Positions 1-64,000 of a stretch of DNA of 64,000 nucleotides are shown piece after piece; position 1 is the stretch's first letter; each line of letters starts with the position of its first letter. The translations under genes and the position numbers were made by a program. Source of the stretch: Nymphaea colorata (lineage: Eukaryota > Streptophyta > Magnoliopsida > Nymphaeales > Nymphaeaceae). The notes beneath the pieces are model-generated. The model saw only the letters and a program-made list of their open reading frames with translations. It had not been told where the DNA came from and searched no databases. The stretch covers positions 8,464,204 to 8,528,203 of the forward strand of contig NC_045139.1 of the NCBI RefSeq assembly GCF_008831285.2. The letters are read 5' to 3'.

Positions 1-320
1 CATTGCAGTGACAGCTGTAATCAGATCATCAGAGAAGTATATTACGAACAAACAACTGCATCAAACTCAACTAAGTTCAATTAAGGTACAAAGTCACCAA
101 AATTGGATGTTTTAAATTGACATTTTGATATACCTTTTGGTCCTTTAAGGTAAAATTTTGTCACACTTCCAAGTGACAAAAGAACCCTTTAAAATGTAAT
201 GGACAAAAGGAAAAAAGAAAGCTGGCATCTGAAGAAACTCAGAGCCTATAAGATAATCAGTTAAGATAGACTAAGAACAAGGTTTTAGACCCTTAATAAT
301 AAAAAAATTAGGCAATTTAC

Positions 321-453
321 CACGGCCAAATTTAACCATGCACTAGCAAGTTGTGTAAGTGTATAATCATCAATCTGTTGCATGATCCTCAACTGTTTTT
401 CAGCTTGATCTGACCTGTGCATCTTAAGGTATATCTGAACATTCAAAGCAAGC
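321..453 (-). CDS. COPE: Coatomer subunit epsilon, single internal exon (partial gene)
   Basis: Epsilon-COP is a TPR-like subunit of the COPI coat that drives retrograde Golgi-to-ER vesicle traffic. The exon reads LALNVQIYLKMHRSD, then AEKQLRIMQQIDD and LTQLASAWLNLAV, which I recognise as the conserved middle of plant epsilon-COP. On the minus strand it is bounded by an acceptor (gacag before position 453) and a donor (GTG then gtaaat, positions 320-315). One residue is missing in the usual QQIDEDHT stretch. I searched by eye for the preceding exon (the FMHEEDYNEAL region) up to 4 kb and did not find it, and the following exon (GGSKIQEAY) is not in 1-320. Either the flanking introns are long and the gene continues leftward and past the UGT gene, or this is an orphan exon left by a duplication. 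The family call is fairly sure; whether the gene is functional is unknown. Confidence 0.72.
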
Positions 454-2277
454 CTGTCATACAAAACCACTATTTCAGAAGGGTGGGTAATGAGTGTGAA
501 CTGGCAAGCATAATACTCGAACTAGTTCCATATCAACTCATTGGCAGAAAGTCAAGTCAAAAGAAAACTTCAAAGACATCAGAAATTACATCCAAGACCC
601 TTGGATGAAGTAGCAGCTCCATGGTGAGATTGTGGAAACTCTTAACATAGACATGCCATATGCCTTCTGACCACATAATTCTAACGCATAGCAGAATATT
701 CTCTGATCACGAAGGCCAAAAATTTGAAAGCTGAGCAACATCACTAAGAGAAGTTAAAATGTTAAAGGAATGTCGGTTTGCAGCCCAAAATTTTCTATCA
801 GCTAAATCAATCATGATCATTTTTTACTGATACCTTCCATGCACTAGAACAATTTTATCCTTGTTGATCGTTGAAACATGTAAACTCATTTGGACTCAAA
901 TTGAGGCTTCTATTCTATTGGTCAAACATCCTCTCTAGATACTTTCCATGCTTTTCAATTTTCACCTGCAGCTTTTTCCAGATCTGCACCCTGCCATATT
1001 TATCAAGTTATTATCATGTTTAGGGAGGACAAAAGGTATTTTCTTTAAAATGTTGATCATTCTTTTCCCAGAAAAGAAACCTAATCTAGTGAAAATATTG
1101 CTACAGAGAGAGAAACTAAGCTGAACCAGAAACCTACTGAAAGCTAGAGGACACATACATGCTCCCTGCAGAAAATAAAATCACCACGCTCATATAACAA
1201 ATTACTTATAATAAGAAAGCAACGTACTTTCATCTTTGTGTGTGTGTGTGTGAGTATGTGAGCATGTGCATGCATGCATTCACGTGGGTGAATGCAAATA
1301 AGTATAACAAGTGATTAGAGAGTTATAAATGATCAGGTCAGTTAAAGTTTGCAGACATGAAGGACAGGAGAGGAAAAGTTCACTTGGGGAGGCTCCGACT
1401 AGATAGTTTTAAGAACGATAAGATTGAACTTTTTGTTCCAATCAAGTATCCTTCAACTGATAGAGTTTTATAATCTCATGGTGCTTTCTTCATACTTGAA
1501 CTCTAATTAAGTTATTTCAAATATCTCTTACAAGCAAAACATTCTAAATCTTATGTGTCTGAGCTATCACACAATCTCTACTTTCCTTTTTCCCTGCTTC
1601 TGAATCAAAGGGCCTAATTCATCTGTTAGAAGTGACATCCAGGTGAAACAGATGAATTTAGATTTCAAAAATATAATCCATACATGGTGGACTAGATACT
1701 CATGAGCAGGAAATAAGCACAATTTGACGTACCAAAAATTGAAAAGAACAACATGAAAGCAGTTGATCTGTGCAAACTCTGCACTACTCTTCTACTGTGA
1801 ACCATAGTCAGTCCAAGAAGATCAGCATTTTCTTTGCATGTCTGTGGAAGTGTTTAATAGATTTCAGAAATAACAAGTATTAGAATGTCACATCCAATGG
1901 AGTAATGGGTTTTCATCATGACATACATATACATAACATATACACATGGCAATTGAGAATCAGCCTATACACAAAAAGAAACATGTTATTACTATTAGGA
2001 GAAATGTATTATTAATGGAACTTTATTTCAGTAAATTGTTCACAAGATAATATTACACCAAAAAGAAGATAAACTATATACAGTTTTCACTTAGGGTATA
2101 AGACATGTTTCTTCAATGGATGAATCAAGAATCATATAAGAGAGCATTTTTCTCGTCTGATCATAGGAGTGAGGATGGAAGAATGAAGTCGCATACTTTT
2201 GCAATCAAACAGCCTATACAAGTTTTTAATTCTACCAATTAATAATGTCAACATTATCATATATACTTCTCTAAGTC
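454..2277. other. Non-coding stretch, no gene recognised
   Basis: AT-rich sequence with no reading frame resembling a known protein. It holds a short TG microsatellite near 1237-1252. It may be intron of the coatomer epsilon gene if that gene is intact, but no second exon was identified. Confidence 0.5.
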
Positions 2278-2439
2278 ATGGTCTTCTTTTATTCTTCTGT
2301 TAGCCTGCCCTTCATCCTGGTGGCAATGGTGCTCTGCTTCTTGCCAATTTCATTTGCTAGTGAAGGCATTGCAACTTGGTTCACTGGTTCTTGTGAGTGT
2401 AGCAGCCAACTTCATAGGCATCTTTCACACACATTTTAA
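2278..2439 (+). CDS. Small secreted-peptide-like ORF or first exon (53 aa)
   Basis: The frame begins MVFFYSSVSLPFILVAMV and continues with a hydrophobic core ending LPISFAS, a convincing signal peptide with likely cleavage after FAS. The mature part starts EGIATWFTGSCECSSQ and ends shortly after with a stop. The EGIATWFTGSC start resembles the mature N-terminus of EG45-like/plant natriuretic peptide (expansin domain-I-like) proteins, which commonly begin with a (E/Q)GTATxYxPP motif, but the diagnostic PPYxPSxCYG is absent. A good splice donor (GTGAGT) begins at 2393, inside the frame, so this may be exon 1 of a longer gene whose later exons I could not find, or a decayed fragment. The assignment is tentative; what is directly visible is a signal peptide followed by two cysteines. 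Confidence 0.3.
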   Translation: MVFFYSSVSLPFILVAMVLCFLPISFASEGIATWFTGSCECSSQLHRHLSHTF

Positions 2440-4097
2440 GAGAAATCCACACAAAAGATGGCTAGGCACGTTTCTTTTATAACGTCGTTGAGTGACATAT
2501 AGATCTGGAGCAATGTGCACCCTCTATCTATATGGAGAAAAGGGTCAAATGGTCAAGCTAAAGGAAGGTCAAGAGCAGTGGAAGTTGCATTTATAATTCT
2601 GACTGTGCAATCACGTTTCAAAAGATTAGTTTTTAATTTACGTCTTGTTCTACCATGTGCATGCAGAGATGAACATTAGGTGGCCGTATTCTAGATTGCC
2701 AAATCTTCATTTTTTGTGAAGGTCTGCAATATGTCCAGCATGAACAAGAAGATTACATCGGTGTGGTTAGAAATTTAGATAAACAATTACAATTTGTTTG
2801 CTATATTACATGATTACAAAAAATTGTACCTGAACCACGACATACATAAAAATATGGTATGAAAATCATTAGATATGTTGAATTGCTCAAACTCATTCAA
2901 GAAAAATTTATGTGCCAGGGTGGCATACATAGATAAATACCTGGTCATGATCTAAAAGCCAAGGATCTTAAACATAGGATATATATATGATCTGATGTTG
3001 CAAGTTGCTGCAAATTCAAGGGTCAATGCATGGCAACAAGCTTTAGTAGTAACCGGTTATCACTTATGAATCACCAACAGCATTGAAACCGACCAACTTC
3101 AACAGACATCTGTTGGACAAAAAAAAGACTATTAGGATACTCGGCTCGAGGAGAAGAACATGTAAGCATGGGTTCAGTTTCAGCATTTCAGGGGGTGTTC
3201 GTTGAGAGACAAACGACGGCAAAACGATCGAGTAGGATAACACTAGCAGTGAGTTCAGGTCAACCGCTCACTGGTCAATATCAAACTGAAATGGCTCGGT
3301 CTTTGTTCATACTAGAGGCATGCACCCAGGGACATGATGCCAGCTGCAGCTTCCTATCTAAACTTCATCCAAGTTCTTGTTTTCACTGGGTAGAGTTCAG
3401 TCAATGAACATACACAGATCCGGCTCTTTACGTTGGGCATTCTAACACTCAACCTAAACTTGAAAGAAAAAATAACTTAATTAGACTACTGCACATCCAA
3501 CAAGACTAGAACAGCAATTCGAATTTCAACTACTGCAGGTCAATCAATAAACTAACCAACGGGAAGAAAGTAAAGAGGCAACCCACACACATACGATTCG
3601 TTCCCGGGCTCAAGTGCACTACAATAGAGCCAGTCACACACCCACACAATGCATCCATGATGTAGCCTATATCAGAAAAAGTAGCAGACGAATCCTTCGT
3701 TTTGTTCAGAAAGCGGAACTAGTCCTACGCCGTTGACGATAATGAACCGGAATTCCATTGCAAAAGGACCTGAATGTTGAATCTCCTTGACATTTTGTCC
3801 ACATGATTTCTACAAATAGAAGGAAATGAAAGCTCCAACGAAAGATCGCCTTCATTTACCGGCAGTCTCTTCGTCGACGAGGGATGGCAGTAACAAATGA
3901 CAAACCCCAGTTCACTGATAGGCAATGAGGCAGGTGTACGATATGCGTGGGCAATTGCCCGCAAGAAGCGTTCACGAATCACGAGTGTCTAGGTCATTAT
4001 TTTAACGTAATTTGAACGACACATAGCTAGATCGGCTGGCGAGAGAGTAGCCCTAATTCCAATGGCACGAGTGACCTTCCCTGCAGGCTAATTCTTA
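2440..4097. other. Intergenic, nothing recognised
   Basis: Includes the 3' flank of the UGT gene (the minus-strand gene ends at 4098). Short open frames near 3168-3407 and 3725-3982 do not resemble known domains and look like chance. Confidence 0.5.
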
Positions 4098-5540
4098 CTA
4101 AACATGACAGCCAACATTCTTCAACAGGACATTCAGGTTGAGAGCAGAGGAGCCTCCAGCTTCAACAGACTTGCGCACCGTTTCACTAAGCACTGCGGCT
4201 TTCCTTCTCATTTCTCTTGCTTGATGCTCATTACCGAAAACCGCAGTCACTGCCCTCTCTATTTGCTCGCGTCTCACCAATTCTTCGGTCTTCTGTTCTT
4301 CATCGAGCCCCATGAGCTTCTGGTTACCGACAGAAAGGGCAACCCCAAGGACATCCACCACCAGCCTCTCATTGATGTGCTGGTCACCAAACATGGGCCA
4401 TGTTAATAATGGCAGGCCTGCACTTATACCTTCCAACAAGGAATTCCATCCACAGTGTGTCATGAATCCACCTACTGCCTGGTGTGATAGTATTTGCAGT
4501 TGGGGAGCCCATCCTTTGATGACCAACCCTCTCTCCTTCACCCTCTCCTGCAATTCTTGCAGAAACCCCTCTTCCACTGCTCCTCTGATTACCCATATGA
4601 AAGGGTGCTGTGAGGACTCAAGCCCCTGTCCAACTTCCATGAGCTGCGCGCCAGAAAGGGAAGCAATGCTTCCAAAGCAGACATACATCACAGACCTTGG
4701 TTCCTTTGAGTCCAACCATCTCAAGCATTGATCCTCGTCAATGGGGGACTGCTCCTTCCCCTGCTTCTCTTGCCTGCTCCTCCCCTTCGGATGGCTGATT
4801 AGCGACAGAGGGCCAACGGTCCAGAGCTGTTGGCAACCTCTCATCGACTTGAATAGCTCGACATAGGCGGACTCGATCTCGTATGAAGTATTGAAGATGA
4901 CTCCTGCGCTGGTCTTGTCAGACATTCTCATTTCTTTATGAAGAGCATCCATGCCCAAGAGCAGGCTCTCATCCTCATAAGGAACTGATAGTAAGGTTCG
5001 CCTCATCCTCACTTCATGAGGCAAACCAGGGACCGCAAACTCTTCTTCATCGGAGTCGTGGGATCTCATGCCTGCAATGACACAATAGAAGAAAGAATTG
5101 GTCGAGTGAAAGACGTACCTTGGTATCTTGAGCTTCTCTGCTGTTTGCGTAGTCCAGGGGAAGAGAGTGTCCGAGATGATACAGTTGGGTGGCTCCTTCC
5201 TCACAAACTCTTCAAATGGTTGCTGAAGGATCTTGATGCCTAAGACGAACTTCCACAACATGTCAGGATTGGTAGTGGAGTCGAGGTTTTCACAGTCTTC
5301 CGGCAATCCCATTTGTGTGGCAGGAAATGGTAGGTGGACTACCCTCAGTTCGAGTCCCTGGGATCTCGACCATTCTGTCACCGAGTGATACCTGAAGGAG
5401 TTCAGGAGTGTCGTAAGGATGGTGACTTTGCAACTATGGCTAGCGAGGATCATAGCCAGGTCTATCATGGGGTTCATGTGGCCTTGTGCCATCATAGGGA
5501 AAACCACAACATAAGGACGGTGCTGGAACTGGTCTTCCAT
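4098..5540 (-). CDS. UDP-dependent glycosyltransferase, UGT73-like (480 aa)
   Basis: Family-1 glycosyltransferase that moves a sugar, usually glucose from UDP-glucose, to a hydroxyl of a small plant metabolite in the cytosol. The frame is complete and intronless, 480 residues, normal for the family. The N-terminal half has the acceptor side: FPMMAQGHMNPMIDLA with catalytic His21, and the partner Asp124 in CIISDTLFPW. The C-terminal half has the 44-residue PSPG donor box at 344-387, starting WAPQLQILSHQAVGGF, with HCGWNSLLEG in the middle and WPMFGDQHINERLVV around its end. The last box residue is Gln387, usual for glucose donors. The MxFxxQGHMxPMxDLA start, GDQHINE and VGNQ-type C-terminal segment fit family UGT73, known for flavonoid, triterpenoid and steroid acceptors; this placement is by memory, not alignment. 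It lies about 2.7 kb from a P450 array transcribed the other way, so a joint role is possible. Confidence 0.92.
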   Translation of the reverse strand: MEDQFQHRPYVVVFPMMAQGHMNPMIDLAMILASHSCKVTILTTLLNSFRYHSVTEWSRSQGLELRVVHLPFPATQMGLPEDCENLDSTTNPDMLWKFVLGIKILQQPFEEFVRKEPPNCIISDTLFPWTTQTAEKLKIPRYVFHSTNSFFYCVIAGMRSHDSDEEEFAVPGLPHEVRMRRTLLSVPYEDESLLLGMDALHKEMRMSDKTSAGVIFNTSYEIESAYVELFKSMRGCQQLWTVGPLSLISHPKGRSRQEKQGKEQSPIDEDQCLRWLDSKEPRSVMYVCFGSIASLSGAQLMEVGQGLESSQHPFIWVIRGAVEEGFLQELQERVKERGLVIKGWAPQLQILSHQAVGGFMTHCGWNSLLEGISAGLPLLTWPMFGDQHINERLVVDVLGVALSVGNQKLMGLDEEQKTEELVRREQIERAVTAVFGNEHQAREMRRKAAVLSETVRKSVEAGGSSALNLNVLLKNVGCHV

Positions 5541-6379
5541 GGCAGCTAGCTATTGAACTTTTACGTCGTCGGTGCTAAGAGATATAGTTGTTGATGCAAT
5601 GATTGTTGAGCCGCAGTATGCAATATTGTAGGTCGAATGAGGGTTGCTCTGGTGCATTCAAATTTGACGATTTTTTAACTAGGTTGTGAAGAAGGGTCTG
5701 GACCTTTTGGCTAGTGGAGTGCGGTGCATCGCTTGTCGCTTTAGCTACCGAAAGAATAATAACTTTTCGTTTTCTTCTTGGAAGTGATGTTCAAGAAATA
5801 AATTTCTCAAAGATACACGCCTTCCTTAACTCAAATGAATCTTTAGGCTTTGCATTGATAATGGGATCTGATTGTAATACTATGAGTCTGTCCTTAATAA
5901 CTTGGTAAACGTATCCATATTTACTGTTGATCCCAAGCAGTACTTGTAATCTTTGAAATTTTCAAAGTGGATGGTGGTGATGCAAGAGCATTTTCACAGC
6001 ATACCCTCCACCCAAACAAACCTCTCTTTATCTTTTTCTTTTTGTTTCCACTAGCTTCCTTCCCTCTAAACATAGCCTCAGCGTATATTGTGAAGTTCAC
6101 GCGTGGCTTTAAAATTGAGGCTTATCAAGCAACCTGGCTACGTGTTTGTTTAAATTACGTTAAAATTGATAAGCTGGACACTCGTGATTCGTGGATGCGT
6201 CATTTATTTGTTTGGCACCATATTTAAATGAAAGTTTGAAACCGCAGGCCTACTGTTTTAGGCTGTAGTGGCTATTTGTTTGATTCCTTCCATCCTTTTT
6301 ATTTTTTTGGAGAATAAAGAGTAATTAGGACGCGTCTAGTATAAGTGACACTAACGTGCATTAATCCGCAACTAACTTA
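5541..6379. other. Upstream region of the UGT gene
   Basis: AT-rich, no coding frame recognised. It must contain the minus-strand UGT promoter. I saw no TATA box convincing enough to mark. Confidence 0.4.
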
Positions 6380-7508
6380 GGTTGTGTTTGGATGACACTT
6401 TTAAACTCGGTTTTAAGAGGCAAAACGATGTTTTGCCTGAGAAACCATATTCTTGTGGAGTTTCAATGACCTTGAATTGGGTCTCTCTAAAATTCAGTTT
6501 CACACAAATCCTGGTTGAAATAACGTTTTGAAAAACGTGGGGCCCCTGATTTTTTCATCCAAAATGTCGATTTGGGGTTAGGGGTAAGACATGGTAATTG
6601 AAGCAATAGCGGCACTACGACAGGATGTGGTTAGGGATGAACACGAGTCGAGTTGAGCCCGAGTTCAGTAAGCTCAAGCTCGGCTCGACTAATGAAACCT
6701 CGAGCTTGACTTGGCTCGAGCTCAAAAATAGCTCGACGGAAGCAGCTCGAGCTCGACTCTGTTAAGGTTCGACAAACTCATTTGAATATCATTGATATTC
6801 ATTATTACGTATTGAGTTCGAACTCGATTCGATTAAGGCTTGACAAACTCGTTTCAATAGAATTGATTGTTGATCTCAAGCTCAATTCGATTAAGGCTCG
6901 ACAAACTTGTAAACTCGTTTGAATATATCGATTTGATTAAAGGCTTGACAAACTCGATTAAGGCTCGAGCTCGACTTGAAAGTTACGTGTTGAACTTGAA
7001 CTCAACTCGATTATTTGAACGGATCGATTCATGAACTCGAGGTCAACTCGTTATGCAAATGACTCGAATCCAACTCGTTCACGAGCCAAGCTTTAAGGAA
7101 TTGAGCTACTTGAGAGAGCTTTGAAATAGGTTTTGATAGGGGTTTACGTTTTGAGTGCGCGTAAAGGCTTTTCCCTTTAGTGTGCTTTCTGCAAACAATG
7201 ATGGGGAATTGCAGCACATTACAAACGCATTAATAGGTGATATTATCTTGGTTAGAGAAGACATAACCAAATAAAAACCAAGACTACTTTAATTGTTTCA
7301 TTTAATTGGATTCAACATTCATGTGAACTTGATTTTTTAAAATTACATCAAAACATGGTTTTTGTCATTCAAACAAAAAACCAAGTTTAAAAAATAAAAT
7401 CCTACTTTTCCTGTTGTCATCCAAACAAGAAAACCATGTTTTAAAATCTGGTTTAGAAAACTAGGTTTTCACAACCAGGTTTTGTAGGCTGTCATCCAAA
7501 CGCCCTTT
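6380..7508. mobile_element. TIR-bounded non-autonomous DNA element (about 1.1 kb)
   Basis: The left end reads GGTTGTGTTTGGATGACAC and the right end CTGTCATCCAAACGCCC; GTTTGGATGACA is a perfect inverted match between ends. A TTA lies just outside the left end, and another TTA lies two bases beyond the right end, which would fit a PIF/Harbinger-like 3-bp target duplication, but the outermost bases pair poorly. The interior near both ends is rich in AAACC/GGTTT-type words, and the middle (6640-7080) holds a degenerate repeat array. No transposase frame is present. A shorter relative sits at 16.5 kb. Confidence 0.5.
6640..7085. repeat. Degenerate tandem array with CTCGA / GATTAAGGCTCGACAAACTCG motif
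   Basis: The core word TTAAGGCTCGACAAACTCG recurs with changes near 6762, 6833, 6892, 6937 and 6959, separated by CTCGAGCTCGA-type strings. Spacing is irregular (about 20-70 bases). It is embedded in the TIR-bounded element. Confidence 0.65.
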
Positions 7509-8231
7509 TAATTGCATATACTAGCATCTGCACGCAACAAATTATTAAAATCGAAGATATCTTAAAAAAATTTTATAATAAAGTTTACCATTTAATTTTT
7601 CATTTTTTATAACTTTTTTCATTCTTTTCAATTTCTTTTTCGAGACGTATGTTGATCAATATATCTGTAGACGTAACTGGCTTCGTGTTCATCTCTTTAG
7701 ATGTGCAGAAAATCAGAAATGCACAGGTAGGAAGGCCCCGCAACTCATCAAAGGGTGTCAGGAAACGCCGCGCGTTAGCTCATGAGAAAGCAACCACGTG
7801 TAGACAGCCCTTTCAGAACTTCAAAAGCCAAATAGCCAGGTCGAGTGCTTCCATGGGGCCGGAATGTATGGTTAATTATATGTTAATTGGGATCATCTGA
7901 TTATTTGTTTCTTTAAATTTATTATTTTTTGAATTATTAAACTTTAGAAGCTTTATTAATTAAATATACATAAATAGTAGAAGCCTGGATAGGTTTAATT
8001 AAATATACATGCATGGCAGGGCGCCCCTTCGGCCCACCAAAGGTTGCCTTGTTGGGGAGTTTTTCAGAAGCTTTTACAGCGTACTATTTCCTACAGAGTC
8101 GTCTCCTTTACGACGACTGTAAAGCATCCCGATAGAAGACAGCCAGCTAGCTGCCTTGTCAGATACGTGGCTTCAGCTCCCCCTGCTAGCACTTACGTAA
8201 CCTTCATCCAAGTGAAGCGTTTCAGCTCAAG
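7509..8231. other. Upstream region of the first plus-strand P450
   Basis: AT-rich sequence with no gene recognised; it should carry the promoter and short leader of the P450 starting at 8232. No confident TATA box was located. Confidence 0.4.
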
Positions 8232-10247
8232 ATGGCTCCTAATTTCTTTCTCCTAGACGGCCAGCTCGGTGTTGCATCCGTCTTAGCCCTTCTTCTTCCC
8301 CTGTTCCTTACTTACGTCCTGCTGCTGAGAAGATGGAAGCACAAGGGTTCAGTTCAGCGGCGTCCTCCGGGGCCGTGGCAGCTCCCGATCATCGGCAACC
8401 TGCACCAATTGGGTGCCCTTCCTCATCGCTCCCTCCACCTCCTATCTCAGAAACACGGCCCCCTCATGTTCCTGAAGCTCGGCCAGCTCCCCACCTACGT
8501 CGTTTCGTCGGCGACGGTGGCGAGAGAGATCTTGAAGACCCATGATCCCGTATTCGCCAGCAGGCCACGGCTTGCTGCCTTTGGTGTTTTTGGCTTTGGA
8601 TTCTCGGACGTTACCTTTCAACCATATACTGAGGCGTGGCGCCACTCGAGGAGGCTATTCGTCGGGAACTTCTCGGGCCCGAAGAAAGCACAGTCATTCC
8701 AGTCCGTGAGAGATGAGGAAGTAGGCCTTCTGGTTGACGCCATCTCTCGTTCCACTGGCCCTGTTAATCTGAGCCACTTGGTTCATTCTCTTAATAATAA
8801 CATAATCTGTAGGATTGCTCTTGGGAAGAAATTTAATGAGTATGGGCAGAAGGGCAGGTTTTATGACACTTTCAAAGCGGCCAGGGAATTGCTTGGAGGG
8901 TTTAGCCTGGGTGATGTCTTCCCATCCATCAAGTGGGTGGATTGGCTCACTGGGCGGCAGCTCAAGCTCAGAAAGAGCTTCCATGGATTGGATAGTTTTC
9001 TTGATGAAGCGCTCGGAGTTCACACTGATCCACAGAGGCGGTCCGAAGAAAAAGACTTCGTTGATGTGTTGCTTGAAGCTCAAAAGGATGAAGGCCAGGA
9101 GATCCCTCTTACCACAAACCGCATCAAAGGATTACTCTTTGTCTGCATCTTGACTCCGTTGCCTCTTTCAATTTTAGCGCCCGCCCCCTCTTCAGATGCA
9201 TGTTTAATTTATATCCTTTCTATGAACAATCAAACAAGCTAGGTTCATTTTTCCTCGTTTCATTTTTGTCTAGCTATAAACCTGCAAGAACAAAAAAAAA
9301 AACTACAAATTGCTTTGTCATAGTAGGTTTTTTTCTTCCCACAGCCTGGCATTTTAGAGTTTTTCTTTCTCTCTCTCTCTCTCTCTCTCTCTAAAGCCAA
9401 GCATGGGTAGGGAAACTATAAACAGAAAAGCAAAACAAGGCGTCAATGGCATTAGGAAGCATAGATCTTTGCTATTCTAACATCTAGCTAGAGGAAAGTA
9501 TATGCAAGTTGTTTGAAATATCATGTGCCCCCTTTGGCTATGATACCTCCATATACCTGAAAACTTGGGTGACGCTGGTTTTCCAGAACTTGACAGTGTG
9601 TTCTTCTTCTTCTTCTTTTTCATTTGCAGAACGTAGTCCTCGGTGGATCTGATACATCATCCGCTCCCGTGGTGTGGGCAATGGCTGAGCTGATGAGGAG
9701 ACCTCAGGTGATGAAGCGAGTTCAAGATGAACTGCGACATAAGATCAAAGGAAAAGACAAGGTGGAAGGGAGTGACCTTGAGCAGCTTGAGCTTCTTAAG
9801 TTAGTGGTGAAGGAGACGCTAAGGCTGCATCCATCACTACCAATGTTGGTTCCTCGAATCTCTATGGGAGAGTGTAGTATCGATGGCTATACCATCCCAG
9901 ACAAAGCAGTCGTCATTGTAAATGCATGGACAATAGGGAGAGACCCCAATTCATGGGAGAACCCTGGAGAGTTTCAGCCTGAGAGATTCATGAACAGTTC
10001 GATTGACTACAAGGGCCAAGACTTCGAGTTTATACCGTTCAGCTCAGGAAGAAGGATGTGTCCTGGTCTCTATATGGCACTGGCAGTTATTGAGCTCGCA
10101 CTGGCTAATCTGCTGTATTGCTTCGATTGGAGTTTCCCGAGTGGGCTAAGTGCTAATGACATGGACATGAGCGAGTCTCCTGGTATAATTGTGCATAAGA
10201 AATGTGAGTTGGTTCTCATTGCGCATCCCTACGCAGCATCCAAATGA
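8232..10247 (+). CDS. Cytochrome P450, CYP71-like, intact (508 aa, two exons)
   Basis: Haem monooxygenase anchored in the ER membrane, fed electrons by cytochrome P450 reductase. Exons are 8232-9140 (303 codons) and 9630-10247; the 489-bp intron is phase 0, with GT at 9141 and ttgcag before 9630. An N-terminal anchor (about residues 12-33) is followed by the proline hinge RRPPGPWQLPIIGN. Helix C has WRHSRR (Trp136, Arg137). The I-helix reads VLGGSDTSS at 306-314, a Gly-Gly version of the A/G-G-x-D/E-T oxygen-activation site. ExxR is KETLR (364-368), PERF is at 420-423, and the haem loop FSSGRRMCPG has Cys447. All catalytic landmarks are present and no stop or frameshift was seen. It is closest in this window to the gene at 17.1 kb. 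The CYP71 clan is clear; the subfamily and substrate are not. Confidence 0.93.
9366..9392. repeat. CT microsatellite in P450 intron
   Basis: A run of about a dozen CT units inside the intron of the P450 at 8.2 kb, followed directly by AAAGCC. Confidence 0.85.
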
Positions 10248-10427
10248 ATCAAATTGTGTTTCTCCTTGTTGCCCCAGCCTTTTGCATGCCGGCACTTTGA
10301 AGAAGACGGTGAAATGAACCAAGATTGCTGTCAGAAGCCTCCTAATCGGCAAAGCCATCGGATAAGGGGATCTTGCTCAGGTTATGTTATTAATATATTT
10401 ACGAACCATGTGACGATGTTTTGAAAG

Positions 10428-10690
10428 AGAAAGTTGCAATCTTCTGTTTGTTTTATTGGATGTACTGTGTAATGGAAGTGAATTGCAAATCTAAGCACGG
10501 CATTAATGATGGATGGTGCTAATTGCAATCTTTTGTTTCTTCCATGGATGTGCTGTGGAGTAGAAGTGTATGAAAATCTAAGCACCGATGAGTGGCATTT
10601 TCATCTCATGAAAATGGAATTAATGACCGTATTGTCTTGAGAACTGATGAGGGGCGTTTTTAGCTTCATGAATGAAATTGAATTGATGAC
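10428..10690. repeat. Tandem repeats in the P450 3' flank
   Basis: Two head-to-tail units of about 90 bp start TTGCAATCTTCTGTTTG (near 10434) and TTGCAATCTTTTGTTTC (near 10523); each ends with ATCTAAGCAC. A second pair, GATGAGTGGCATTTTCATC and GATGAGGGGCGTTTTTAGC, follows. Single versions of the TTGCAATCTTTT segment also lie 3' of the P450 remnant (near 13212) and of the gene at 17.1 kb (near 19044), so this is an ancestral 3' segment that multiplied here. Confidence 0.75.
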
Positions 10691-12240
10691 TATACTTTCT
10701 CGATCTAAAAAAAATCAAACTGACAATTGAACTTTTTCTTCAACCCAACTAGATAGAGTAAGGGTAGATATTCGACCAGACCTAGCCAACTATGCTAAGG
10801 GTGGATAATATTGTGCTTACCCATCAGCCTAACCACTGTGTGGATAATATCGAACCTAACCAGTAACCAGCTACGCTAAAGACAGATGAGAAAGCTAGCT
10901 AGTGGAGCGGACAATGGAGCAAAGTGGAGCCTGGTAAAAGCTAGCGGCGGATAAGGGAGCAAATGAAGCGGGGGCGTGACTACGCGTGAGCTATGGATGA
11001 GCTTGAGCGCAATGCGAAGCAATGAAGCCAATAAAAACTGACAAGACCGCTGGCTGGTCTGTCTGAATTTGACAAGGTTGTGTCTTCTTTCTTTAACAAG
11101 CGTAATCACGTCTTTTTTTTTTAAATGATTATTTAGTATTCAGTAGGGGTTGGATGCTGATGCTCATCCTTATCTTTTTCAATGGAAGGCTGATTATCAT
11201 ACGGCCAGAATTATGAATTCAAATAAATACGAGGGGCTAAAGAGCAAAAATTTCCCTAAATCGAAAAAAACTAAAAAAGAAAGCTCAACCCTATAGAGTA
11301 AAAAAATGAAAATACCCTTATAAGATAAAATAAAAATAAACAATCCTCACAGAAAATAAATAAAAAATGTATTGACAAATATATACTAAAGGTGAAAAGA
11401 CAAAAAAGTCCTTAAACTGAAAAGAAAAAAAAAAACAAAGAACCAAGGACAAAAATGGAAGACTACAAAACTTGAAAGGTAGGGCAATATAGGCATGGAC
11501 GGCTAATTCAAAAGATGAAATCTCCTTATTGGGCCACCTTTCTCTCTTACCTAACGATTAATTTGGCTAGTTATAAAAAAATATTATCCAAGAGAAATTT
11601 TGGTTTCCATCTTCTCCATCTAACTTGTCGGCCGAAAATAAATGACAGTAATAGATGAAACAAATGAGAGCAGCATGACATAAAGCTGCAGGGTCACATT
11701 ATATCCATATAATTAGCCACATATATGGTAAAGAACGGATCAGAAAAATCCCCAGAAATATATAAAAGTGGATTACGTGCAAAAAGACCACGTCTCTTTC
11801 AAAGGATCAAGCTGAAATTAAGGCATATCACAAGATTGATCAACATGTAGGAATTTTGCTCTATTGCCTTCGCAAATTAACATTTCCAAAAGCATCGAAA
11901 ATTCCTAATGGCGTGACAAACTTTTCAATATTTTATAACTAAGGTGGAAGCGGGCGATGCAAAAAGTAATCAAACCTTGGTTTCTCTTAAGCCTAATTTC
12001 GAACCAGTTTAGCAAAGTTAGTTATGTGCGCCATACCTGTGCACCGAATTTCATGTGTCACACTATGGTTAATGACAAAATTAACCCTCGTTCACAAAAA
12101 AAAAAAGGTTTTTGGTAAAATAAAAATGAAAAAAAAATGATATAATTACAAAGGACACACTTTTTTTTTAAATCACAAAAACATAGCCCTTATATAGGAA
12201 AAATATGAACAGAAAAGCCATAATTTCTCTAAGTAATCTA
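10691..12240. other. Intergenic AT-rich region
   Basis: No gene recognised. A stretch near 10750-10870 has repeated CCAACTA / GGATAATAT wording; the rest is A-rich low-complexity sequence. Confidence 0.5.
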
Positions 12241-12770
12241 TAAAATCCAAATTATTTCAGTTAGGAACCAAGGCATAAAGTATAAAATATATAGACAAAA
12301 GCATTAACAAGGGCGTGAATGAACTTAGAAATTAGACACAGGTCTTTGCTATTCTAACTTCTGGCTAGAAAGTATATGTGGTGGACACCTAAAGAAGCAG
12401 TTTGAATATCATGTGCTTCTTGGCTATATTAATACCTACATACATCTGAAAACTTGGGTGACGCTGGTTTTCAAGGAATAGACAGTGTCCTCCTCGATCT
12501 TCTTCTTATTCTCCATTTGCAGAACGTACTCTCCGGTGGATCTGATACAGCATCGTCTCCCGTGATATGGGCAGTGGCTGAGCTGATGAGGAAACCTCCG
12601 ATGATGAAGCGAGTCGAAGATGAACTGCAGCTTAAGATCAAAGAGAAAGACTAAGTGGAAGAGAGTGACCAGTCTGTTTAAATGCTAATGACATAGACAT
12701 GAGCGAATCTCCTGGTTTAATTGTTCATACGTGTGAGTTGGTTCTCCTTACCCATCCCTACCATTGTCAC
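12240..12770 (+). pseudogene. CYP71-like P450 remnant (intron end plus gutted exon 2)
   Basis: The sequence from about 12330 to the acceptor at 12522 matches the intron of the P450 at 8.2 kb (shared GTCTTTGCTATTCTAAC and GAAAACTTGGGTGACGCTGG), showing a genomic duplicate, not a retrocopy. Exon 2 starts at 12523: NVLSGGSDTASSPVIWAVAE, then a stop at 12652 where the intact gene has Lys. About 10 bases on, at GAGTGACC, roughly 360 bp are missing compared with the intact gene, so ExxR, PERF and the haem loop are gone; the tail NANDIDMSESPG resumes near 12683 in another frame. Exon 1 is absent. It cannot make a P450. Confidence 0.88.
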
Positions 12771-13949
12771 ATATATAGTGTACCAGTATTATATGGTGAA
12801 GAATTTCTACAAAGTTGTATTTCTTAGAAATATCTTGAAAAAATTTCGACAAATTTTTAAAAAATGTAAGACATTTAATAAATCCTAAAAATTATAAAAA
12901 ATAATATAAAATTTTCACGTTTTTTATTTTCTGGTGTTTTTTTTAAAAAGACTTGTCTTATTTCTCGAGTATTATACCTGTCTTTTTCGAACAATGAGTG
13001 TTTTGTATAACAATGATCCTTGCTGACCATGTACATCCAATTGAGTCAACCCGTGCTGCCCTTGTTTTCCGGACCTCTCATGCACTTGAATATGAGTCAT
13101 GTAGCACTGCACCAACAGTGTGAGAACCCTCCTAATTTCAGATTGCTTAAGGGAGTCTTTATGTTATGAATATATGATGAACTATATAAGAATAAATAAA
13201 TGTAAGAGAGAATTGCAATCTTTTGTTTGCCTTATGGATGTTTTATATGCTGGATGTGTGCAAGTGAGTTGGAAATCAAGCTAGCGTGGTGCACCTTTCT
13301 GCCCAAAGAATCGTAGCTGCTTGCCAACTTTCATAACTGGGCACGATGCGTTTAAGAAATGCAGAGAATCGGAGAAGAAGAAACAAACTCATACGAGCAT
13401 GTATAAATAGGGTTTTCTTTTTCTGCAACATTCATCACCTGAATCAATATTGTCAATACACAATCACCAAAATCAATATTGTCAATATACAAACGAAAAT
13501 CATGTCCAATCCCAGACTGGTAAACCAAAGAAACGAGAATGAAATAACAAAAACCAGTTTCATCTTTCCCAGTTTGGGGGTCGCGTGTCTTACCATTTGT
13601 AGTTTAGGAGGATAGCAATTATGAATTCAACTGGAGTCATGCTTCATATGTTCTGCCTACCGGACTAGCTACATTACACTCCTTGAGACAAGTACTCTAC
13701 TAGCACAATTAAGAAACAACTATTTATTATAAAAAGTAAATGCTGGTGAGATGTAGATTGGCTGAGGGAAATGAGATTTTTTCTAATGTTTAGATCTACT
13801 GAAACATCATTCAACTTGATTTTTCTCTAACGTAACGGCATGTTGCCAACATGAGATACTTGAAGAGTGGGTTAACTTCCTATCAATTGTCCATTCATGG
13901 CCATGACATGGGCCAAGATCAGAAATCTAAGCTGTCTGATGTCGTTTTG
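12771..13949. other. 3' flank of the P450 remnant
   Basis: The segment near 13140-13290 resembles the 3' flanks of the P450 genes at 8.2 and 17.1 kb. No other gene seen; a short plus frame at 13346-13615 has no recognisable domain. Confidence 0.5.
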
Positions 13950-14530
13950 TGAGTTTGCACCTATATCGGGGAATCATGAACCTTCCGTAGTTTAAAAAGT
14001 AGAAGCGGTAGTCAAAGCTAGGAAAACATTTCCAGCTTGATACATTTGATTGGATATGTGGCTGCATCTAATAGCTGAATGGTTTTCTTCCCGAAATATT
14101 TGGCAAATCACACAGTCTTTTTTGAAGAATTTTCTTGAATTTCCATGAGTTGCGATTTGTGGTTTGTATTTGAGCCTTGATTGTCCTGGGCTTTGTGAGA
14201 AGGTCGGTGCTCATTTTGAGTAAAACCTCATCATTTTGAGGAGAAATTTTATAAATATTCTTGTATTGTCCCACAAAAGCTAGCAATGTTCTGATTTGGT
14301 CTGACGTTTAGTCCCTGAAAATTTCTAAAAGTATCTTAGCTTTGGAGGAGACCAACATGTTGTTTGTAGGTGGGAATATGAGGTTTCATCACGTCAATAA
14401 CAGAAGATTCATTCTCAGTACCTAAACCATTCAACAATGTGAAAACCATTTGTTTGTTGCTAACATCTTTCGTGAGAAAGTTGTGTGCACCATGGTCGTG
14501 TAGGCAACACATATGCAACCACACAAAAGA
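13950..14530 (-). pseudogene. Ty1/copia gag remnant
   Basis: On the minus strand, MVFTLLNGLGTENESSV followed by LLQS resembles the UBN2-type gag core of copia elements (LLNGLGPEYESFV pattern). Further along, CVICQIF with ENHSAIRC, read across a frameshift, resembles a copia CCHC zinc knuckle. Several stops and shifts break the frame. No LTR was located around it. Confidence 0.55.
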
Positions 14531-16513
14531 AGGTGAGAGTTAGGGTATATTAGAGACTTTTCATAGACCAGAAGTCTTATTACATAGGGTGGTGCACAAT
14601 TTTTGGTGCTCCAGCTTCATTTTCCCATATTGCATACTTTTGACTATGTGAGTTTGACCCAACTTTGACTCCACTTGCTTTTGACTATTTACGTGGACCT
14701 TTGGCACTGTTACTATTTCATGAATCTGCATTGAAAACTTTACTACTTTACTATAGTATTTTATGAACTCGAGTTAATCTTTGAGGCAGGTTTATGATCA
14801 CATGTTAACATTTTGTCCTTATTGTCAAATGGCCTCAGCCCATGAATTGTTTGATGACTTTTATAGGAGGCCGACCGGACATGAGATGTAAGAAAGGTGT
14901 ATGTCACTCTCTCAAGAGGAGTGGTCCTAGTAGTGTAGATCTGGCATGAATTACACAGATGTTCGGCTTAAATGATACCGCTGGTCTAGTACCTAATGGG
15001 GATAACCAATACAATACATGATGTATGTAAGGATGTCAACAGATCAAATTCAAATTGGATATACTTTTAATTATATCTAATTTTTCGAATGTTTGCGTGT
15101 TCACGTCGAAGTCGGATTAAATAAAAATGAGAAAACTTACGATATCCGAGCCCAAATCCGATTTGACAATACGAATTCGGTTTTGAAGTTATCAGAATCT
15201 GAATCAATATTCTAAACCGAATCAGACTAGCTCACTTTCAAAATATAAGAATATTGGATATAAGATAAAAACTAAATAACACAGCAAATGGTAGAAAGAT
15301 ACTGACGACCAATAGACCTGAAGTATAAAGTAAGCAAACCAGAAGTCACCCGGCCTCGAAGTTATTAGTTGTGAAGTCCTGTCTAAACTGTCTGTTAGAG
15401 ATTGGCGTTTGGTGATGTTAACCTTCCATTTTGAAGAAACAAGGCCAGATTCCAGCTGAGGTATAGATGGCAACCAATACTTTTTACACTATTATAGGTG
15501 TTTTTCCGTGTTGCTAAAACTTGGGATGCAGGGTTACCTGGAAAGAGCATACACGTTTAACAGAGATCATATCCATTTCCAGGAAATATAATTTTTTTTG
15601 GACTATTCTCATTCTATGAATTGCATTATGGAAATAGACATTCTATATATTGGTCGTTCCATAGAAATACAAAGGGTATTCATGTTGAGCAAAAAAAGGG
15701 GGAGGGACCATTTTGGTCAAATTTCTCTTCCATGCAAAATTAATGCTTATAAAAATTCAATGTTACTACCAATCAAACAGTAAAAAAAAAATCTAGAAAC
15801 GTTTAAACTTGTCCATTTCTGCTCAATTTTCAATTCCAAGTTTTAGTGTAGACATTGTTCTTGAAAACTTTTTCTGAAAAATGCTTTTGATCTAAAAAGC
15901 TTTGAGGGCCATCAAATGCTTTTATCAGCATGTAGGTCTTTTTCTAGCATTGAGTATGCAACTCTTTCTAGCCGCCATGCTGATATGACAAGGGACCGCT
16001 ATGTTGTTATTATATATTGCAAGGAGACAGACATTTGTAGGGCCCGAGCTTCTTCAACCTAAACAAAACCACCGGAGCCGGGAATACCATCTAGCTTTGG
16101 TCCGGATTATGGTAAAGCTATCTGATTCATTCAATGGTACTAATTTACTACAGTTAAAATAACAGAAATCTAAGATTGACACAAATATGCACTAGGGAAA
16201 AAAAAGTAGAGAAAGAGGGGGATGTTGGGGCATTTTGGGGGTTTTAGAAAAGACTTTTTTTTTTTTTAACTTTTAACATTTTTTTTTTGTCTTTGTGAGA
16301 CTTTTCTTTTTTGCTAATTAAGGGTATTTTGGTCATTATATCACCCAATGCATAATTTTTTTTGTATTCAAAGCAGTGCATATAACCAGTTTTGCACCAA
16401 GCACCAACACCCTTAGCACTGAAGCTGCTTATACGCACAGAGCTTGGCAACACCTTGGTCAGCTAAATGGGAATCTTCCTACAAAGACCAAAAAGATAAA
16501 GCAAAGGTCAAGC
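14531..16513. other. Intergenic region with diverged repeats
   Basis: No gene recognised. The part near 15030-15240 is rich in ATCCGA / TTCGGAT-type words and resembles 52180-52920 and 49190-49300, suggesting a scattered repeat family of unknown type. Confidence 0.45.
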
Positions 16514-16783
16514 TAGTGTTTGAATGACACACTCCAATAACTTGTTTTAGTAAAAACCATTTTTTTTTTATTACCAGGTTAAAAAGCTAGTTTTGTAAAC
16601 TTAGTTTCCATGTTTAGTTTGGTTTAAAGGTGAAAAACAATTTTGCCTGAAAAACTTGGGGGACAGCAGTTTTTTCATGCCCTTTATAAAATTAAGTTCC
16701 AATCATTCTTGAAATTAGGTTTTTGGTAAAACCTGGTTTTGGGTCTCAAAGCTTGGTGTCAGGTTGTCATCCAAATGTCTCTA
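16514..16783. mobile_element. Short TIR element related to the one at 6.4 kb
   Basis: Left end GTGTTTGAATGACAC and right end GTCATCCAAATGTCTC are inverted matches (GTTTGAATGACA against GTTTGGATGACA after complement correction for one internal change). The interior shares AAAACCTGGTTTT and TTTTGCCTGA wording with the larger element at 6380-7508. No coding capacity, about 270 bp. No certain target duplication. Confidence 0.5.
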
Positions 16784-17018
16784 AAAGTCTAAAAAAATAT
16801 TTTTTATATACTTAAAATGGCTCAACTCTTCCTTCTTCTTTTTTTATGCAACTCCTAGTGAATGAGTGTGAAATGACTAAAATACCCTTACTTAAGGCTA
16901 AAAAAAACTTTTTAAAAATTTTAAAAATGATTACGAAAAAGTTTAAACTGGACATTGCTCTCTGTTTTACTATACTTTGTGTGTCTGTGCGCGCAACTCA
17001 ATCTCCTCCCCCTAACAG

Positions 17019-17026
17019 TATATAAG
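17019..17026 (+). promoter_or_regulatory. Possible TATA box of the P450 at 17.1 kb
   Basis: TATATAAG, 35 bases before the ATG. This would leave a very short 5' leader, so either the leader is only a few bases or another TATA box is used. Confidence 0.4.
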
Positions 17027-17060
17027 CTCGTTCAAGTCATTCAAAAAGTGTTGCACCCAC

Positions 17061-18851
17061 ATGGCTCCTTCCTTTCTCCTCCACCAGCTTGGTTCTTCAT
17101 CCGTCTTAGCACTTCTTCTTCCCCTGTTTCTCACTTATGTTCTTCTGCTAAGAAGATGGAAACAGCATACTTCAGTTGAGCGGCTTCCTCCAGGGCCATG
17201 GCAGCTCCCAATCATCGGCAACCTGCACCAATTGGGTGCACTTCCTCACCGCTCTCTCCACCATCTATCTCAGAAACACGGCCCCCTCATGTTCCTCAAG
17301 CTTGGGCAACTCCCCACCTATGTCGTTTCGTCGGCGGAGGTCGCGAGAGAGATCATGAAGACCCATGACGCCATATTCGCGAGCAGGCCAGTGCTTGCTG
17401 CCTTCCTTGTTCTTTCCCATGGTTGCTCGGACGTTGCCTTTTCCCCATACAGCGAGGTATGGCGCTACTTGAGGAAGATATTCGTCAGGTACCTCTCAGG
17501 CTCGAGGAGAACTCTCTCATTCCAGTCCGTGAGAGAGGAGGAAGTGGGCCTCATGGTTGATGCCATCTCTCGTTCCGCTGGCCCTGTTAATCTCAGCCAC
17601 TTGCTTCATTCTCTTAATAATAACATAATCTGTAGAGTTGGCCTTGGTAAGAAATTTAATCAGCAAGGATATGACCAGAAAGGCAGGTTCCATGATACTC
17701 TGGAGACAACCAGGGACTTGCTTGGAGGGTTTAGCCTGGGTGATCTCTTCCCATCCATCAAGTGGGTGGATTGGCTCACTGGACTGCAGCTCAGGCTGAG
17801 AAGGAATTTCCATGAATTGGATCGTGTTTTCGATGAAGTGATCAGTGATCATTCTGATCCACAGAGGCGATCCAAGGAAAAGGACTTCGTCGATGCGTTG
17901 CTTGAAGCTCAAAAGGATGAAAGCCAGGAGATCCCTCTTACCACAAACCGCATCAAAGGATTACTTTTTGTCTGTATCTTCACTCGGTTGCCTCTTGCAA
18001 AATCATTTAAGCGCCCCGTTGAGATGCATGTTTTATTTACTTTCTTTGTGCCAACAATCAAACCAATTAGTTTTTAACCTGCAAGAAAGCTGCATATTTC
18101 ATTTTTATAGCAACAACTCGAAAGATCATATACTGCTTCTTGGCTATAATATCTTTGTATTACTTCTAAAACTTGGAGGATGCTGGTTTTCAATAACCTA
18201 ACCGAGTGATCTTCTGATTTTCTCCATTTGCAGAACGTGCTCCTTGGCGGATCCGATACATCGTCGTCTGCCGTGGTGTGGGCAATGGCCGAGCTGATGA
18301 GGAAACCTCAGGTGATGAAGCAAGTCCAGGATGAAGTTCGACTTAAGATCAAAGGGAAAGATAAGGTGGAAGAGAGTGATCTTCACCAACTTCAGTTTCT
18401 TAAGTTGGTGATGAAGGAGACCCTAAGGTTGCATCCACCAGCACCAACGGCTGTTCATCGAATCTCTATGCGCGAGTGCACTCTTGACGGCCATATCATC
18501 CCAGACCAAGCGATCATCATTGTAAATGTCTGGTCGATAATGAGAGACCCCAATTCATGGGAGAACCCAGAAGAGTTTCGGCCCGAGAGATTCATCGATA
18601 ATCCAGTTGACTACAAGGGCCAAGATTTTGTGTTTATACCGTTCGGTTCAGGTAGAAGGATTTGTCCGGGTCTCCATATGGGAGTGACAGTCGTCGAGCT
18701 CTCGCTTGCTAATCTTCTCTACCGTTTCAATTGGAGTTTACCAGATGGGCTGAACACTGATGACATAGACATGGACGAATCTCCTGGTATAACTGTGCAT
18801 AAGAAGTCTGAGTTGGTTCTCATTGCCCATCCTTACACACCATCCAGTTGA
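17061..18851 (+). CDS. Cytochrome P450, CYP71-like, intact (508 aa, two exons)
   Basis: ER-anchored haem monooxygenase. Exons 17061-17969 and 18234-18851; the 264-bp intron is phase 0 and sits at the same codon as in the gene at 8.2 kb (LLF, then NVLLGG). Landmarks: hydrophobic anchor at about 10-30; hinge RLPPGPWQLPIIGN; helix-C WRYLRK (Trp134, Arg135); I-helix GGSDTSSSA; KETLR at 364-368; PERF at 420-423; haem loop FGSGRRICPG with Cys447. No stop or shift was seen. It shares most of its length with the gene at 8.2 kb and has the same size, so the two are tandem paralogues. After ExxR the usual PxxPxxVPR becomes PAPTAVHR, a change in substrate-recognition site 5, suggesting the paralogues act on different substrates or positions. 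The enzyme class is sure; the substrate is unknown. Confidence 0.93.
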
Positions 18852-21800
18852 ATCAGCTTGTGTTGCTATGTCGCGCTGGCCTCCCATGCACTTGAATGAG
18901 AATTATAGTGATAGCGTACGAAGACTGTGAGAGATGCTTTGCAATTGAGAAATCAATCAAATAACTTTAGGGAATGTTCAAGCTATGTTACAACTACTTA
19001 TATGTCATGAACTATATATTATATGAATGTTTTAAAAAAAGAATTGCAATCTTTTATTTGATGTTTGTTATGTCCCATATGCTGGACGTTGTCAGAGTTG
19101 CAAATAGACCGTTGCATTAATGATGGATGATACTATACTAGTAGAAATACTTAGCAAATTTATGTGAGGAGCCCACACCAGCCCACGTGCCTCGACCTCT
19201 ATTTGGCCTCTATGAAGAAAATTTCCTGAAGTTTCTTTGGAAGTTACTTGTCACCACCCACGAAAAATCTTGGCCAGGCTGCTTTATGATGGATGTCATT
19301 TTCAGTGCCATAAAATTTCGTTGAGATTTTATGAGCAATCAAGTTTTATATACGTATTCTAGTTTGCTAGGCTTCAACAGTCAAACGGACGGTCTCTCGC
19401 GATGAATGCAGATCCAAACAAACATACACAATGTGATAATTTGGTTCATACATGCAACTCAGAATTGGCGTTTAATTTTGCCAAGAGAGACTTAAGTGCG
19501 GTTTGATTATTTTGCTTAGAGGCAGGCTTCTATATATAAAAGGCGTGAAACATAATCTCGTAAGAGTCTTAACAGAAGTCTCCTTTTAACGATTATTCTC
19601 ATCCGTATTTTCCATATGATAAACATATCAGTCTCTCTTATATATACCATAGACCGTAGAGGTTGATCATGGTTTCCCCATGAAGATTCAACAATACGTG
19701 AATTGGAAAGAATCAACAGTCATCTTCCTGATCTTCAGTTTGTCAAGTGGGCGACCAAAATAACATGTTATCCCTTTTCATATGAACGAAGGCATGATTT
19801 GGAGCAAGTTGCAGGATGTTTACGAGTGGGTATTTTGAAATGATTGAAAAATAATTTGGAAAATAAGAAGCCAGTATTAGTCACAGCGAATTAATGTGCT
19901 ACTTAATTTGAAGGTGTTTTAGTCATTCTTGCTCGTAAACTTGGTTTAAATTTAACATAATTAAACCTTGGTGAAACTTAAAGAAGTATGTTTTCCATTA
20001 ACTCTGCAAAAAGTTTAGAATATATCGTACAGTTTGCGTTAGTCTTCACCCGAGATCTTCACTGTGAAGTTCCGAACTCCTGCGTGATTCAGACTGTCAG
20101 GTATCCAAAGAAGATAAAAACAATTCAGCGAGGAAATCAAATTTGTGAAACAATGATGTAGTTGGCCGAAGGGGCATAGTTCAAACGGGGTGAGTTTGGG
20201 GCATGTGTAAGCGATGTGTCTCTGGTTCCATTCATGGAGGGTTGTGCCCTTATATCATAAGGTAAGGAACGAAGCTAGTTGTATACACAGACTTTTGCAC
20301 AGCTGGTTATACACAGACTTTTGCACCTCTGTCTATGTAACTTAGAAACTAAAACGAGGCACCCGAGTACACAACCATGGCTCCACAAGAAATTGGACCT
20401 CAGTATCTTGCCACCTGGTGTCGATCATGAGAGAATGATGAGGCTTTAGCTCTCGTTATTAATTCTCCAACCCAGCGGCCATACTTGACGAGACTTTGGT
20501 GATAGGAAAAGGAAGGCATCGGGCTCTCGGCGCAGTCAGTCATGAAGATTGCTGCAAGCTGATAAAGCAATGAGAGCAATGGCAAGGTCCCTCCCGCGTT
20601 TGTCTGGCAGACTTCCGTTGGCTTAATCAAGACCGCAAGGGCCATAACAAATGCAGGTCAGGTATGATTTGTCGCCTTTCACTTTTGTCCTTACTAGGAC
20701 AAATTTCAACGGCAATAAATTGGCTTCTGCATATATTGCGGACACGTTGTTCGCTCCTTGAGTAGAATTCGGGCCGCCCTCAATGACAGGTGCCTCTACA
20801 AAAGTGTTCTAGTACAATCACGGGGACCTGCCAATTTTCGAGCACACGCGCCCTCACATAGCAGCGACATCTTGCCATGTCTAAGTTAAGGGCGGATACA
20901 GACTTGGACATTGACAAGCACGGCACACACAGCAGGGACACCTAGTCAGGAATTTTTTTTTTTCTTTTAATTCGAGTTATAGTTTTAAAATTTTAACAGA
21001 AGAATATATTAAAATTTATAAATAAACTTTTCAATTTTTTTAAAATTTGAGAAAAGAGTTCTCAGTAGGTGGAACTAAGATTTTTTTTTAAAGCAAGCTA
21101 AACGGTTCACCCAATTAATTCCATTAAGATCAAATAATTTGTTGGAGTGGAGCCACGGCCCAAGCAAGCCCCTCCCTCTACCCCTTACACACACACTCTC
21201 TTTCTTCTACATCTTGCATGTCAATCGATATTAACAAGCACAACACACACTCTCTCTTTTCCTCTCTATATCTCTCTCCAATTTAAGGTATTGTTTCTTG
21301 TGCTGCAAATGGAGAAGAAGTGATGGATTAGTTGATCTGTTGTGTGAGCTCCAACATTGAGACACTCATCAGCTTTGGATCCTGGGGATGTAGGAAGTAG
21401 GGGCTTTCTTTCGAGGCACCAACGTAACGCTTGCAAAGTAAAGCAATAGAGATTTGCTCGTACAAAACACTCGCACCTTTTTAATAACATTAATGTAAAA
21501 GCTCTCACAATTTAACGAAATGTTAGGATCGCTGTCATGTCACGTCACAAGCAACACCTTATGTTTTAAGGATGGTTTGTACAAAAAAAAAAGAAAACTC
21601 ACTAAATACAAGGCTTTGCTCTCGATGTAACATGACATGATTGCACAAAGCACTCCAGTTTCAGTGTCCATGCCTTGACATGCAAAGCTCGACTGCAGGC
21701 ATAAGAGAAATTGAAGGCCTTCGATCACTCACTAGGAAAAACTCATTTTCTCAACAATCGAGTGTTTACTATGCATGACTTAAATTGCTACTAGAAGCTT

Positions 21801-22845
21801 GCTAAGCGATGAAGCCCGCTGGCCTCACAGGGAAGCCATATGGTAAGTATATTTACGAAGGAACAAACTACAAAATAAGACAAGTAGGGCTTGACATATT
21901 TAAGGAAAATGCCAGGGGGCCCTTAGATGACAACCTAAGATAAAGTCTAATTATCATTTAAGCTCCCCCAGAAATCTATTAAAAACCAGGAAAATTATAA
22001 ACATATGATTGTGAAAATTTCAAACAAAAAAATGCTCATAAGTTTGACTAAGAAACCAAAAACATGCTTTAGTTTCACGATAAGTTTCACAAATAATGAT
22101 GTGTTTAATTCAAAAAGTTATCAAAAGTGAGTCTAAATTCAAAATCCTTTTGGAAGCGCGTCTATAAGTTTGAAAAATTTTCAAAGGGACGTTCAAAGTT
22201 TGAAAATGAATTGAAACCGTAGGAAATTCATAAAAAAACTCTAGACATAGAAATTTCTCGTATTTCCAGCAGATCTTTGAAGGCACAAACATGCTGTTAA
22301 AAGCTTAAAACTGTTCATGCCAAATCCGTTTCTGCAAACAATATTTCCAAGTAGGAAAAAAACACAAAATAATGAAGGAATCGATGAGACGGACACATCT
22401 TTATAAGTTTCGAGAGGTTTGACAAAAGAATAGTGGTTTTCTGGTGATAAATTTGGGCTATGTTTGATAGCCATGGATGAGTCGATCTCAGATGGGAGGC
22501 TACCTTATATTTTAAGACCATGGGTCTGAAGTTCGACCACTCCTTAATTTCTCGGACCACAAATCCGTGGCTTTCACAAGGTAAACACGTATTTGAGATT
22601 CCCAGTCGAGAAATGTACTGATTGTTTAAGCTGTTGATTTAATACAACGTGAATATAAAAACAGCGTCAGATCAAAGATCCAAGAGCCTTGGTATCCTAC
22701 GATGTACTACGTAGAACATTGCACAACTCAATAAAGGTTATAGGAGATCCGCGTTTAAACAAGAATGGCAAAGACCATATATATTAATAGATTTTGATTT
22801 AGAAAAGGAGAGCACAACAAACAGATTCGGCCTTCACCGCCAATA
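18852..22845. other. Intergenic region
   Basis: Begins with a 3' flank shared with the other plus-strand P450s (near 18960-19110). No gene recognised. Near 20940-21190 is an AT-rich stretch ending GGAGTGGAGCCACGGC, similar in style to 53740-53790 and probably the same repeat family. A short minus frame at 20400-20645 has no known domain. Confidence 0.5.
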
Positions 22846-22899
22846 ACCTCCCTTGAGAGGAAGCAGAGAGAGAGAGATAGAGAGAGCAGGGAAGACAGA

Positions 22900-22990
22900 G
22901 ATCCACCTTGCAAATAACTGGTAATCCTGTGATTCATGAGCGAACCAAACATGTTGAAATCTACTGCCATCATCTCATCGAAAGCAGACG
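22900..22990 (+). pseudogene. Copia RNase H fragment
   Basis: Reads ALQITGNPVIHERTKHVEIY, the conserved end of copia RNase H. It is the duplicated partner of the longer fragment at 34450-34750. Confidence 0.7.
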
Positions 22991-23750
22991 TTTTGGGAAA
23001 GTCCTGGCAAGTGAACAGATTCCTTTTCTTTAGTCCAAAGTCCAAACTGAGCTTGTTCAATCCATACGCTCCTTACACGGTCTCTTGAAACAGTATTAGC
23101 AAGAGCATGTCAGGTTGTATCACATGTTGCTGCTCTGTAATTACAGTAGCGTAGGTGCTGCTACTGGAAGGATTCATTCATTTGCATTATACAAAGTATA
23201 AATCATGTATTAGTCTCCCAAAGAGGCCATATGAATTCTGGTTACCTTTCTTTTCAGCACAGTGATCACTTTCCTCTCCTTCTCGTTCTCTGTCCTGCCA
23301 TGTTCTTTAACAGATTGCTGTGTTTATCGTTGAGTCTGCTTGACGCTGCCCAACTGCGTTTTTACTAGCTCGGCTCTTTCACACAGCGAACGTAGTCTTG
23401 TCACCATTGCATGTGGCCTTCAATGGTTCAGTCTCCTCCAACGGCTTCAAATTACAGAGGCCATCCTTATTTTGCTTCGTTAAGGCGCACAGTGCAACAG
23501 AATCCTTCACACAATAATGTGTCTAATAAAATTCAAATTTGACATTATTGTCTTAACAAAATTTCTACACCATAAGGCTGGAATACTTAAGATATTAACA
23601 TGAAAAAGTTCTATTCGAGTTACGCAAGCTTCATAGTCCATATATTATTAGGATTTAAAAATCCCAAATATTTTTAGATGTTTTGGAACACCACATTAAC
23701 TTAGTTACACTAGCTAGTCCCATTTTATGCTACGCCAAATACAAAGTCCT

Positions 23751-26544
23751 TCACTTCGATCGTGAAAAACGCTTGGCAAGGAGAACCAGCGCATCTCTTT
23801 TGTGCACAGTCGAGCCTGGAGCTTCAATCATGTCGATGTCTTCTAGAAGCTTCCCGCACGGCAGCTCCCAATCGAAGCAGTATATAAGATTAGCAAGCAC
23901 AAGCTCCACTACCGCCATTGCAAAATGATGTCCTGGGCACATCCGTCTCCCCGATCCAAATGGTATGAACTCGAAGTTTTGACCCTTGTAGTCGAAATGA
24001 CAGTTAACGAATCTCTCTGGTATGAATTCTTCTGGGTTCTGCCATGAATTGGGGTCCCTCCCAATTGCCCACGCATTCACAATGACCCTCGTTTTGGCAG
24101 GAATGGAGTACCCACCGACATTACACTCTTGAGAAGATACTCGAGGAACCAGCAATGGAAGTGGTGGGTGCTGCCTTAAGGTCTCCTTTATCACCAACTT
24201 AAGATACAGTAATTGGTGAAGGTCATTTTCTTCTACCATGTCCTTTGTTTTCAGTGCAAGTCTGAGCTCATGTTGCAGTTTTTTCATGGCCTCGGGCTTT
24301 CTCATCAGCTCAGCCATCGCCCAAACCAAGGTCGCACATGCAGTGTCGGTTCCACCGACGAATATATCCTATAAAAATGGGAAGAGAGACGTCATATAGA
24401 GTACTCTAAACTTCATGAAATTGGAAAAAGAGTGAATATACAGGCGACATAGACCAAAATTTTCACTAATAACAAGAAAAGAACAGTACTGCACTTCTAT
24501 TTCATGTTTCTGAAGTTGATATTCTATTGAATAAACCCATGTTTCCTGCATTTTATCCTGTCCTGCAAAAGTATACCCAAGGTTCTATCACTGCACTAGC
24601 TATTAGGAGAGAATGATGAAATTCCCATCGATCATTTATATTCGGTCCTTTTTCTTACTGCTTTATCAGAAAAAACTAGTCACGGATTGATCTCTCATGA
24701 ATTTTTAGTTATGGTCTGGATCGGACAATCAAATAGCGCATGATGTTTTTCGTGTAATATTCAAAGGATAATTTCAATGGAAAGTTTTTTTTTTTAGTGA
24801 CTCGGTCACCTGATGAGCTCTTATTTCATTCATTACATTAATTTGGAAACCACACTTAATCACTAGCACCAACGCGAGTCCTAGAATTCTAAATGATCAG
24901 TATGCGGAATAATACTTTTTCCTATAAACACGTTATGCATTTAGTTTGTTGATTATTATTGGTGCAGAAGATAGTCAACTACAGGTGGTACGTTTAGTTC
25001 AACCATTTTCGGCTTCTAGAAAAGATAGATTAGGCAACTGTCCAATTTATATATTTTTTTATTTCTGAATAAAACATTTAAAAATATATTTTAATTGATA
25101 AAATAAAAAAGGGAGATAGGGACCTACGCGGATCGGCCGGTAGGTCGTATTCATAAGCAAGCGGGTCCAATATATTTTACAGCATTGGTGGCCGTCGTAC
25201 TTCAATACGTGTTGAATTATATATTCAAACTGCATACTATGTTATACTTTATTGTAACTTCTCTTAGCATAATTTAGCTGAAGATCAAACGTATGAGATG
25301 TGGAACAGGATTGTGAATTGATTATTTGATAAATAATATTCGAACCTGGATGTTTTACTTCGTAGTGTGTGGATAAGATTTTTGAATGAATGGAATTGAG
25401 GTATCTTGTCCAAGCATTGATCTATCTGGAAAACACAAAATAGGTCATGTTGTAAACTCTAAAAGGTGAAAGCCAATGTCTAAAGACGACTAATAAAGTA
25501 GGAATTGCTACCAAGAAGTGAAAAATCTACCAACAACAGGACAATAAATAACAGTCCCACATGAAGCGAAGATAATATGGAAGACGATGGGAGTGAAGCA
25601 CATATTAGACAAACCATGAGCATCCCTTTGATGTTGTTCACCGTGAGGAAGACATCCTCACTTCGGTCCTTCTGTACATCAAGCAGAGAATCAACGAAGT
25701 CCTGTTGCTCTGGTCGCCTCCGTGGATCGCTGTGGTCTCTGATCACTTCATCGTAGAAATGATCCAAATCGTGGAAGTTACTCAGTAACTGGCCATGGAG
25801 ACCAGTAAGCCAGTCTACCCACTTCAAGGATGGGAAGAAATCCCCCACGAAAAAAGCCCCAAGCATGGCTTGGAAAGTCTTCAGTGCATCCTGAAACCTG
25901 CTCTTCCCATGTCCTTCTTCCTCCGGATTATACTTCTTACCAAAGGCGATCCTGCAGATTATGTTGCTAGAGAGAGAAAACAACAGCTCACTCAGATTCA
26001 CAGGACCACCGGAGGTGGAGATGGCCCGGAGCAACATGCCGACTTCTTCCTCTCTCACCGATTTGAAGGAGGGCACCTTCTTGGAGCTCAGGAGTTGCAG
26101 GGTGGCTATCTTCTTAAGGTGACGCCATGTCTGGCAATAGGGTTGAAAGGCGATGTCCGAGCCTCCGTAGGAAATGGCTGAGGTGCTGACCTGCTGCGGC
26201 CTGTTGACGAAGGTGAGGTCGTGGACCTTCATGACTTCCTCGGCCAGTTTCGCGGACGACACGACGCAGACCCGGAACCTGCCGAGCTTAAGAAGCATAA
26301 GGGGGCCGTCTTTTAGGGAGAGGAGGTGGAGGGAGCGGTGAAGGGAGCTTGTGCCGAGCTGATGCAGGTTGCCGATGATTGGCAGCGGCCATGGTCCGGG
26401 AGGAAGTCTGAGTGTTGATTTCTTCCATGTCCTCCATTTAATCAGCAATACGTAACTGAGGAGGAGAGGAAGCAGGAGCGCTAAAATGGAATATTGGTTG
26501 AATGGGGAGTCGAGTTGATGCAGGAGGAAAAAGGAGAGATCCAT
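23751..26544 (-). CDS. Cytochrome P450, CYP71-like, intact (515 aa, two exons)
   Basis: ER-anchored haem monooxygenase, minus strand. Exon 1 is 26544-25615 (310 codons), exon 2 is 24368-23751; the 1246-bp intron is phase 0 (ATG, then gtttgt; ttatag before GATATATTC). Anchor at about 17-36, hinge LRLPPGPWPLPIIGN, helix C WRHLKK (Trp140, Arg141), I-helix DIFVGGTDTACAT (311-323), KETLR (371-375), PERF (427-430), haem loop FGSGRRMCPG with Cys454. The residues after the loop are HHFA where its duplicate has LHFA. All core motifs are kept and no stop was found, so it is likely functional. It differs from the plus-strand pair in its N-terminus and in the TDT I-helix, so it forms a second subgroup. 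The duplicate at 40.6 kb is nearly identical but broken. Confidence 0.92.
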
Positions 26545-26577
26545 GGAAGTTTGGCCTATAACTCTTTCAAATCTAAG

Positions 26578-26586
26578 AATTTATAC
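26578..26586 (-). promoter_or_regulatory. Probable TATA box of the 23.75-26.54 kb P450
   Basis: Minus-strand GTATAAATT about 35-42 bases before the ATG. The same word is kept upstream of the duplicate gene (near 43433-43441), with slightly different spacing. Confidence 0.45.
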
Positions 26587-26935
26587 ATAAAGGACGGAGT
26601 CACGGAGGAAGGAAGGTGTGTAAGAAGACCAGTATTACAGGACGACATGCTAGCCATTTTAAAAGAGAAATGGACACGACACACGTTGAGCCTTCAGTTT
26701 TTTCCACCGTCCATCATTTTCTTTTATCTTTGTTGGGTGGCTGTTCCCTTTCACCGCGTTTTGTATTTTAAACGACTTGAAATTGTACTTAAAATGTCGA
26801 AAATACCTTACGGAAAAAAACAGGGGTAAATTAGTGATAAAAATTGATTTTGATTTAGTTTTCTTTTTTCAGTTATAAACAAAGACCCAAAAAAAAGGAA
26901 CAACTTGAATTGATTGGTTTTCTCTTTCTTTCTCG

Positions 26936-26941
<6 letters not shown>

Positions 26942-26974
<33 letters not shown>
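26942..26974. repeat. AT microsatellite
   Basis: Run of about 16 AT units in the upstream region of the copy-1 P450; absent at the matching place in copy 2. Confidence 0.9.
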
Positions 26975-26977
<3 letters not shown>

Positions 26978-27139
26978 AACTATTTATTGGGGTTTTTTTT
27001 CCAGCAACCCCAAACTGAAAACCGTAAACTAGCTTCGCCTTTAATCTCTCGCTCTTTGACGCCTCAAAGGTGGTCAGTCTCATTAAGTATTTAAGTGGGT
27101 AGTTAATTGGATTATTTAAAAAAAAAATAAAAAGAAAGA

Positions 27140-30100
27140 GTGTGCTTTGATAATTCAGTTTGATGTTGATAGTTTAGTTCTGAGTACTTTATCCGGTCGA
27201 GTCACAGAATTAACCTAACCCAATCGGCTGCTACTTAAATGACCAATTGCCAATTAAATTTGGCATCCAAGTATTTCGAAACTAAAAATTTATACATATT
27301 GAACCGAGATCGAGTTGAGTGCACAAATCTGTGCATGCAGTTCATATGCGCAGGAAAAAAAGAAGGGAGCTGGGGTAATTTACAAATATTTATAAAAATA
27401 TTATACAATTTTTTAAATTATGCACATTTTAAACTTTTTATCATTTTCATAATTTCCTTTCTATCCTACTAAAAATCTTTGTTGAAGGCATTTTGGTCAT
27501 TGTGCAAGCACAGAATCGTGCACCTAACCAGTTTTGTGTTGAACAAAGTGACCAAAAGGCCCTTCACTTAAGGACAATGAGGAAAACGGAAACAAATTCC
27601 GCAACAGCGATTTAGAGTCATTTCGTCCATCTTGAAAGAGAAATATTATTCCGATTCGGTGATCAAATCTTGGCACTGACTTACTAGGCAATCTATAGGA
27701 GCCCTCTATCAATCTAATTGTGTTTGTCATGTTTCACATGACTTGATAAACTCAATTATGCACCTCCTCAACTCGTTGGGAAGGAAAATAACACACAAGA
27801 AATCCCTCTTACATATATTATTACTTCCTTTCGAATGGACCAATTATCCTTGAGCTGAGAAATTATGCCATCGACTCTTAATTTGTCGCCAGCTTGGTTC
27901 AACTGTAGATAAGTACTTTTCAAGGATATTTTATCCGATCATATATTTGAGAAAGAAAAGTTTGTTTATTAAATTGTCAAAATAATTCAAAAGGTGGGCG
28001 GTAGCCACTGACTCTTAAGTTGTCGCCATGTTGATTAAAATGTCAACAAGTATTTTTTAAGGATATATACATATATTGATTAAGTAAACAAATTTAAAAT
28101 ATGTTGTTAAAAAAAGTTGGTAATTGCTTGCAACTTTGTGATTTCTAATTGAAAATTAAGTTGCCATTTTTTTTTCTAGACTCCTTCACATTGCCTATGA
28201 CTTTTACAAGTGCATGCTCTTGTAATTATTATCCAACTGTCGTTTTATAATAGTGAGATAAGTAGCATTGTCTTTTGAGGAAAGTGAGGATTTGTTTGGC
28301 AGTAGTAACAAACTGTTGTTATTCAACGTATCTGCTTCATAAACAAGCAAGATTCATAAAACAGTGCATTAAGAGATGTTATACCAACTCAGGGTCCATC
28401 ATTACTTGATGGAATCCACTCTTGAGGTCGAACTTAGAGTAGATTTTACTACCTGATACCTTTTTGATGATCGTGTTTCTTCATTTTCAGAAATAGAGAA
28501 TATGACATCACTCAATTCATCGTATTTTGAGGTAGATTCATCAAATAGTAACAATATGTTACTGTTGTTAAACGACCTCTAAAGGGATGTTTGACAAGAA
28601 TAGCATGTTGTTGTGTTCCATTAAATTGAAATTGAGGCAGTCATGCATGTCATTCATGGTTTACTCATCTTATCATTATTACATTTTAAATCTATGACCC
28701 TCTAAACATAATTTTGTGACAATAATAAAGGTTGGTTGAAATTATTCAAATAATATAAAATGAATCAGAAAATGTTATGAGATTCATATAAACAGCATTC
28801 ATATGAGTTCAAGACACATAAGTCCTCTAACCATGTTGCAAGTTGTGAATTCAAAATAAGCTATCAATCTAAATTTTTAATTTGATCCACTTTTAAACAG
28901 AATATAATCCTTCTCTTGAGTGAGGCATTCGCTTAGTTCTTTAAAAGTGTACCACAATACTTTTATTAACCAATATTATATTTTTATATTCCAAAACATT
29001 TCCAGTTGTTTTATCTTACAATAATCCATTATAGGTATTTGTTTCCCTAATGACTCAATGTACGCTTACATATGTTTTTTGCACCTTCATTATCTCTTCA
29101 CAATCTTGTTAAGATAGAGAGAATGAACCATGTTGGAGATATTTCAGCATATTAATTAATTTCTTTATGGTCTGAGAACAATTTTATTAATTATATCGGC
29201 GGGACCTGAATTGATAAATAAAAAAAGAACATATCATAAGGAAGGAAATCTTGGCAAAAAATGTGGTAATAAATCCTCATTGAGAATGAAGAAACAGTTA
29301 CAGATAATAGAGATTTAAGGAAGGTTTCTTCAAAATTCAAACAAACCTGTAAAAATCCCTCCAAAAAACTTGTATAAATATTGGAATCAAGGGAACCTCA
29401 CGCTATTGAGTTTTTAGTGTGAGAGATAGTTTATGGCCGGCAAGAGCGATGGCGATTCTCATATTTTGGGCAAAAAAAGTTATGTTTAATATTTTGTAAA
29501 TTATTAATTTGCCTAATGTAAATATTTTAAAAATTATTGTTTCTATGATTGTAGCTGATACAAATTTTGGAATACAAATTTGCTTAGTTGTTAGAAGTTG
29601 ACTCCTTTAAACTCGACTCAGCTCAATTACATAAATGTGTCATGAATGAAAGTTTTTCTATTGCTAGAATATTTGAATGCAGAGTATGTGCATTCTTTGT
29701 TTGGATTTTCTATTAGATGCTCATTCATATATACAGTTGAATTAATTAAAAAAAAAATGAGTTAATCAAAACAGGTCAAATGAGTTAAGCGAGGTGAGCT
29801 CCAGGTCCAGGCTGTATTGTCGAGTCGAACTTGAGCCTCTTCTATGGACCCGGAGAACGACCCAACTTGTGTGCAGCCTAGCTATTAATCAAAGGCAACT
29901 ATTTAACCTTTAACACTAGGCTGTTATTAACTTCATGGATGATATGATTAAAAAAATATGTAAGTTCATTAGTTTGTTTAGCTTTCTTAACTACTTCCAG
30001 TAATTTAACATATGATTTAGTATAACCAAAATAACTTAGTTTCCCTTTTCACATTTAAAACAATTTTTGGGATTTTATTATAATGTGGAAAGTTCCTCAA

Positions 30101-31240
30101 GAAAGCTTTATTGCATTAACAATACTGTTCTAGGGCTTAAATCTTGCAAAAATGAGAACGGCCCAGCCTGGGCAGGCATTGAGTGTGGCCAAGTCAGCCT
30201 GATAAAATTTATTATTATTAACATATTTTTATATTTTTATATATAACATAAATATTTTGATTTTTCTAGTTAAGATTGAGGTGTTTTTGTTGTCCTGCTT
30301 TCATTTTTATACTTGTTATTAGCACAAAAGGTTGATACCACACAAACATTCAAAATAGAAACCGGGCCACTTACCAGCTCCTGCCTCCACCGTTATGCCA
30401 AAATCCCTTCTCTTTGCCCATCCAAAATAATACAATGTACGAGTTACATATGCTACCCCAACGTATGCAATGAGTGTATGCCACCTCGGCATACACAACG
30501 AGCGTACACCGAGGTTGGCCATACTGACAACATACATATTTATTTTATGGATGGATGTATGAGATAACTCTAAACATAAGTATAAGATAATGTTTATGAG
30601 ATAATCAAATATTTATGAGATAATGTTATAAGAAAGACAAATAAACGAAAATGCTTTTTTAATGTTTAAAAGGGTATATTGGTCATAACGATTTTTGAGA
30701 ATTATATAATTTTATGGTGAGATGTGCAATCTAAGTGGGATACATTTACATCCTTACCATCTACCAAATTTCCAATCTAGAACAAAAGTAACTCAAACCC
30801 ATCGGAAAACATCTGTTAATCCAAGATAAAATATTATCAAAACATGACCCATTGAGAGCTGTTACATATTCCACTTCTAATATATGCAACATTAAACGAT
30901 ATTTGACCAACAGAAAGCCCAATGAACAAGAAGTTGTTCACCAAATTAATGAAAACCTTAATTTGTGTCCGCAATTAACTACTTACCCAATAGGGAGTTG
31001 AACTTCAGCAATTCCCCAAGCAGTCAAGCCCATCGAATAGAACTTTCTTTTCAATTCCTTCTCTTCTCTTCTTTTGAGGAAGAAATTAACTACTGAAAAT
31101 ACATTTACCAGTGCTGGTAATTTGGTGAATTGCATGAACGTGTTACATATCGCTGAGAAGAAAGGCGAGATAGAATAGCGGAATACTTGTTTAATCTAAT
31201 GTGTGTATCAGAAATAGGAACAATGCCCATGCTGGATACA
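27140..31240. other. Non-coding part of duplication copy 1
   Basis: No gene recognised. 27735-29150 matches 46665-48490 closely. It holds an internal tandem pair built on ACTCTTAATTTGTCGCC (near 27870) and ACTCTTAAGTTGTCGCC (near 28010), also kept in copy 2. 29150-30690 is largely without a counterpart. Confidence 0.6.
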
Positions 31241-31607
31241 ACTTCATGCTATACATGAACCCAGTACTATTTCTAGCATCTAATAGCGTTCTTCCAAAAG
31301 GATACGTGATATAGTTCATGTGCTGTTTTAAAGCGCATGTGCTGTTTGTCTGTGCGCCCACGTGCTGTTTTAAAGCCTGAAATGCTTCAGAACTGTATTG
31401 CAGGGATATGGCTGAAAGCATAGGGACAATGATATAACCATTTTTAAGCTTGAGAAATATGAAGTTTTCGTCCTTTACGTTTGCAGATTTGTTTCCTTTA
31501 TTTCACGTATTGCTGATGTATGATATTTTTGTTCATGCCCTTCCCTGGTATCCTTTTGGAAGAACGCTGTTAGATGCTAAACATAGTACTGGGTTCATGT
31601 ATAGCCA
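31241..31607. repeat. Inverted repeat with about 60-bp arms
   Basis: The left arm (about 31244-31308) and right arm (about 31548-31607) are inverted copies. Shared words after complementing: ATCCTTTTGGAAGAACGCT, AGATGCTA and AGTACTGGGTTCATGTATAGC. The arms are separated by about 240 bp, so the region could fold as a long hairpin. It may be the ends of a small transposon or part of a retroelement LTR. Confidence 0.75.
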
Positions 31608-32110
31608 TTTTTTTTGTCATATATATTATATATGTTATAATAAAATAATAATACTAATAAATACCCTTGCCTCACCATGGTACCTAAATTTTTTGAGATG
31701 TGCTGCACCGGCACCCCGCACCTTTGTGACATAGTTTGTTATTTGGTAGACTCCCACGCAAATTGACATACAACATATGTATCTATTGTTCTATCACTTT
31801 ATAGATAACAAGCAATTCTTTTTCTTATACAAAATAACATCTCTTAATATTTGAATACCCGTTTAAGGGATAGTATTTCCATTTTAACTTACAACTTTCA
31901 GTATGTTGGTTCAGAAACTCTGTTGTTTCCCTACTCAATAGCAGACGTACGAGACTTACTCCTCTTTTTTTGCCTTCCTTTCACAGTATTAAGGAAAGAA
32001 ATGTTAAGAAGAAGAAATCAACGGCACCAATATAGCAAGAAAAGATTATCGGGTGAAGGCTTGACTCTACTAAGGAAAGACTTTTCAAATTTTAATTTCT
32101 CCTTACCATG
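31608..32110. other. AT-rich stretch before the copia LTR
   Basis: No gene recognised; the left end of the copia 5' LTR probably lies in or near this stretch but could not be placed. Confidence 0.4.
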
Positions 32111-32382
32111 TTGATTCCAGCCTTGTAACGCTGGACTCTTACCACACGTCTCCAGCCTTGCAACTGCCATATTGATCAGCCTTGATTTTTGTTACCATAA
32201 TCATCAGCCTTGTAACGTTGAGCTATTACCATATGGATCCAGCCTTGTAACACTATAAATACACTATGAAATACTCTTGCTATGTCAATGCAAGAGACTT
32301 AGTCACTTTATTGAGTCGCCACTCTCTTCCTCTCTCGTCCCTCTTTTAGTCACCACTCTCTTCCTTTCTTGTCCCTCTTTTA
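32111..32382 (+). mobile_element. Copia 5' LTR, right part
   Basis: The sequence just before the primer-binding site. It holds five spaced copies of a CAGCCTTG(T)AAC word (32117-32250), a TATAAAT at 32254-32260, and a direct repeat of about 34 bp (CACTCTCTTCCT...CCCTCTTTTA) at its end. Its left limit is not seen. No matching 3' LTR was found. Confidence 0.6.
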
Positions 32383-32394
32383 TGGTATCAGAGC
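32383..32394 (+). promoter_or_regulatory. Retrotransposon primer-binding site
   Basis: TGGTATCAGAGC, complementary to the 3' end of initiator methionine tRNA, the usual minus-strand primer of plant copia elements. Confidence 0.85.
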
Positions 32395-32420
32395 TAAGGC
32401 CTTCTTTCTCTAGAAGCCCC

Positions 32421-33711
32421 ATGGCTAGTGCATCACCAATTCAATGGAATGCCGCTGCTGCGTTGGTCTCTGTTAAACTCAACAGAGAAAACTACCTGTT
32501 CTGGCAAAGTCAACTAGATTCAGTAATGGACTCTCAAGATCTTTTTCTGTTCATTGATGGTACTCAAGTTGAACCATAGAAAGAAATTACAAAGGACGGC
32601 AAGACTGAAGTGAATCCCGAATTTGTCGCATGGAGAAAGATGGATCGTCTTGCATTAAGCTGGACCAAGGCAATGGTTACGGAAGCTGTGTTGGGGCAGA
32701 TTATGCGCGTCAAAACTGCCCATGATGCTTGGTCGACTCTTGAAAATTCTTATGGTTCTCAATCTCCTTTGAGGATCATGTTGCTGTGTAAGGAGTTGCT
32801 TCTTCTCAAGAAGGGAAGTATGTCTATGCAAGTTTATTTAGATAATCAAGTTTTTTTTGGATGCTTTATCCACTGCTGGTCAAGATATTTCCGATCAAGA
32901 CCTAGTTCAAATCACTCTTAATGGGCTGTCGTCAGAATATGAAAGTTTCATAACCATGCTTACTGGTCCATCATCGTCAAAGATATCATTTTCTAAACTG
33001 TTTGATCTTCTCATGAATTAAGAAAAACAGCTTGCCTTACTTAAGTCGACTTCGATAAACCCAATTGAATTTGTTCAGCCAGCATCGCAGGTTGTTAACC
33101 AAACTGCGTTCAGTGCCTTTCGTGGGCAACGCCGAGGCCGAGGGTTTTTCCGTGGTCGAGGAGGAAGGAATCAAGGTGGCTGTGGAAAATTTTTCCAAGG
33201 ATGTGGACATCAGTCCCAGCAACGAACGGATGAACGTGTTGCCAATCAACAATATCAACGTCAGCCAATTATTTGCCAATATCGTGGATGAAAAGGGCAC
33301 TTGGCTAGAACGTGCTATGACATTCCTCAGGCCTACTCCGCCATGAGTCTGCAAGATTCAATAAATGAATATTGGTATCCGGATACCGGTGCTACCAATA
33401 ATATTGTAGCAAGTGATGATATGATGTACAACAAAGCTCCTCAGGATGGACAAGAGAACGTCATGATTGGTAATGGCTCTCGCCTTTCTATTAAGCAAAC
33501 TGGCGATCTATTAGTCGATGTTAGTGGAAATTCCTTTCAACTCAAGAATATTCTTCATGTTCCCACTATTGCTCATAATCTATTATCGGTCGGACAATTT
33601 ACTACTGACAATGGTTGTATTTTTGAGTTCTCACCATATGATTTTGTGATCAAGGATCGGAAAACAAATAAGATTCTTCTTCGGGGACCAAAGAAGTGCA
33701 ATGGACTTTAA
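32421..33711 (+). pseudogene. Copia gag-protease remnant
   Basis: Starts MASASPIQWNAAAALVSV and continues with NYLFWQSQLDSVMDSQ, a UBN2-type gag. A stop at 32577 (where Trp is expected), a frameshift near 32850 and a further stop near 33007 break it. An Arg/Gly-rich stretch (GRGFFRGRGG, about 33137-33166) precedes a damaged zinc knuckle near 33270 in which the second Cys is Arg and a stop follows. The protease motif YWYPDTGATNNIVAS is at about 33370 and the protein ends at GPKKCNGL. Integrase, reverse transcriptase and RNase H are missing; sequence after 33750 is P450 intron, so the element is cut off at its right side. Confidence 0.88.
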
Positions 33712-33749
33712 CCCATTATGCTTAAGAGAGCTGGCGAGATTCAAGAAAT

Positions 33750-33985
33750 ATTCAAACTGTAGTATACTTTATTATAACTTTGTGGTAGCATAACTGAGGA
33801 AAAGGTAAAGAGTATGGAACACGTTTTGAAACTGTGGATGGATTGTTTAATAAATAAAATTACAGTTAACTGTTCATAGAATAGATTCTAGTGTATCAAT
33901 TTATGACACAAACCCATGTGAAAAAGCTAGTATTAGTACATATATGGACCCCATAGAAGACATGACAGAAGGAATCAAAATAGGA
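33750..33985 (-). pseudogene. Orphan fragment of a P450 intron
   Basis: Matches 44430-44670 closely (shared TAACTTTGTGGTAGCATAAC and TTTATGACACAAACCC) and the introns near 25225 and 41735 more weakly. It contains no exon. It lies between the copia remnant and copy 2, and marks a further copy of the P450 unit that has been nearly wholly lost. Confidence 0.7.
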
Positions 33986-34449
33986 CACATATGACCCACC
34001 TTCCATCAGAGGAGGGAGAGAGAGAGAGATAGAGAGAGCATGGAAGACAGAGAGGGGGCATACCTGCTGTCGATGGCGAGCAGATGAGGGTGGCCGTTGC
34101 ACTGCATTATTAACGGAAGGATGAACAAGAAGAAAGCACTGGGAAGGGGTGTTTCTTTGCGCGCGAAGGAGAAAGGGTTGTGGACGAGGGAGAATAGTTC
34201 CCAGATCCAGCGGGAATTTTGATTCCAGAATTAAAATCGGACTCCGAGGGTTATATTTTGATTTCAGAAGTTTGATTCTAAAATTGATCCATAATTCCAG
34301 AATCAAAATGCTGCTGTATTGGATTAGGTGATTCTCGTTTTTTCAAAAACAATAATTTTCATTCCAAAATTCCAGCAACTCTATGAATCAAACGCCCCCG
34401 AAAGGAGAGTCCAAGTCAAGGAATTCTTCTTCCTGTTGATGGAAACTTG

Positions 34450-34750
34450 CAATGCTTTATTGCAGGACATTGCATATTCCTTGGTGGTGCATTGGTTTCA
34501 TGGAAACCAGGAAATAAAATACAGTGTCGCTTTCTTTGCCAAAAGTAGAATATAGAGCTTTAGCCAACACAGCTTGTCATTGTGTGGTTAAGAGCTGTCC
34601 TCAAGGATCTTCAAGTGAAGATTGATTTACCAACCACTTTGTATTGCGACAACAAATCGGCCTTGCAAATAACTGGTAATCCTGCGGTCCATGACCGAAC
34701 AAAACATGTTGAAAGCTATTGTCATCACTTCATCGAAAGCAGACATGAGT
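34450..34750 (+). pseudogene. Copia RNase H fragment
   Basis: Reads FLGGALVSWK, then VEYRALANTACH, and after a frameshift WLRAVLKDLQVKIDLPTTLYCDNKSALQ in pieces, with the catalytic CDNKSA and the RTKHVE motif. Part of duplication copy 2; the shorter partner is at 22900-22990. Confidence 0.8.
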
Positions 34751-34964
34751 GAACAAATTCCTTTTCTTTAGTCCAAACTGAGTTTGTTCAATATATACGC
34801 TCCTTAAATGGTCTCTTGAAACAGTATTAGCAAGGGCATGTCAGGTTGAATCATATGTTGCTGCTTTGTAATTACTGTAGTGTAGGTGATGCTACTGGAA
34901 GGATTCATTCATTTGCATTATAGAAAGTATAAACCATGTATTTGTGAAAAAGGGATTGCAAAGA

Positions 34965-35003
34965 AAGAAGAAGAAGAAGAAGAAGAAGAAGAAGAAGAAG
35001 AAG
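34965..35003. repeat. GAA microsatellite
   Basis: Run of about 12 GAA units, immediately left of an ACGTGGTTCGG motif common in plant LTRs (near 35010), at the left junction of the copia block. Confidence 0.88.
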
Positions 35004-35284
35004 ATTTTTACGTGGTTCGGTATATATTCATCTACGTCCACGAGAGGGGTCCTTTCCACTATATTTTGTGGAGAGGTTTTATCACTATTTATAATGCTTG
35101 CACATCAGGTTTCTCCTTGATCTTAGGAGAGATTACATCCTTATCATTATTCCTCTTATGAGTTGTACAATAGTCTTTAATACTACTGTCGGTTTTGGAT
35201 TGACTTGCTTTGTTAGGTTGTTGCATTTTTGGATCGCCATCTTCCTTACTAACAATGGCTGATTTGCCTTTGTCATTATCTGCT

Positions 35285-37160
35285 TCAGTAGGCTGTTTCT
35301 TCGCAGTCCAAGAGATACAATGTGTTCCGATGAAGGTGCAATAACTGGTAGTAGAGCTTCGAGTGTCAAGACATCCTACCCAATCAGAATCAGAGAAAGC
35401 ATGATGCCAAAAATCCCTCTGAGGAGAAAGGATACAGCCATCAGAAATGGTGCCATGAATGTAGCGAAGTATACGCTTGACAAGTTGGAAATGACTATTG
35501 TTCGGTGTCGGCATATACTGACATAATTAACACTAAATAATATGTCAGGTCGAGTGAACGTCAAGTATTGTAGTCGTCCAACTAGACTCCGAAATAAGGT
35601 TGGATCTGGAAAGAGTTTGTCATCACTTGGAGGTTGATAGTGTTGAACCAAAGGAGTAATGACAGGTTTGCAACTGACCAGTTTCACACGTTCTAGTAGA
35701 CTGAAGGTGTATCGTTTCTGATTTAAGAAGAGTCCAGATTGGATTTGAACAACCTCTATACCCAAAAATTGATGAATGTATCCAAGATCTTTCATGGCAA
35801 ATTTAGTACTTAGCTCCTTGACAAGCTGTTGAATAAGGATGTTGTTGCTTCTTGTTAATATGGTGTCATCAACGTAGAGAAGGAGAAAAATAGTACCTTT
35901 GGGCTTCTCGATAAACGAACAGGAAGGAATCATAGATGCTGGTATAAAACCCTTTTGTCAATAAGAATGAACCAAAGTAGTCATACCAAGGTCGAGGAGC
36001 CTGGAGAAGTTCATAAAGTGCTCGGTGAAGGCGACAGACGTGTGTTGGTTTGGATAGATCAATGAACCCTGGAGGTTGTTCAATAAAAACCATTTGATCC
36101 AAGTTGCATGGAGAAACACATTTTTGACATCAAATTGTTTGATGTCCCAATTGTTGGTTAATGCAATAGTGAAGACGATGCAGATCGTAGCCAGTTTGAT
36201 AATAGGAGAGAAGGTTTTCGTAAAATCAATGCCGGGAATTTGATTGAATTTGCAAGCGACGAGTCTGGCCTTCAAGCATCCCAAAGTACCATCGCTTTTC
36301 AGTTTTGTTTTAAAAACCCAGCGCGTACTTACCACATTCATGTTTGGCTGCCGAGGAACAAGAGTCCAAGTCTTACAGTGGTGAAGGGCATTTAGTTCTT
36401 CTTTCATTGCTGCCATCCAACCATCATGCATTAAGGCATCTTTCACAGTTTTGGGTTCTAGGAGAATACTCATAGTGAGAAAATATCGATAATTGGGCTT
36501 GGTAACACCAGCCTTTGATCGAGTAACCATGGCATGAGAATTTGATGAAGTATGATTGAACTCGTCATGTGATTCCCTTGTAGTATCAGCATTTGTTGGT
36601 GATAACTCAGCTGGAGGAAGAATTAGACTTTCTTGATGCGAGGGCTCATCACGGGAAGACATGAGTTCTCCTACAGAAGGGGATAGCACGGCTGGTTGAT
36701 GCATGGAAGATGCGTGAACATCCAAAATATCCAAACTAGTTGGTGACGCATCTTGAGGTGGAAGCTCTTCATGATGCATACGAGAGGTGTTATCATAAGA
36801 GTCAACGTGCTGCCTATCAGTCGAATCGCGAACGTCCTAAGGAGGCTCTGTCCAATCATTGAAGGTGGTTGGATGCAGCTGTTGATCAAACCTTGAGAAC
36901 AATATTTCAAGCTTCTGATAAGGAAAATAAGCTTCAGCAAATACTACATGTCATGAAATATATACTCGGCCAGTAGGAGGATATAGACATCGATAGCCTT
37001 TATGAGTAGAACTATACCCTAAAAAGACACATGGTAACGATCTTGGCTCAAATTTATGTTTGGCATAATCTCCCACGTAAGGAAAATAACAACTCCCAAA
37101 TATACATTCTCCTCTCACGAACTTTTTATTTACCAACTTCATTAAGACCACAAACCAAGT
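35285..37160 (-). pseudogene. Copia integrase-end, RT and RNase H remnant
   Basis: Minus strand, in order from the right: the post-integrase segment with FLGYSSTHKGYRCL and GRVYIS (about 37000), a variable linker, reverse transcriptase with WVFKTKLKSDG and the catalytic LLYVDD near 35880, then the RNase H start with SDSDWVGC and TSYCTFIGTHCISWTAKKQP ending at 35290. Frameshifts and stops occur near 36840, 36100, 35940 and 35515. RNase H is cut after KKQPT; the sequence beyond is unrelated. No LTR pair was identified. Confidence 0.88.
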
Positions 37161-37837
37161 AATGACCCAATATTGGAATCATGCTTGATGGTCTACAATC
37201 CATATCCCTTTTCAACAACTTTTCCTTCTTATATACAATAATTATAACAACGAAATCTTATATGTATGTTGTGGTAGAACGACTTTAGATGAATGTTGTG
37301 GTAGGAATGTTTTATATTCTTTCAATCATATAGGATAAATGCATCTATGCATTCTCACCCACTTTATTTCACTTATGATCACAAGCATATCTCCAAAAGA
37401 ACTTAAGCAAGAAGGGATAGAACTCTAGCTAAGTGGTAACCGAATTAGAGTAAAATCTCAAACCTACTTAAAATCTTAAGAGAACACTAAAATGATTTCA
37501 AAATAATTTCACAAGCTTTTCAAATGATATTTACTAGTTACACTTTTTCCTCAAATCATTTCACACTTTCAAGCAACTCTTCAAGAACCTTTTCAAAAGT
37601 TTGAAACTTCAAACTTTCAATATTTTTTACACCGCATATAGAATAAAAAAGATGTTTAAGTTAAAACGAAATGCATCAATGATAAACATAGCCCTTGGGT
37701 TGATTACCCCCGGTAAAGGTGCCGGGAACGGTCGATCCTCGTACCGACGGGCGAGTTCCTTTCTTTCCTCTTTCAAAACAAAAACCTCATTTTTCTGGAG
37801 CACTCCAAAACCAATGAAAATTTTGGGATGCAAACAT
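37161..37837. other. Spacer between opposed copia remnants
   Basis: AT-rich with one GC-richer patch near 37690-37755 (CCCCGGTAAAGGTGCCGGG). No coding sequence recognised. Confidence 0.45.
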
Positions 37838-40064
37838 TGCTGCCTATTTAATCAATCGTTTTCCCACTCATCCTTTACATGACAAAACCCCTTATGAGGT
37901 TCTTTATGGGCAAACTCCCAAATATGATCATATCTAGGTTTTTGGCTGCTTATGTTATGCTTACAACATTGGTAAGACTCATACATTTGACTCACACTCA
38001 CGCACATGTGTTTTTGTCGGATACACCTTTGGTCAAAATGTGTAAACTTTATGGTCTTGAAACTCATGAAATTTTTACTAGTCGAGATGTTAAGTGTATA
38101 GAAAACATATTGCCTTTTCAAAACCACAAAGACCAAGATAGTGGCGTTGTTATGCCTCCTCTATCTCAAGAATCATTTGAATATGACTACCAGCCTCATG
38201 GCCCTACAACACAACAACCAAATCAACCTCCATCATCTACATCGACACCCGCACCACAGTCATCACTCCCATCGTCAGATCAACACCAACCCACCATCGT
38301 TGATACTATCACCACCAACCTTGATTCCTATGAACCTTCATTACGGCGATCAAACAAACGACCTGTTCCACCTTCACGACTTAAGGATTATCAATGTCAC
38401 TCTACCGCACGACCCACATCATCCGAATCAACATCGGCGCCTATGCAACCTAAAGGAACAAGGTATCCCATGAGTCAGTACCTCCATTTACACAAGTTTT
38501 CTCATAAATACCAAGTGTTTCTTACATCTAGTCTCAACCACCATGAGCCGTCAACTATCCAAGAAGCAATGTAACATCAAGAATGGAGAGATGCTATGGC
38601 GGTTGAAATTCGGGCATTAGAAACAAACTCGACTTGGTACGTAGTTTCTCTCCCACCAGATAAACACTCTATTGGCTGCCGATGGATATATAAAATCAAA
38701 TATCATGCTGATGGTACTACCAAGCGTTACAAAGCTCGCCCCGTTGTTAAGGGTTATACTCAAACAAAAGATATTGATTACATAGAGACTTTTTGTCCTG
38801 TCGCTAAAATTACCACCATTCGATGTCTCTTATCTGTTGCAACCATCAAAGGATGTAGTCTTTTTAAAATTGATGTCAACAATGCCTTCATCTATGGTGA
38901 TCTATAAGAAGAAGTCTATATGATGCTTCCTCCTAGCTTTACCCGACAAGAGGAGAATAAGGTGTGTCGGCTAAACAAATCCTTATATGGTCTCAAACAA
39001 TCATCTCACAACTGGTTCTTTAAATTAACAAAGACCTTCAAGAAACTTGACTTCTCTCAATCTAAGGCAGACTATTCATTGTTTACCAATATCAACAAAC
39101 AAGGCAGTATTTTCATTGTATATGTTGATGACATAATCATTGCAGGAGACCATCATGATGCCATCAAGAAGTTGAACTCAATAGAAAATTTCAGTTGAAA
39201 GATTTGGGAGAGTTAAAATATTTTTTGGGTATTGAAGTCGCTTAATCCAAAAAATGGATATTCTTATCCCAAAAGAAGAATATGATGGATATCTTATATG
39301 AAGTCAGATACAGTGGTGCCAAACCTAGTGAAACACCAGTGGAACAACATTTAAAATAATATGATGAGAGTGGGCAATTGTTAAAAGATCCCACCTTTTT
39401 CAGAAAAATAGTTGGTTGTTTGGTTTATTTAACCATTACACGACCCGATATTTTGCATAGTGTTCACATGTTGAGTCAATTCATGTCGCAACCACGAACA
39501 ACTCATTTAGAGGTAGCTTTCAGAATACTTCGATACATCAAGTCGATAGCAAGTTATGAGATTCTATTGTCATCCCATAGTGACATGATAATCAAAGCTT
39601 TTTGTGATTCGGATTGGGCTTTTTGCCCAATGACAAGGAGATCCACTTCAGGCTTCTGTGCTTTCATTGGAGAAAGCCCAATATCTTGGAAAGTTAAGAA
39701 ACAAACAATTATTTCGAGGTCTTCTGCAGAAGCCGAATATAGAGCAATGGCATTAACTTCTTGCGAGATGACTTGGATAAGGTACATTCTTAATGACATT
39801 GGAATTACTCATCATCAAACAATAGAATTGCATTGTGACAATCAAGCAGCAATACACATATATGCAAATCCGGTGTTCAGAACGAAACATATTGAAGTTG
39901 ACTGTCATGTTGTTCGAGAGAAGATCCAAAGAAAAGATATTTATACTAAGCAAATAGACACTGAAAATCAAATTGCAGATGTTTTTACTAAGGCATTGGG
40001 AAAGGATGCGTTCGTAAAATTTAGATGCAAGTTGGGTCTCATTGATCCTGGAGCAGCAACTTGA
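37838..40064 (+). pseudogene. Copia pol remnant (integrase end to RNase H)
   Basis: Starts AAYLINRFPTHPLHDKTPYE and VLYGQTPKYDHI, the C-terminal integrase signature, with a stop at about 37936. Then a Pro/Thr-rich linker, reverse transcriptase with CRWIYKIKYHADG and IVYVDDIIIAGD (near 39120), and a full RNase H with CDSDWA, SSAEAEYRAMA and CDNQAA, ending ADVFTKALGKDAF and a natural stop at 40064. Stops occur near 38572, 38907, 39243 and 39357 and a frameshift near 39190. The left part (gag, protease, most of integrase, 5' LTR) is missing. Confidence 0.9.
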
Positions 40065-40070
40065 GGGGGA
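40063..40070 (+). promoter_or_regulatory. Polypurine tract
   Basis: GAGGGGGA directly before the TG that opens the 3' LTR, as expected for plus-strand priming. Confidence 0.8.
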
Positions 40071-40071
40071 G

Positions 40072-40323
40072 TGTTGAACGTTATGATATGTAACGGTTGA
40101 AGATCACACCAAATCAAGGGGATGACATGGTAGACATTGCAGATTGGGGGATCGCAACAATTTAGGAATCATAATTTTGGTATGATATGGCAAGAAATCA
40201 GGGATATGAACGTTGTTGTTTCTTATCCATTGACTCTATAAATACCTTGTATATCATTCATAGTGAACAATGAAATACAACTTCTTTATTCCTTTCATTG
40301 TTCCTATTCCTCTCACTTTATCA
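40072..40323 (+). mobile_element. Copia 3' LTR (252 bp)
   Basis: Opens TGTTGAACGTTATGATATG and closes CTCACTTTATCA, so it has the TG...CA ends. It contains TATAAATA at 40237-40244. The next base begins sequence shared with copy 1 (AGGCCATCC at 23457), so the right boundary is well fixed. It differs from the LTR portion at 32111-32382, so the two copia fragments belong to different families. Confidence 0.8.
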
Positions 40324-40608
40324 TAGGCCATCCTTATTTTGCTTCGCACAGTGCAACAGAATCCATCACACAACAATGTGTCGAATAAAATTCAAATTTA
40401 AGATTATTGATTGGACAAAATTTCTAAACCATAAGGCTGGAACACTTACGATATAACGTGAAAAAGTTCAATTCAAATTAAGCAAGCTTCGAAGTCCATA
40501 TACTATTAGGATTTATAAACCCCAAATTCTTTTACATATTTTGGAACACCAAATTAACTTAATTACCCTAGCTAGTCCCATTTTATGGTACGCCAAATAC
40601 AAAGTATT

Positions 40609-43393
40609 TCACTTCGATGGTGAAAAATGCTTGGCAAGGAGAACCAGTGCTTCTCTTTTGTGCACAGTCGAGCCTGGAGCTTCAATCATGTCGATGTCTT
40701 CTAGGAGCTTCCCACAGGGCAGCTCCCAATCGAAGCAGTAGATAAGATTAGCAAGCACAAGCTCCACTACCGCCATTGCAAAATGGAGTCCTGGGCACAT
40801 CCTTCTCCCCGATCCAAATGGTATGAACTCGAAGTTTTTACCCTTGTAGTCGAAATGGCTGTTGATGAATCTCTCTGGTATGAATTCTTCTGGGTTCTGC
40901 CATGAATTGGGGTCCCTCCCAATTGCCCACGCATTCACAATGACCCTCGTTTTGGCAGGGATGGAGTACCCACCGACATTACACTCTTGGGAAGATACTC
41001 GAGGAACCAGCAATGGAAGTGGTGGGTGCTGCCTTAAGGTCTCCTTGATCACCAACTTAAGATACTGTAATTGGTGAAGGTCGTTTTCTTCTACCATGTC
41101 CTTTGTTTTCAGTGCAAGTCTGAGCTCATGTTGCAGTTTTTTCATGGCCTCGGGCTTTCTCATCAGCTCAGCCATCGCCCAAACCAAGGTAGCTGATGCA
41201 GTTTCGGTTCCACCTATGAATATATCCTATAAAAATGGGAAGAGAGGGGTTCGTATAGAGTACTCTAAAGTTCATGAAATTGGAAAAAGAGGGAACATAC
41301 AGGCGTCATAGAACAAATTTTTACTAATAATCAGAAAATAACAGTACTACACTTCTATTTCATGTTTCTGAAGTTGATATTCTATTGAACAAACCGATGT
41401 TTCTTGCATTTTATCCTATCATGCAAAAGTATCGTCAAGCTTCTATCACTGCACTACTACAAAATAGTCACATGCACTGCTATTAGGCGAGAATGAAGAA
41501 ATTCCCATCGATCATTAATATTTGTTCCTTTTTCTTACTGCTTTATCAAAAAAACTAGTCACGGATTCATCTCCGATGAATTTTTAGTTGTCGTCTGGAT
41601 CGGTCAATTAAATAGCCTTGATGTTCTCCGTGTAATATTAAAAGGATAATTTCAATTTAAAATTTTTATTTAGTGACTAATATATTTTACAGCGTTGGTG
41701 GACGTCATACTTCAATACGTGTTGAATTATATATTCAAACTGCATACTCTATTATATTTTATTATAAATTCTCTTAGCATAATTGAGCTGAAGATCAAAC
41801 GTATCACACGTGGAACACAACTGTGAATCGATGCTTTGATAAATAATATTTCGGTTGACAACTGTTCATAGAATAGGACACAAGGCTACTGCGTATAGAG
41901 AAACAGTTCTTGTGACCAAACAACTGATAAAAATATTTTATCAACATTAAAATAATTGCAAATGCTGTAGCATATCTGAAAGCTTCTGTCAAATGACCAT
42001 AATTCCATGTCTACCTTCCAGAACCCGAACCAATTCTTATTTGTGATTTAGGAACAGTTTGGTGTAACTGTTTCAGATCCAAAAATTGGAACAGATTTGT
42101 TTTTAAGTGTTTTAACAATCCATCTCAAATTTTAAAGCAGATTCATGATATAATTATAAACTGTTCTATCTACTAAACGGGCCCTTGGTCGGCCTCAACG
42201 CCCAACTAACGTTTATAATGAGATTCGAACCTGGATGTTTTACTTTCTAGTGTGTGGATAAGATTTTTGAATGGAAGGAATTGAGGTAGCTTGGCCAAGC
42301 ATTGATCTAGCTAGAAAACACAAAATAGGTCATGTTGTAAACTCTAAAAGGTGAAAGCCAACGTCTAATAAAGTAGGAATTGCTACCAACAAGCGACAAA
42401 TCTACCAACTACACGACAATAAAGAACAGTTCTAAATGAAGCGAAGATAATATGGAAGTCGATGGGAGTGAAGCATATATTAAACAAACCATAAGCATCC
42501 CTTTGATGTTGTTCACCGTAAGGAAGACATCCTCACTTCGGTCCTCCTGTGCATGAAGCAGAGAGTCAACGAAGTCATGTTGCTCTGGTCGGCCCCGTGG
42601 ACCGCTGTGATCTCTGATCACTTCATCATAGAAATGATCCAAATCGTGTAAGTTACTCAGTAACTTGCCATGGAGACCAGTAAGCCAGTCTACCCACTTC
42701 AAGGATGGGAAGAAATCCCCCACAAAGAAAGCCCCAAGCAAAGCTTGCAAAGTCTCCACTGCATCCTGGAACCTACTCTTCCCATATCCTTCTTCCTCAG
42801 GATTATACTTCTTACCAAAGGCGATCCTGCAGATTATGTTGCTAGAGAGAGAAAGTAACATCTCGCTCAGATTCACAGGACCACCGGAGGTGGAGATGGA
42901 CCGGAGCAACATGCCGACTTCTTCCTCTCTCACCGACTTGAAGGAGGACACCTTCTTGGAGCTCAGGAGTCGCAGGATGGCTATGGCCATAGGGTTGAAA
43001 GGCGATGTCCGAGCCTCCATAGGAAAGGGCTGAGGTACTGGCCTGCTGCGGCCTGTTGAAGAAGGTGAGGTCGTGGACCTTCATGACTTCCTCGGCCAGT
43101 TTCGCCGACGACACGACGCAGACCCGGAAGCTGCCGAGCTTAAGAAGCATAAGGGGGCCGTGTTTTAGGGAGAGGAGGTGGAGGGAGCGGTGAAGGGAGC
43201 TTGTGCCGAGCTGATGCAGGTTGCCGATGATTGGCAGCGGCCATGGTCCGGGAGGAAGTCTGAGTGTTGATTTCTTCCATGTCCTCCATTTAATCAGCAA
43301 TACGTAACTGAGGAGGAGAGGAAGCAGGAGTGCTAAAATGGAATATTGGTTGAATGGGGAGTCGAGTTGATGCAGGAAAAAGGAGAGATCCAT
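40609..43393 (-). pseudogene. CYP71-like P450 duplicate, frameshifted in helix C
   Basis: Near-identical duplicate of the gene at 23751-26544. Exon 1 is 43393-42490 and exon 2 is 41226-40609, same phase-0 splice sites, intron 1263 bp. Exon 1 is 904 bp against 930: one Leu codon fewer at the start and a net 23 bp lost near 42983-42990. The loss changes the frame and removes the WRHLKK segment whose Trp and Arg hold the haem propionate. Downstream everything stays readable: KETLR, PERF and FGSGRRMCPG are intact in exon 2, and the second half of exon 1 has no stop. Translation from the ATG ends soon after the lesion at about 42842. A start within the shifted part would lack anchor and helix C. 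Recent death is likely because the rest has not decayed; a sequencing or assembly error should be excluded. Confidence 0.88.
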
Positions 43394-44159
43394 GGAAGTT
43401 TGGCCTCTAACTCAACTCTTTCAAATCTAAGAATTTATACATATAGAACTAGAGAAGGATGGAGGTAAACTGGACGTTTGACAACGACGAAAAGGCAAAC
43501 TAATCCGGCAGCACTGCACCATCGGCCTGTGCACGCAACTACCTTCTATTCCATTGCAACACAATCTAGCCATTTTAAAAGAGAGATGGACACGTTGAAA
43601 GTTTTTGTTTTTTCCACCGCCCATCATTTTCTTTTGTCTTTTTTGGGTGGCTGTTCCCTTTGACATATTGGGAGTACTCTGCTCATTTTTGTATTTTAAA
43701 TGACCTGAAATTATACTTAAACTGGCCAAAATACCTTACGAAAAAAAAAATGCTTTTATTAAAATACACCAACAGTGAAGAGAACCTAAAACTTTTTTTA
43801 ACATTTGATTGATTTCATTAAGTATTTAAGTGGCTAGTTAATTAAATTATTTAAGAAAAAAATTAAAAAGAAATAGTGTGCGCTTATCCGTGTTTTTTGG
43901 CACATATATCTTGCATGCACCAAGTAGTGCACACAACTCACTCTCCTTTTTTTTATTCGAGCTGGTTATATGCGCACTTTTGTTCACAATTTTTTTTGTG
44001 CACAATATGTTTAAATGATCCAAATGCCCCTGGTTTTTTAAGAAAAAGAACTTTTATAGAAACAAGAAACGGAAACAGAGGAAAATTAAAAGATTAAAAA
44101 ACATTTTTTTAAATAATTTCCAAAAAACTCAACTCTTGTTTTCTTTTTTTTTTTTTTTC

Positions 44160-44738
44160 TTTTTTTTTTGAGAAGATACGTAAGTACACAGCTTGGTATG
44201 ATTAGTTCAACTATTTTCAGCTTCTAGAAACGCCTAACTGTTCAATTTTATATATCTATCTTTATTTTTTACTTCTAAAGTAAAATATTTGAAATTATAG
44301 TTTTGATTGATAAAATAGAAAAAAGAGATAGAGGACGCAGATCGGCCGGTGGGTCGTATTCATAAGCAAGCAGATCCATATTTTACAGCATTAGTGGATG
44401 CATGTCATACTTCAATACTTTTGAAATTTTATATTCAAACTGTATACTGTTCTATACTTTAGTATAACTTTGTGGTAGCATAACAGAGCTAAGGGTCAAA
44501 CGTATGGGATGTGGAACACGCTTTCAAACTGTGAATGAATTGTTTAATAAATAAATTTCAGTTAACAACGGTTCATAGAATAATTTCTAGTGTATCAGTT
44601 TATGACACAAACCCGTGTAAAAAAGCTAGTATTAGGACATATATGGACCTCATAAAAGACATGACAGAAAGAATGTCTTATGAACGCTAAAATAATTACA
44701 AATGCCTTAGCATATCAGAAAGCTTTTACCAAATGACT
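44160..44738 (-). pseudogene. Intron portion of the third P450 unit
   Basis: Matches the intron of the gene at 23.75 kb: TTCAACTATTTTCAGCTTCTAGAAA, GATCGGCCGGTGGGTCGTATTCATAAGCAAGC and the TTCAAACTGTATACT segment all have partners near 25000-25240. It shows the unit was copied as genomic DNA. Exon 2 is absent on its left. Confidence 0.75.
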
Positions 44739-44877
44739 AGTGGCGTAGTCATATTGTCAGCCTTACAAAATTAGTTTAATACATATGTTAATGTTTTGAT
44801 GTATTTGATTGTTACATTATGTAAGTGCTTCAAAAAAAATTAAAAATATTAAATGAATGCCCACACCAGAAAAATTT
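44739..44877. mobile_element. Small insertion with GTGGCGTAGTCA / GCCCACACC ends
   Basis: Starts ACTAGTGGCGTAGTCA and ends GAATGCCCACACCAG. A similar layout occurs at 50385-50575 (AGTGGCAGAGTCA start; GCCCACACC and GGCTCCGC near its end). It interrupts the third P450 intron. Likely a non-autonomous element; class unsure. Confidence 0.4.
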
Positions 44878-45189
44878 GCTGGTTCCATTCATAACTGAAC
44901 CCCAACCGATTCTTGTCCATAGGTCAGGCTCAACGCCCAAGCAAGGTTTATAATGAGATTCTAACCCGAACGTCTCTTATTTATAGTGTGAAGGTAAGAC
45001 TGTGAATGCATGGAATTAGGGTAGTTTGTCCAAAGTATTGATCCAGCTAGAAGACGACTAATAAAGTAGATTTCCCACCAAGAAGCAACAAATCTACCAA
45101 CTACATGACAATAAATAACAGTTCCAAATAAAGCAAAGATAATATGAAAGACGATGGGAATGATTCAATGAAGAATATAGTAAATAAAC

Positions 45190-45735
45190 CATGAGCATCC
45201 CCTTCATGTTGTTTTCCGTGAGGAAGACGTCCTCACGTCGATTCTTCTGTGCATCAAGCGGAGAATCGACGAAGTCCTGTTGCTCTGGTCGCCTCCGTGG
45301 ATCGCTGTGGCCTCTGATCACTTCCTCATAGAAACAATCCAAATGGTGGAAGTTACTCAGTAACTTGCCATGGAGACCAGTTTGCAAGTACACCCACTTC
45401 AAGGATGGGAAGAAATACCCCACGAAGAAAGCCCCAACCGAAGATTGGGACGTCGCCAGTGTGTCCTGAAACCTGCTCTTCGGCTCTTCCCATATCCTCC
45501 TTCCTTATGATTATACTTCTTACCAAGGGCGATCCTGCAGATTATTTATGTTGCTAGCGAGAGAAAGCAACAGCTCACTCAGATTCATAGGACCACCGGC
45601 GGTGGAGATGGCCCGAAGCAACAGGCCGACTTCCTCCTCTCTTGTTAACGTGACGCGATGTCTCGCAATGGGGTTGAAAGGCGATGTCCGAGCATCCATA
45701 GGAAAGGACTGAGCTGCTGGCCGGCTCCGGTATGG
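45190..45735 (-). pseudogene. Third P450 unit, truncated and rearranged exon 1
   Basis: Minus strand. The right limit (about 45735) begins inside the RP.Q region of exon 1, so anchor and hinge are missing. SDIAFQP is followed by TSRH, where the working gene has TWRH, and then about 50 bp are lost before REEEVG. A frameshift lies around 45430-45490. The rest, FPSLKWVYLQTGLHGK to EDVFLTENNMKGMLM, keeps the donor site at 45189. There is no exon 2. Compared with the duplicates it is more diverged, so it is an older copy. Confidence 0.85.
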
Positions 45736-45809
45736 TACAGAATTATAAATAACATGCTCATTAAGTTACCTTGGTAGTCCGGTCTTCCTTTGAGATCTCT
45801 TAGACTTGG

Positions 45810-45985
45810 TTTTAGGGGTGGATACTGGATTTTTTGTTAGAGGGGCTGAACTATAGTTTGAAAATTTTAATAAAGACCAATATATATATATATATGTATA
45901 TATATTTGTATAGGTTAAATGAAAATTTTGTAAAATTGTTTTTTTTTTTTCAGAAAAATGTTAGCCCCTGCTTGGTTCCGATAAC
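45810..45985. repeat. AT-rich dispersed repeat
   Basis: Opens TTTTAGGGGTGGATACTGG and ends TTAGCCCCTGCTTGG with an A/T-rich middle containing a TATA microsatellite. It resembles the 50385-50575 and 53600-53800 type by layout only. Confidence 0.3.
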
Positions 45986-46664
45986 AACTCAGTGGCTGGT
46001 GGTTCTTCTTCACTTATAACTTTCTCACTGTAAATGCTGCCTATTCTCTAAATATAGTCACCAAATCATAAGAATGTACATTAGGTAAAACTGTCTCCCC
46101 TATCGACCTGCATTAGTTTGTTTACATGAGAAGTACATGTTTGATTCATCAAACCATGCGTCATGTGATACATACATGGGAGCATCTTCCACACTATGTC
46201 ATTGGTAGCCTTTTTTATTTGGACAATAGCTGAGGAAAACACACTTCTTTGCAATTGAACTCAGCTTTTCTCTTTCTGTTGTCAACTCATTTTTACATTC
46301 TAATACTGCACACTTTTAAATGCTCTAACTTAATCTTTCTCCCAGATAACAATTGTTATGGTAGTGTGAACATAACAATTTGAATTCTGAACCGTTGACC
46401 TTTAACGTTTTCACCATCGGTACCTTGATTTGTAGAGGTAGTAAACACTTCTTTGTCACTCTTTCACGACCAGTACCTTCTATACAGTCATTCAATGGTA
46501 GTTCTATCGTTGCTGTTTCTGTTCTTCATTGTAGCTTCTGTCATCAGTCTCCCGTAATGGCATCATCACATGTGGCGCAGTGAGATGCTGCTGTAGGTTT
46601 AGCCTATGTTAATTTGAGAAGAGCAAGTATCTCTTGTGGAAAAGCCTAATTGAGCTTCTGATGT
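45986..46664. other. Non-coding spacer
   Basis: No gene recognised. It has no partner in copy 1 that I could see. Confidence 0.4.
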
Positions 46665-48490
46665 TTCACATGACTTGATAAAATATGTAGACGGTTTGTG
46701 TCCTGCACCTCCTCAACTCGTTGGGAAGGAAAATAACACACAAGAAATCCCTCTTACATATATTGTTTCGTTTCGAGTAGACCAATTATCCTTGAGCTGA
46801 GAAATTGCATTCTCCCTGAGAAATTTCTCACCAAAAGGCCATGGTTTTACTCCTTCGAGCTGTTTATTTCACCGGAAAAAAGGGGATGCGAAGGCCTCTT
46901 TAAACAGCAAAGCTCTTTGAGTTTCTCTCTTCGACTTTGGCAAACGGGGGAGGGCGCTCTCTCTCTCTCTCTCTCTCGTTCTTCATCTTGTAGTGCATGT
47001 ATTTGACGGGAAGGGGTCGCAGTATCCTCTTTTAAGGGCGGTCGGACTTTAATATATATATATATATATATATATATTCTTGTTTAATGCTACCGATTCT
47101 TAATTTGTCGCCAGCTTGGTTTAACTATAAGTAAGTACTTTTCAAGGATATTTTGTCCGATCATATATTTGAGAAAGAAAAGTTTGTTTATTAAATTATA
47201 AAAAAATTCAAAAGGTGTGCGATAGCCACTGACTCTTAAGTTGTCGCCAAGTTTAGTAAAATGTCAACAAGTATTTTTTAAGGATCTTGCAAACCGATTT
47301 CCTGGTAATTTTCAGTGGGGATTTCAAATTATAATTTATGTGGGATCGATTAGGGATAGCTTCGACGCCCATAAAATTTTTTATTTTTACTCATACAGCA
47401 CCAGTTATATATATATATCATCCTCTTCATCTTGAACTCACTCCAATTGCATGGAGAGGCATGATTAAGTGATTAAAGATACGGCCCAATGGATCGGATG
47501 TATTGGACGGTGTGCTTTGAAAGGTCAGAATTTTTTTTTATATGAATATGTATATATACATATATTGATTAAGTAAACAAATTTAAAACATGTTGTTAGA
47601 AAAAAGTTGGTAATTGCTTGAGACTCTGCTTTCTAATTGAAAATTAAGTTGGCATTTTTTTTTTCCTAGACTCCTTCGCAATGCCTGTTGACTTTTGCAA
47701 GTTGATGCTCTTGTAACTATTATCTAACTGTCATTTTATAATAGTGAGATAAGTAGCATCGTCTTTTGAGGAAAGTAAAGAGAGTAGCAACATACAGTTG
47801 TTGGTCAATGTATCTGCTCCAAAAACAAGTCAGATTCATAAAACAATGGATTAAGAGATGTTATGAATCTGTTATATATTTTGAGGTAGATTCATCGAAT
47901 AGTAACATTGTGTTGCTGTTGTCAAACGACCTATAAAGGGATGTTTGACAAGAATGACATGTTGTTGTGTTCCACCAAATTGAAATTGAGGCAGTCATGC
48001 ATGTCATTCATGGTTTACTCGTCTTATCATTGTTACGTTTTAAATCTATGACCTTCTAAACATAATTTTGTGACAATAATAAAGATCGATTGAAAACATT
48101 CAAATAATATCAAATAAATCAGAAAATGTTATGAGATTCACATAAACAGCATTCAATATGAGTTCAAGACACATATGTCCTCTAACCATGTTGCAAGTTG
48201 TGATTTCAAAATAAGCTATCAATCTAAATTTTTAATTTGATCCACTTTTAATCAGAATATAATCCTTTTCTTGAGTGAGGCATTTGCTTAGTTCTTTAAA
48301 AGTGTACCACCCTACTCTTATTAACTAATATTATATTTTTATATCCCAAAACATTTCCAGTTGTTTTATCTTATAATAATCCATTATAGGCATACACAAT
48401 GTACTCTTCGTCAACTTACATATGTTTTTGCACCTTCATTATCTCTTCACAATCTTGTTAAGATGGGGAGAATGAACCATGTTGGTGATA
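46665..48490. repeat. Non-coding block of duplication copy 2
   Basis: Matches 27735-29150 (shared GTTTCACATGACTTGATAAA, GTTGGGAAGGAAAATAACAC, and further words up to GAATGAACCATGTTGG). Insertions specific to copy 2 sit near 46830-47085, which includes CT and AT microsatellites, and near 47285-47550. Confidence 0.8.
47052..47077. repeat. AT microsatellite
   Basis: Run of about 13 AT units inside the copy-2-specific insertion. Confidence 0.85.
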
Positions 48491-50384
48491 TTTTTATATT
48501 TATATATAAAACATAAATATTTTGATTTTTCTAATTAAAATTGAGACCAGACCGGGCCCGATCCATGGAGGTTGGGCTTCGTGCCATCAAAATGGGGTTC
48601 GAGCTGAGCTGGCCTGTCCCAATGCCCAATCCTACTGGCAACAAAAGGGGAAAAATTATGGAAATTTTGAGAGTTATATAATTTTATGGTGTGAGGTGTC
48701 TGGTTCTAATTTGATCTCTAATGCATTTTGTCGTATAAAACCAGTTCATTTGCAGCTATATTGGTGTGCATAAATCAACTTCCTTAATAGCTGTTAGTAC
48801 AATTTAGAAACTTAATCCAAAACTCTTGATCCAAACCATCATTCTTTATCGGATATAGTATGGGTTCTTAAAATAAGATCCAGATGTTTGCTTGGTCCAA
48901 CTATGGCTATATCTTTCGTGGACTGGATTGTTTTTCATATTTTTTAATGTCAAACTGCTTGTTTTTATTTTTTATTTTTATTTGTTGCTTATTTACTAAT
49001 TTTTGTGATGTTTATGCTATTAGTTCTCATTTATTTTATTTTTCTCTACTTTTCAGGATTTTTTAAAATTTTCAAAAATTTTTATATTTTTCTCATTTTT
49101 CCCTGTTTTAATCTTGTTGAATTATACTCAAGAAATAATCACCGTTTAAAACGTGAAAACATTATACGTGACTAATTTAAAACTAAATCCGACTCTGAAT
49201 CCGATCGGGTATTTATGTATATTCCAATCTGATTGGGCGCCATTTCTTAAATGTGAATGCATTCGGATTTCTTAATTGGATATTTTTTTTTCATCTCTGA
49301 TTTTCTTGACAATTTGGTGGGATATGAGATTTAATTCGGATACATTTACATCCTTCCCATCTACCAAACATCCAATCTAGAACAAAAGTAACTCAAACCC
49401 ATCAGAAAACATCTGTTAACCCAAGAAAAAAAAATATATAAAAAATATATATAAAATATATTAGAGTATCAACATATCTCACTTTCTTTTTTGTTTGGAC
49501 CTTTAAGAGTAAAACTTTTTCTTTAATTTGCAATACAATGGTGTAAACCAATGTTATGGATATCAGTCTTTGAATCGAATAGAAAAGTCTAAATCGATGA
49601 ATCGTATCAAACTCGAAATCGTTTGCAAATTGGTTGATTAAAAAATGTATTTTAAATTTAAAAATTAGATAAAATTTGACAAATTATCAGAATAAAAAAT
49701 CGCCATGCTGGATCATTGTTTCACATACTTTGCCACATTATCAAGTTCAATGTAATAATTGAACCACAAAAAGATGACAATGTCATGCATTAACATATTA
49801 AAATCCAATTAATGCAAAGGATCATAAACAAAAATTTAGAATGAATTGTTCGAGAAAAGCATTTGTCCGCATAACAATTTAAAAGAGAAACAAACATAAG
49901 AAAAAGGCTGAAAGAAATCTGACATTGTGCTATCAAACTAAAATAAAGGCAGTATAAATGTCGACTAAGGATAATTAACCAAAAGGAACAGAAAATGGAA
50001 GAAGAGATATCAACTCGAAAAGCGGAAAAGGAAAGGAGTGTCTTACTTGCCAAAGAGAATCCATGTGAACCTTGATGAAAATTTTGTTAAGCACATAAAG
50101 AAAATCTGGAACATTTTGAATGTAAATATCATATTCACAAGAAGATGACATCCGATAAAACCAGGACGGGATGGAGAAACAAGTAACATTAACATCATTT
50201 AAATATAACTGAAAACGAAAGTTGAAATTACGCTATTTTACTTGCTGCGTACAATTTGCTCCAGCTAATGAATATTTTGCTTCACATTTACTCACATTTT
50301 GTGTCATAGAATGATTTTAATATCTCTGCAGCTACATTTGATTGCTAGAATAATTAGTCCTAACTTGCCTAGTGGCATGCTTTA
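48491..50384. other. End of duplication copy 2 and gene-poor DNA
   Basis: The part near 49320-49425 (TACATTTACATCCTTCCCATC) matches 30745-30830, which marks the last visible match of the duplication. The rest is AT-rich without recognisable genes. Confidence 0.5.
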
Positions 50385-50575
50385 GCCCAGTGGCAGAGTC
50401 ATAAATTTTTGGTTAAGGGTTGCAGTTACTTTAAATTTCAAATTTTAAGGTGCAGTCATATATAAAAAGGTGAAAAATTAATGAAGTTCATATGTATCAA
50501 TAAAGCAATTTCTATAGACTGGTGTGGGCAATTGCCCACACCGGCCACAAGGTGGCTCCGCTATTTAGCCTTTTC
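50385..50575. mobile_element. Non-autonomous element, GTGGCAGAGTCA type
   Basis: Opens TTTAGCCCAGTGGCAGAGTCA and closes GGTGGCTCCGCTATTTAGCC; the ends are imperfect inverted partners. The middle is AT-rich with a GGGCAATTGCCC palindrome. No coding frame. Confidence 0.45.
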
Positions 50576-50918
50576 AATGTCTCTGCACTAAATCAGTACA
50601 TCTGCACAGTTTCATTTCCAATTTCTTACAAGTGCTAGGAGGAACAGTTTGTAGGACTTTTAGCAACAGCTTATGGTGATCCATTCAGTATCATTTCTCC
50701 GAGAACTTACCAGGAAGCCATTGCAGCTGAGAGGAGAAATTAAACCTTCAAAAGGCCGTTCTGTTTCTTTCAAACTAAGTTCAGTCTCCAAGTTGTTTGA
50801 ATGCATCCAACCTTCCATGTGGAAAGAAAATGCAAGTGGGGGTATGTGTGGTGCCAAAATGGATATTAATATGTTCCTTCTTTAGAATACAAAGGGGCCA
50901 CACTGGTCAACCATAAGG

Positions 50919-50990
50919 GGGTGTACCTGGTAGAGTTAGCGAGCTGATAAAAACTCAATCACAAGTTTAATTCTCGTGGGTGCTATTCTT
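50919..50990 (+). repeat. tRNA-like SINE head
   Basis: GGTAGAGTTAGCGAGCTG followed 20-30 bases later by AAGTTTAATTCTCGTGGGTG resembles the A and B boxes of tRNA-derived plant SINEs. The 3' end is not defined. Confidence 0.35.
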
Positions 50991-53900
50991 TTAAACTGCA
51001 AATAGTAAATGTGTCGGACTTCAATTGACTAGTGTCTTGTTTCTTGTTTAGATCTCAAAGCAGCTCTGGACCCTGGGGTAGAGGAGAAAGGAGAATGAGT
51101 TGAGTGTGCAGCTACGTGCATGCAATACATATACACCAAAAGGAAGTAGAGATATGTTAGAAATTATTTTAAATGAGATGTCTTATTTAGTCTTTTTGAC
51201 TTTTTTTGTTTTTCTTTTTTTGTTCTTTGACCAAAATTCCTTTTTTTATTAATAAAGGTGTTTTTCACGAAATTTTGTGCACCAGTGTGAACATAAAATG
51301 TCGGTCATAGCTTATTTGTCACGTTAGAAGGTGCATTTTGGTCAAATTACTTGGCATGTGAACCATGGCTCTTGTGTGGATATTTTAAATTAGACAAGGG
51401 CATAGTGGACATGGACCTTGACGTATCATCAGGGGCAACGTTCGTGGTTTATGGCTTACATAAATATGCGTGGCCCAGTGAAACAGGGGTAGGGAATGGT
51501 AATTCTGAACTGAATTGGGTGTATAAGGGGCATTTGACAATATATTTTCATTTTTTTCAAAAAGGAGCTTGAAGTGGCTTTTGATTAGACCTGGGCAACG
51601 GGCCCGGGTACCATCGGGTACTTGGTACCAGGTCCGGTCGGGTCAAGTTCGGGCTTGAGCGGAGAAAACTGCCCAGGCTATCGGGCCAGGACCTGGGCTG
51701 TCGGGCCTGACTTCGGACCTAATGGGCCAACCCTGGCCAGGCCGGCTGCCCAAGTCTAATTTTGATTGCAAAAGTAAGTGCACAAAATCTAGCATGCATT
51801 TATTGGTTTGAGGGAGAAGTTTCCTGTTGGGTGATGTCAAAGTAATGGACCATTGGAGATAACTAAAAGTTTGTTCAATTTTAAATTTAGATGTTTATTG
51901 GGTGCTCAGTTACCTGAAGTCACATCAAGTTTCGTGATCTTGATCAAATTTTTTAGATCCACAAATTAAGGCTAGAATCTCCCCCTCTGATCTTAGATCA
52001 GACCTTTCGATTAATGCGGATCTTAGGTTTGATATCATACTAGTTTTAGTTTGATAAACCATGGAATTTCTATTGTGGTTTCCTAGTGAAGTCTGCAAAA
52101 AATTATGTTCCAGATCCAAGGATTGTAAGCCTTTTGAATGTGGTAATAAAATAAAGCAACTTGGCACTATAACTATGAAATTCAAAGGAGCATGTTTGTG
52201 TTTGGTAGAAATGTCAATGTATGTATCTGATTTGGATATGATATTTGACAGAACCATTCCGAAAAAATCAGATGTAAAAAAAGAAATAATAATATCTGAT
52301 CAAGAAATCGGATCATATCAGAATTAAGAAATGACATTCGATCGGATTTGGATACGGATTCACATCGAATTTATTTTTGAACAAATATTTTATATCCAAT
52401 GCTCTGACTTTTCCAAAATATGCTAAGTTTTGTTTAAAATTTGGATTCGGATATGAAAGTAAATATCATATTAACACTGGATTCAAACTGTGAAATTGGA
52501 TTTGAGATTTGGATTCAAATATCATTTTCTATTGTATTCAAACCCAAATTTGAACTCATATATATGAATATCCGAAAAAAAGAATACGATTAATGGTATA
52601 TTCGATTCAAATCTAATCTATCAACATCCCTAGTGTTTAGAGTAGAAAAAAGAAGAGGACATATAGTTGAGTGTACATTTCATTATATGCTAATTTTTAA
52701 GTTGGTAACCATTGATAAAATAATAAAAGGACTAGAGATGTCATATGATTGGAGTTCGAATAGGATGTATTCTTAACCATATTCATTTTTTCAGATGTTT
52801 AGATGTTCATATTAGGCTTTGGATTCAAACACAAATGAAGAAAAGTCTCTACCATATCTTAATCCGAATTCACAATCTAAATCCGACTTTTGAACCAAAA
52901 CTGAACAATAGAAAATAAGAACTTACTTCCAAAATAAAACGATCGGTTGGATGAGGTCCGGCCCTTGACTCTTGAAAAAAAGTTAGATATGAAGGATTCT
53001 CAGATATTCCGAATCATAAAGTCACAACTTTAAAGTAATATGGATCAAGTTTTTTATTTTTTCTTTACCATCAATATATATAATATATATCCATTTTGAT
53101 TTTGATCCACGTGAACGACTTTAGAGAAATTGGGAAGTTGCTCGGAATGTGCATATTTATTGAACAAGACAAAGGCTCATCAGTGTATGCTTAGAGTCAC
53201 ACTCACGGCATTCATGACTTTAAAAAACATATTTTCAAAATTTATGACTCTGAAAACACCATATTCTTTTTTCTGCAAAATATGATGCAATTATGAATAT
53301 AGTTCATAAATCCAACATTAACATGTTAAACAACAAGAACCCAACGTTTTTCTTGCTATTATTGACAATTATCTATTAAGTATTTTAAGTAAATTGAGAG
53401 CATATTATTAATTTAGGCATACATTCCTATGAGCGCTGTAGGAACGGCGGTCTCCAGTCAAAGTCATCTAAGAAATATATATATGGATGTATGTATGTGT
53501 ATTTATATTAGCCCTAACAACTAAAAATAATGCAAACTGACTTCATATATTAAGCAATTTTAATTGAAGCTTTTTTTGTTAAACTAAGAAGTTATACTTA
53601 ACGCTAACAAGGGCAGGGGCTTTCTTCAGGGGCAGGCCGACGGTCCGATCTTTGAATCCGGGTAAGGCCAAACTGAATTTTAATACAAAAAATACATTAC
53701 GTAATTAAAAAATATTTTTTTAATATAAAAAACAAATTTTTCATTGGTTGGGGTGGAGCCATAGCCTAGGCGGACTCCCCCCTTCCCTACGCCCCTGAAC
53801 AAGGGCGGCAATGGCCTCTCCTCCCCATGAAAAAGTTGACACCTAATAAAAAGGGGCTTCCGCATTAATGATACTTTGTGAATTTTTGGTGAACTTGAGG

Positions 53901-55282
53901 TGTATCTTTTAAGTGGTATATCTTTTAAGTGTTTTATGAATTTATCCCAAAAACCACGTACAAACTGACTCTAGCACTAAAAGTCTCCTTCCCGTCAACG
54001 TCTATCCATTGCATTGCCTGTCATACAAGTTGCACACAACATATATGCATCAAATCAAATGAAGGTGAGGACTTGCTTTTTTGAAATTTTTACAAAGAAG
54101 TGGACATTTTAAACATTTTTACTTTTTTACAATTGTTTTTTACATTTAATGTTTAAATTTAGAAATTGATTTTTTTTTTATTAAAGGGCTAAAATGTTTG
54201 ATTCTCTGTGTCCCCATTTCAAGGTAAACGAACGAGCTTGCACCGACCATGAGGCATTTTTCCATACCTTGTGCACTGCGAAAGAACATGTGAAACATGA
54301 AAAGGTCAAATAATTTGTAAAGCCCATAAAAAGTGAACGACAATTTTGGGGGCTGAGAAAATAATTTATAACAAAACTTTCTCATGCATCGATCTCGGAA
54401 GGAATGAAGGCAATTATTCGGGTGAGTAAAGGGTATTAAACCCACCGTCCGAAAAAGGCTTGAAGGTCTTCCCATTCTCCCTGCCTCCGGGGTTCTGAGC
54501 TGCGTTGGTGTCAGCGATAGCAACAATACACCCTTCAGCTTGGGTGTCATGCCCTACCGCCTTAAGACACAGGAACATAACGGCCACGAAAAGGAAACTA
54601 GAAACCTAGATCCCTAACACATTAATAGGATTCACTTTCACTTTTGTTTTTAATATCTATGTACCAATCTTTCACAGCGTTCCCTCCCTTTCTCTCCTGT
54701 CTGTTTGATTGATGGAACGGCACTTATGAGACCAGTCCCTACTCACACGCCAACTGCCCCACAACAAAAGAACCATCAGGGTCGGACCCATATCCCCAGC
54801 TTCAGGTCTAATATCTAATCTAATTGGATCCAAACCCCAGCTTTACGTATGCCTAAGATGGAAAAGTTTAGGATTTTGTGAAAGGACTTAAAATCCCCAA
54901 AAAAGTTAAAAAGTCACTACATATTCGAACAAATGTTTTTAAAAAAAAGGCATAAAATGAATTATGTAAAAAGCGGCCCTGCTTGGAGTCATGCTTCAAA
55001 ATTTTGGATTTTATGGATTTCAGATCAACTTCGGATTTGAAATTAGATGCTATCAAACGGATTCGAAGGTCCGAAAGCTTGAAAAGTGGTACCAGAAGTC
55101 CACATTCTGCCGGCCCTTGGACAAGTAAGTCATGCACGGCAGTCTCTTTGACCTGACGAAGTCAGCGTTCAGCAGCTTCGACACGGCCTCCGCCTCCTTA
55201 TTATTGCCGACATGGAACACGAGTCGCAGTCCTCGCAGCGTTTCCTCGCCGGGAACTTTGCCTGAGTTCCCCGGCGTTCGAG
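50991..55282. other. Gene-poor repeat-rich region upstream of SOBIR1
   Basis: No gene recognised. 51590-51750 is GC-rich with repeated CGGGC/GGGCC words. 52180-52920 has many ATCCGAAT/ATTCGGAT-type words, like 15030-15240. 53600-53800 has a GTGGAGCCATAGCC motif as at 21150. The minus frame at 54146-54550 (134 residues) has no known domain. The last few hundred bases should hold the SOBIR1 promoter. Confidence 0.5.
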
Positions 55283-57247
55283 ATGGATAACAGACCGGTT
55301 GGATTCTTCTTTGTGAACCTGTTCGTGTCTTTGGCATCCGTCGGTGTCGCCTCCGGCGCTCTGTCAACGCAGGAATTGAACGCTCTCGGTTCGCTGAGGA
55401 ATCACTTGGCCGGCCTCCGCTCCCTATGGGGAACGTCGGAGAGCCCGTGCCACTGGACCGGAATCACTTGTGAGACCCTTCCTGATCCGATCAGTCAGAC
55501 CACCCGGGTCACCCGGATCGTGCTGGAGTCGAAGCGGCTCCAAGGTGTTATCCCGCCGGAGATCGGAGGCCTGGCGGCGCTCAAGGTACTGTCGCTTCGC
55601 GGCAACGAGATCTCGGGCAGAATTCCGGCGGAAATTGGGGGGTGCCAGCAGCTCCAGGAGCTTAACCTGCGGGGAAACCTCCTCTCGGGCGAGGTGCCCC
55701 CCGAGCTCTCGTTGCTCCGGCGACTCAGCTCGCTCGACCTTTCGACGAACAGATTCTCGGGCGAGATCGCGTTTCTCGAGCGCCTCTCCGGCCTCGAGTT
55801 CCTTTCTCTCTCCAGAAATCGGTTCGTGGGAAAGATCCCTTCCCAATTGAGACACTTACCCAGGCTCCGGTGGGTCGATTTCTCAGGTAACGACCTCGAA
55901 GAGGAGGTCCCGCTCTCACTCTCACGCTCCACCGGAAAAAGGCTGCGTTTCTCCGGCAATTCCGCGCGTGGCATGCTCCCGTCTATTAGGTCCCGCAAGA
56001 ATTTCTCGCCGAAGAGGTTCTTGTCCGCCGAGAACTTGTCCCCTGACTCGCCTCCATCCGCTCATCTCAATGGCTCGACCCGTTCGAGGAATAGCTCCTC
56101 GAGATCCAGTGCCCTATCTTCTTCCCCTGCTCCATCTCCACAGCCCCATCAGAATTCTGAGCATAAGCACAACCACAGATTCTGGATACTCGGGTTCGCC
56201 ATCGGATGGCTGCTCGGAATGGTTTTCGGCGTCATCTTTTCCGTCATCGTCCGGATTATCGTGAAGATAATTCGAGGGAGAAACAAGCAGACCGGTCCCA
56301 TAATTTACAGTCCCCTGATTAAGAAAGCAGAGCATCTTGCATTTCTTGAATCCGAGGAAGGCGTCGCCTCACTGGAGATCATCGGAAGAGGTGGCTGTGG
56401 AGAGGTCTACAAGGCCGCATTGCCTGGCGGCAATGGCAAAATGATCGCAATCAAAAAGGTGCATCATCCGGCGACGGACCCGGCGACTCTCACCGAGGAA
56501 GACACGAAGAATCTGGACAAGAAGATGAGGCAGATCAAGTCGGAGTTGGAGACGGTTGGCCACATCCGACACCGGAACTTGCTTCCTCTGCTAGCCTCTG
56601 TGGCGCGTCCTGACTGCCACTACCTCGTTTACGAGTATATGGAAAATGGCAGTTTGCAGAACGCGTTAACAAATGCTGCGGAGGGGAAAAAACCGCTGGG
56701 TTGGCCGGACAGGCATCGGATTGCTTTGGGAATTGCCGCAGGGTTGAAGTACCTGCACTTCTACCACAGCCCTAGGATCATCCACAGGGACCTGAAGCCT
56801 GCAAACGTGCTCCTTGACGACGACCTCGAGCCGAGGATCGCCGATTTCGGTCTGGCGAAGTCGATGCCAGACATGTACACTCACGCGACCACGTCAAATG
56901 TCGCCGGAACATTCGGCTACATTGCTCCGGAGTATTACCAGACACTCAAGTTCACTGACAAGTGCGATATCTTCAGCTTCGGGGTGGTGCTGGCCGCGAT
57001 GGTAACTGGTAAGCAGCCATCCGATGAGTTCTTTCAGCACACCAAAGAGATGAACATGGTAAAGTGGCTGAGGAACGTGATGTCCTCCAAAACCCCGGCG
57101 GAAGCCATTGATCCCAATCTCGCTGAGTCCGGCTTCGAGGAGCAGATGCTTCTGGTTCTCAAGATTGCTTGCTTCTGCACCTTTGACGAAGCCAAGAGCA
57201 GGCCTAACAGCAAGGAAGTGTACATCATGCTAGCTCAGATCAAGTAA
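55283..57247 (+). CDS. SOBIR1: SOBIR1-like leucine-rich repeat receptor kinase (654 aa)
   Basis: Plasma-membrane co-receptor kinase that pairs with LRR receptor-like proteins lacking a kinase and passes on immune signals with BAK1-type partners. It is intronless and complete. Signal peptide to about residue 26 (GVASGA), N-cap CHWTGITC, about five LRRs (residues 80-225), a Ser/Pro-rich juxtamembrane part, then the transmembrane helix at about 301-330 with Gly304, 308, 312 and 316, a GxxxG ladder that in SOBIR1 mediates RLP contact. Next comes the very typical YSPLIKKAEHLAFLE, and the kinase: glycine loop IGRGGCGEVYKA (367-378), Lys391, HRD Asp503, DFG 521-523, APE 548-550, and activation segment THATTSNVAGT. 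The kinase motifs are complete, so it should be active. The ending EEQMLLVLKIACFCT and RPNSKEV is strongly SOBIR1-like. GC content is visibly higher than in the flanks. Confidence 0.93.
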   Translation: MDNRPVGFFFVNLFVSLASVGVASGALSTQELNALGSLRNHLAGLRSLWGTSESPCHWTGITCETLPDPISQTTRVTRIVLESKRLQGVIPPEIGGLAALKVLSLRGNEISGRIPAEIGGCQQLQELNLRGNLLSGEVPPELSLLRRLSSLDLSTNRFSGEIAFLERLSGLEFLSLSRNRFVGKIPSQLRHLPRLRWVDFSGNDLEEEVPLSLSRSTGKRLRFSGNSARGMLPSIRSRKNFSPKRFLSAENLSPDSPPSAHLNGSTRSRNSSSRSSALSSSPAPSPQPHQNSEHKHNHRFWILGFAIGWLLGMVFGVIFSVIVRIIVKIIRGRNKQTGPIIYSPLIKKAEHLAFLESEEGVASLEIIGRGGCGEVYKAALPGGNGKMIAIKKVHHPATDPATLTEEDTKNLDKKMRQIKSELETVGHIRHRNLLPLLASVARPDCHYLVYEYMENGSLQNALTNAAEGKKPLGWPDRHRIALGIAAGLKYLHFYHSPRIIHRDLKPANVLLDDDLEPRIADFGLAKSMPDMYTHATTSNVAGTFGYIAPEYYQTLKFTDKCDIFSFGVVLAAMVTGKQPSDEFFQHTKEMNMVKWLRNVMSSKTPAEAIDPNLAESGFEEQMLLVLKIACFCTFDEAKSRPNSKEVYIMLAQIK

Positions 57248-57512
57248 GTGGTTGTATACTTCCATTTACTGCAAGTAAACTGCAGAACAGCAATGGGTAC
57301 ACCTCGTGAAGCTACTTCTTGTCACAGAACACAGTCCTACTACCAGTTGCAGCGTATAGACCCTTCCTTGTATGCTTGTTGTTCTAAGTTAGTAAAGGAA
57401 TATCTTCCGTGTACTATTTATGGGGTTGTGGTGCTTGGTTAGTTATCATGGTCACCTTTCATGTTAGGAATCTTATCTAGGAGAAAAATAATTAGTTGCA
57501 TCTCTCCCTCTC

Positions 57513-57518
<6 letters not shown>
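57248..57518. other. SOBIR1 3' flank
   Basis: Expected to hold the 3' untranslated region. No second gene seen. Confidence 0.4.

Positions 57519-57569
<51 letters not shown>
57519..57569. repeat. AT microsatellite
   Basis: About 25 AT units, the longest microsatellite in the window, 0.27 kb after the SOBIR1 stop. Confidence 0.92.
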
Positions 57570-57570
<1 letters not shown>

Positions 57571-57940
57571 CTAAAAATCCAGTTTCTCCATTTGAGAAGT
57601 CTTGACCTACCAATAAATACTGAGTGGCGTAACTTTAAATGGCATCAGTAGATGGAAACATCATGGGTTTGAATCCCACAAGAAGTGTTCATTCTCCCAA
57701 GATAGAAAAGGTGGACAGGTGCTATCCTTTTCCTTTTTCCCTAAACTTTTTTTGCATTTGGAGAACTACTGGTTTTCTTTTGCAGATACATGGTTGGTAA
57801 ACAACTGAATGAATCGGCAACACATCGTTCAAGCTCCCTGGGGCTCGTATTTTTTACTTTATGACGGTAAAAAATTATTAAGGCAAGAATGCCATACGAT
57901 CTGAATCTCAATGCATGTAAAATGGTGGCCAGTTCGTTAA

Positions 57941-58164
57941 GGCTCTGTTTGCACAATCTGTGCAGGATGAATTTATTTTCAAATTTGTATGGTTTACCCT
58001 ACAGGCTACAGCATCAAATAAAAGAAATTTTACCATGTATTTTTCTTTGAAATGGGAAAAAATTCCCATGCAAAAAAGTCAGACCTAAAGTCCACGGAAA
58101 AAGTTCCATGTCATATAATGGTAATTTTACCCTGCATTTTTTTTTATGTGCATCAAACAAGGCC
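57941..58164. mobile_element. Tourist-like MITE (PIF/Harbinger) with TAA target duplication
   Basis: The left end GGCTCTGTTTG and right end CAAACAAGGCC form an imperfect inverted repeat (9 of 11 pairs), of the GGCCTTGTTTG kind typical of Tourist elements. TAA flanks both sides (57938-57940 and 58165-58167), the expected 3-bp duplication. The element is 224 bp with no coding frame. Confidence 0.75.
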
Positions 58165-58167
58165 TAA

Positions 58168-59175
58168 AAGATAATTACATCAACATTCACCTACTTCCCC
58201 CTTTTTGTCAAAACCAAGTTCCATCCCTGATCTCATTATCAGGTAAAGGCCAAGGCCAGATCCAGCTCATTATCAGGTAAAGTGCCTTCTCTAGTGACTA
58301 AATAGATGGGTTTGAACATGTTGATCATGGCCGGCCAATGTGATGGCCTAGGTTTTTATTTTTCTCTTTCTAAGTTCAACGTGAGATTATATAAGTCTGA
58401 TAGGTCCAAAGCTGGCAATCCCTGATCTTGTTATTCTGGCATACGATCCAATCATACAGGGATAATAAACGAGAAGGATATAAAAAACCAGCTCCGGATT
58501 TGAATCATACCCTTTTACGCACTATGATAATCATGATCCATTCTGGTATGAGGAATCTTTATCTGAACCTGGTCTGAGTGATCCACCCATGTCATGCGAT
58601 CTGATGAGTTACTGCTTTATCTGAAGGCGGAATACTTTTCCAAATCACAGACGCATAGAGCTTGACTGACTTCCACATTATTGGCATCTCATTAATATTT
58701 CAACAGCTTGTCATGTCAAGAAGTTGGCTAGAAAACACTCCCAACATCAAAAGCCTATAAATGTATGGCCATGGACGGGTTAAACCAATTAAAAAAAAAA
58801 CAAGAGGAAGAACATGATAAACCAAGAAAACTGGTCCGGCCATTACCTCCATCTTTCTAAATGTCCGATTACTAGAATTTGATACATAGAACTACCTTTT
58901 GTCTCAGTGAAGGAAGGAAAACGTAGAGTTGATTGAATGTAGAGACACTTGGAAGACACATATTCACTATGCCATGTTCAAGTTGTTCATCGTTCCTCCT
59001 TCTCTAACTCGTAAATACTGATCTACTCAAGCTCATACGTCCAGGAAAAACTTGTGACCATGCAGATCACAGAAGCAGAACCTTCGATACATATTATCAT
59101 GCATCGCTTTTAGTTGTGTCCCCATAAAACTTTCATATTTTAAGAACCAGCAGCCGTAGCATTCACAATATGTAA
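58168..59175. other. Intergenic, nothing recognised
   Basis: AT-rich; a short direct repeat of CAGCTCATTATCAGGTAAA / TCTCATTATCAGGTAAAG lies near 58230-58280. Confidence 0.45.
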
Positions 59176-59685
59176 GTGCAGCAGCACCGTGCTTTGGCCA
59201 CCGGGCAGCAATATGAAATGCTGAGATGGACAACAGGGAAGAAGCCAAGAATCTTCGATGCTGCTTCAATAATTGTCCTCATAACCAAAGCCCACAGTGA
59301 AAGACCACACTTGGGGTTTCTAATAACAGAAACAAGAAGGCTTCCACTAATCAACAGGGATTGTCTTCTCAGTTGCAAGAGTCATGAGAGGAACCATGAC
59401 AATAAATATGCAGCAATCCTTTTTCGTTTTGCAAGAAGCAGAGATTGCATCGGAGCGGGAGATAACATGTCCCACATCCCTGAAAACCCTTACAGCATAA
59501 AGTGTCAACCCATAGTGTCTTCAAAGCTAGCCCCACATACGAGGCTTGTCCATGTTTGTTCCGCAATGGAACCACCAGTAGAGAACTTTGGATATCTGAG
59601 GAAGAAACACAGACTCTTCTGTCACGCAATTGGTAGCGTCAGTGATAAAGTCAGCTCCAAGACCAGCCGAAGATGTCTTTTTTAA
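59176..59685 (+). other. Open frame of 169 codons, unknown
   Basis: The longest open stretch between SOBIR1 and the window end. The predicted protein (starting MQQHRALATGQQYEML) shows no motif I know, and the opposite strand is open for long stretches too, with hydrophobic Leu/Ile/Ser-rich translation. It may be a real exon on either strand or a chance opening. No splice or promoter evidence was judged good enough to decide. Confidence 0.15.
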
Positions 59686-62600
59686 TCATGATGGAAGCCA
59701 GGAAAAAGAAAAATAAAAGAAAAAGATCCAGTTGTATTTCCTTTGGCATGGTTGAAGAAACTCAAACAAGCATTAAGTCCTTGTAGGGATAAAAAGATCA
59801 TCATGTTCTTGATGTAGTAATGTCAGCTACCAATGCCAGTGCCTCTGAGTTAACCACACACAGCTGAGAAGAGCATAGGATAATCCATTTTCAGCTTGGC
59901 CAGCGAGAGTTGTTCTCAAACACCTCGAAATTGGGGAATGACAACTAAATTTTACTGAAATGTGTTGTTTGGCATAAAGTTGTAGAGGTCTGTCTTAACG
60001 TCAAATGCCTTTTGAAAAGAACCAATTCGGAGGCCTAACTACTGCTCATGTAAAGTCAGAAAGAAGATGATGTGGACCAAACATTACAAAAGCAAATGCT
60101 TCCCCAGAAATGAGGATCAGGTTGATCTGGAGGCTGTATTTGATTTGCGCATGACAGACCAAACAGAGTTCAGCTCTGCAGAACTTGTGAAAAACCACCC
60201 AGTCTTGCACCATCACAAGGTTGCTGCTGAAGATATGAGAAGGTCTCCACTTTTAGACATCCCCAAATGATTTCTATACAAGAGAATATGGAGACACTAT
60301 GTAATATATCTTCTGAATAACGTAATCATCCCCAGAAAATCAACCAATATCTTAATCCTTACTAGTCTTTTAGATGAGGTTTTCATCGAGTCATCATATT
60401 ACCGGAAGATATAGATCAATTGCAAGCATAACATACAAAACAAACAATAATCCTTAATCCGGTCACATATATATGCTTAAAAACCTGGCAGCGCAGGACT
60501 GCATTAAGCATACAGCAATATGGCAATATCATGACTCTCCTTCCCTTGGCCGGCTGCAAATAATCTGTGGCCAATTCATCATATGATAACGTCGTTACAT
60601 CAACAACTACAAACCTCATACATTCTAAGCAACACACAGAAACTCATGGCAAATGAGAGAGATGCAATTGAGAGAAAGAGAGACAGTTGCGCAACTAAAA
60701 ATCTACTCCACTAACTAGGAATAATTCCTTGCAACAAAGTATTTTCAGCATCATATGGGACAAATGCTTGACTCCTGATCTTAGGAATCCAAATCAGTGA
60801 AATACTTCACATTTATTTCAAATTTATTTTGCTCTTATCAAATTCTAACATCACCGCCATCACTTCCTGCTTACTCAATTACATAATGCCCTCAAGAAAC
60901 ATAGAGAAAAGCCACAAGACAGTCTCTCTTACGGGTTGACCACCAGTTCAAGATTGATCTTGTCAACAAATTCCTCAAACCAGTTACATCAAACTCATGC
61001 TCTTGTAGATCTCACAGAGAAAAAAAGTCAAAAACAATGCAGCGTAATAGTTGATAATATGATGAAACCATGTCTTGAAATAATTCTTACCCTCTACAAC
61101 CAATTGATACTCAGTTCCCAAGGTGAAGGTACAACCAATTTGTGTTGTTCAGAAGACATCGAATGAGAAAAGGGAATATAGTCATCCTTGATCCAAAAGA
61201 TCCTAAACCATTGCTTCCAACTTCTGTTCTTGTTAAGTAGAATCAATTTGATTATTATTGTATGTTGTTACATTAAACACATGTCAACAGAATTGCAGAC
61301 AAGGATGTCCCACCGATCAAAAAAATCAGAGAAATAGTCTACAAATTCAGTATCTGTCAAAAATCTGTGACTGTGAATGTGACGATTTTTAGACAGATAC
61401 TTTTATCATGTCCATACACATGTCTACCAAAGCTCAAAAAACAATCCCATCGTAAAAAATACTGCAAGCAACATGTTCTTGCATCACATACAAATAAATT
61501 TAAATCACATTGTTGTGTTTCAAATCTATGAATCATGTGGTAACTAGTAAGTGAATCAAACAGCACCTGATATGATTTTTAATAACCATTTTCCCCCTGC
61601 ACAAGGGGATGAAAGGCGCTTCTTCAGTCCCAAACAGACACCTGCACAAGAAATGGAAGAGGAGAGTCCTTCCAACCATGCTTGCACTTCAGTTCCAGGA
61701 ACTTCTTGAAAGCATCAAATCTACACATGAACAACTTTAGCTTGTCACACGTGAACAATTTCTTTCCAAAGAGATATAAGCAGTTTGGCCTTTTGCCTCA
61801 ACCTCCTACAGTCTAAATTTGATTACATATCTTACAAGCTTATTCTTCACTACAAAGCCTCATTGTGTTTCTCATATTTCTCCAAACAGAATAAATCAGT
61901 TTGAGTACAAGTTTCATTTTTTCGCCCCACTCCAAGCAGTTTACACAGAAGCATTGAAGTTGATCTCCACACTGATTCCAAACATTTTGTCTATCGGCAT
62001 TTGGCATTTCTTCCTCTCAAAGAAACCTTGCTCCTTATGCATACTCATCATCTCCAAAATGGAACTGCTGAACCTCTAACCTTTGCTTCAGTGCGACCTT
62101 CCAACTACCCCTTTCTGTTAACCAGGAAGGCCTTCACCTTCTTCAACAATTTATGAAATGCCATACTTAACAACCAAAGCCCCAGGAAACATGAATTATT
62201 CATTGCATGTTAATTTTAAGTACTCACAGCAACAGCATGTTGGCAAACTGAAGAGTAAATTATGAGATTAACTATTGTTTATGTGATTAACAATTTGACA
62301 TGACACAACTATCCAGTGTATGCACAATGCTCACTGGCGATTTCTTTTAGTAATCGATTTTGTAAGTATGTCATCATTAAGCAGCCTCCCAGTCTAACGA
62401 ATCACCCAAATAATTATCTTTAGCATCAGTCCTCACATGCCCTCCATATTATTGAAAGAAGCCATTTCCTGCTAGGAAAATGGTGAATTGTGTATAGGAT
62501 GACCAAGACTTTCAGCCCAACCTTGAACATGAAAGCAGAACAAAAATATTGATGAGGTACTTTGATTCTTCTCAGTGAAATAACCAATTACCAGCATGAA

Positions 62601-63403
62601 TTTCTGGTGGGTTCAGTTCAAGATGCTGGGTAAAACTAACAAAATCTCACAGCAAGAAAAAATCAAAGTAACAAAATGTTTAGGAAAAAGAAAAGGCTGC
62701 AGATAAAGTAAGCTGAACATGCACTAAATTTATGCAACTGTAGCAGAATCATATCTATTAACCATAAAATTGCTAATGCAAATGCTAAGTTGTCAACATC
62801 AACAGCTAATATGATAACAAGATACAAAAAAAATATGCTCATAAACGATACTGACTAGCAAGAATAAATTTCTAGCTCACTCTTCCTGTTTTTCGTTGTC
62901 TGGGGGTAGAACGTGTTTGTGCGGTCCTTAACTGGATGCTAGAATTAGCAAGACTCAACATTTCCATTTTACTAAGATTATTAATAACCTGATGAATATT
63001 CAGGTTTTCTAGATGCCCTAACTTCTGGTGAGGCACAACATTTACCATGCCAATTGTACCACCCGTTACAATTCAGGATACCAATATGTACATTTATGGA
63101 ACACCCATGCAGAGAGTGTTTTCTATCTGACAGTCAACTACCTATGGAGAAGCTCCCTAATCCTCCCTCTACCAAGCAAATAAGTCATCAAATAAGAACA
63201 GCCAAAACAAATGAAAAGATGCTTTTCAGACTTTTTGCATAAATAATGATATTTAATGACTAAGAGACATATTAATTGTGTGGGTCCCACTATTGCCTAA
63301 AATAACCAACCTCAGAAACTAATCTGCAGTCAAGTAAGTCATTTTCCCCAATAACATTTTTTTGAAAAGGTTTTTAAATTTAAAATATGAACAAATGGGC
63401 AAG
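59686..63403. other. Gene-poor region, nothing firmly recognised
   Basis: AT-rich sequence without a known protein match. A minus-strand stretch near 61640-61725 (KKFLELKCKHGWKDSPLPFL) could be an exon of an unknown gene but has no support beyond an open frame. Confidence 0.4.
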
Positions 63404-63453
63404 ACCCACGAATGACTACATTGTTTTTACCCACGAATGACTACATTGTTTTT
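63404..63453. repeat. Perfect 25-bp tandem duplication
   Basis: The unit ACCCACGAATGACTACATTG plus TTTTT occurs twice without change, at 63404-63428 and 63429-63453. Confidence 0.95.
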
Positions 63454-63664
63454 ACCACATGTCACGTGACTTCATAAAGGCCTTTTAGAAGAAATCCAAT
63501 CAAGGTGATCAACTTGTTCCTCCAAAGTTGGGTTGTTTCTCATATTAACATTCTAGTGACCATTGTGCACCCAGTATCAGTAATACGCATGTTCTGCTTA
63601 CATACGGCACACTAATAAAGAGGAAAAGCAGTCCTTGGTTTAGTAACTTGGAAGGTGACATTTT

Positions 63665-63804
63665 TAATTTCAGTAAAGGTTCTCTCAAAATCTACAAGAG
63701 AACCCATCCAATCAAACCTAGCAAAACTCCAAATGTGTCAAAACCGAATATTCCCAATTTCACTACAAGTTCTTCCAATAGCTACAGGAGATCCTATCCA
63801 TGCT
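63665..63804. repeat. Imperfect direct repeat of about 50 bp
   Basis: AATTTCAGTAAAGGTTCTCTC ... ATCTACAAGAGAACCCATCCA in pieces from 63665 is repeated as AATTTCACTACAAGTTCTTCC ... AGCTACAGGAGATCCTATCCA from about 63756, with several changes. Confidence 0.55.
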
Positions 63805-64000
63805 TTCCATGGATCTCAAGATCTAGTTAGTAACACATCTGATTGAATAATTGGACCATGATGATCTTCAGTATTGTGATAACCACCACATAAAGAGAAA
63901 AGTTCAGTTATGAATTTTATCACATGCAACCTAAGTTTTCCTTTAAAAAAAAGAGGTAGCCAGATGGACGTTACTATCAGATTTTCCATAACTCTTTTTT

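Follow-up and report, generated by a model that had tools for sequence, protein, structure and literature searches.

The window, a 64-kb stretch of DNA containing no Ns, carries three intact two-exon P450 genes assigned to the A type (A, B and C), three broken P450 copies (A', D and E), one intron-only P450 remnant (F) and a single intact UGT gene. The array is flanked by genes that are not metabolic, with an epsilon-COP exon on the left and a SOBIR1-like kinase on the right. The features, in window coordinates, are as follows.

288-521, minus strand: one exon of coatomer subunit epsilon (epsilon-COP; Pfam 8.2e-17, PDB 2.8e-08)
4098-5540, minus strand: UGT, intact, single exon, 480 aa, assigned to the UGT73 group (open frame, Pfam, PDB matches, motifs)
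8232-9140 and 9630-10247, plus strand: P450 A, intact, two exons, 508 aa (gene model, Pfam, motifs)
12284-12761, plus strand: P450 A', pseudogene, exon 2 from about 12498 (tblastn 12520-12669 and 12669-12761, blastn from 12284, frames)
17061-17969 and 18234-18851, plus strand: P450 B, intact, two exons, 508 aa (gene model, Pfam, motifs, solved chain)
26544-25615 and 24368-23751, minus strand: P450 C, intact, two exons, 515 aa (gene model, Pfam, motifs, solved chain)
27714-30837, unstranded: upstream flank of the C unit, duplicated piecewise (blastn, partner 46646-49437)
32259-40064, unstranded: Copia-type retroelement pieces that separate the C unit from D and surround F (Pfam)
32259-33708, plus strand: Copia gag and Pol_BBD (Pfam)
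33748-33975, minus strand: P450 F, remnant of an E-like copy consisting of intron alone (blastn, 83% to 44431-44674)
35379-37178, minus strand: Copia SH3 and RT (Pfam)
38575-39195, with a further frame to 40061, plus strand: Copia RT (Pfam)
43393-40609, minus strand: P450 D, pseudogene (tblastn, alignment with C)
45742-45145, minus strand: P450 E, pseudogene, part of exon 1 interrupted by stops (tblastn, frames)
46646-49437, unstranded: upstream side of the D/E unit (blastn, partner 27714-30837)
55283-57247, plus strand: LRR receptor kinase, SOBIR1-like, intact, 654 residues (kinase half against PDB)

A tblastn self-comparison with nine query stretches recovered the single UGT and every P450 copy other than F, and revealed no UGT fragments or second UGT in the window. 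Non-self matches among the P450 copies ranged from 1.2e-161 (C exon 1 against D) to 3e-5 for a small piece of E, and the similarity across copies is far above chance level. The preliminary description ended the locus at 43393; E lies past that position and reaches 45742.

Each intact P450 gene has one intron with GT/AG ends, at a position common to all three. The proline hinge PPGP..P..GN, the I-helix GGxDT, KETLR, PERF and the heme motif FxxGxRxCxG were present in 3/3 genes, and every exon of these genes (six in all) matched the Pfam p450 model with E-values from 1.1e-29 to 3.2e-59. The best solved chain was ferruginol synthase for both B (272 bits) and C (280 bits), and the four best for these two were ferruginol synthase, sugiol synthase, isoflavone synthase and cinnamate 4-hydroxylase, all of which we take to be plant A-type P450s. 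We assign A, B and C to the A-type P450s of the CYP71 clan on the basis of motifs and intron place (all three) and solved-chain matches (B and C). GNLHQLG and similar signatures in these proteins are CYP71-like; the CYP71 family name leans on such signatures and on the PDB matches and is used here provisionally. The three intact CYP71-type genes announced earlier were recovered, with open frames, GT/AG intron ends and complete motifs. B shares 31.9% identity with ferruginol synthase over 451 columns and, because this falls under the rule of at least 40% identity within a P450 family stated in PMC6023221, it does not belong to the family of that enzyme.

The UGT matched the Pfam UDPGT model (E = 1.9e-20) and carries a PSPG box of 44 residues that begins at residue 344 and has Q at its end. 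His 21, within QGH, and Asp 124 are presumably the catalytic residues. The best three of 114 solved-structure matches were UGT73C1 (380 bits), 6lzx (named 'Glycosyltransferase', 371 bits) and SgUGT73AM30 (365 bits). The UGT73C1 and SgUGT73AM30 structures resemble the window UGT in the PSPG box and were matched over nearly its whole length. From the PSPG box and the UGT73 names of two of these three matches, we place the UGT in the UGT73 group; the intact UGT73-like gene of the preliminary description accordingly stands. An inverted repeat (68 bp, 81%) brackets the gene at 3965-4030 and 6134-6201, which prompted us to consider a mobile capture of the UGT; a target-site duplication was not seen by eye in the letters, and we put no weight on the idea. 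The UGT and P450 A, both intact, are divergent and lie head to head with their start codons 2691 bp apart.

The broken copies bear out the count of at least three P450 pseudogenes made before, with F as one extra remnant. A' consists of an exon 2 that lacks its middle and has in-frame stops, preceded from 12284 by intron-like DNA, and its exon 1 was not found in the window by tblastn or blastn. In D, a 23-bp deletion in exon 1 has destroyed the frame; exon 2 is still open and shares 94.6% identity with C exon 2. No exon 2 of E was found in the window. F matches the E intron at 89% identity over 227 columns.

Protein identity was 75.1% between A and B, 58.5% between A and C and 58.8% between B and C (57.9-74.8% when computed over the shorter sequence of each pair). 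By protein identity the P450s fall, as had been proposed, into two subgroups on opposite strands, A/B on the plus strand and C/D on the minus strand. NG86 estimates were dN 0.137 and dS 0.395 for A-B, dN 0.303 and dS 1.283 for A-C, and dN 0.293 and dS 1.462 for B-C, the dS values above 1 for the last two pairs being near saturation; exon 2 of C and D gave dN 0.024 and dS 0.123. Because the dN:dS ratios are well under 1, the intact copies look constrained. Over a common exon-1 stretch, identity was 93.1% for C-D, 87.5% for C-E and 85.5% for D-E, which makes E probably the earliest of the three to diverge. In exon 1, C and D are also identical over a run of 168 bp; 12/5000 shuffles equalled it, which is no more than suggestive of gene conversion between them.

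Similarity extends into the surrounding DNA. The region 27714-29144, upstream of C, matches 46646-48493, upstream of D/E, piecewise at 83-92% identity, and a further match of 123 bp lies upstream at 30715 and 49315; these upstream sides constitute a shared segmental duplication. Downstream DNA is likewise common to C and D (22906-23214 and 34661-34945), with Copia-type pieces lying between 34661-34945 and D. P450 birth and death usually leaves such traces: duplicated flanking DNA, decayed copies and pieces of retroelements.

The surroundings were searched for further enzymes. The kinase half of the right-hand LRR gene scored 515 bits against SOBIR1 and 205 bits against a BRI1 kinase chain. Stop-to-stop frames of at least 75 aa numbered 133, and a single-frame Pfam scan of 50 of them yielded, besides P450, UGT, kinase/LRR and Copia domains, nothing above curated cut-offs except the coatomer epsilon exon; the few other matches were weak and under their cut-offs. 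No biosynthetic domain was detected in a read-through scan, with stops written as X, of six frames each of 45800-55100, 57300-64000, 10300-17000 and 18900-23700 (24 frames, about 27.5 kb). That scan had one match, at about 46133-46279, to an SH3 domain of retroelement type. At 1-4098, 5550-8190 and 26650-32250 scan coverage consisted of some single frames. Outward of the epsilon-COP and SOBIR1-like genes, no biosynthetic domain was found in the frames scanned inside the window. NCBIfam returned solely models under their cut-offs, and Rfam (at the gathering threshold) and a tRNA scan were empty for the window. In agreement with the preliminary description, no scaffold-making enzyme was detected in the scanned part; the read-through scan nevertheless overlooked A' in 10300-17000, so a lone short exon could escape it, and because this known fragment was overlooked a lack of other enzymes is not proven. 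Escape of a whole multi-exon synthase from the read-through scan is less likely than that of a lone short exon.

Plant P450s of these families are anchored in the membrane and act as monooxygenases in specialised or xenobiotic metabolism; members of the UGT family are UDP-sugar glycosyltransferases acting on small acceptors. As given in PMC5570173, the plantiSMASH default calls for at least three enzyme subclasses in at least two classes and draws the line between subclasses at 50% mutual identity. The locus offers the two classes, P450 and UGT. With mutual identities of 57.9-74.8%, above 50%, A, B and C form one P450 subclass and the UGT makes two, one fewer than the default demands (worked out by hand, with the locus bounded by the window edges).

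PMC5107947 describes the dhurrin cluster of sorghum, CYP79A1-CYP71E1-UGT85B1, as a pathway that lacks a scaffold synthase and consists of two P450s plus a UGT. The window resembles it in having P450s near a family-1 UGT and no scaffold synthase, and differs in that its P450s form one related group and its UGT is of the UGT73 group. The window UGT scored 380 bits to UGT73C1 and 148 bits to 7zer, named cyanohydrin beta-glucosyltransferase, and so does not match the cyanohydrin glucosyltransferase of a dhurrin-type cluster. The structure 7zer is, we assume, UGT85B1. A, B and C carry the heme motif FxxGRRxCPG, which would differ from that of CYP79. A dhurrin-like cluster was rejected on the UGT group and, more tentatively, on the heme motif.

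Grapevine provides another parallel. According to PMC6023221, 452 of 579 P450 sequences of Vitis vinifera (78%) lie in 85 physical clusters with a median of three each, 63 of the 85 clusters are of a single family, and in four of the seven largest the non-coding DNA is similar as well. The shared traits are adjacent close paralogs, duplicated non-coding DNA (in several large grapevine clusters), a mixture of complete genes and pseudogenes, and membership mostly in one family; the window array differs in its two opposite-strand subgroups and in the one UGT at its end. The array fits the grapevine cluster description.

How often such an array would have a UGT neighbour was estimated with a random-placement model over 36 settings: 27,000-45,000 genes, 85 or 150 P450 loci, 110, 180 or 250 UGTs in arrays of 2.5, and a neighbourhood of 3 or 6 genes per side. 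The 85 P450 loci were taken from PMC6023221, the other numbers were assumed and the UGT loci were placed randomly. With these partly assumed inputs, a genome would on average contain 0.5-7.1 P450 loci neighboured by a UGT, and the probability of at least one P450/UGT pairing was 0.42-1.00, with 0.42 at the lowest setting. Given this expectation, a single P450/UGT pairing is not notable.

Other readings would join the UGT to the P450s. In a small two-class cluster, one or more P450s would hydroxylate a scaffold made elsewhere and the adjacent UGT would glucosylate the new hydroxyl, the UGT and A being driven from the common 2.7-kb interval. A, B, C and the UGT are all intact with their motifs present, and the layout of the UGT and P450 A, head to head and 2.7 kb apart, could permit common control, so that a weak pathway hypothesis survives. 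Set against it are the count of just two subclasses at the 50% threshold, the mismatch to dhurrin-type enzymes (380 against 148 bits for the UGT, and a heme motif that appears not to be that of CYP79) and an adjacency expected by chance under random placement. The dhurrin precedent of a pathway without a scaffold synthase (PMC5107947) speaks for such a cluster, as do papers rich in the term UGT73, which in their available text deal with triterpenoid saponins; on balance we consider it unlikely.

A narrower form, in which the UGT and the A/B subgroup would be a scaffold-free tailoring module with a shared divergent promoter and a substrate made elsewhere, while C, D, E and F would be an older and mostly dead partner set, seems to us somewhat more doubtful still. 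The locus might also mark one end of a larger biosynthetic cluster that has its scaffold enzyme beyond the 64 kb, our view being limited to the window; the epsilon-COP exon at 288-521 between the UGT and the left edge (one exon only) and the SOBIR1-like gene between the array and the right edge count against this, and we hold it to be very improbable.

No sequence feature tying the UGT and the P450s into one pathway was found in the window. The proposal of a candidate metabolic locus was not upheld, with two subclasses where three are needed, no scaffold enzyme in the scanned part, non-biosynthetic flanks and a pairing expected by chance; the accompanying caveat, that a P450 array might merely sit beside an unrelated UGT, gained support. 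With considerable confidence we read the locus as a lineage-specific, ordinary array of A-type (CYP71-type) P450s, partly decayed, beside an independent UGT73-group gene. Such an array would have been built by repeated tandem and segmental duplication followed by partial decay. Judging from the families, each intact P450 would be a monooxygenase anchored in the ER whose substrate, a specialised metabolite or a xenobiotic, is small and mostly hydrophobic. The UGT would use UDP-glucose to glucosylate a hydroxyl group on a small acceptor, the P450s and the UGT each probably working in their own context.

The locus clearly illustrates P450 birth and death, its steps running in order from an old split into two subgroups through the younger A/B and C/D duplications to the later loss of D, and otherwise matters little as it stands. 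If it were true that the UGT acts on products of the P450s, the locus would be a pathway module overlooked by the usual three-subclass rule.

Exon 1 of P450 C, an intact two-exon A-type gene, and that of the P450 pseudogene D (26544-25615 and 43393-42484, respectively) share a 168-bp stretch without differences, a length reached in 12 of 5000 shuffles, whereas the two copies are only 75.6% identical immediately upstream of the exon. The sequences hint at gene conversion between the two copies.

The intact UGT73-group glycosyltransferase gene was found to be flanked by a 68-bp inverted repeat (arms 3965-4030 and 6134-6201, 81% identity), which could correspond either to a small transposon present twice or to the termini of an element holding the gene; inspection of this repeat by eye detected no target-site duplication. 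A 58-bp inverted pair (31248-31305 and 31548-31605) with 95% identity and a spacing of about 240 bp is reminiscent of a small non-autonomous DNA transposon, and the six-frame Pfam read-through scan detected a retroelement scrap:

46133-46279, minus strand: retroelement polymerase SH3 domain scrap.

Two further genes lie to either side of the P450 array:

288-521, minus strand: gene for coatomer subunit epsilon, represented by one exon, close to the left end of the window.
55283-57247, plus strand: intact single-exon LRR receptor kinase gene, 654 aa.

The kinase half of the latter product scored 515 bits with SOBIR1 and 205 bits with a BRI1 kinase chain, and the gene is likely a SOBIR1 ortholog. 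It provides a usable anchor for synteny.
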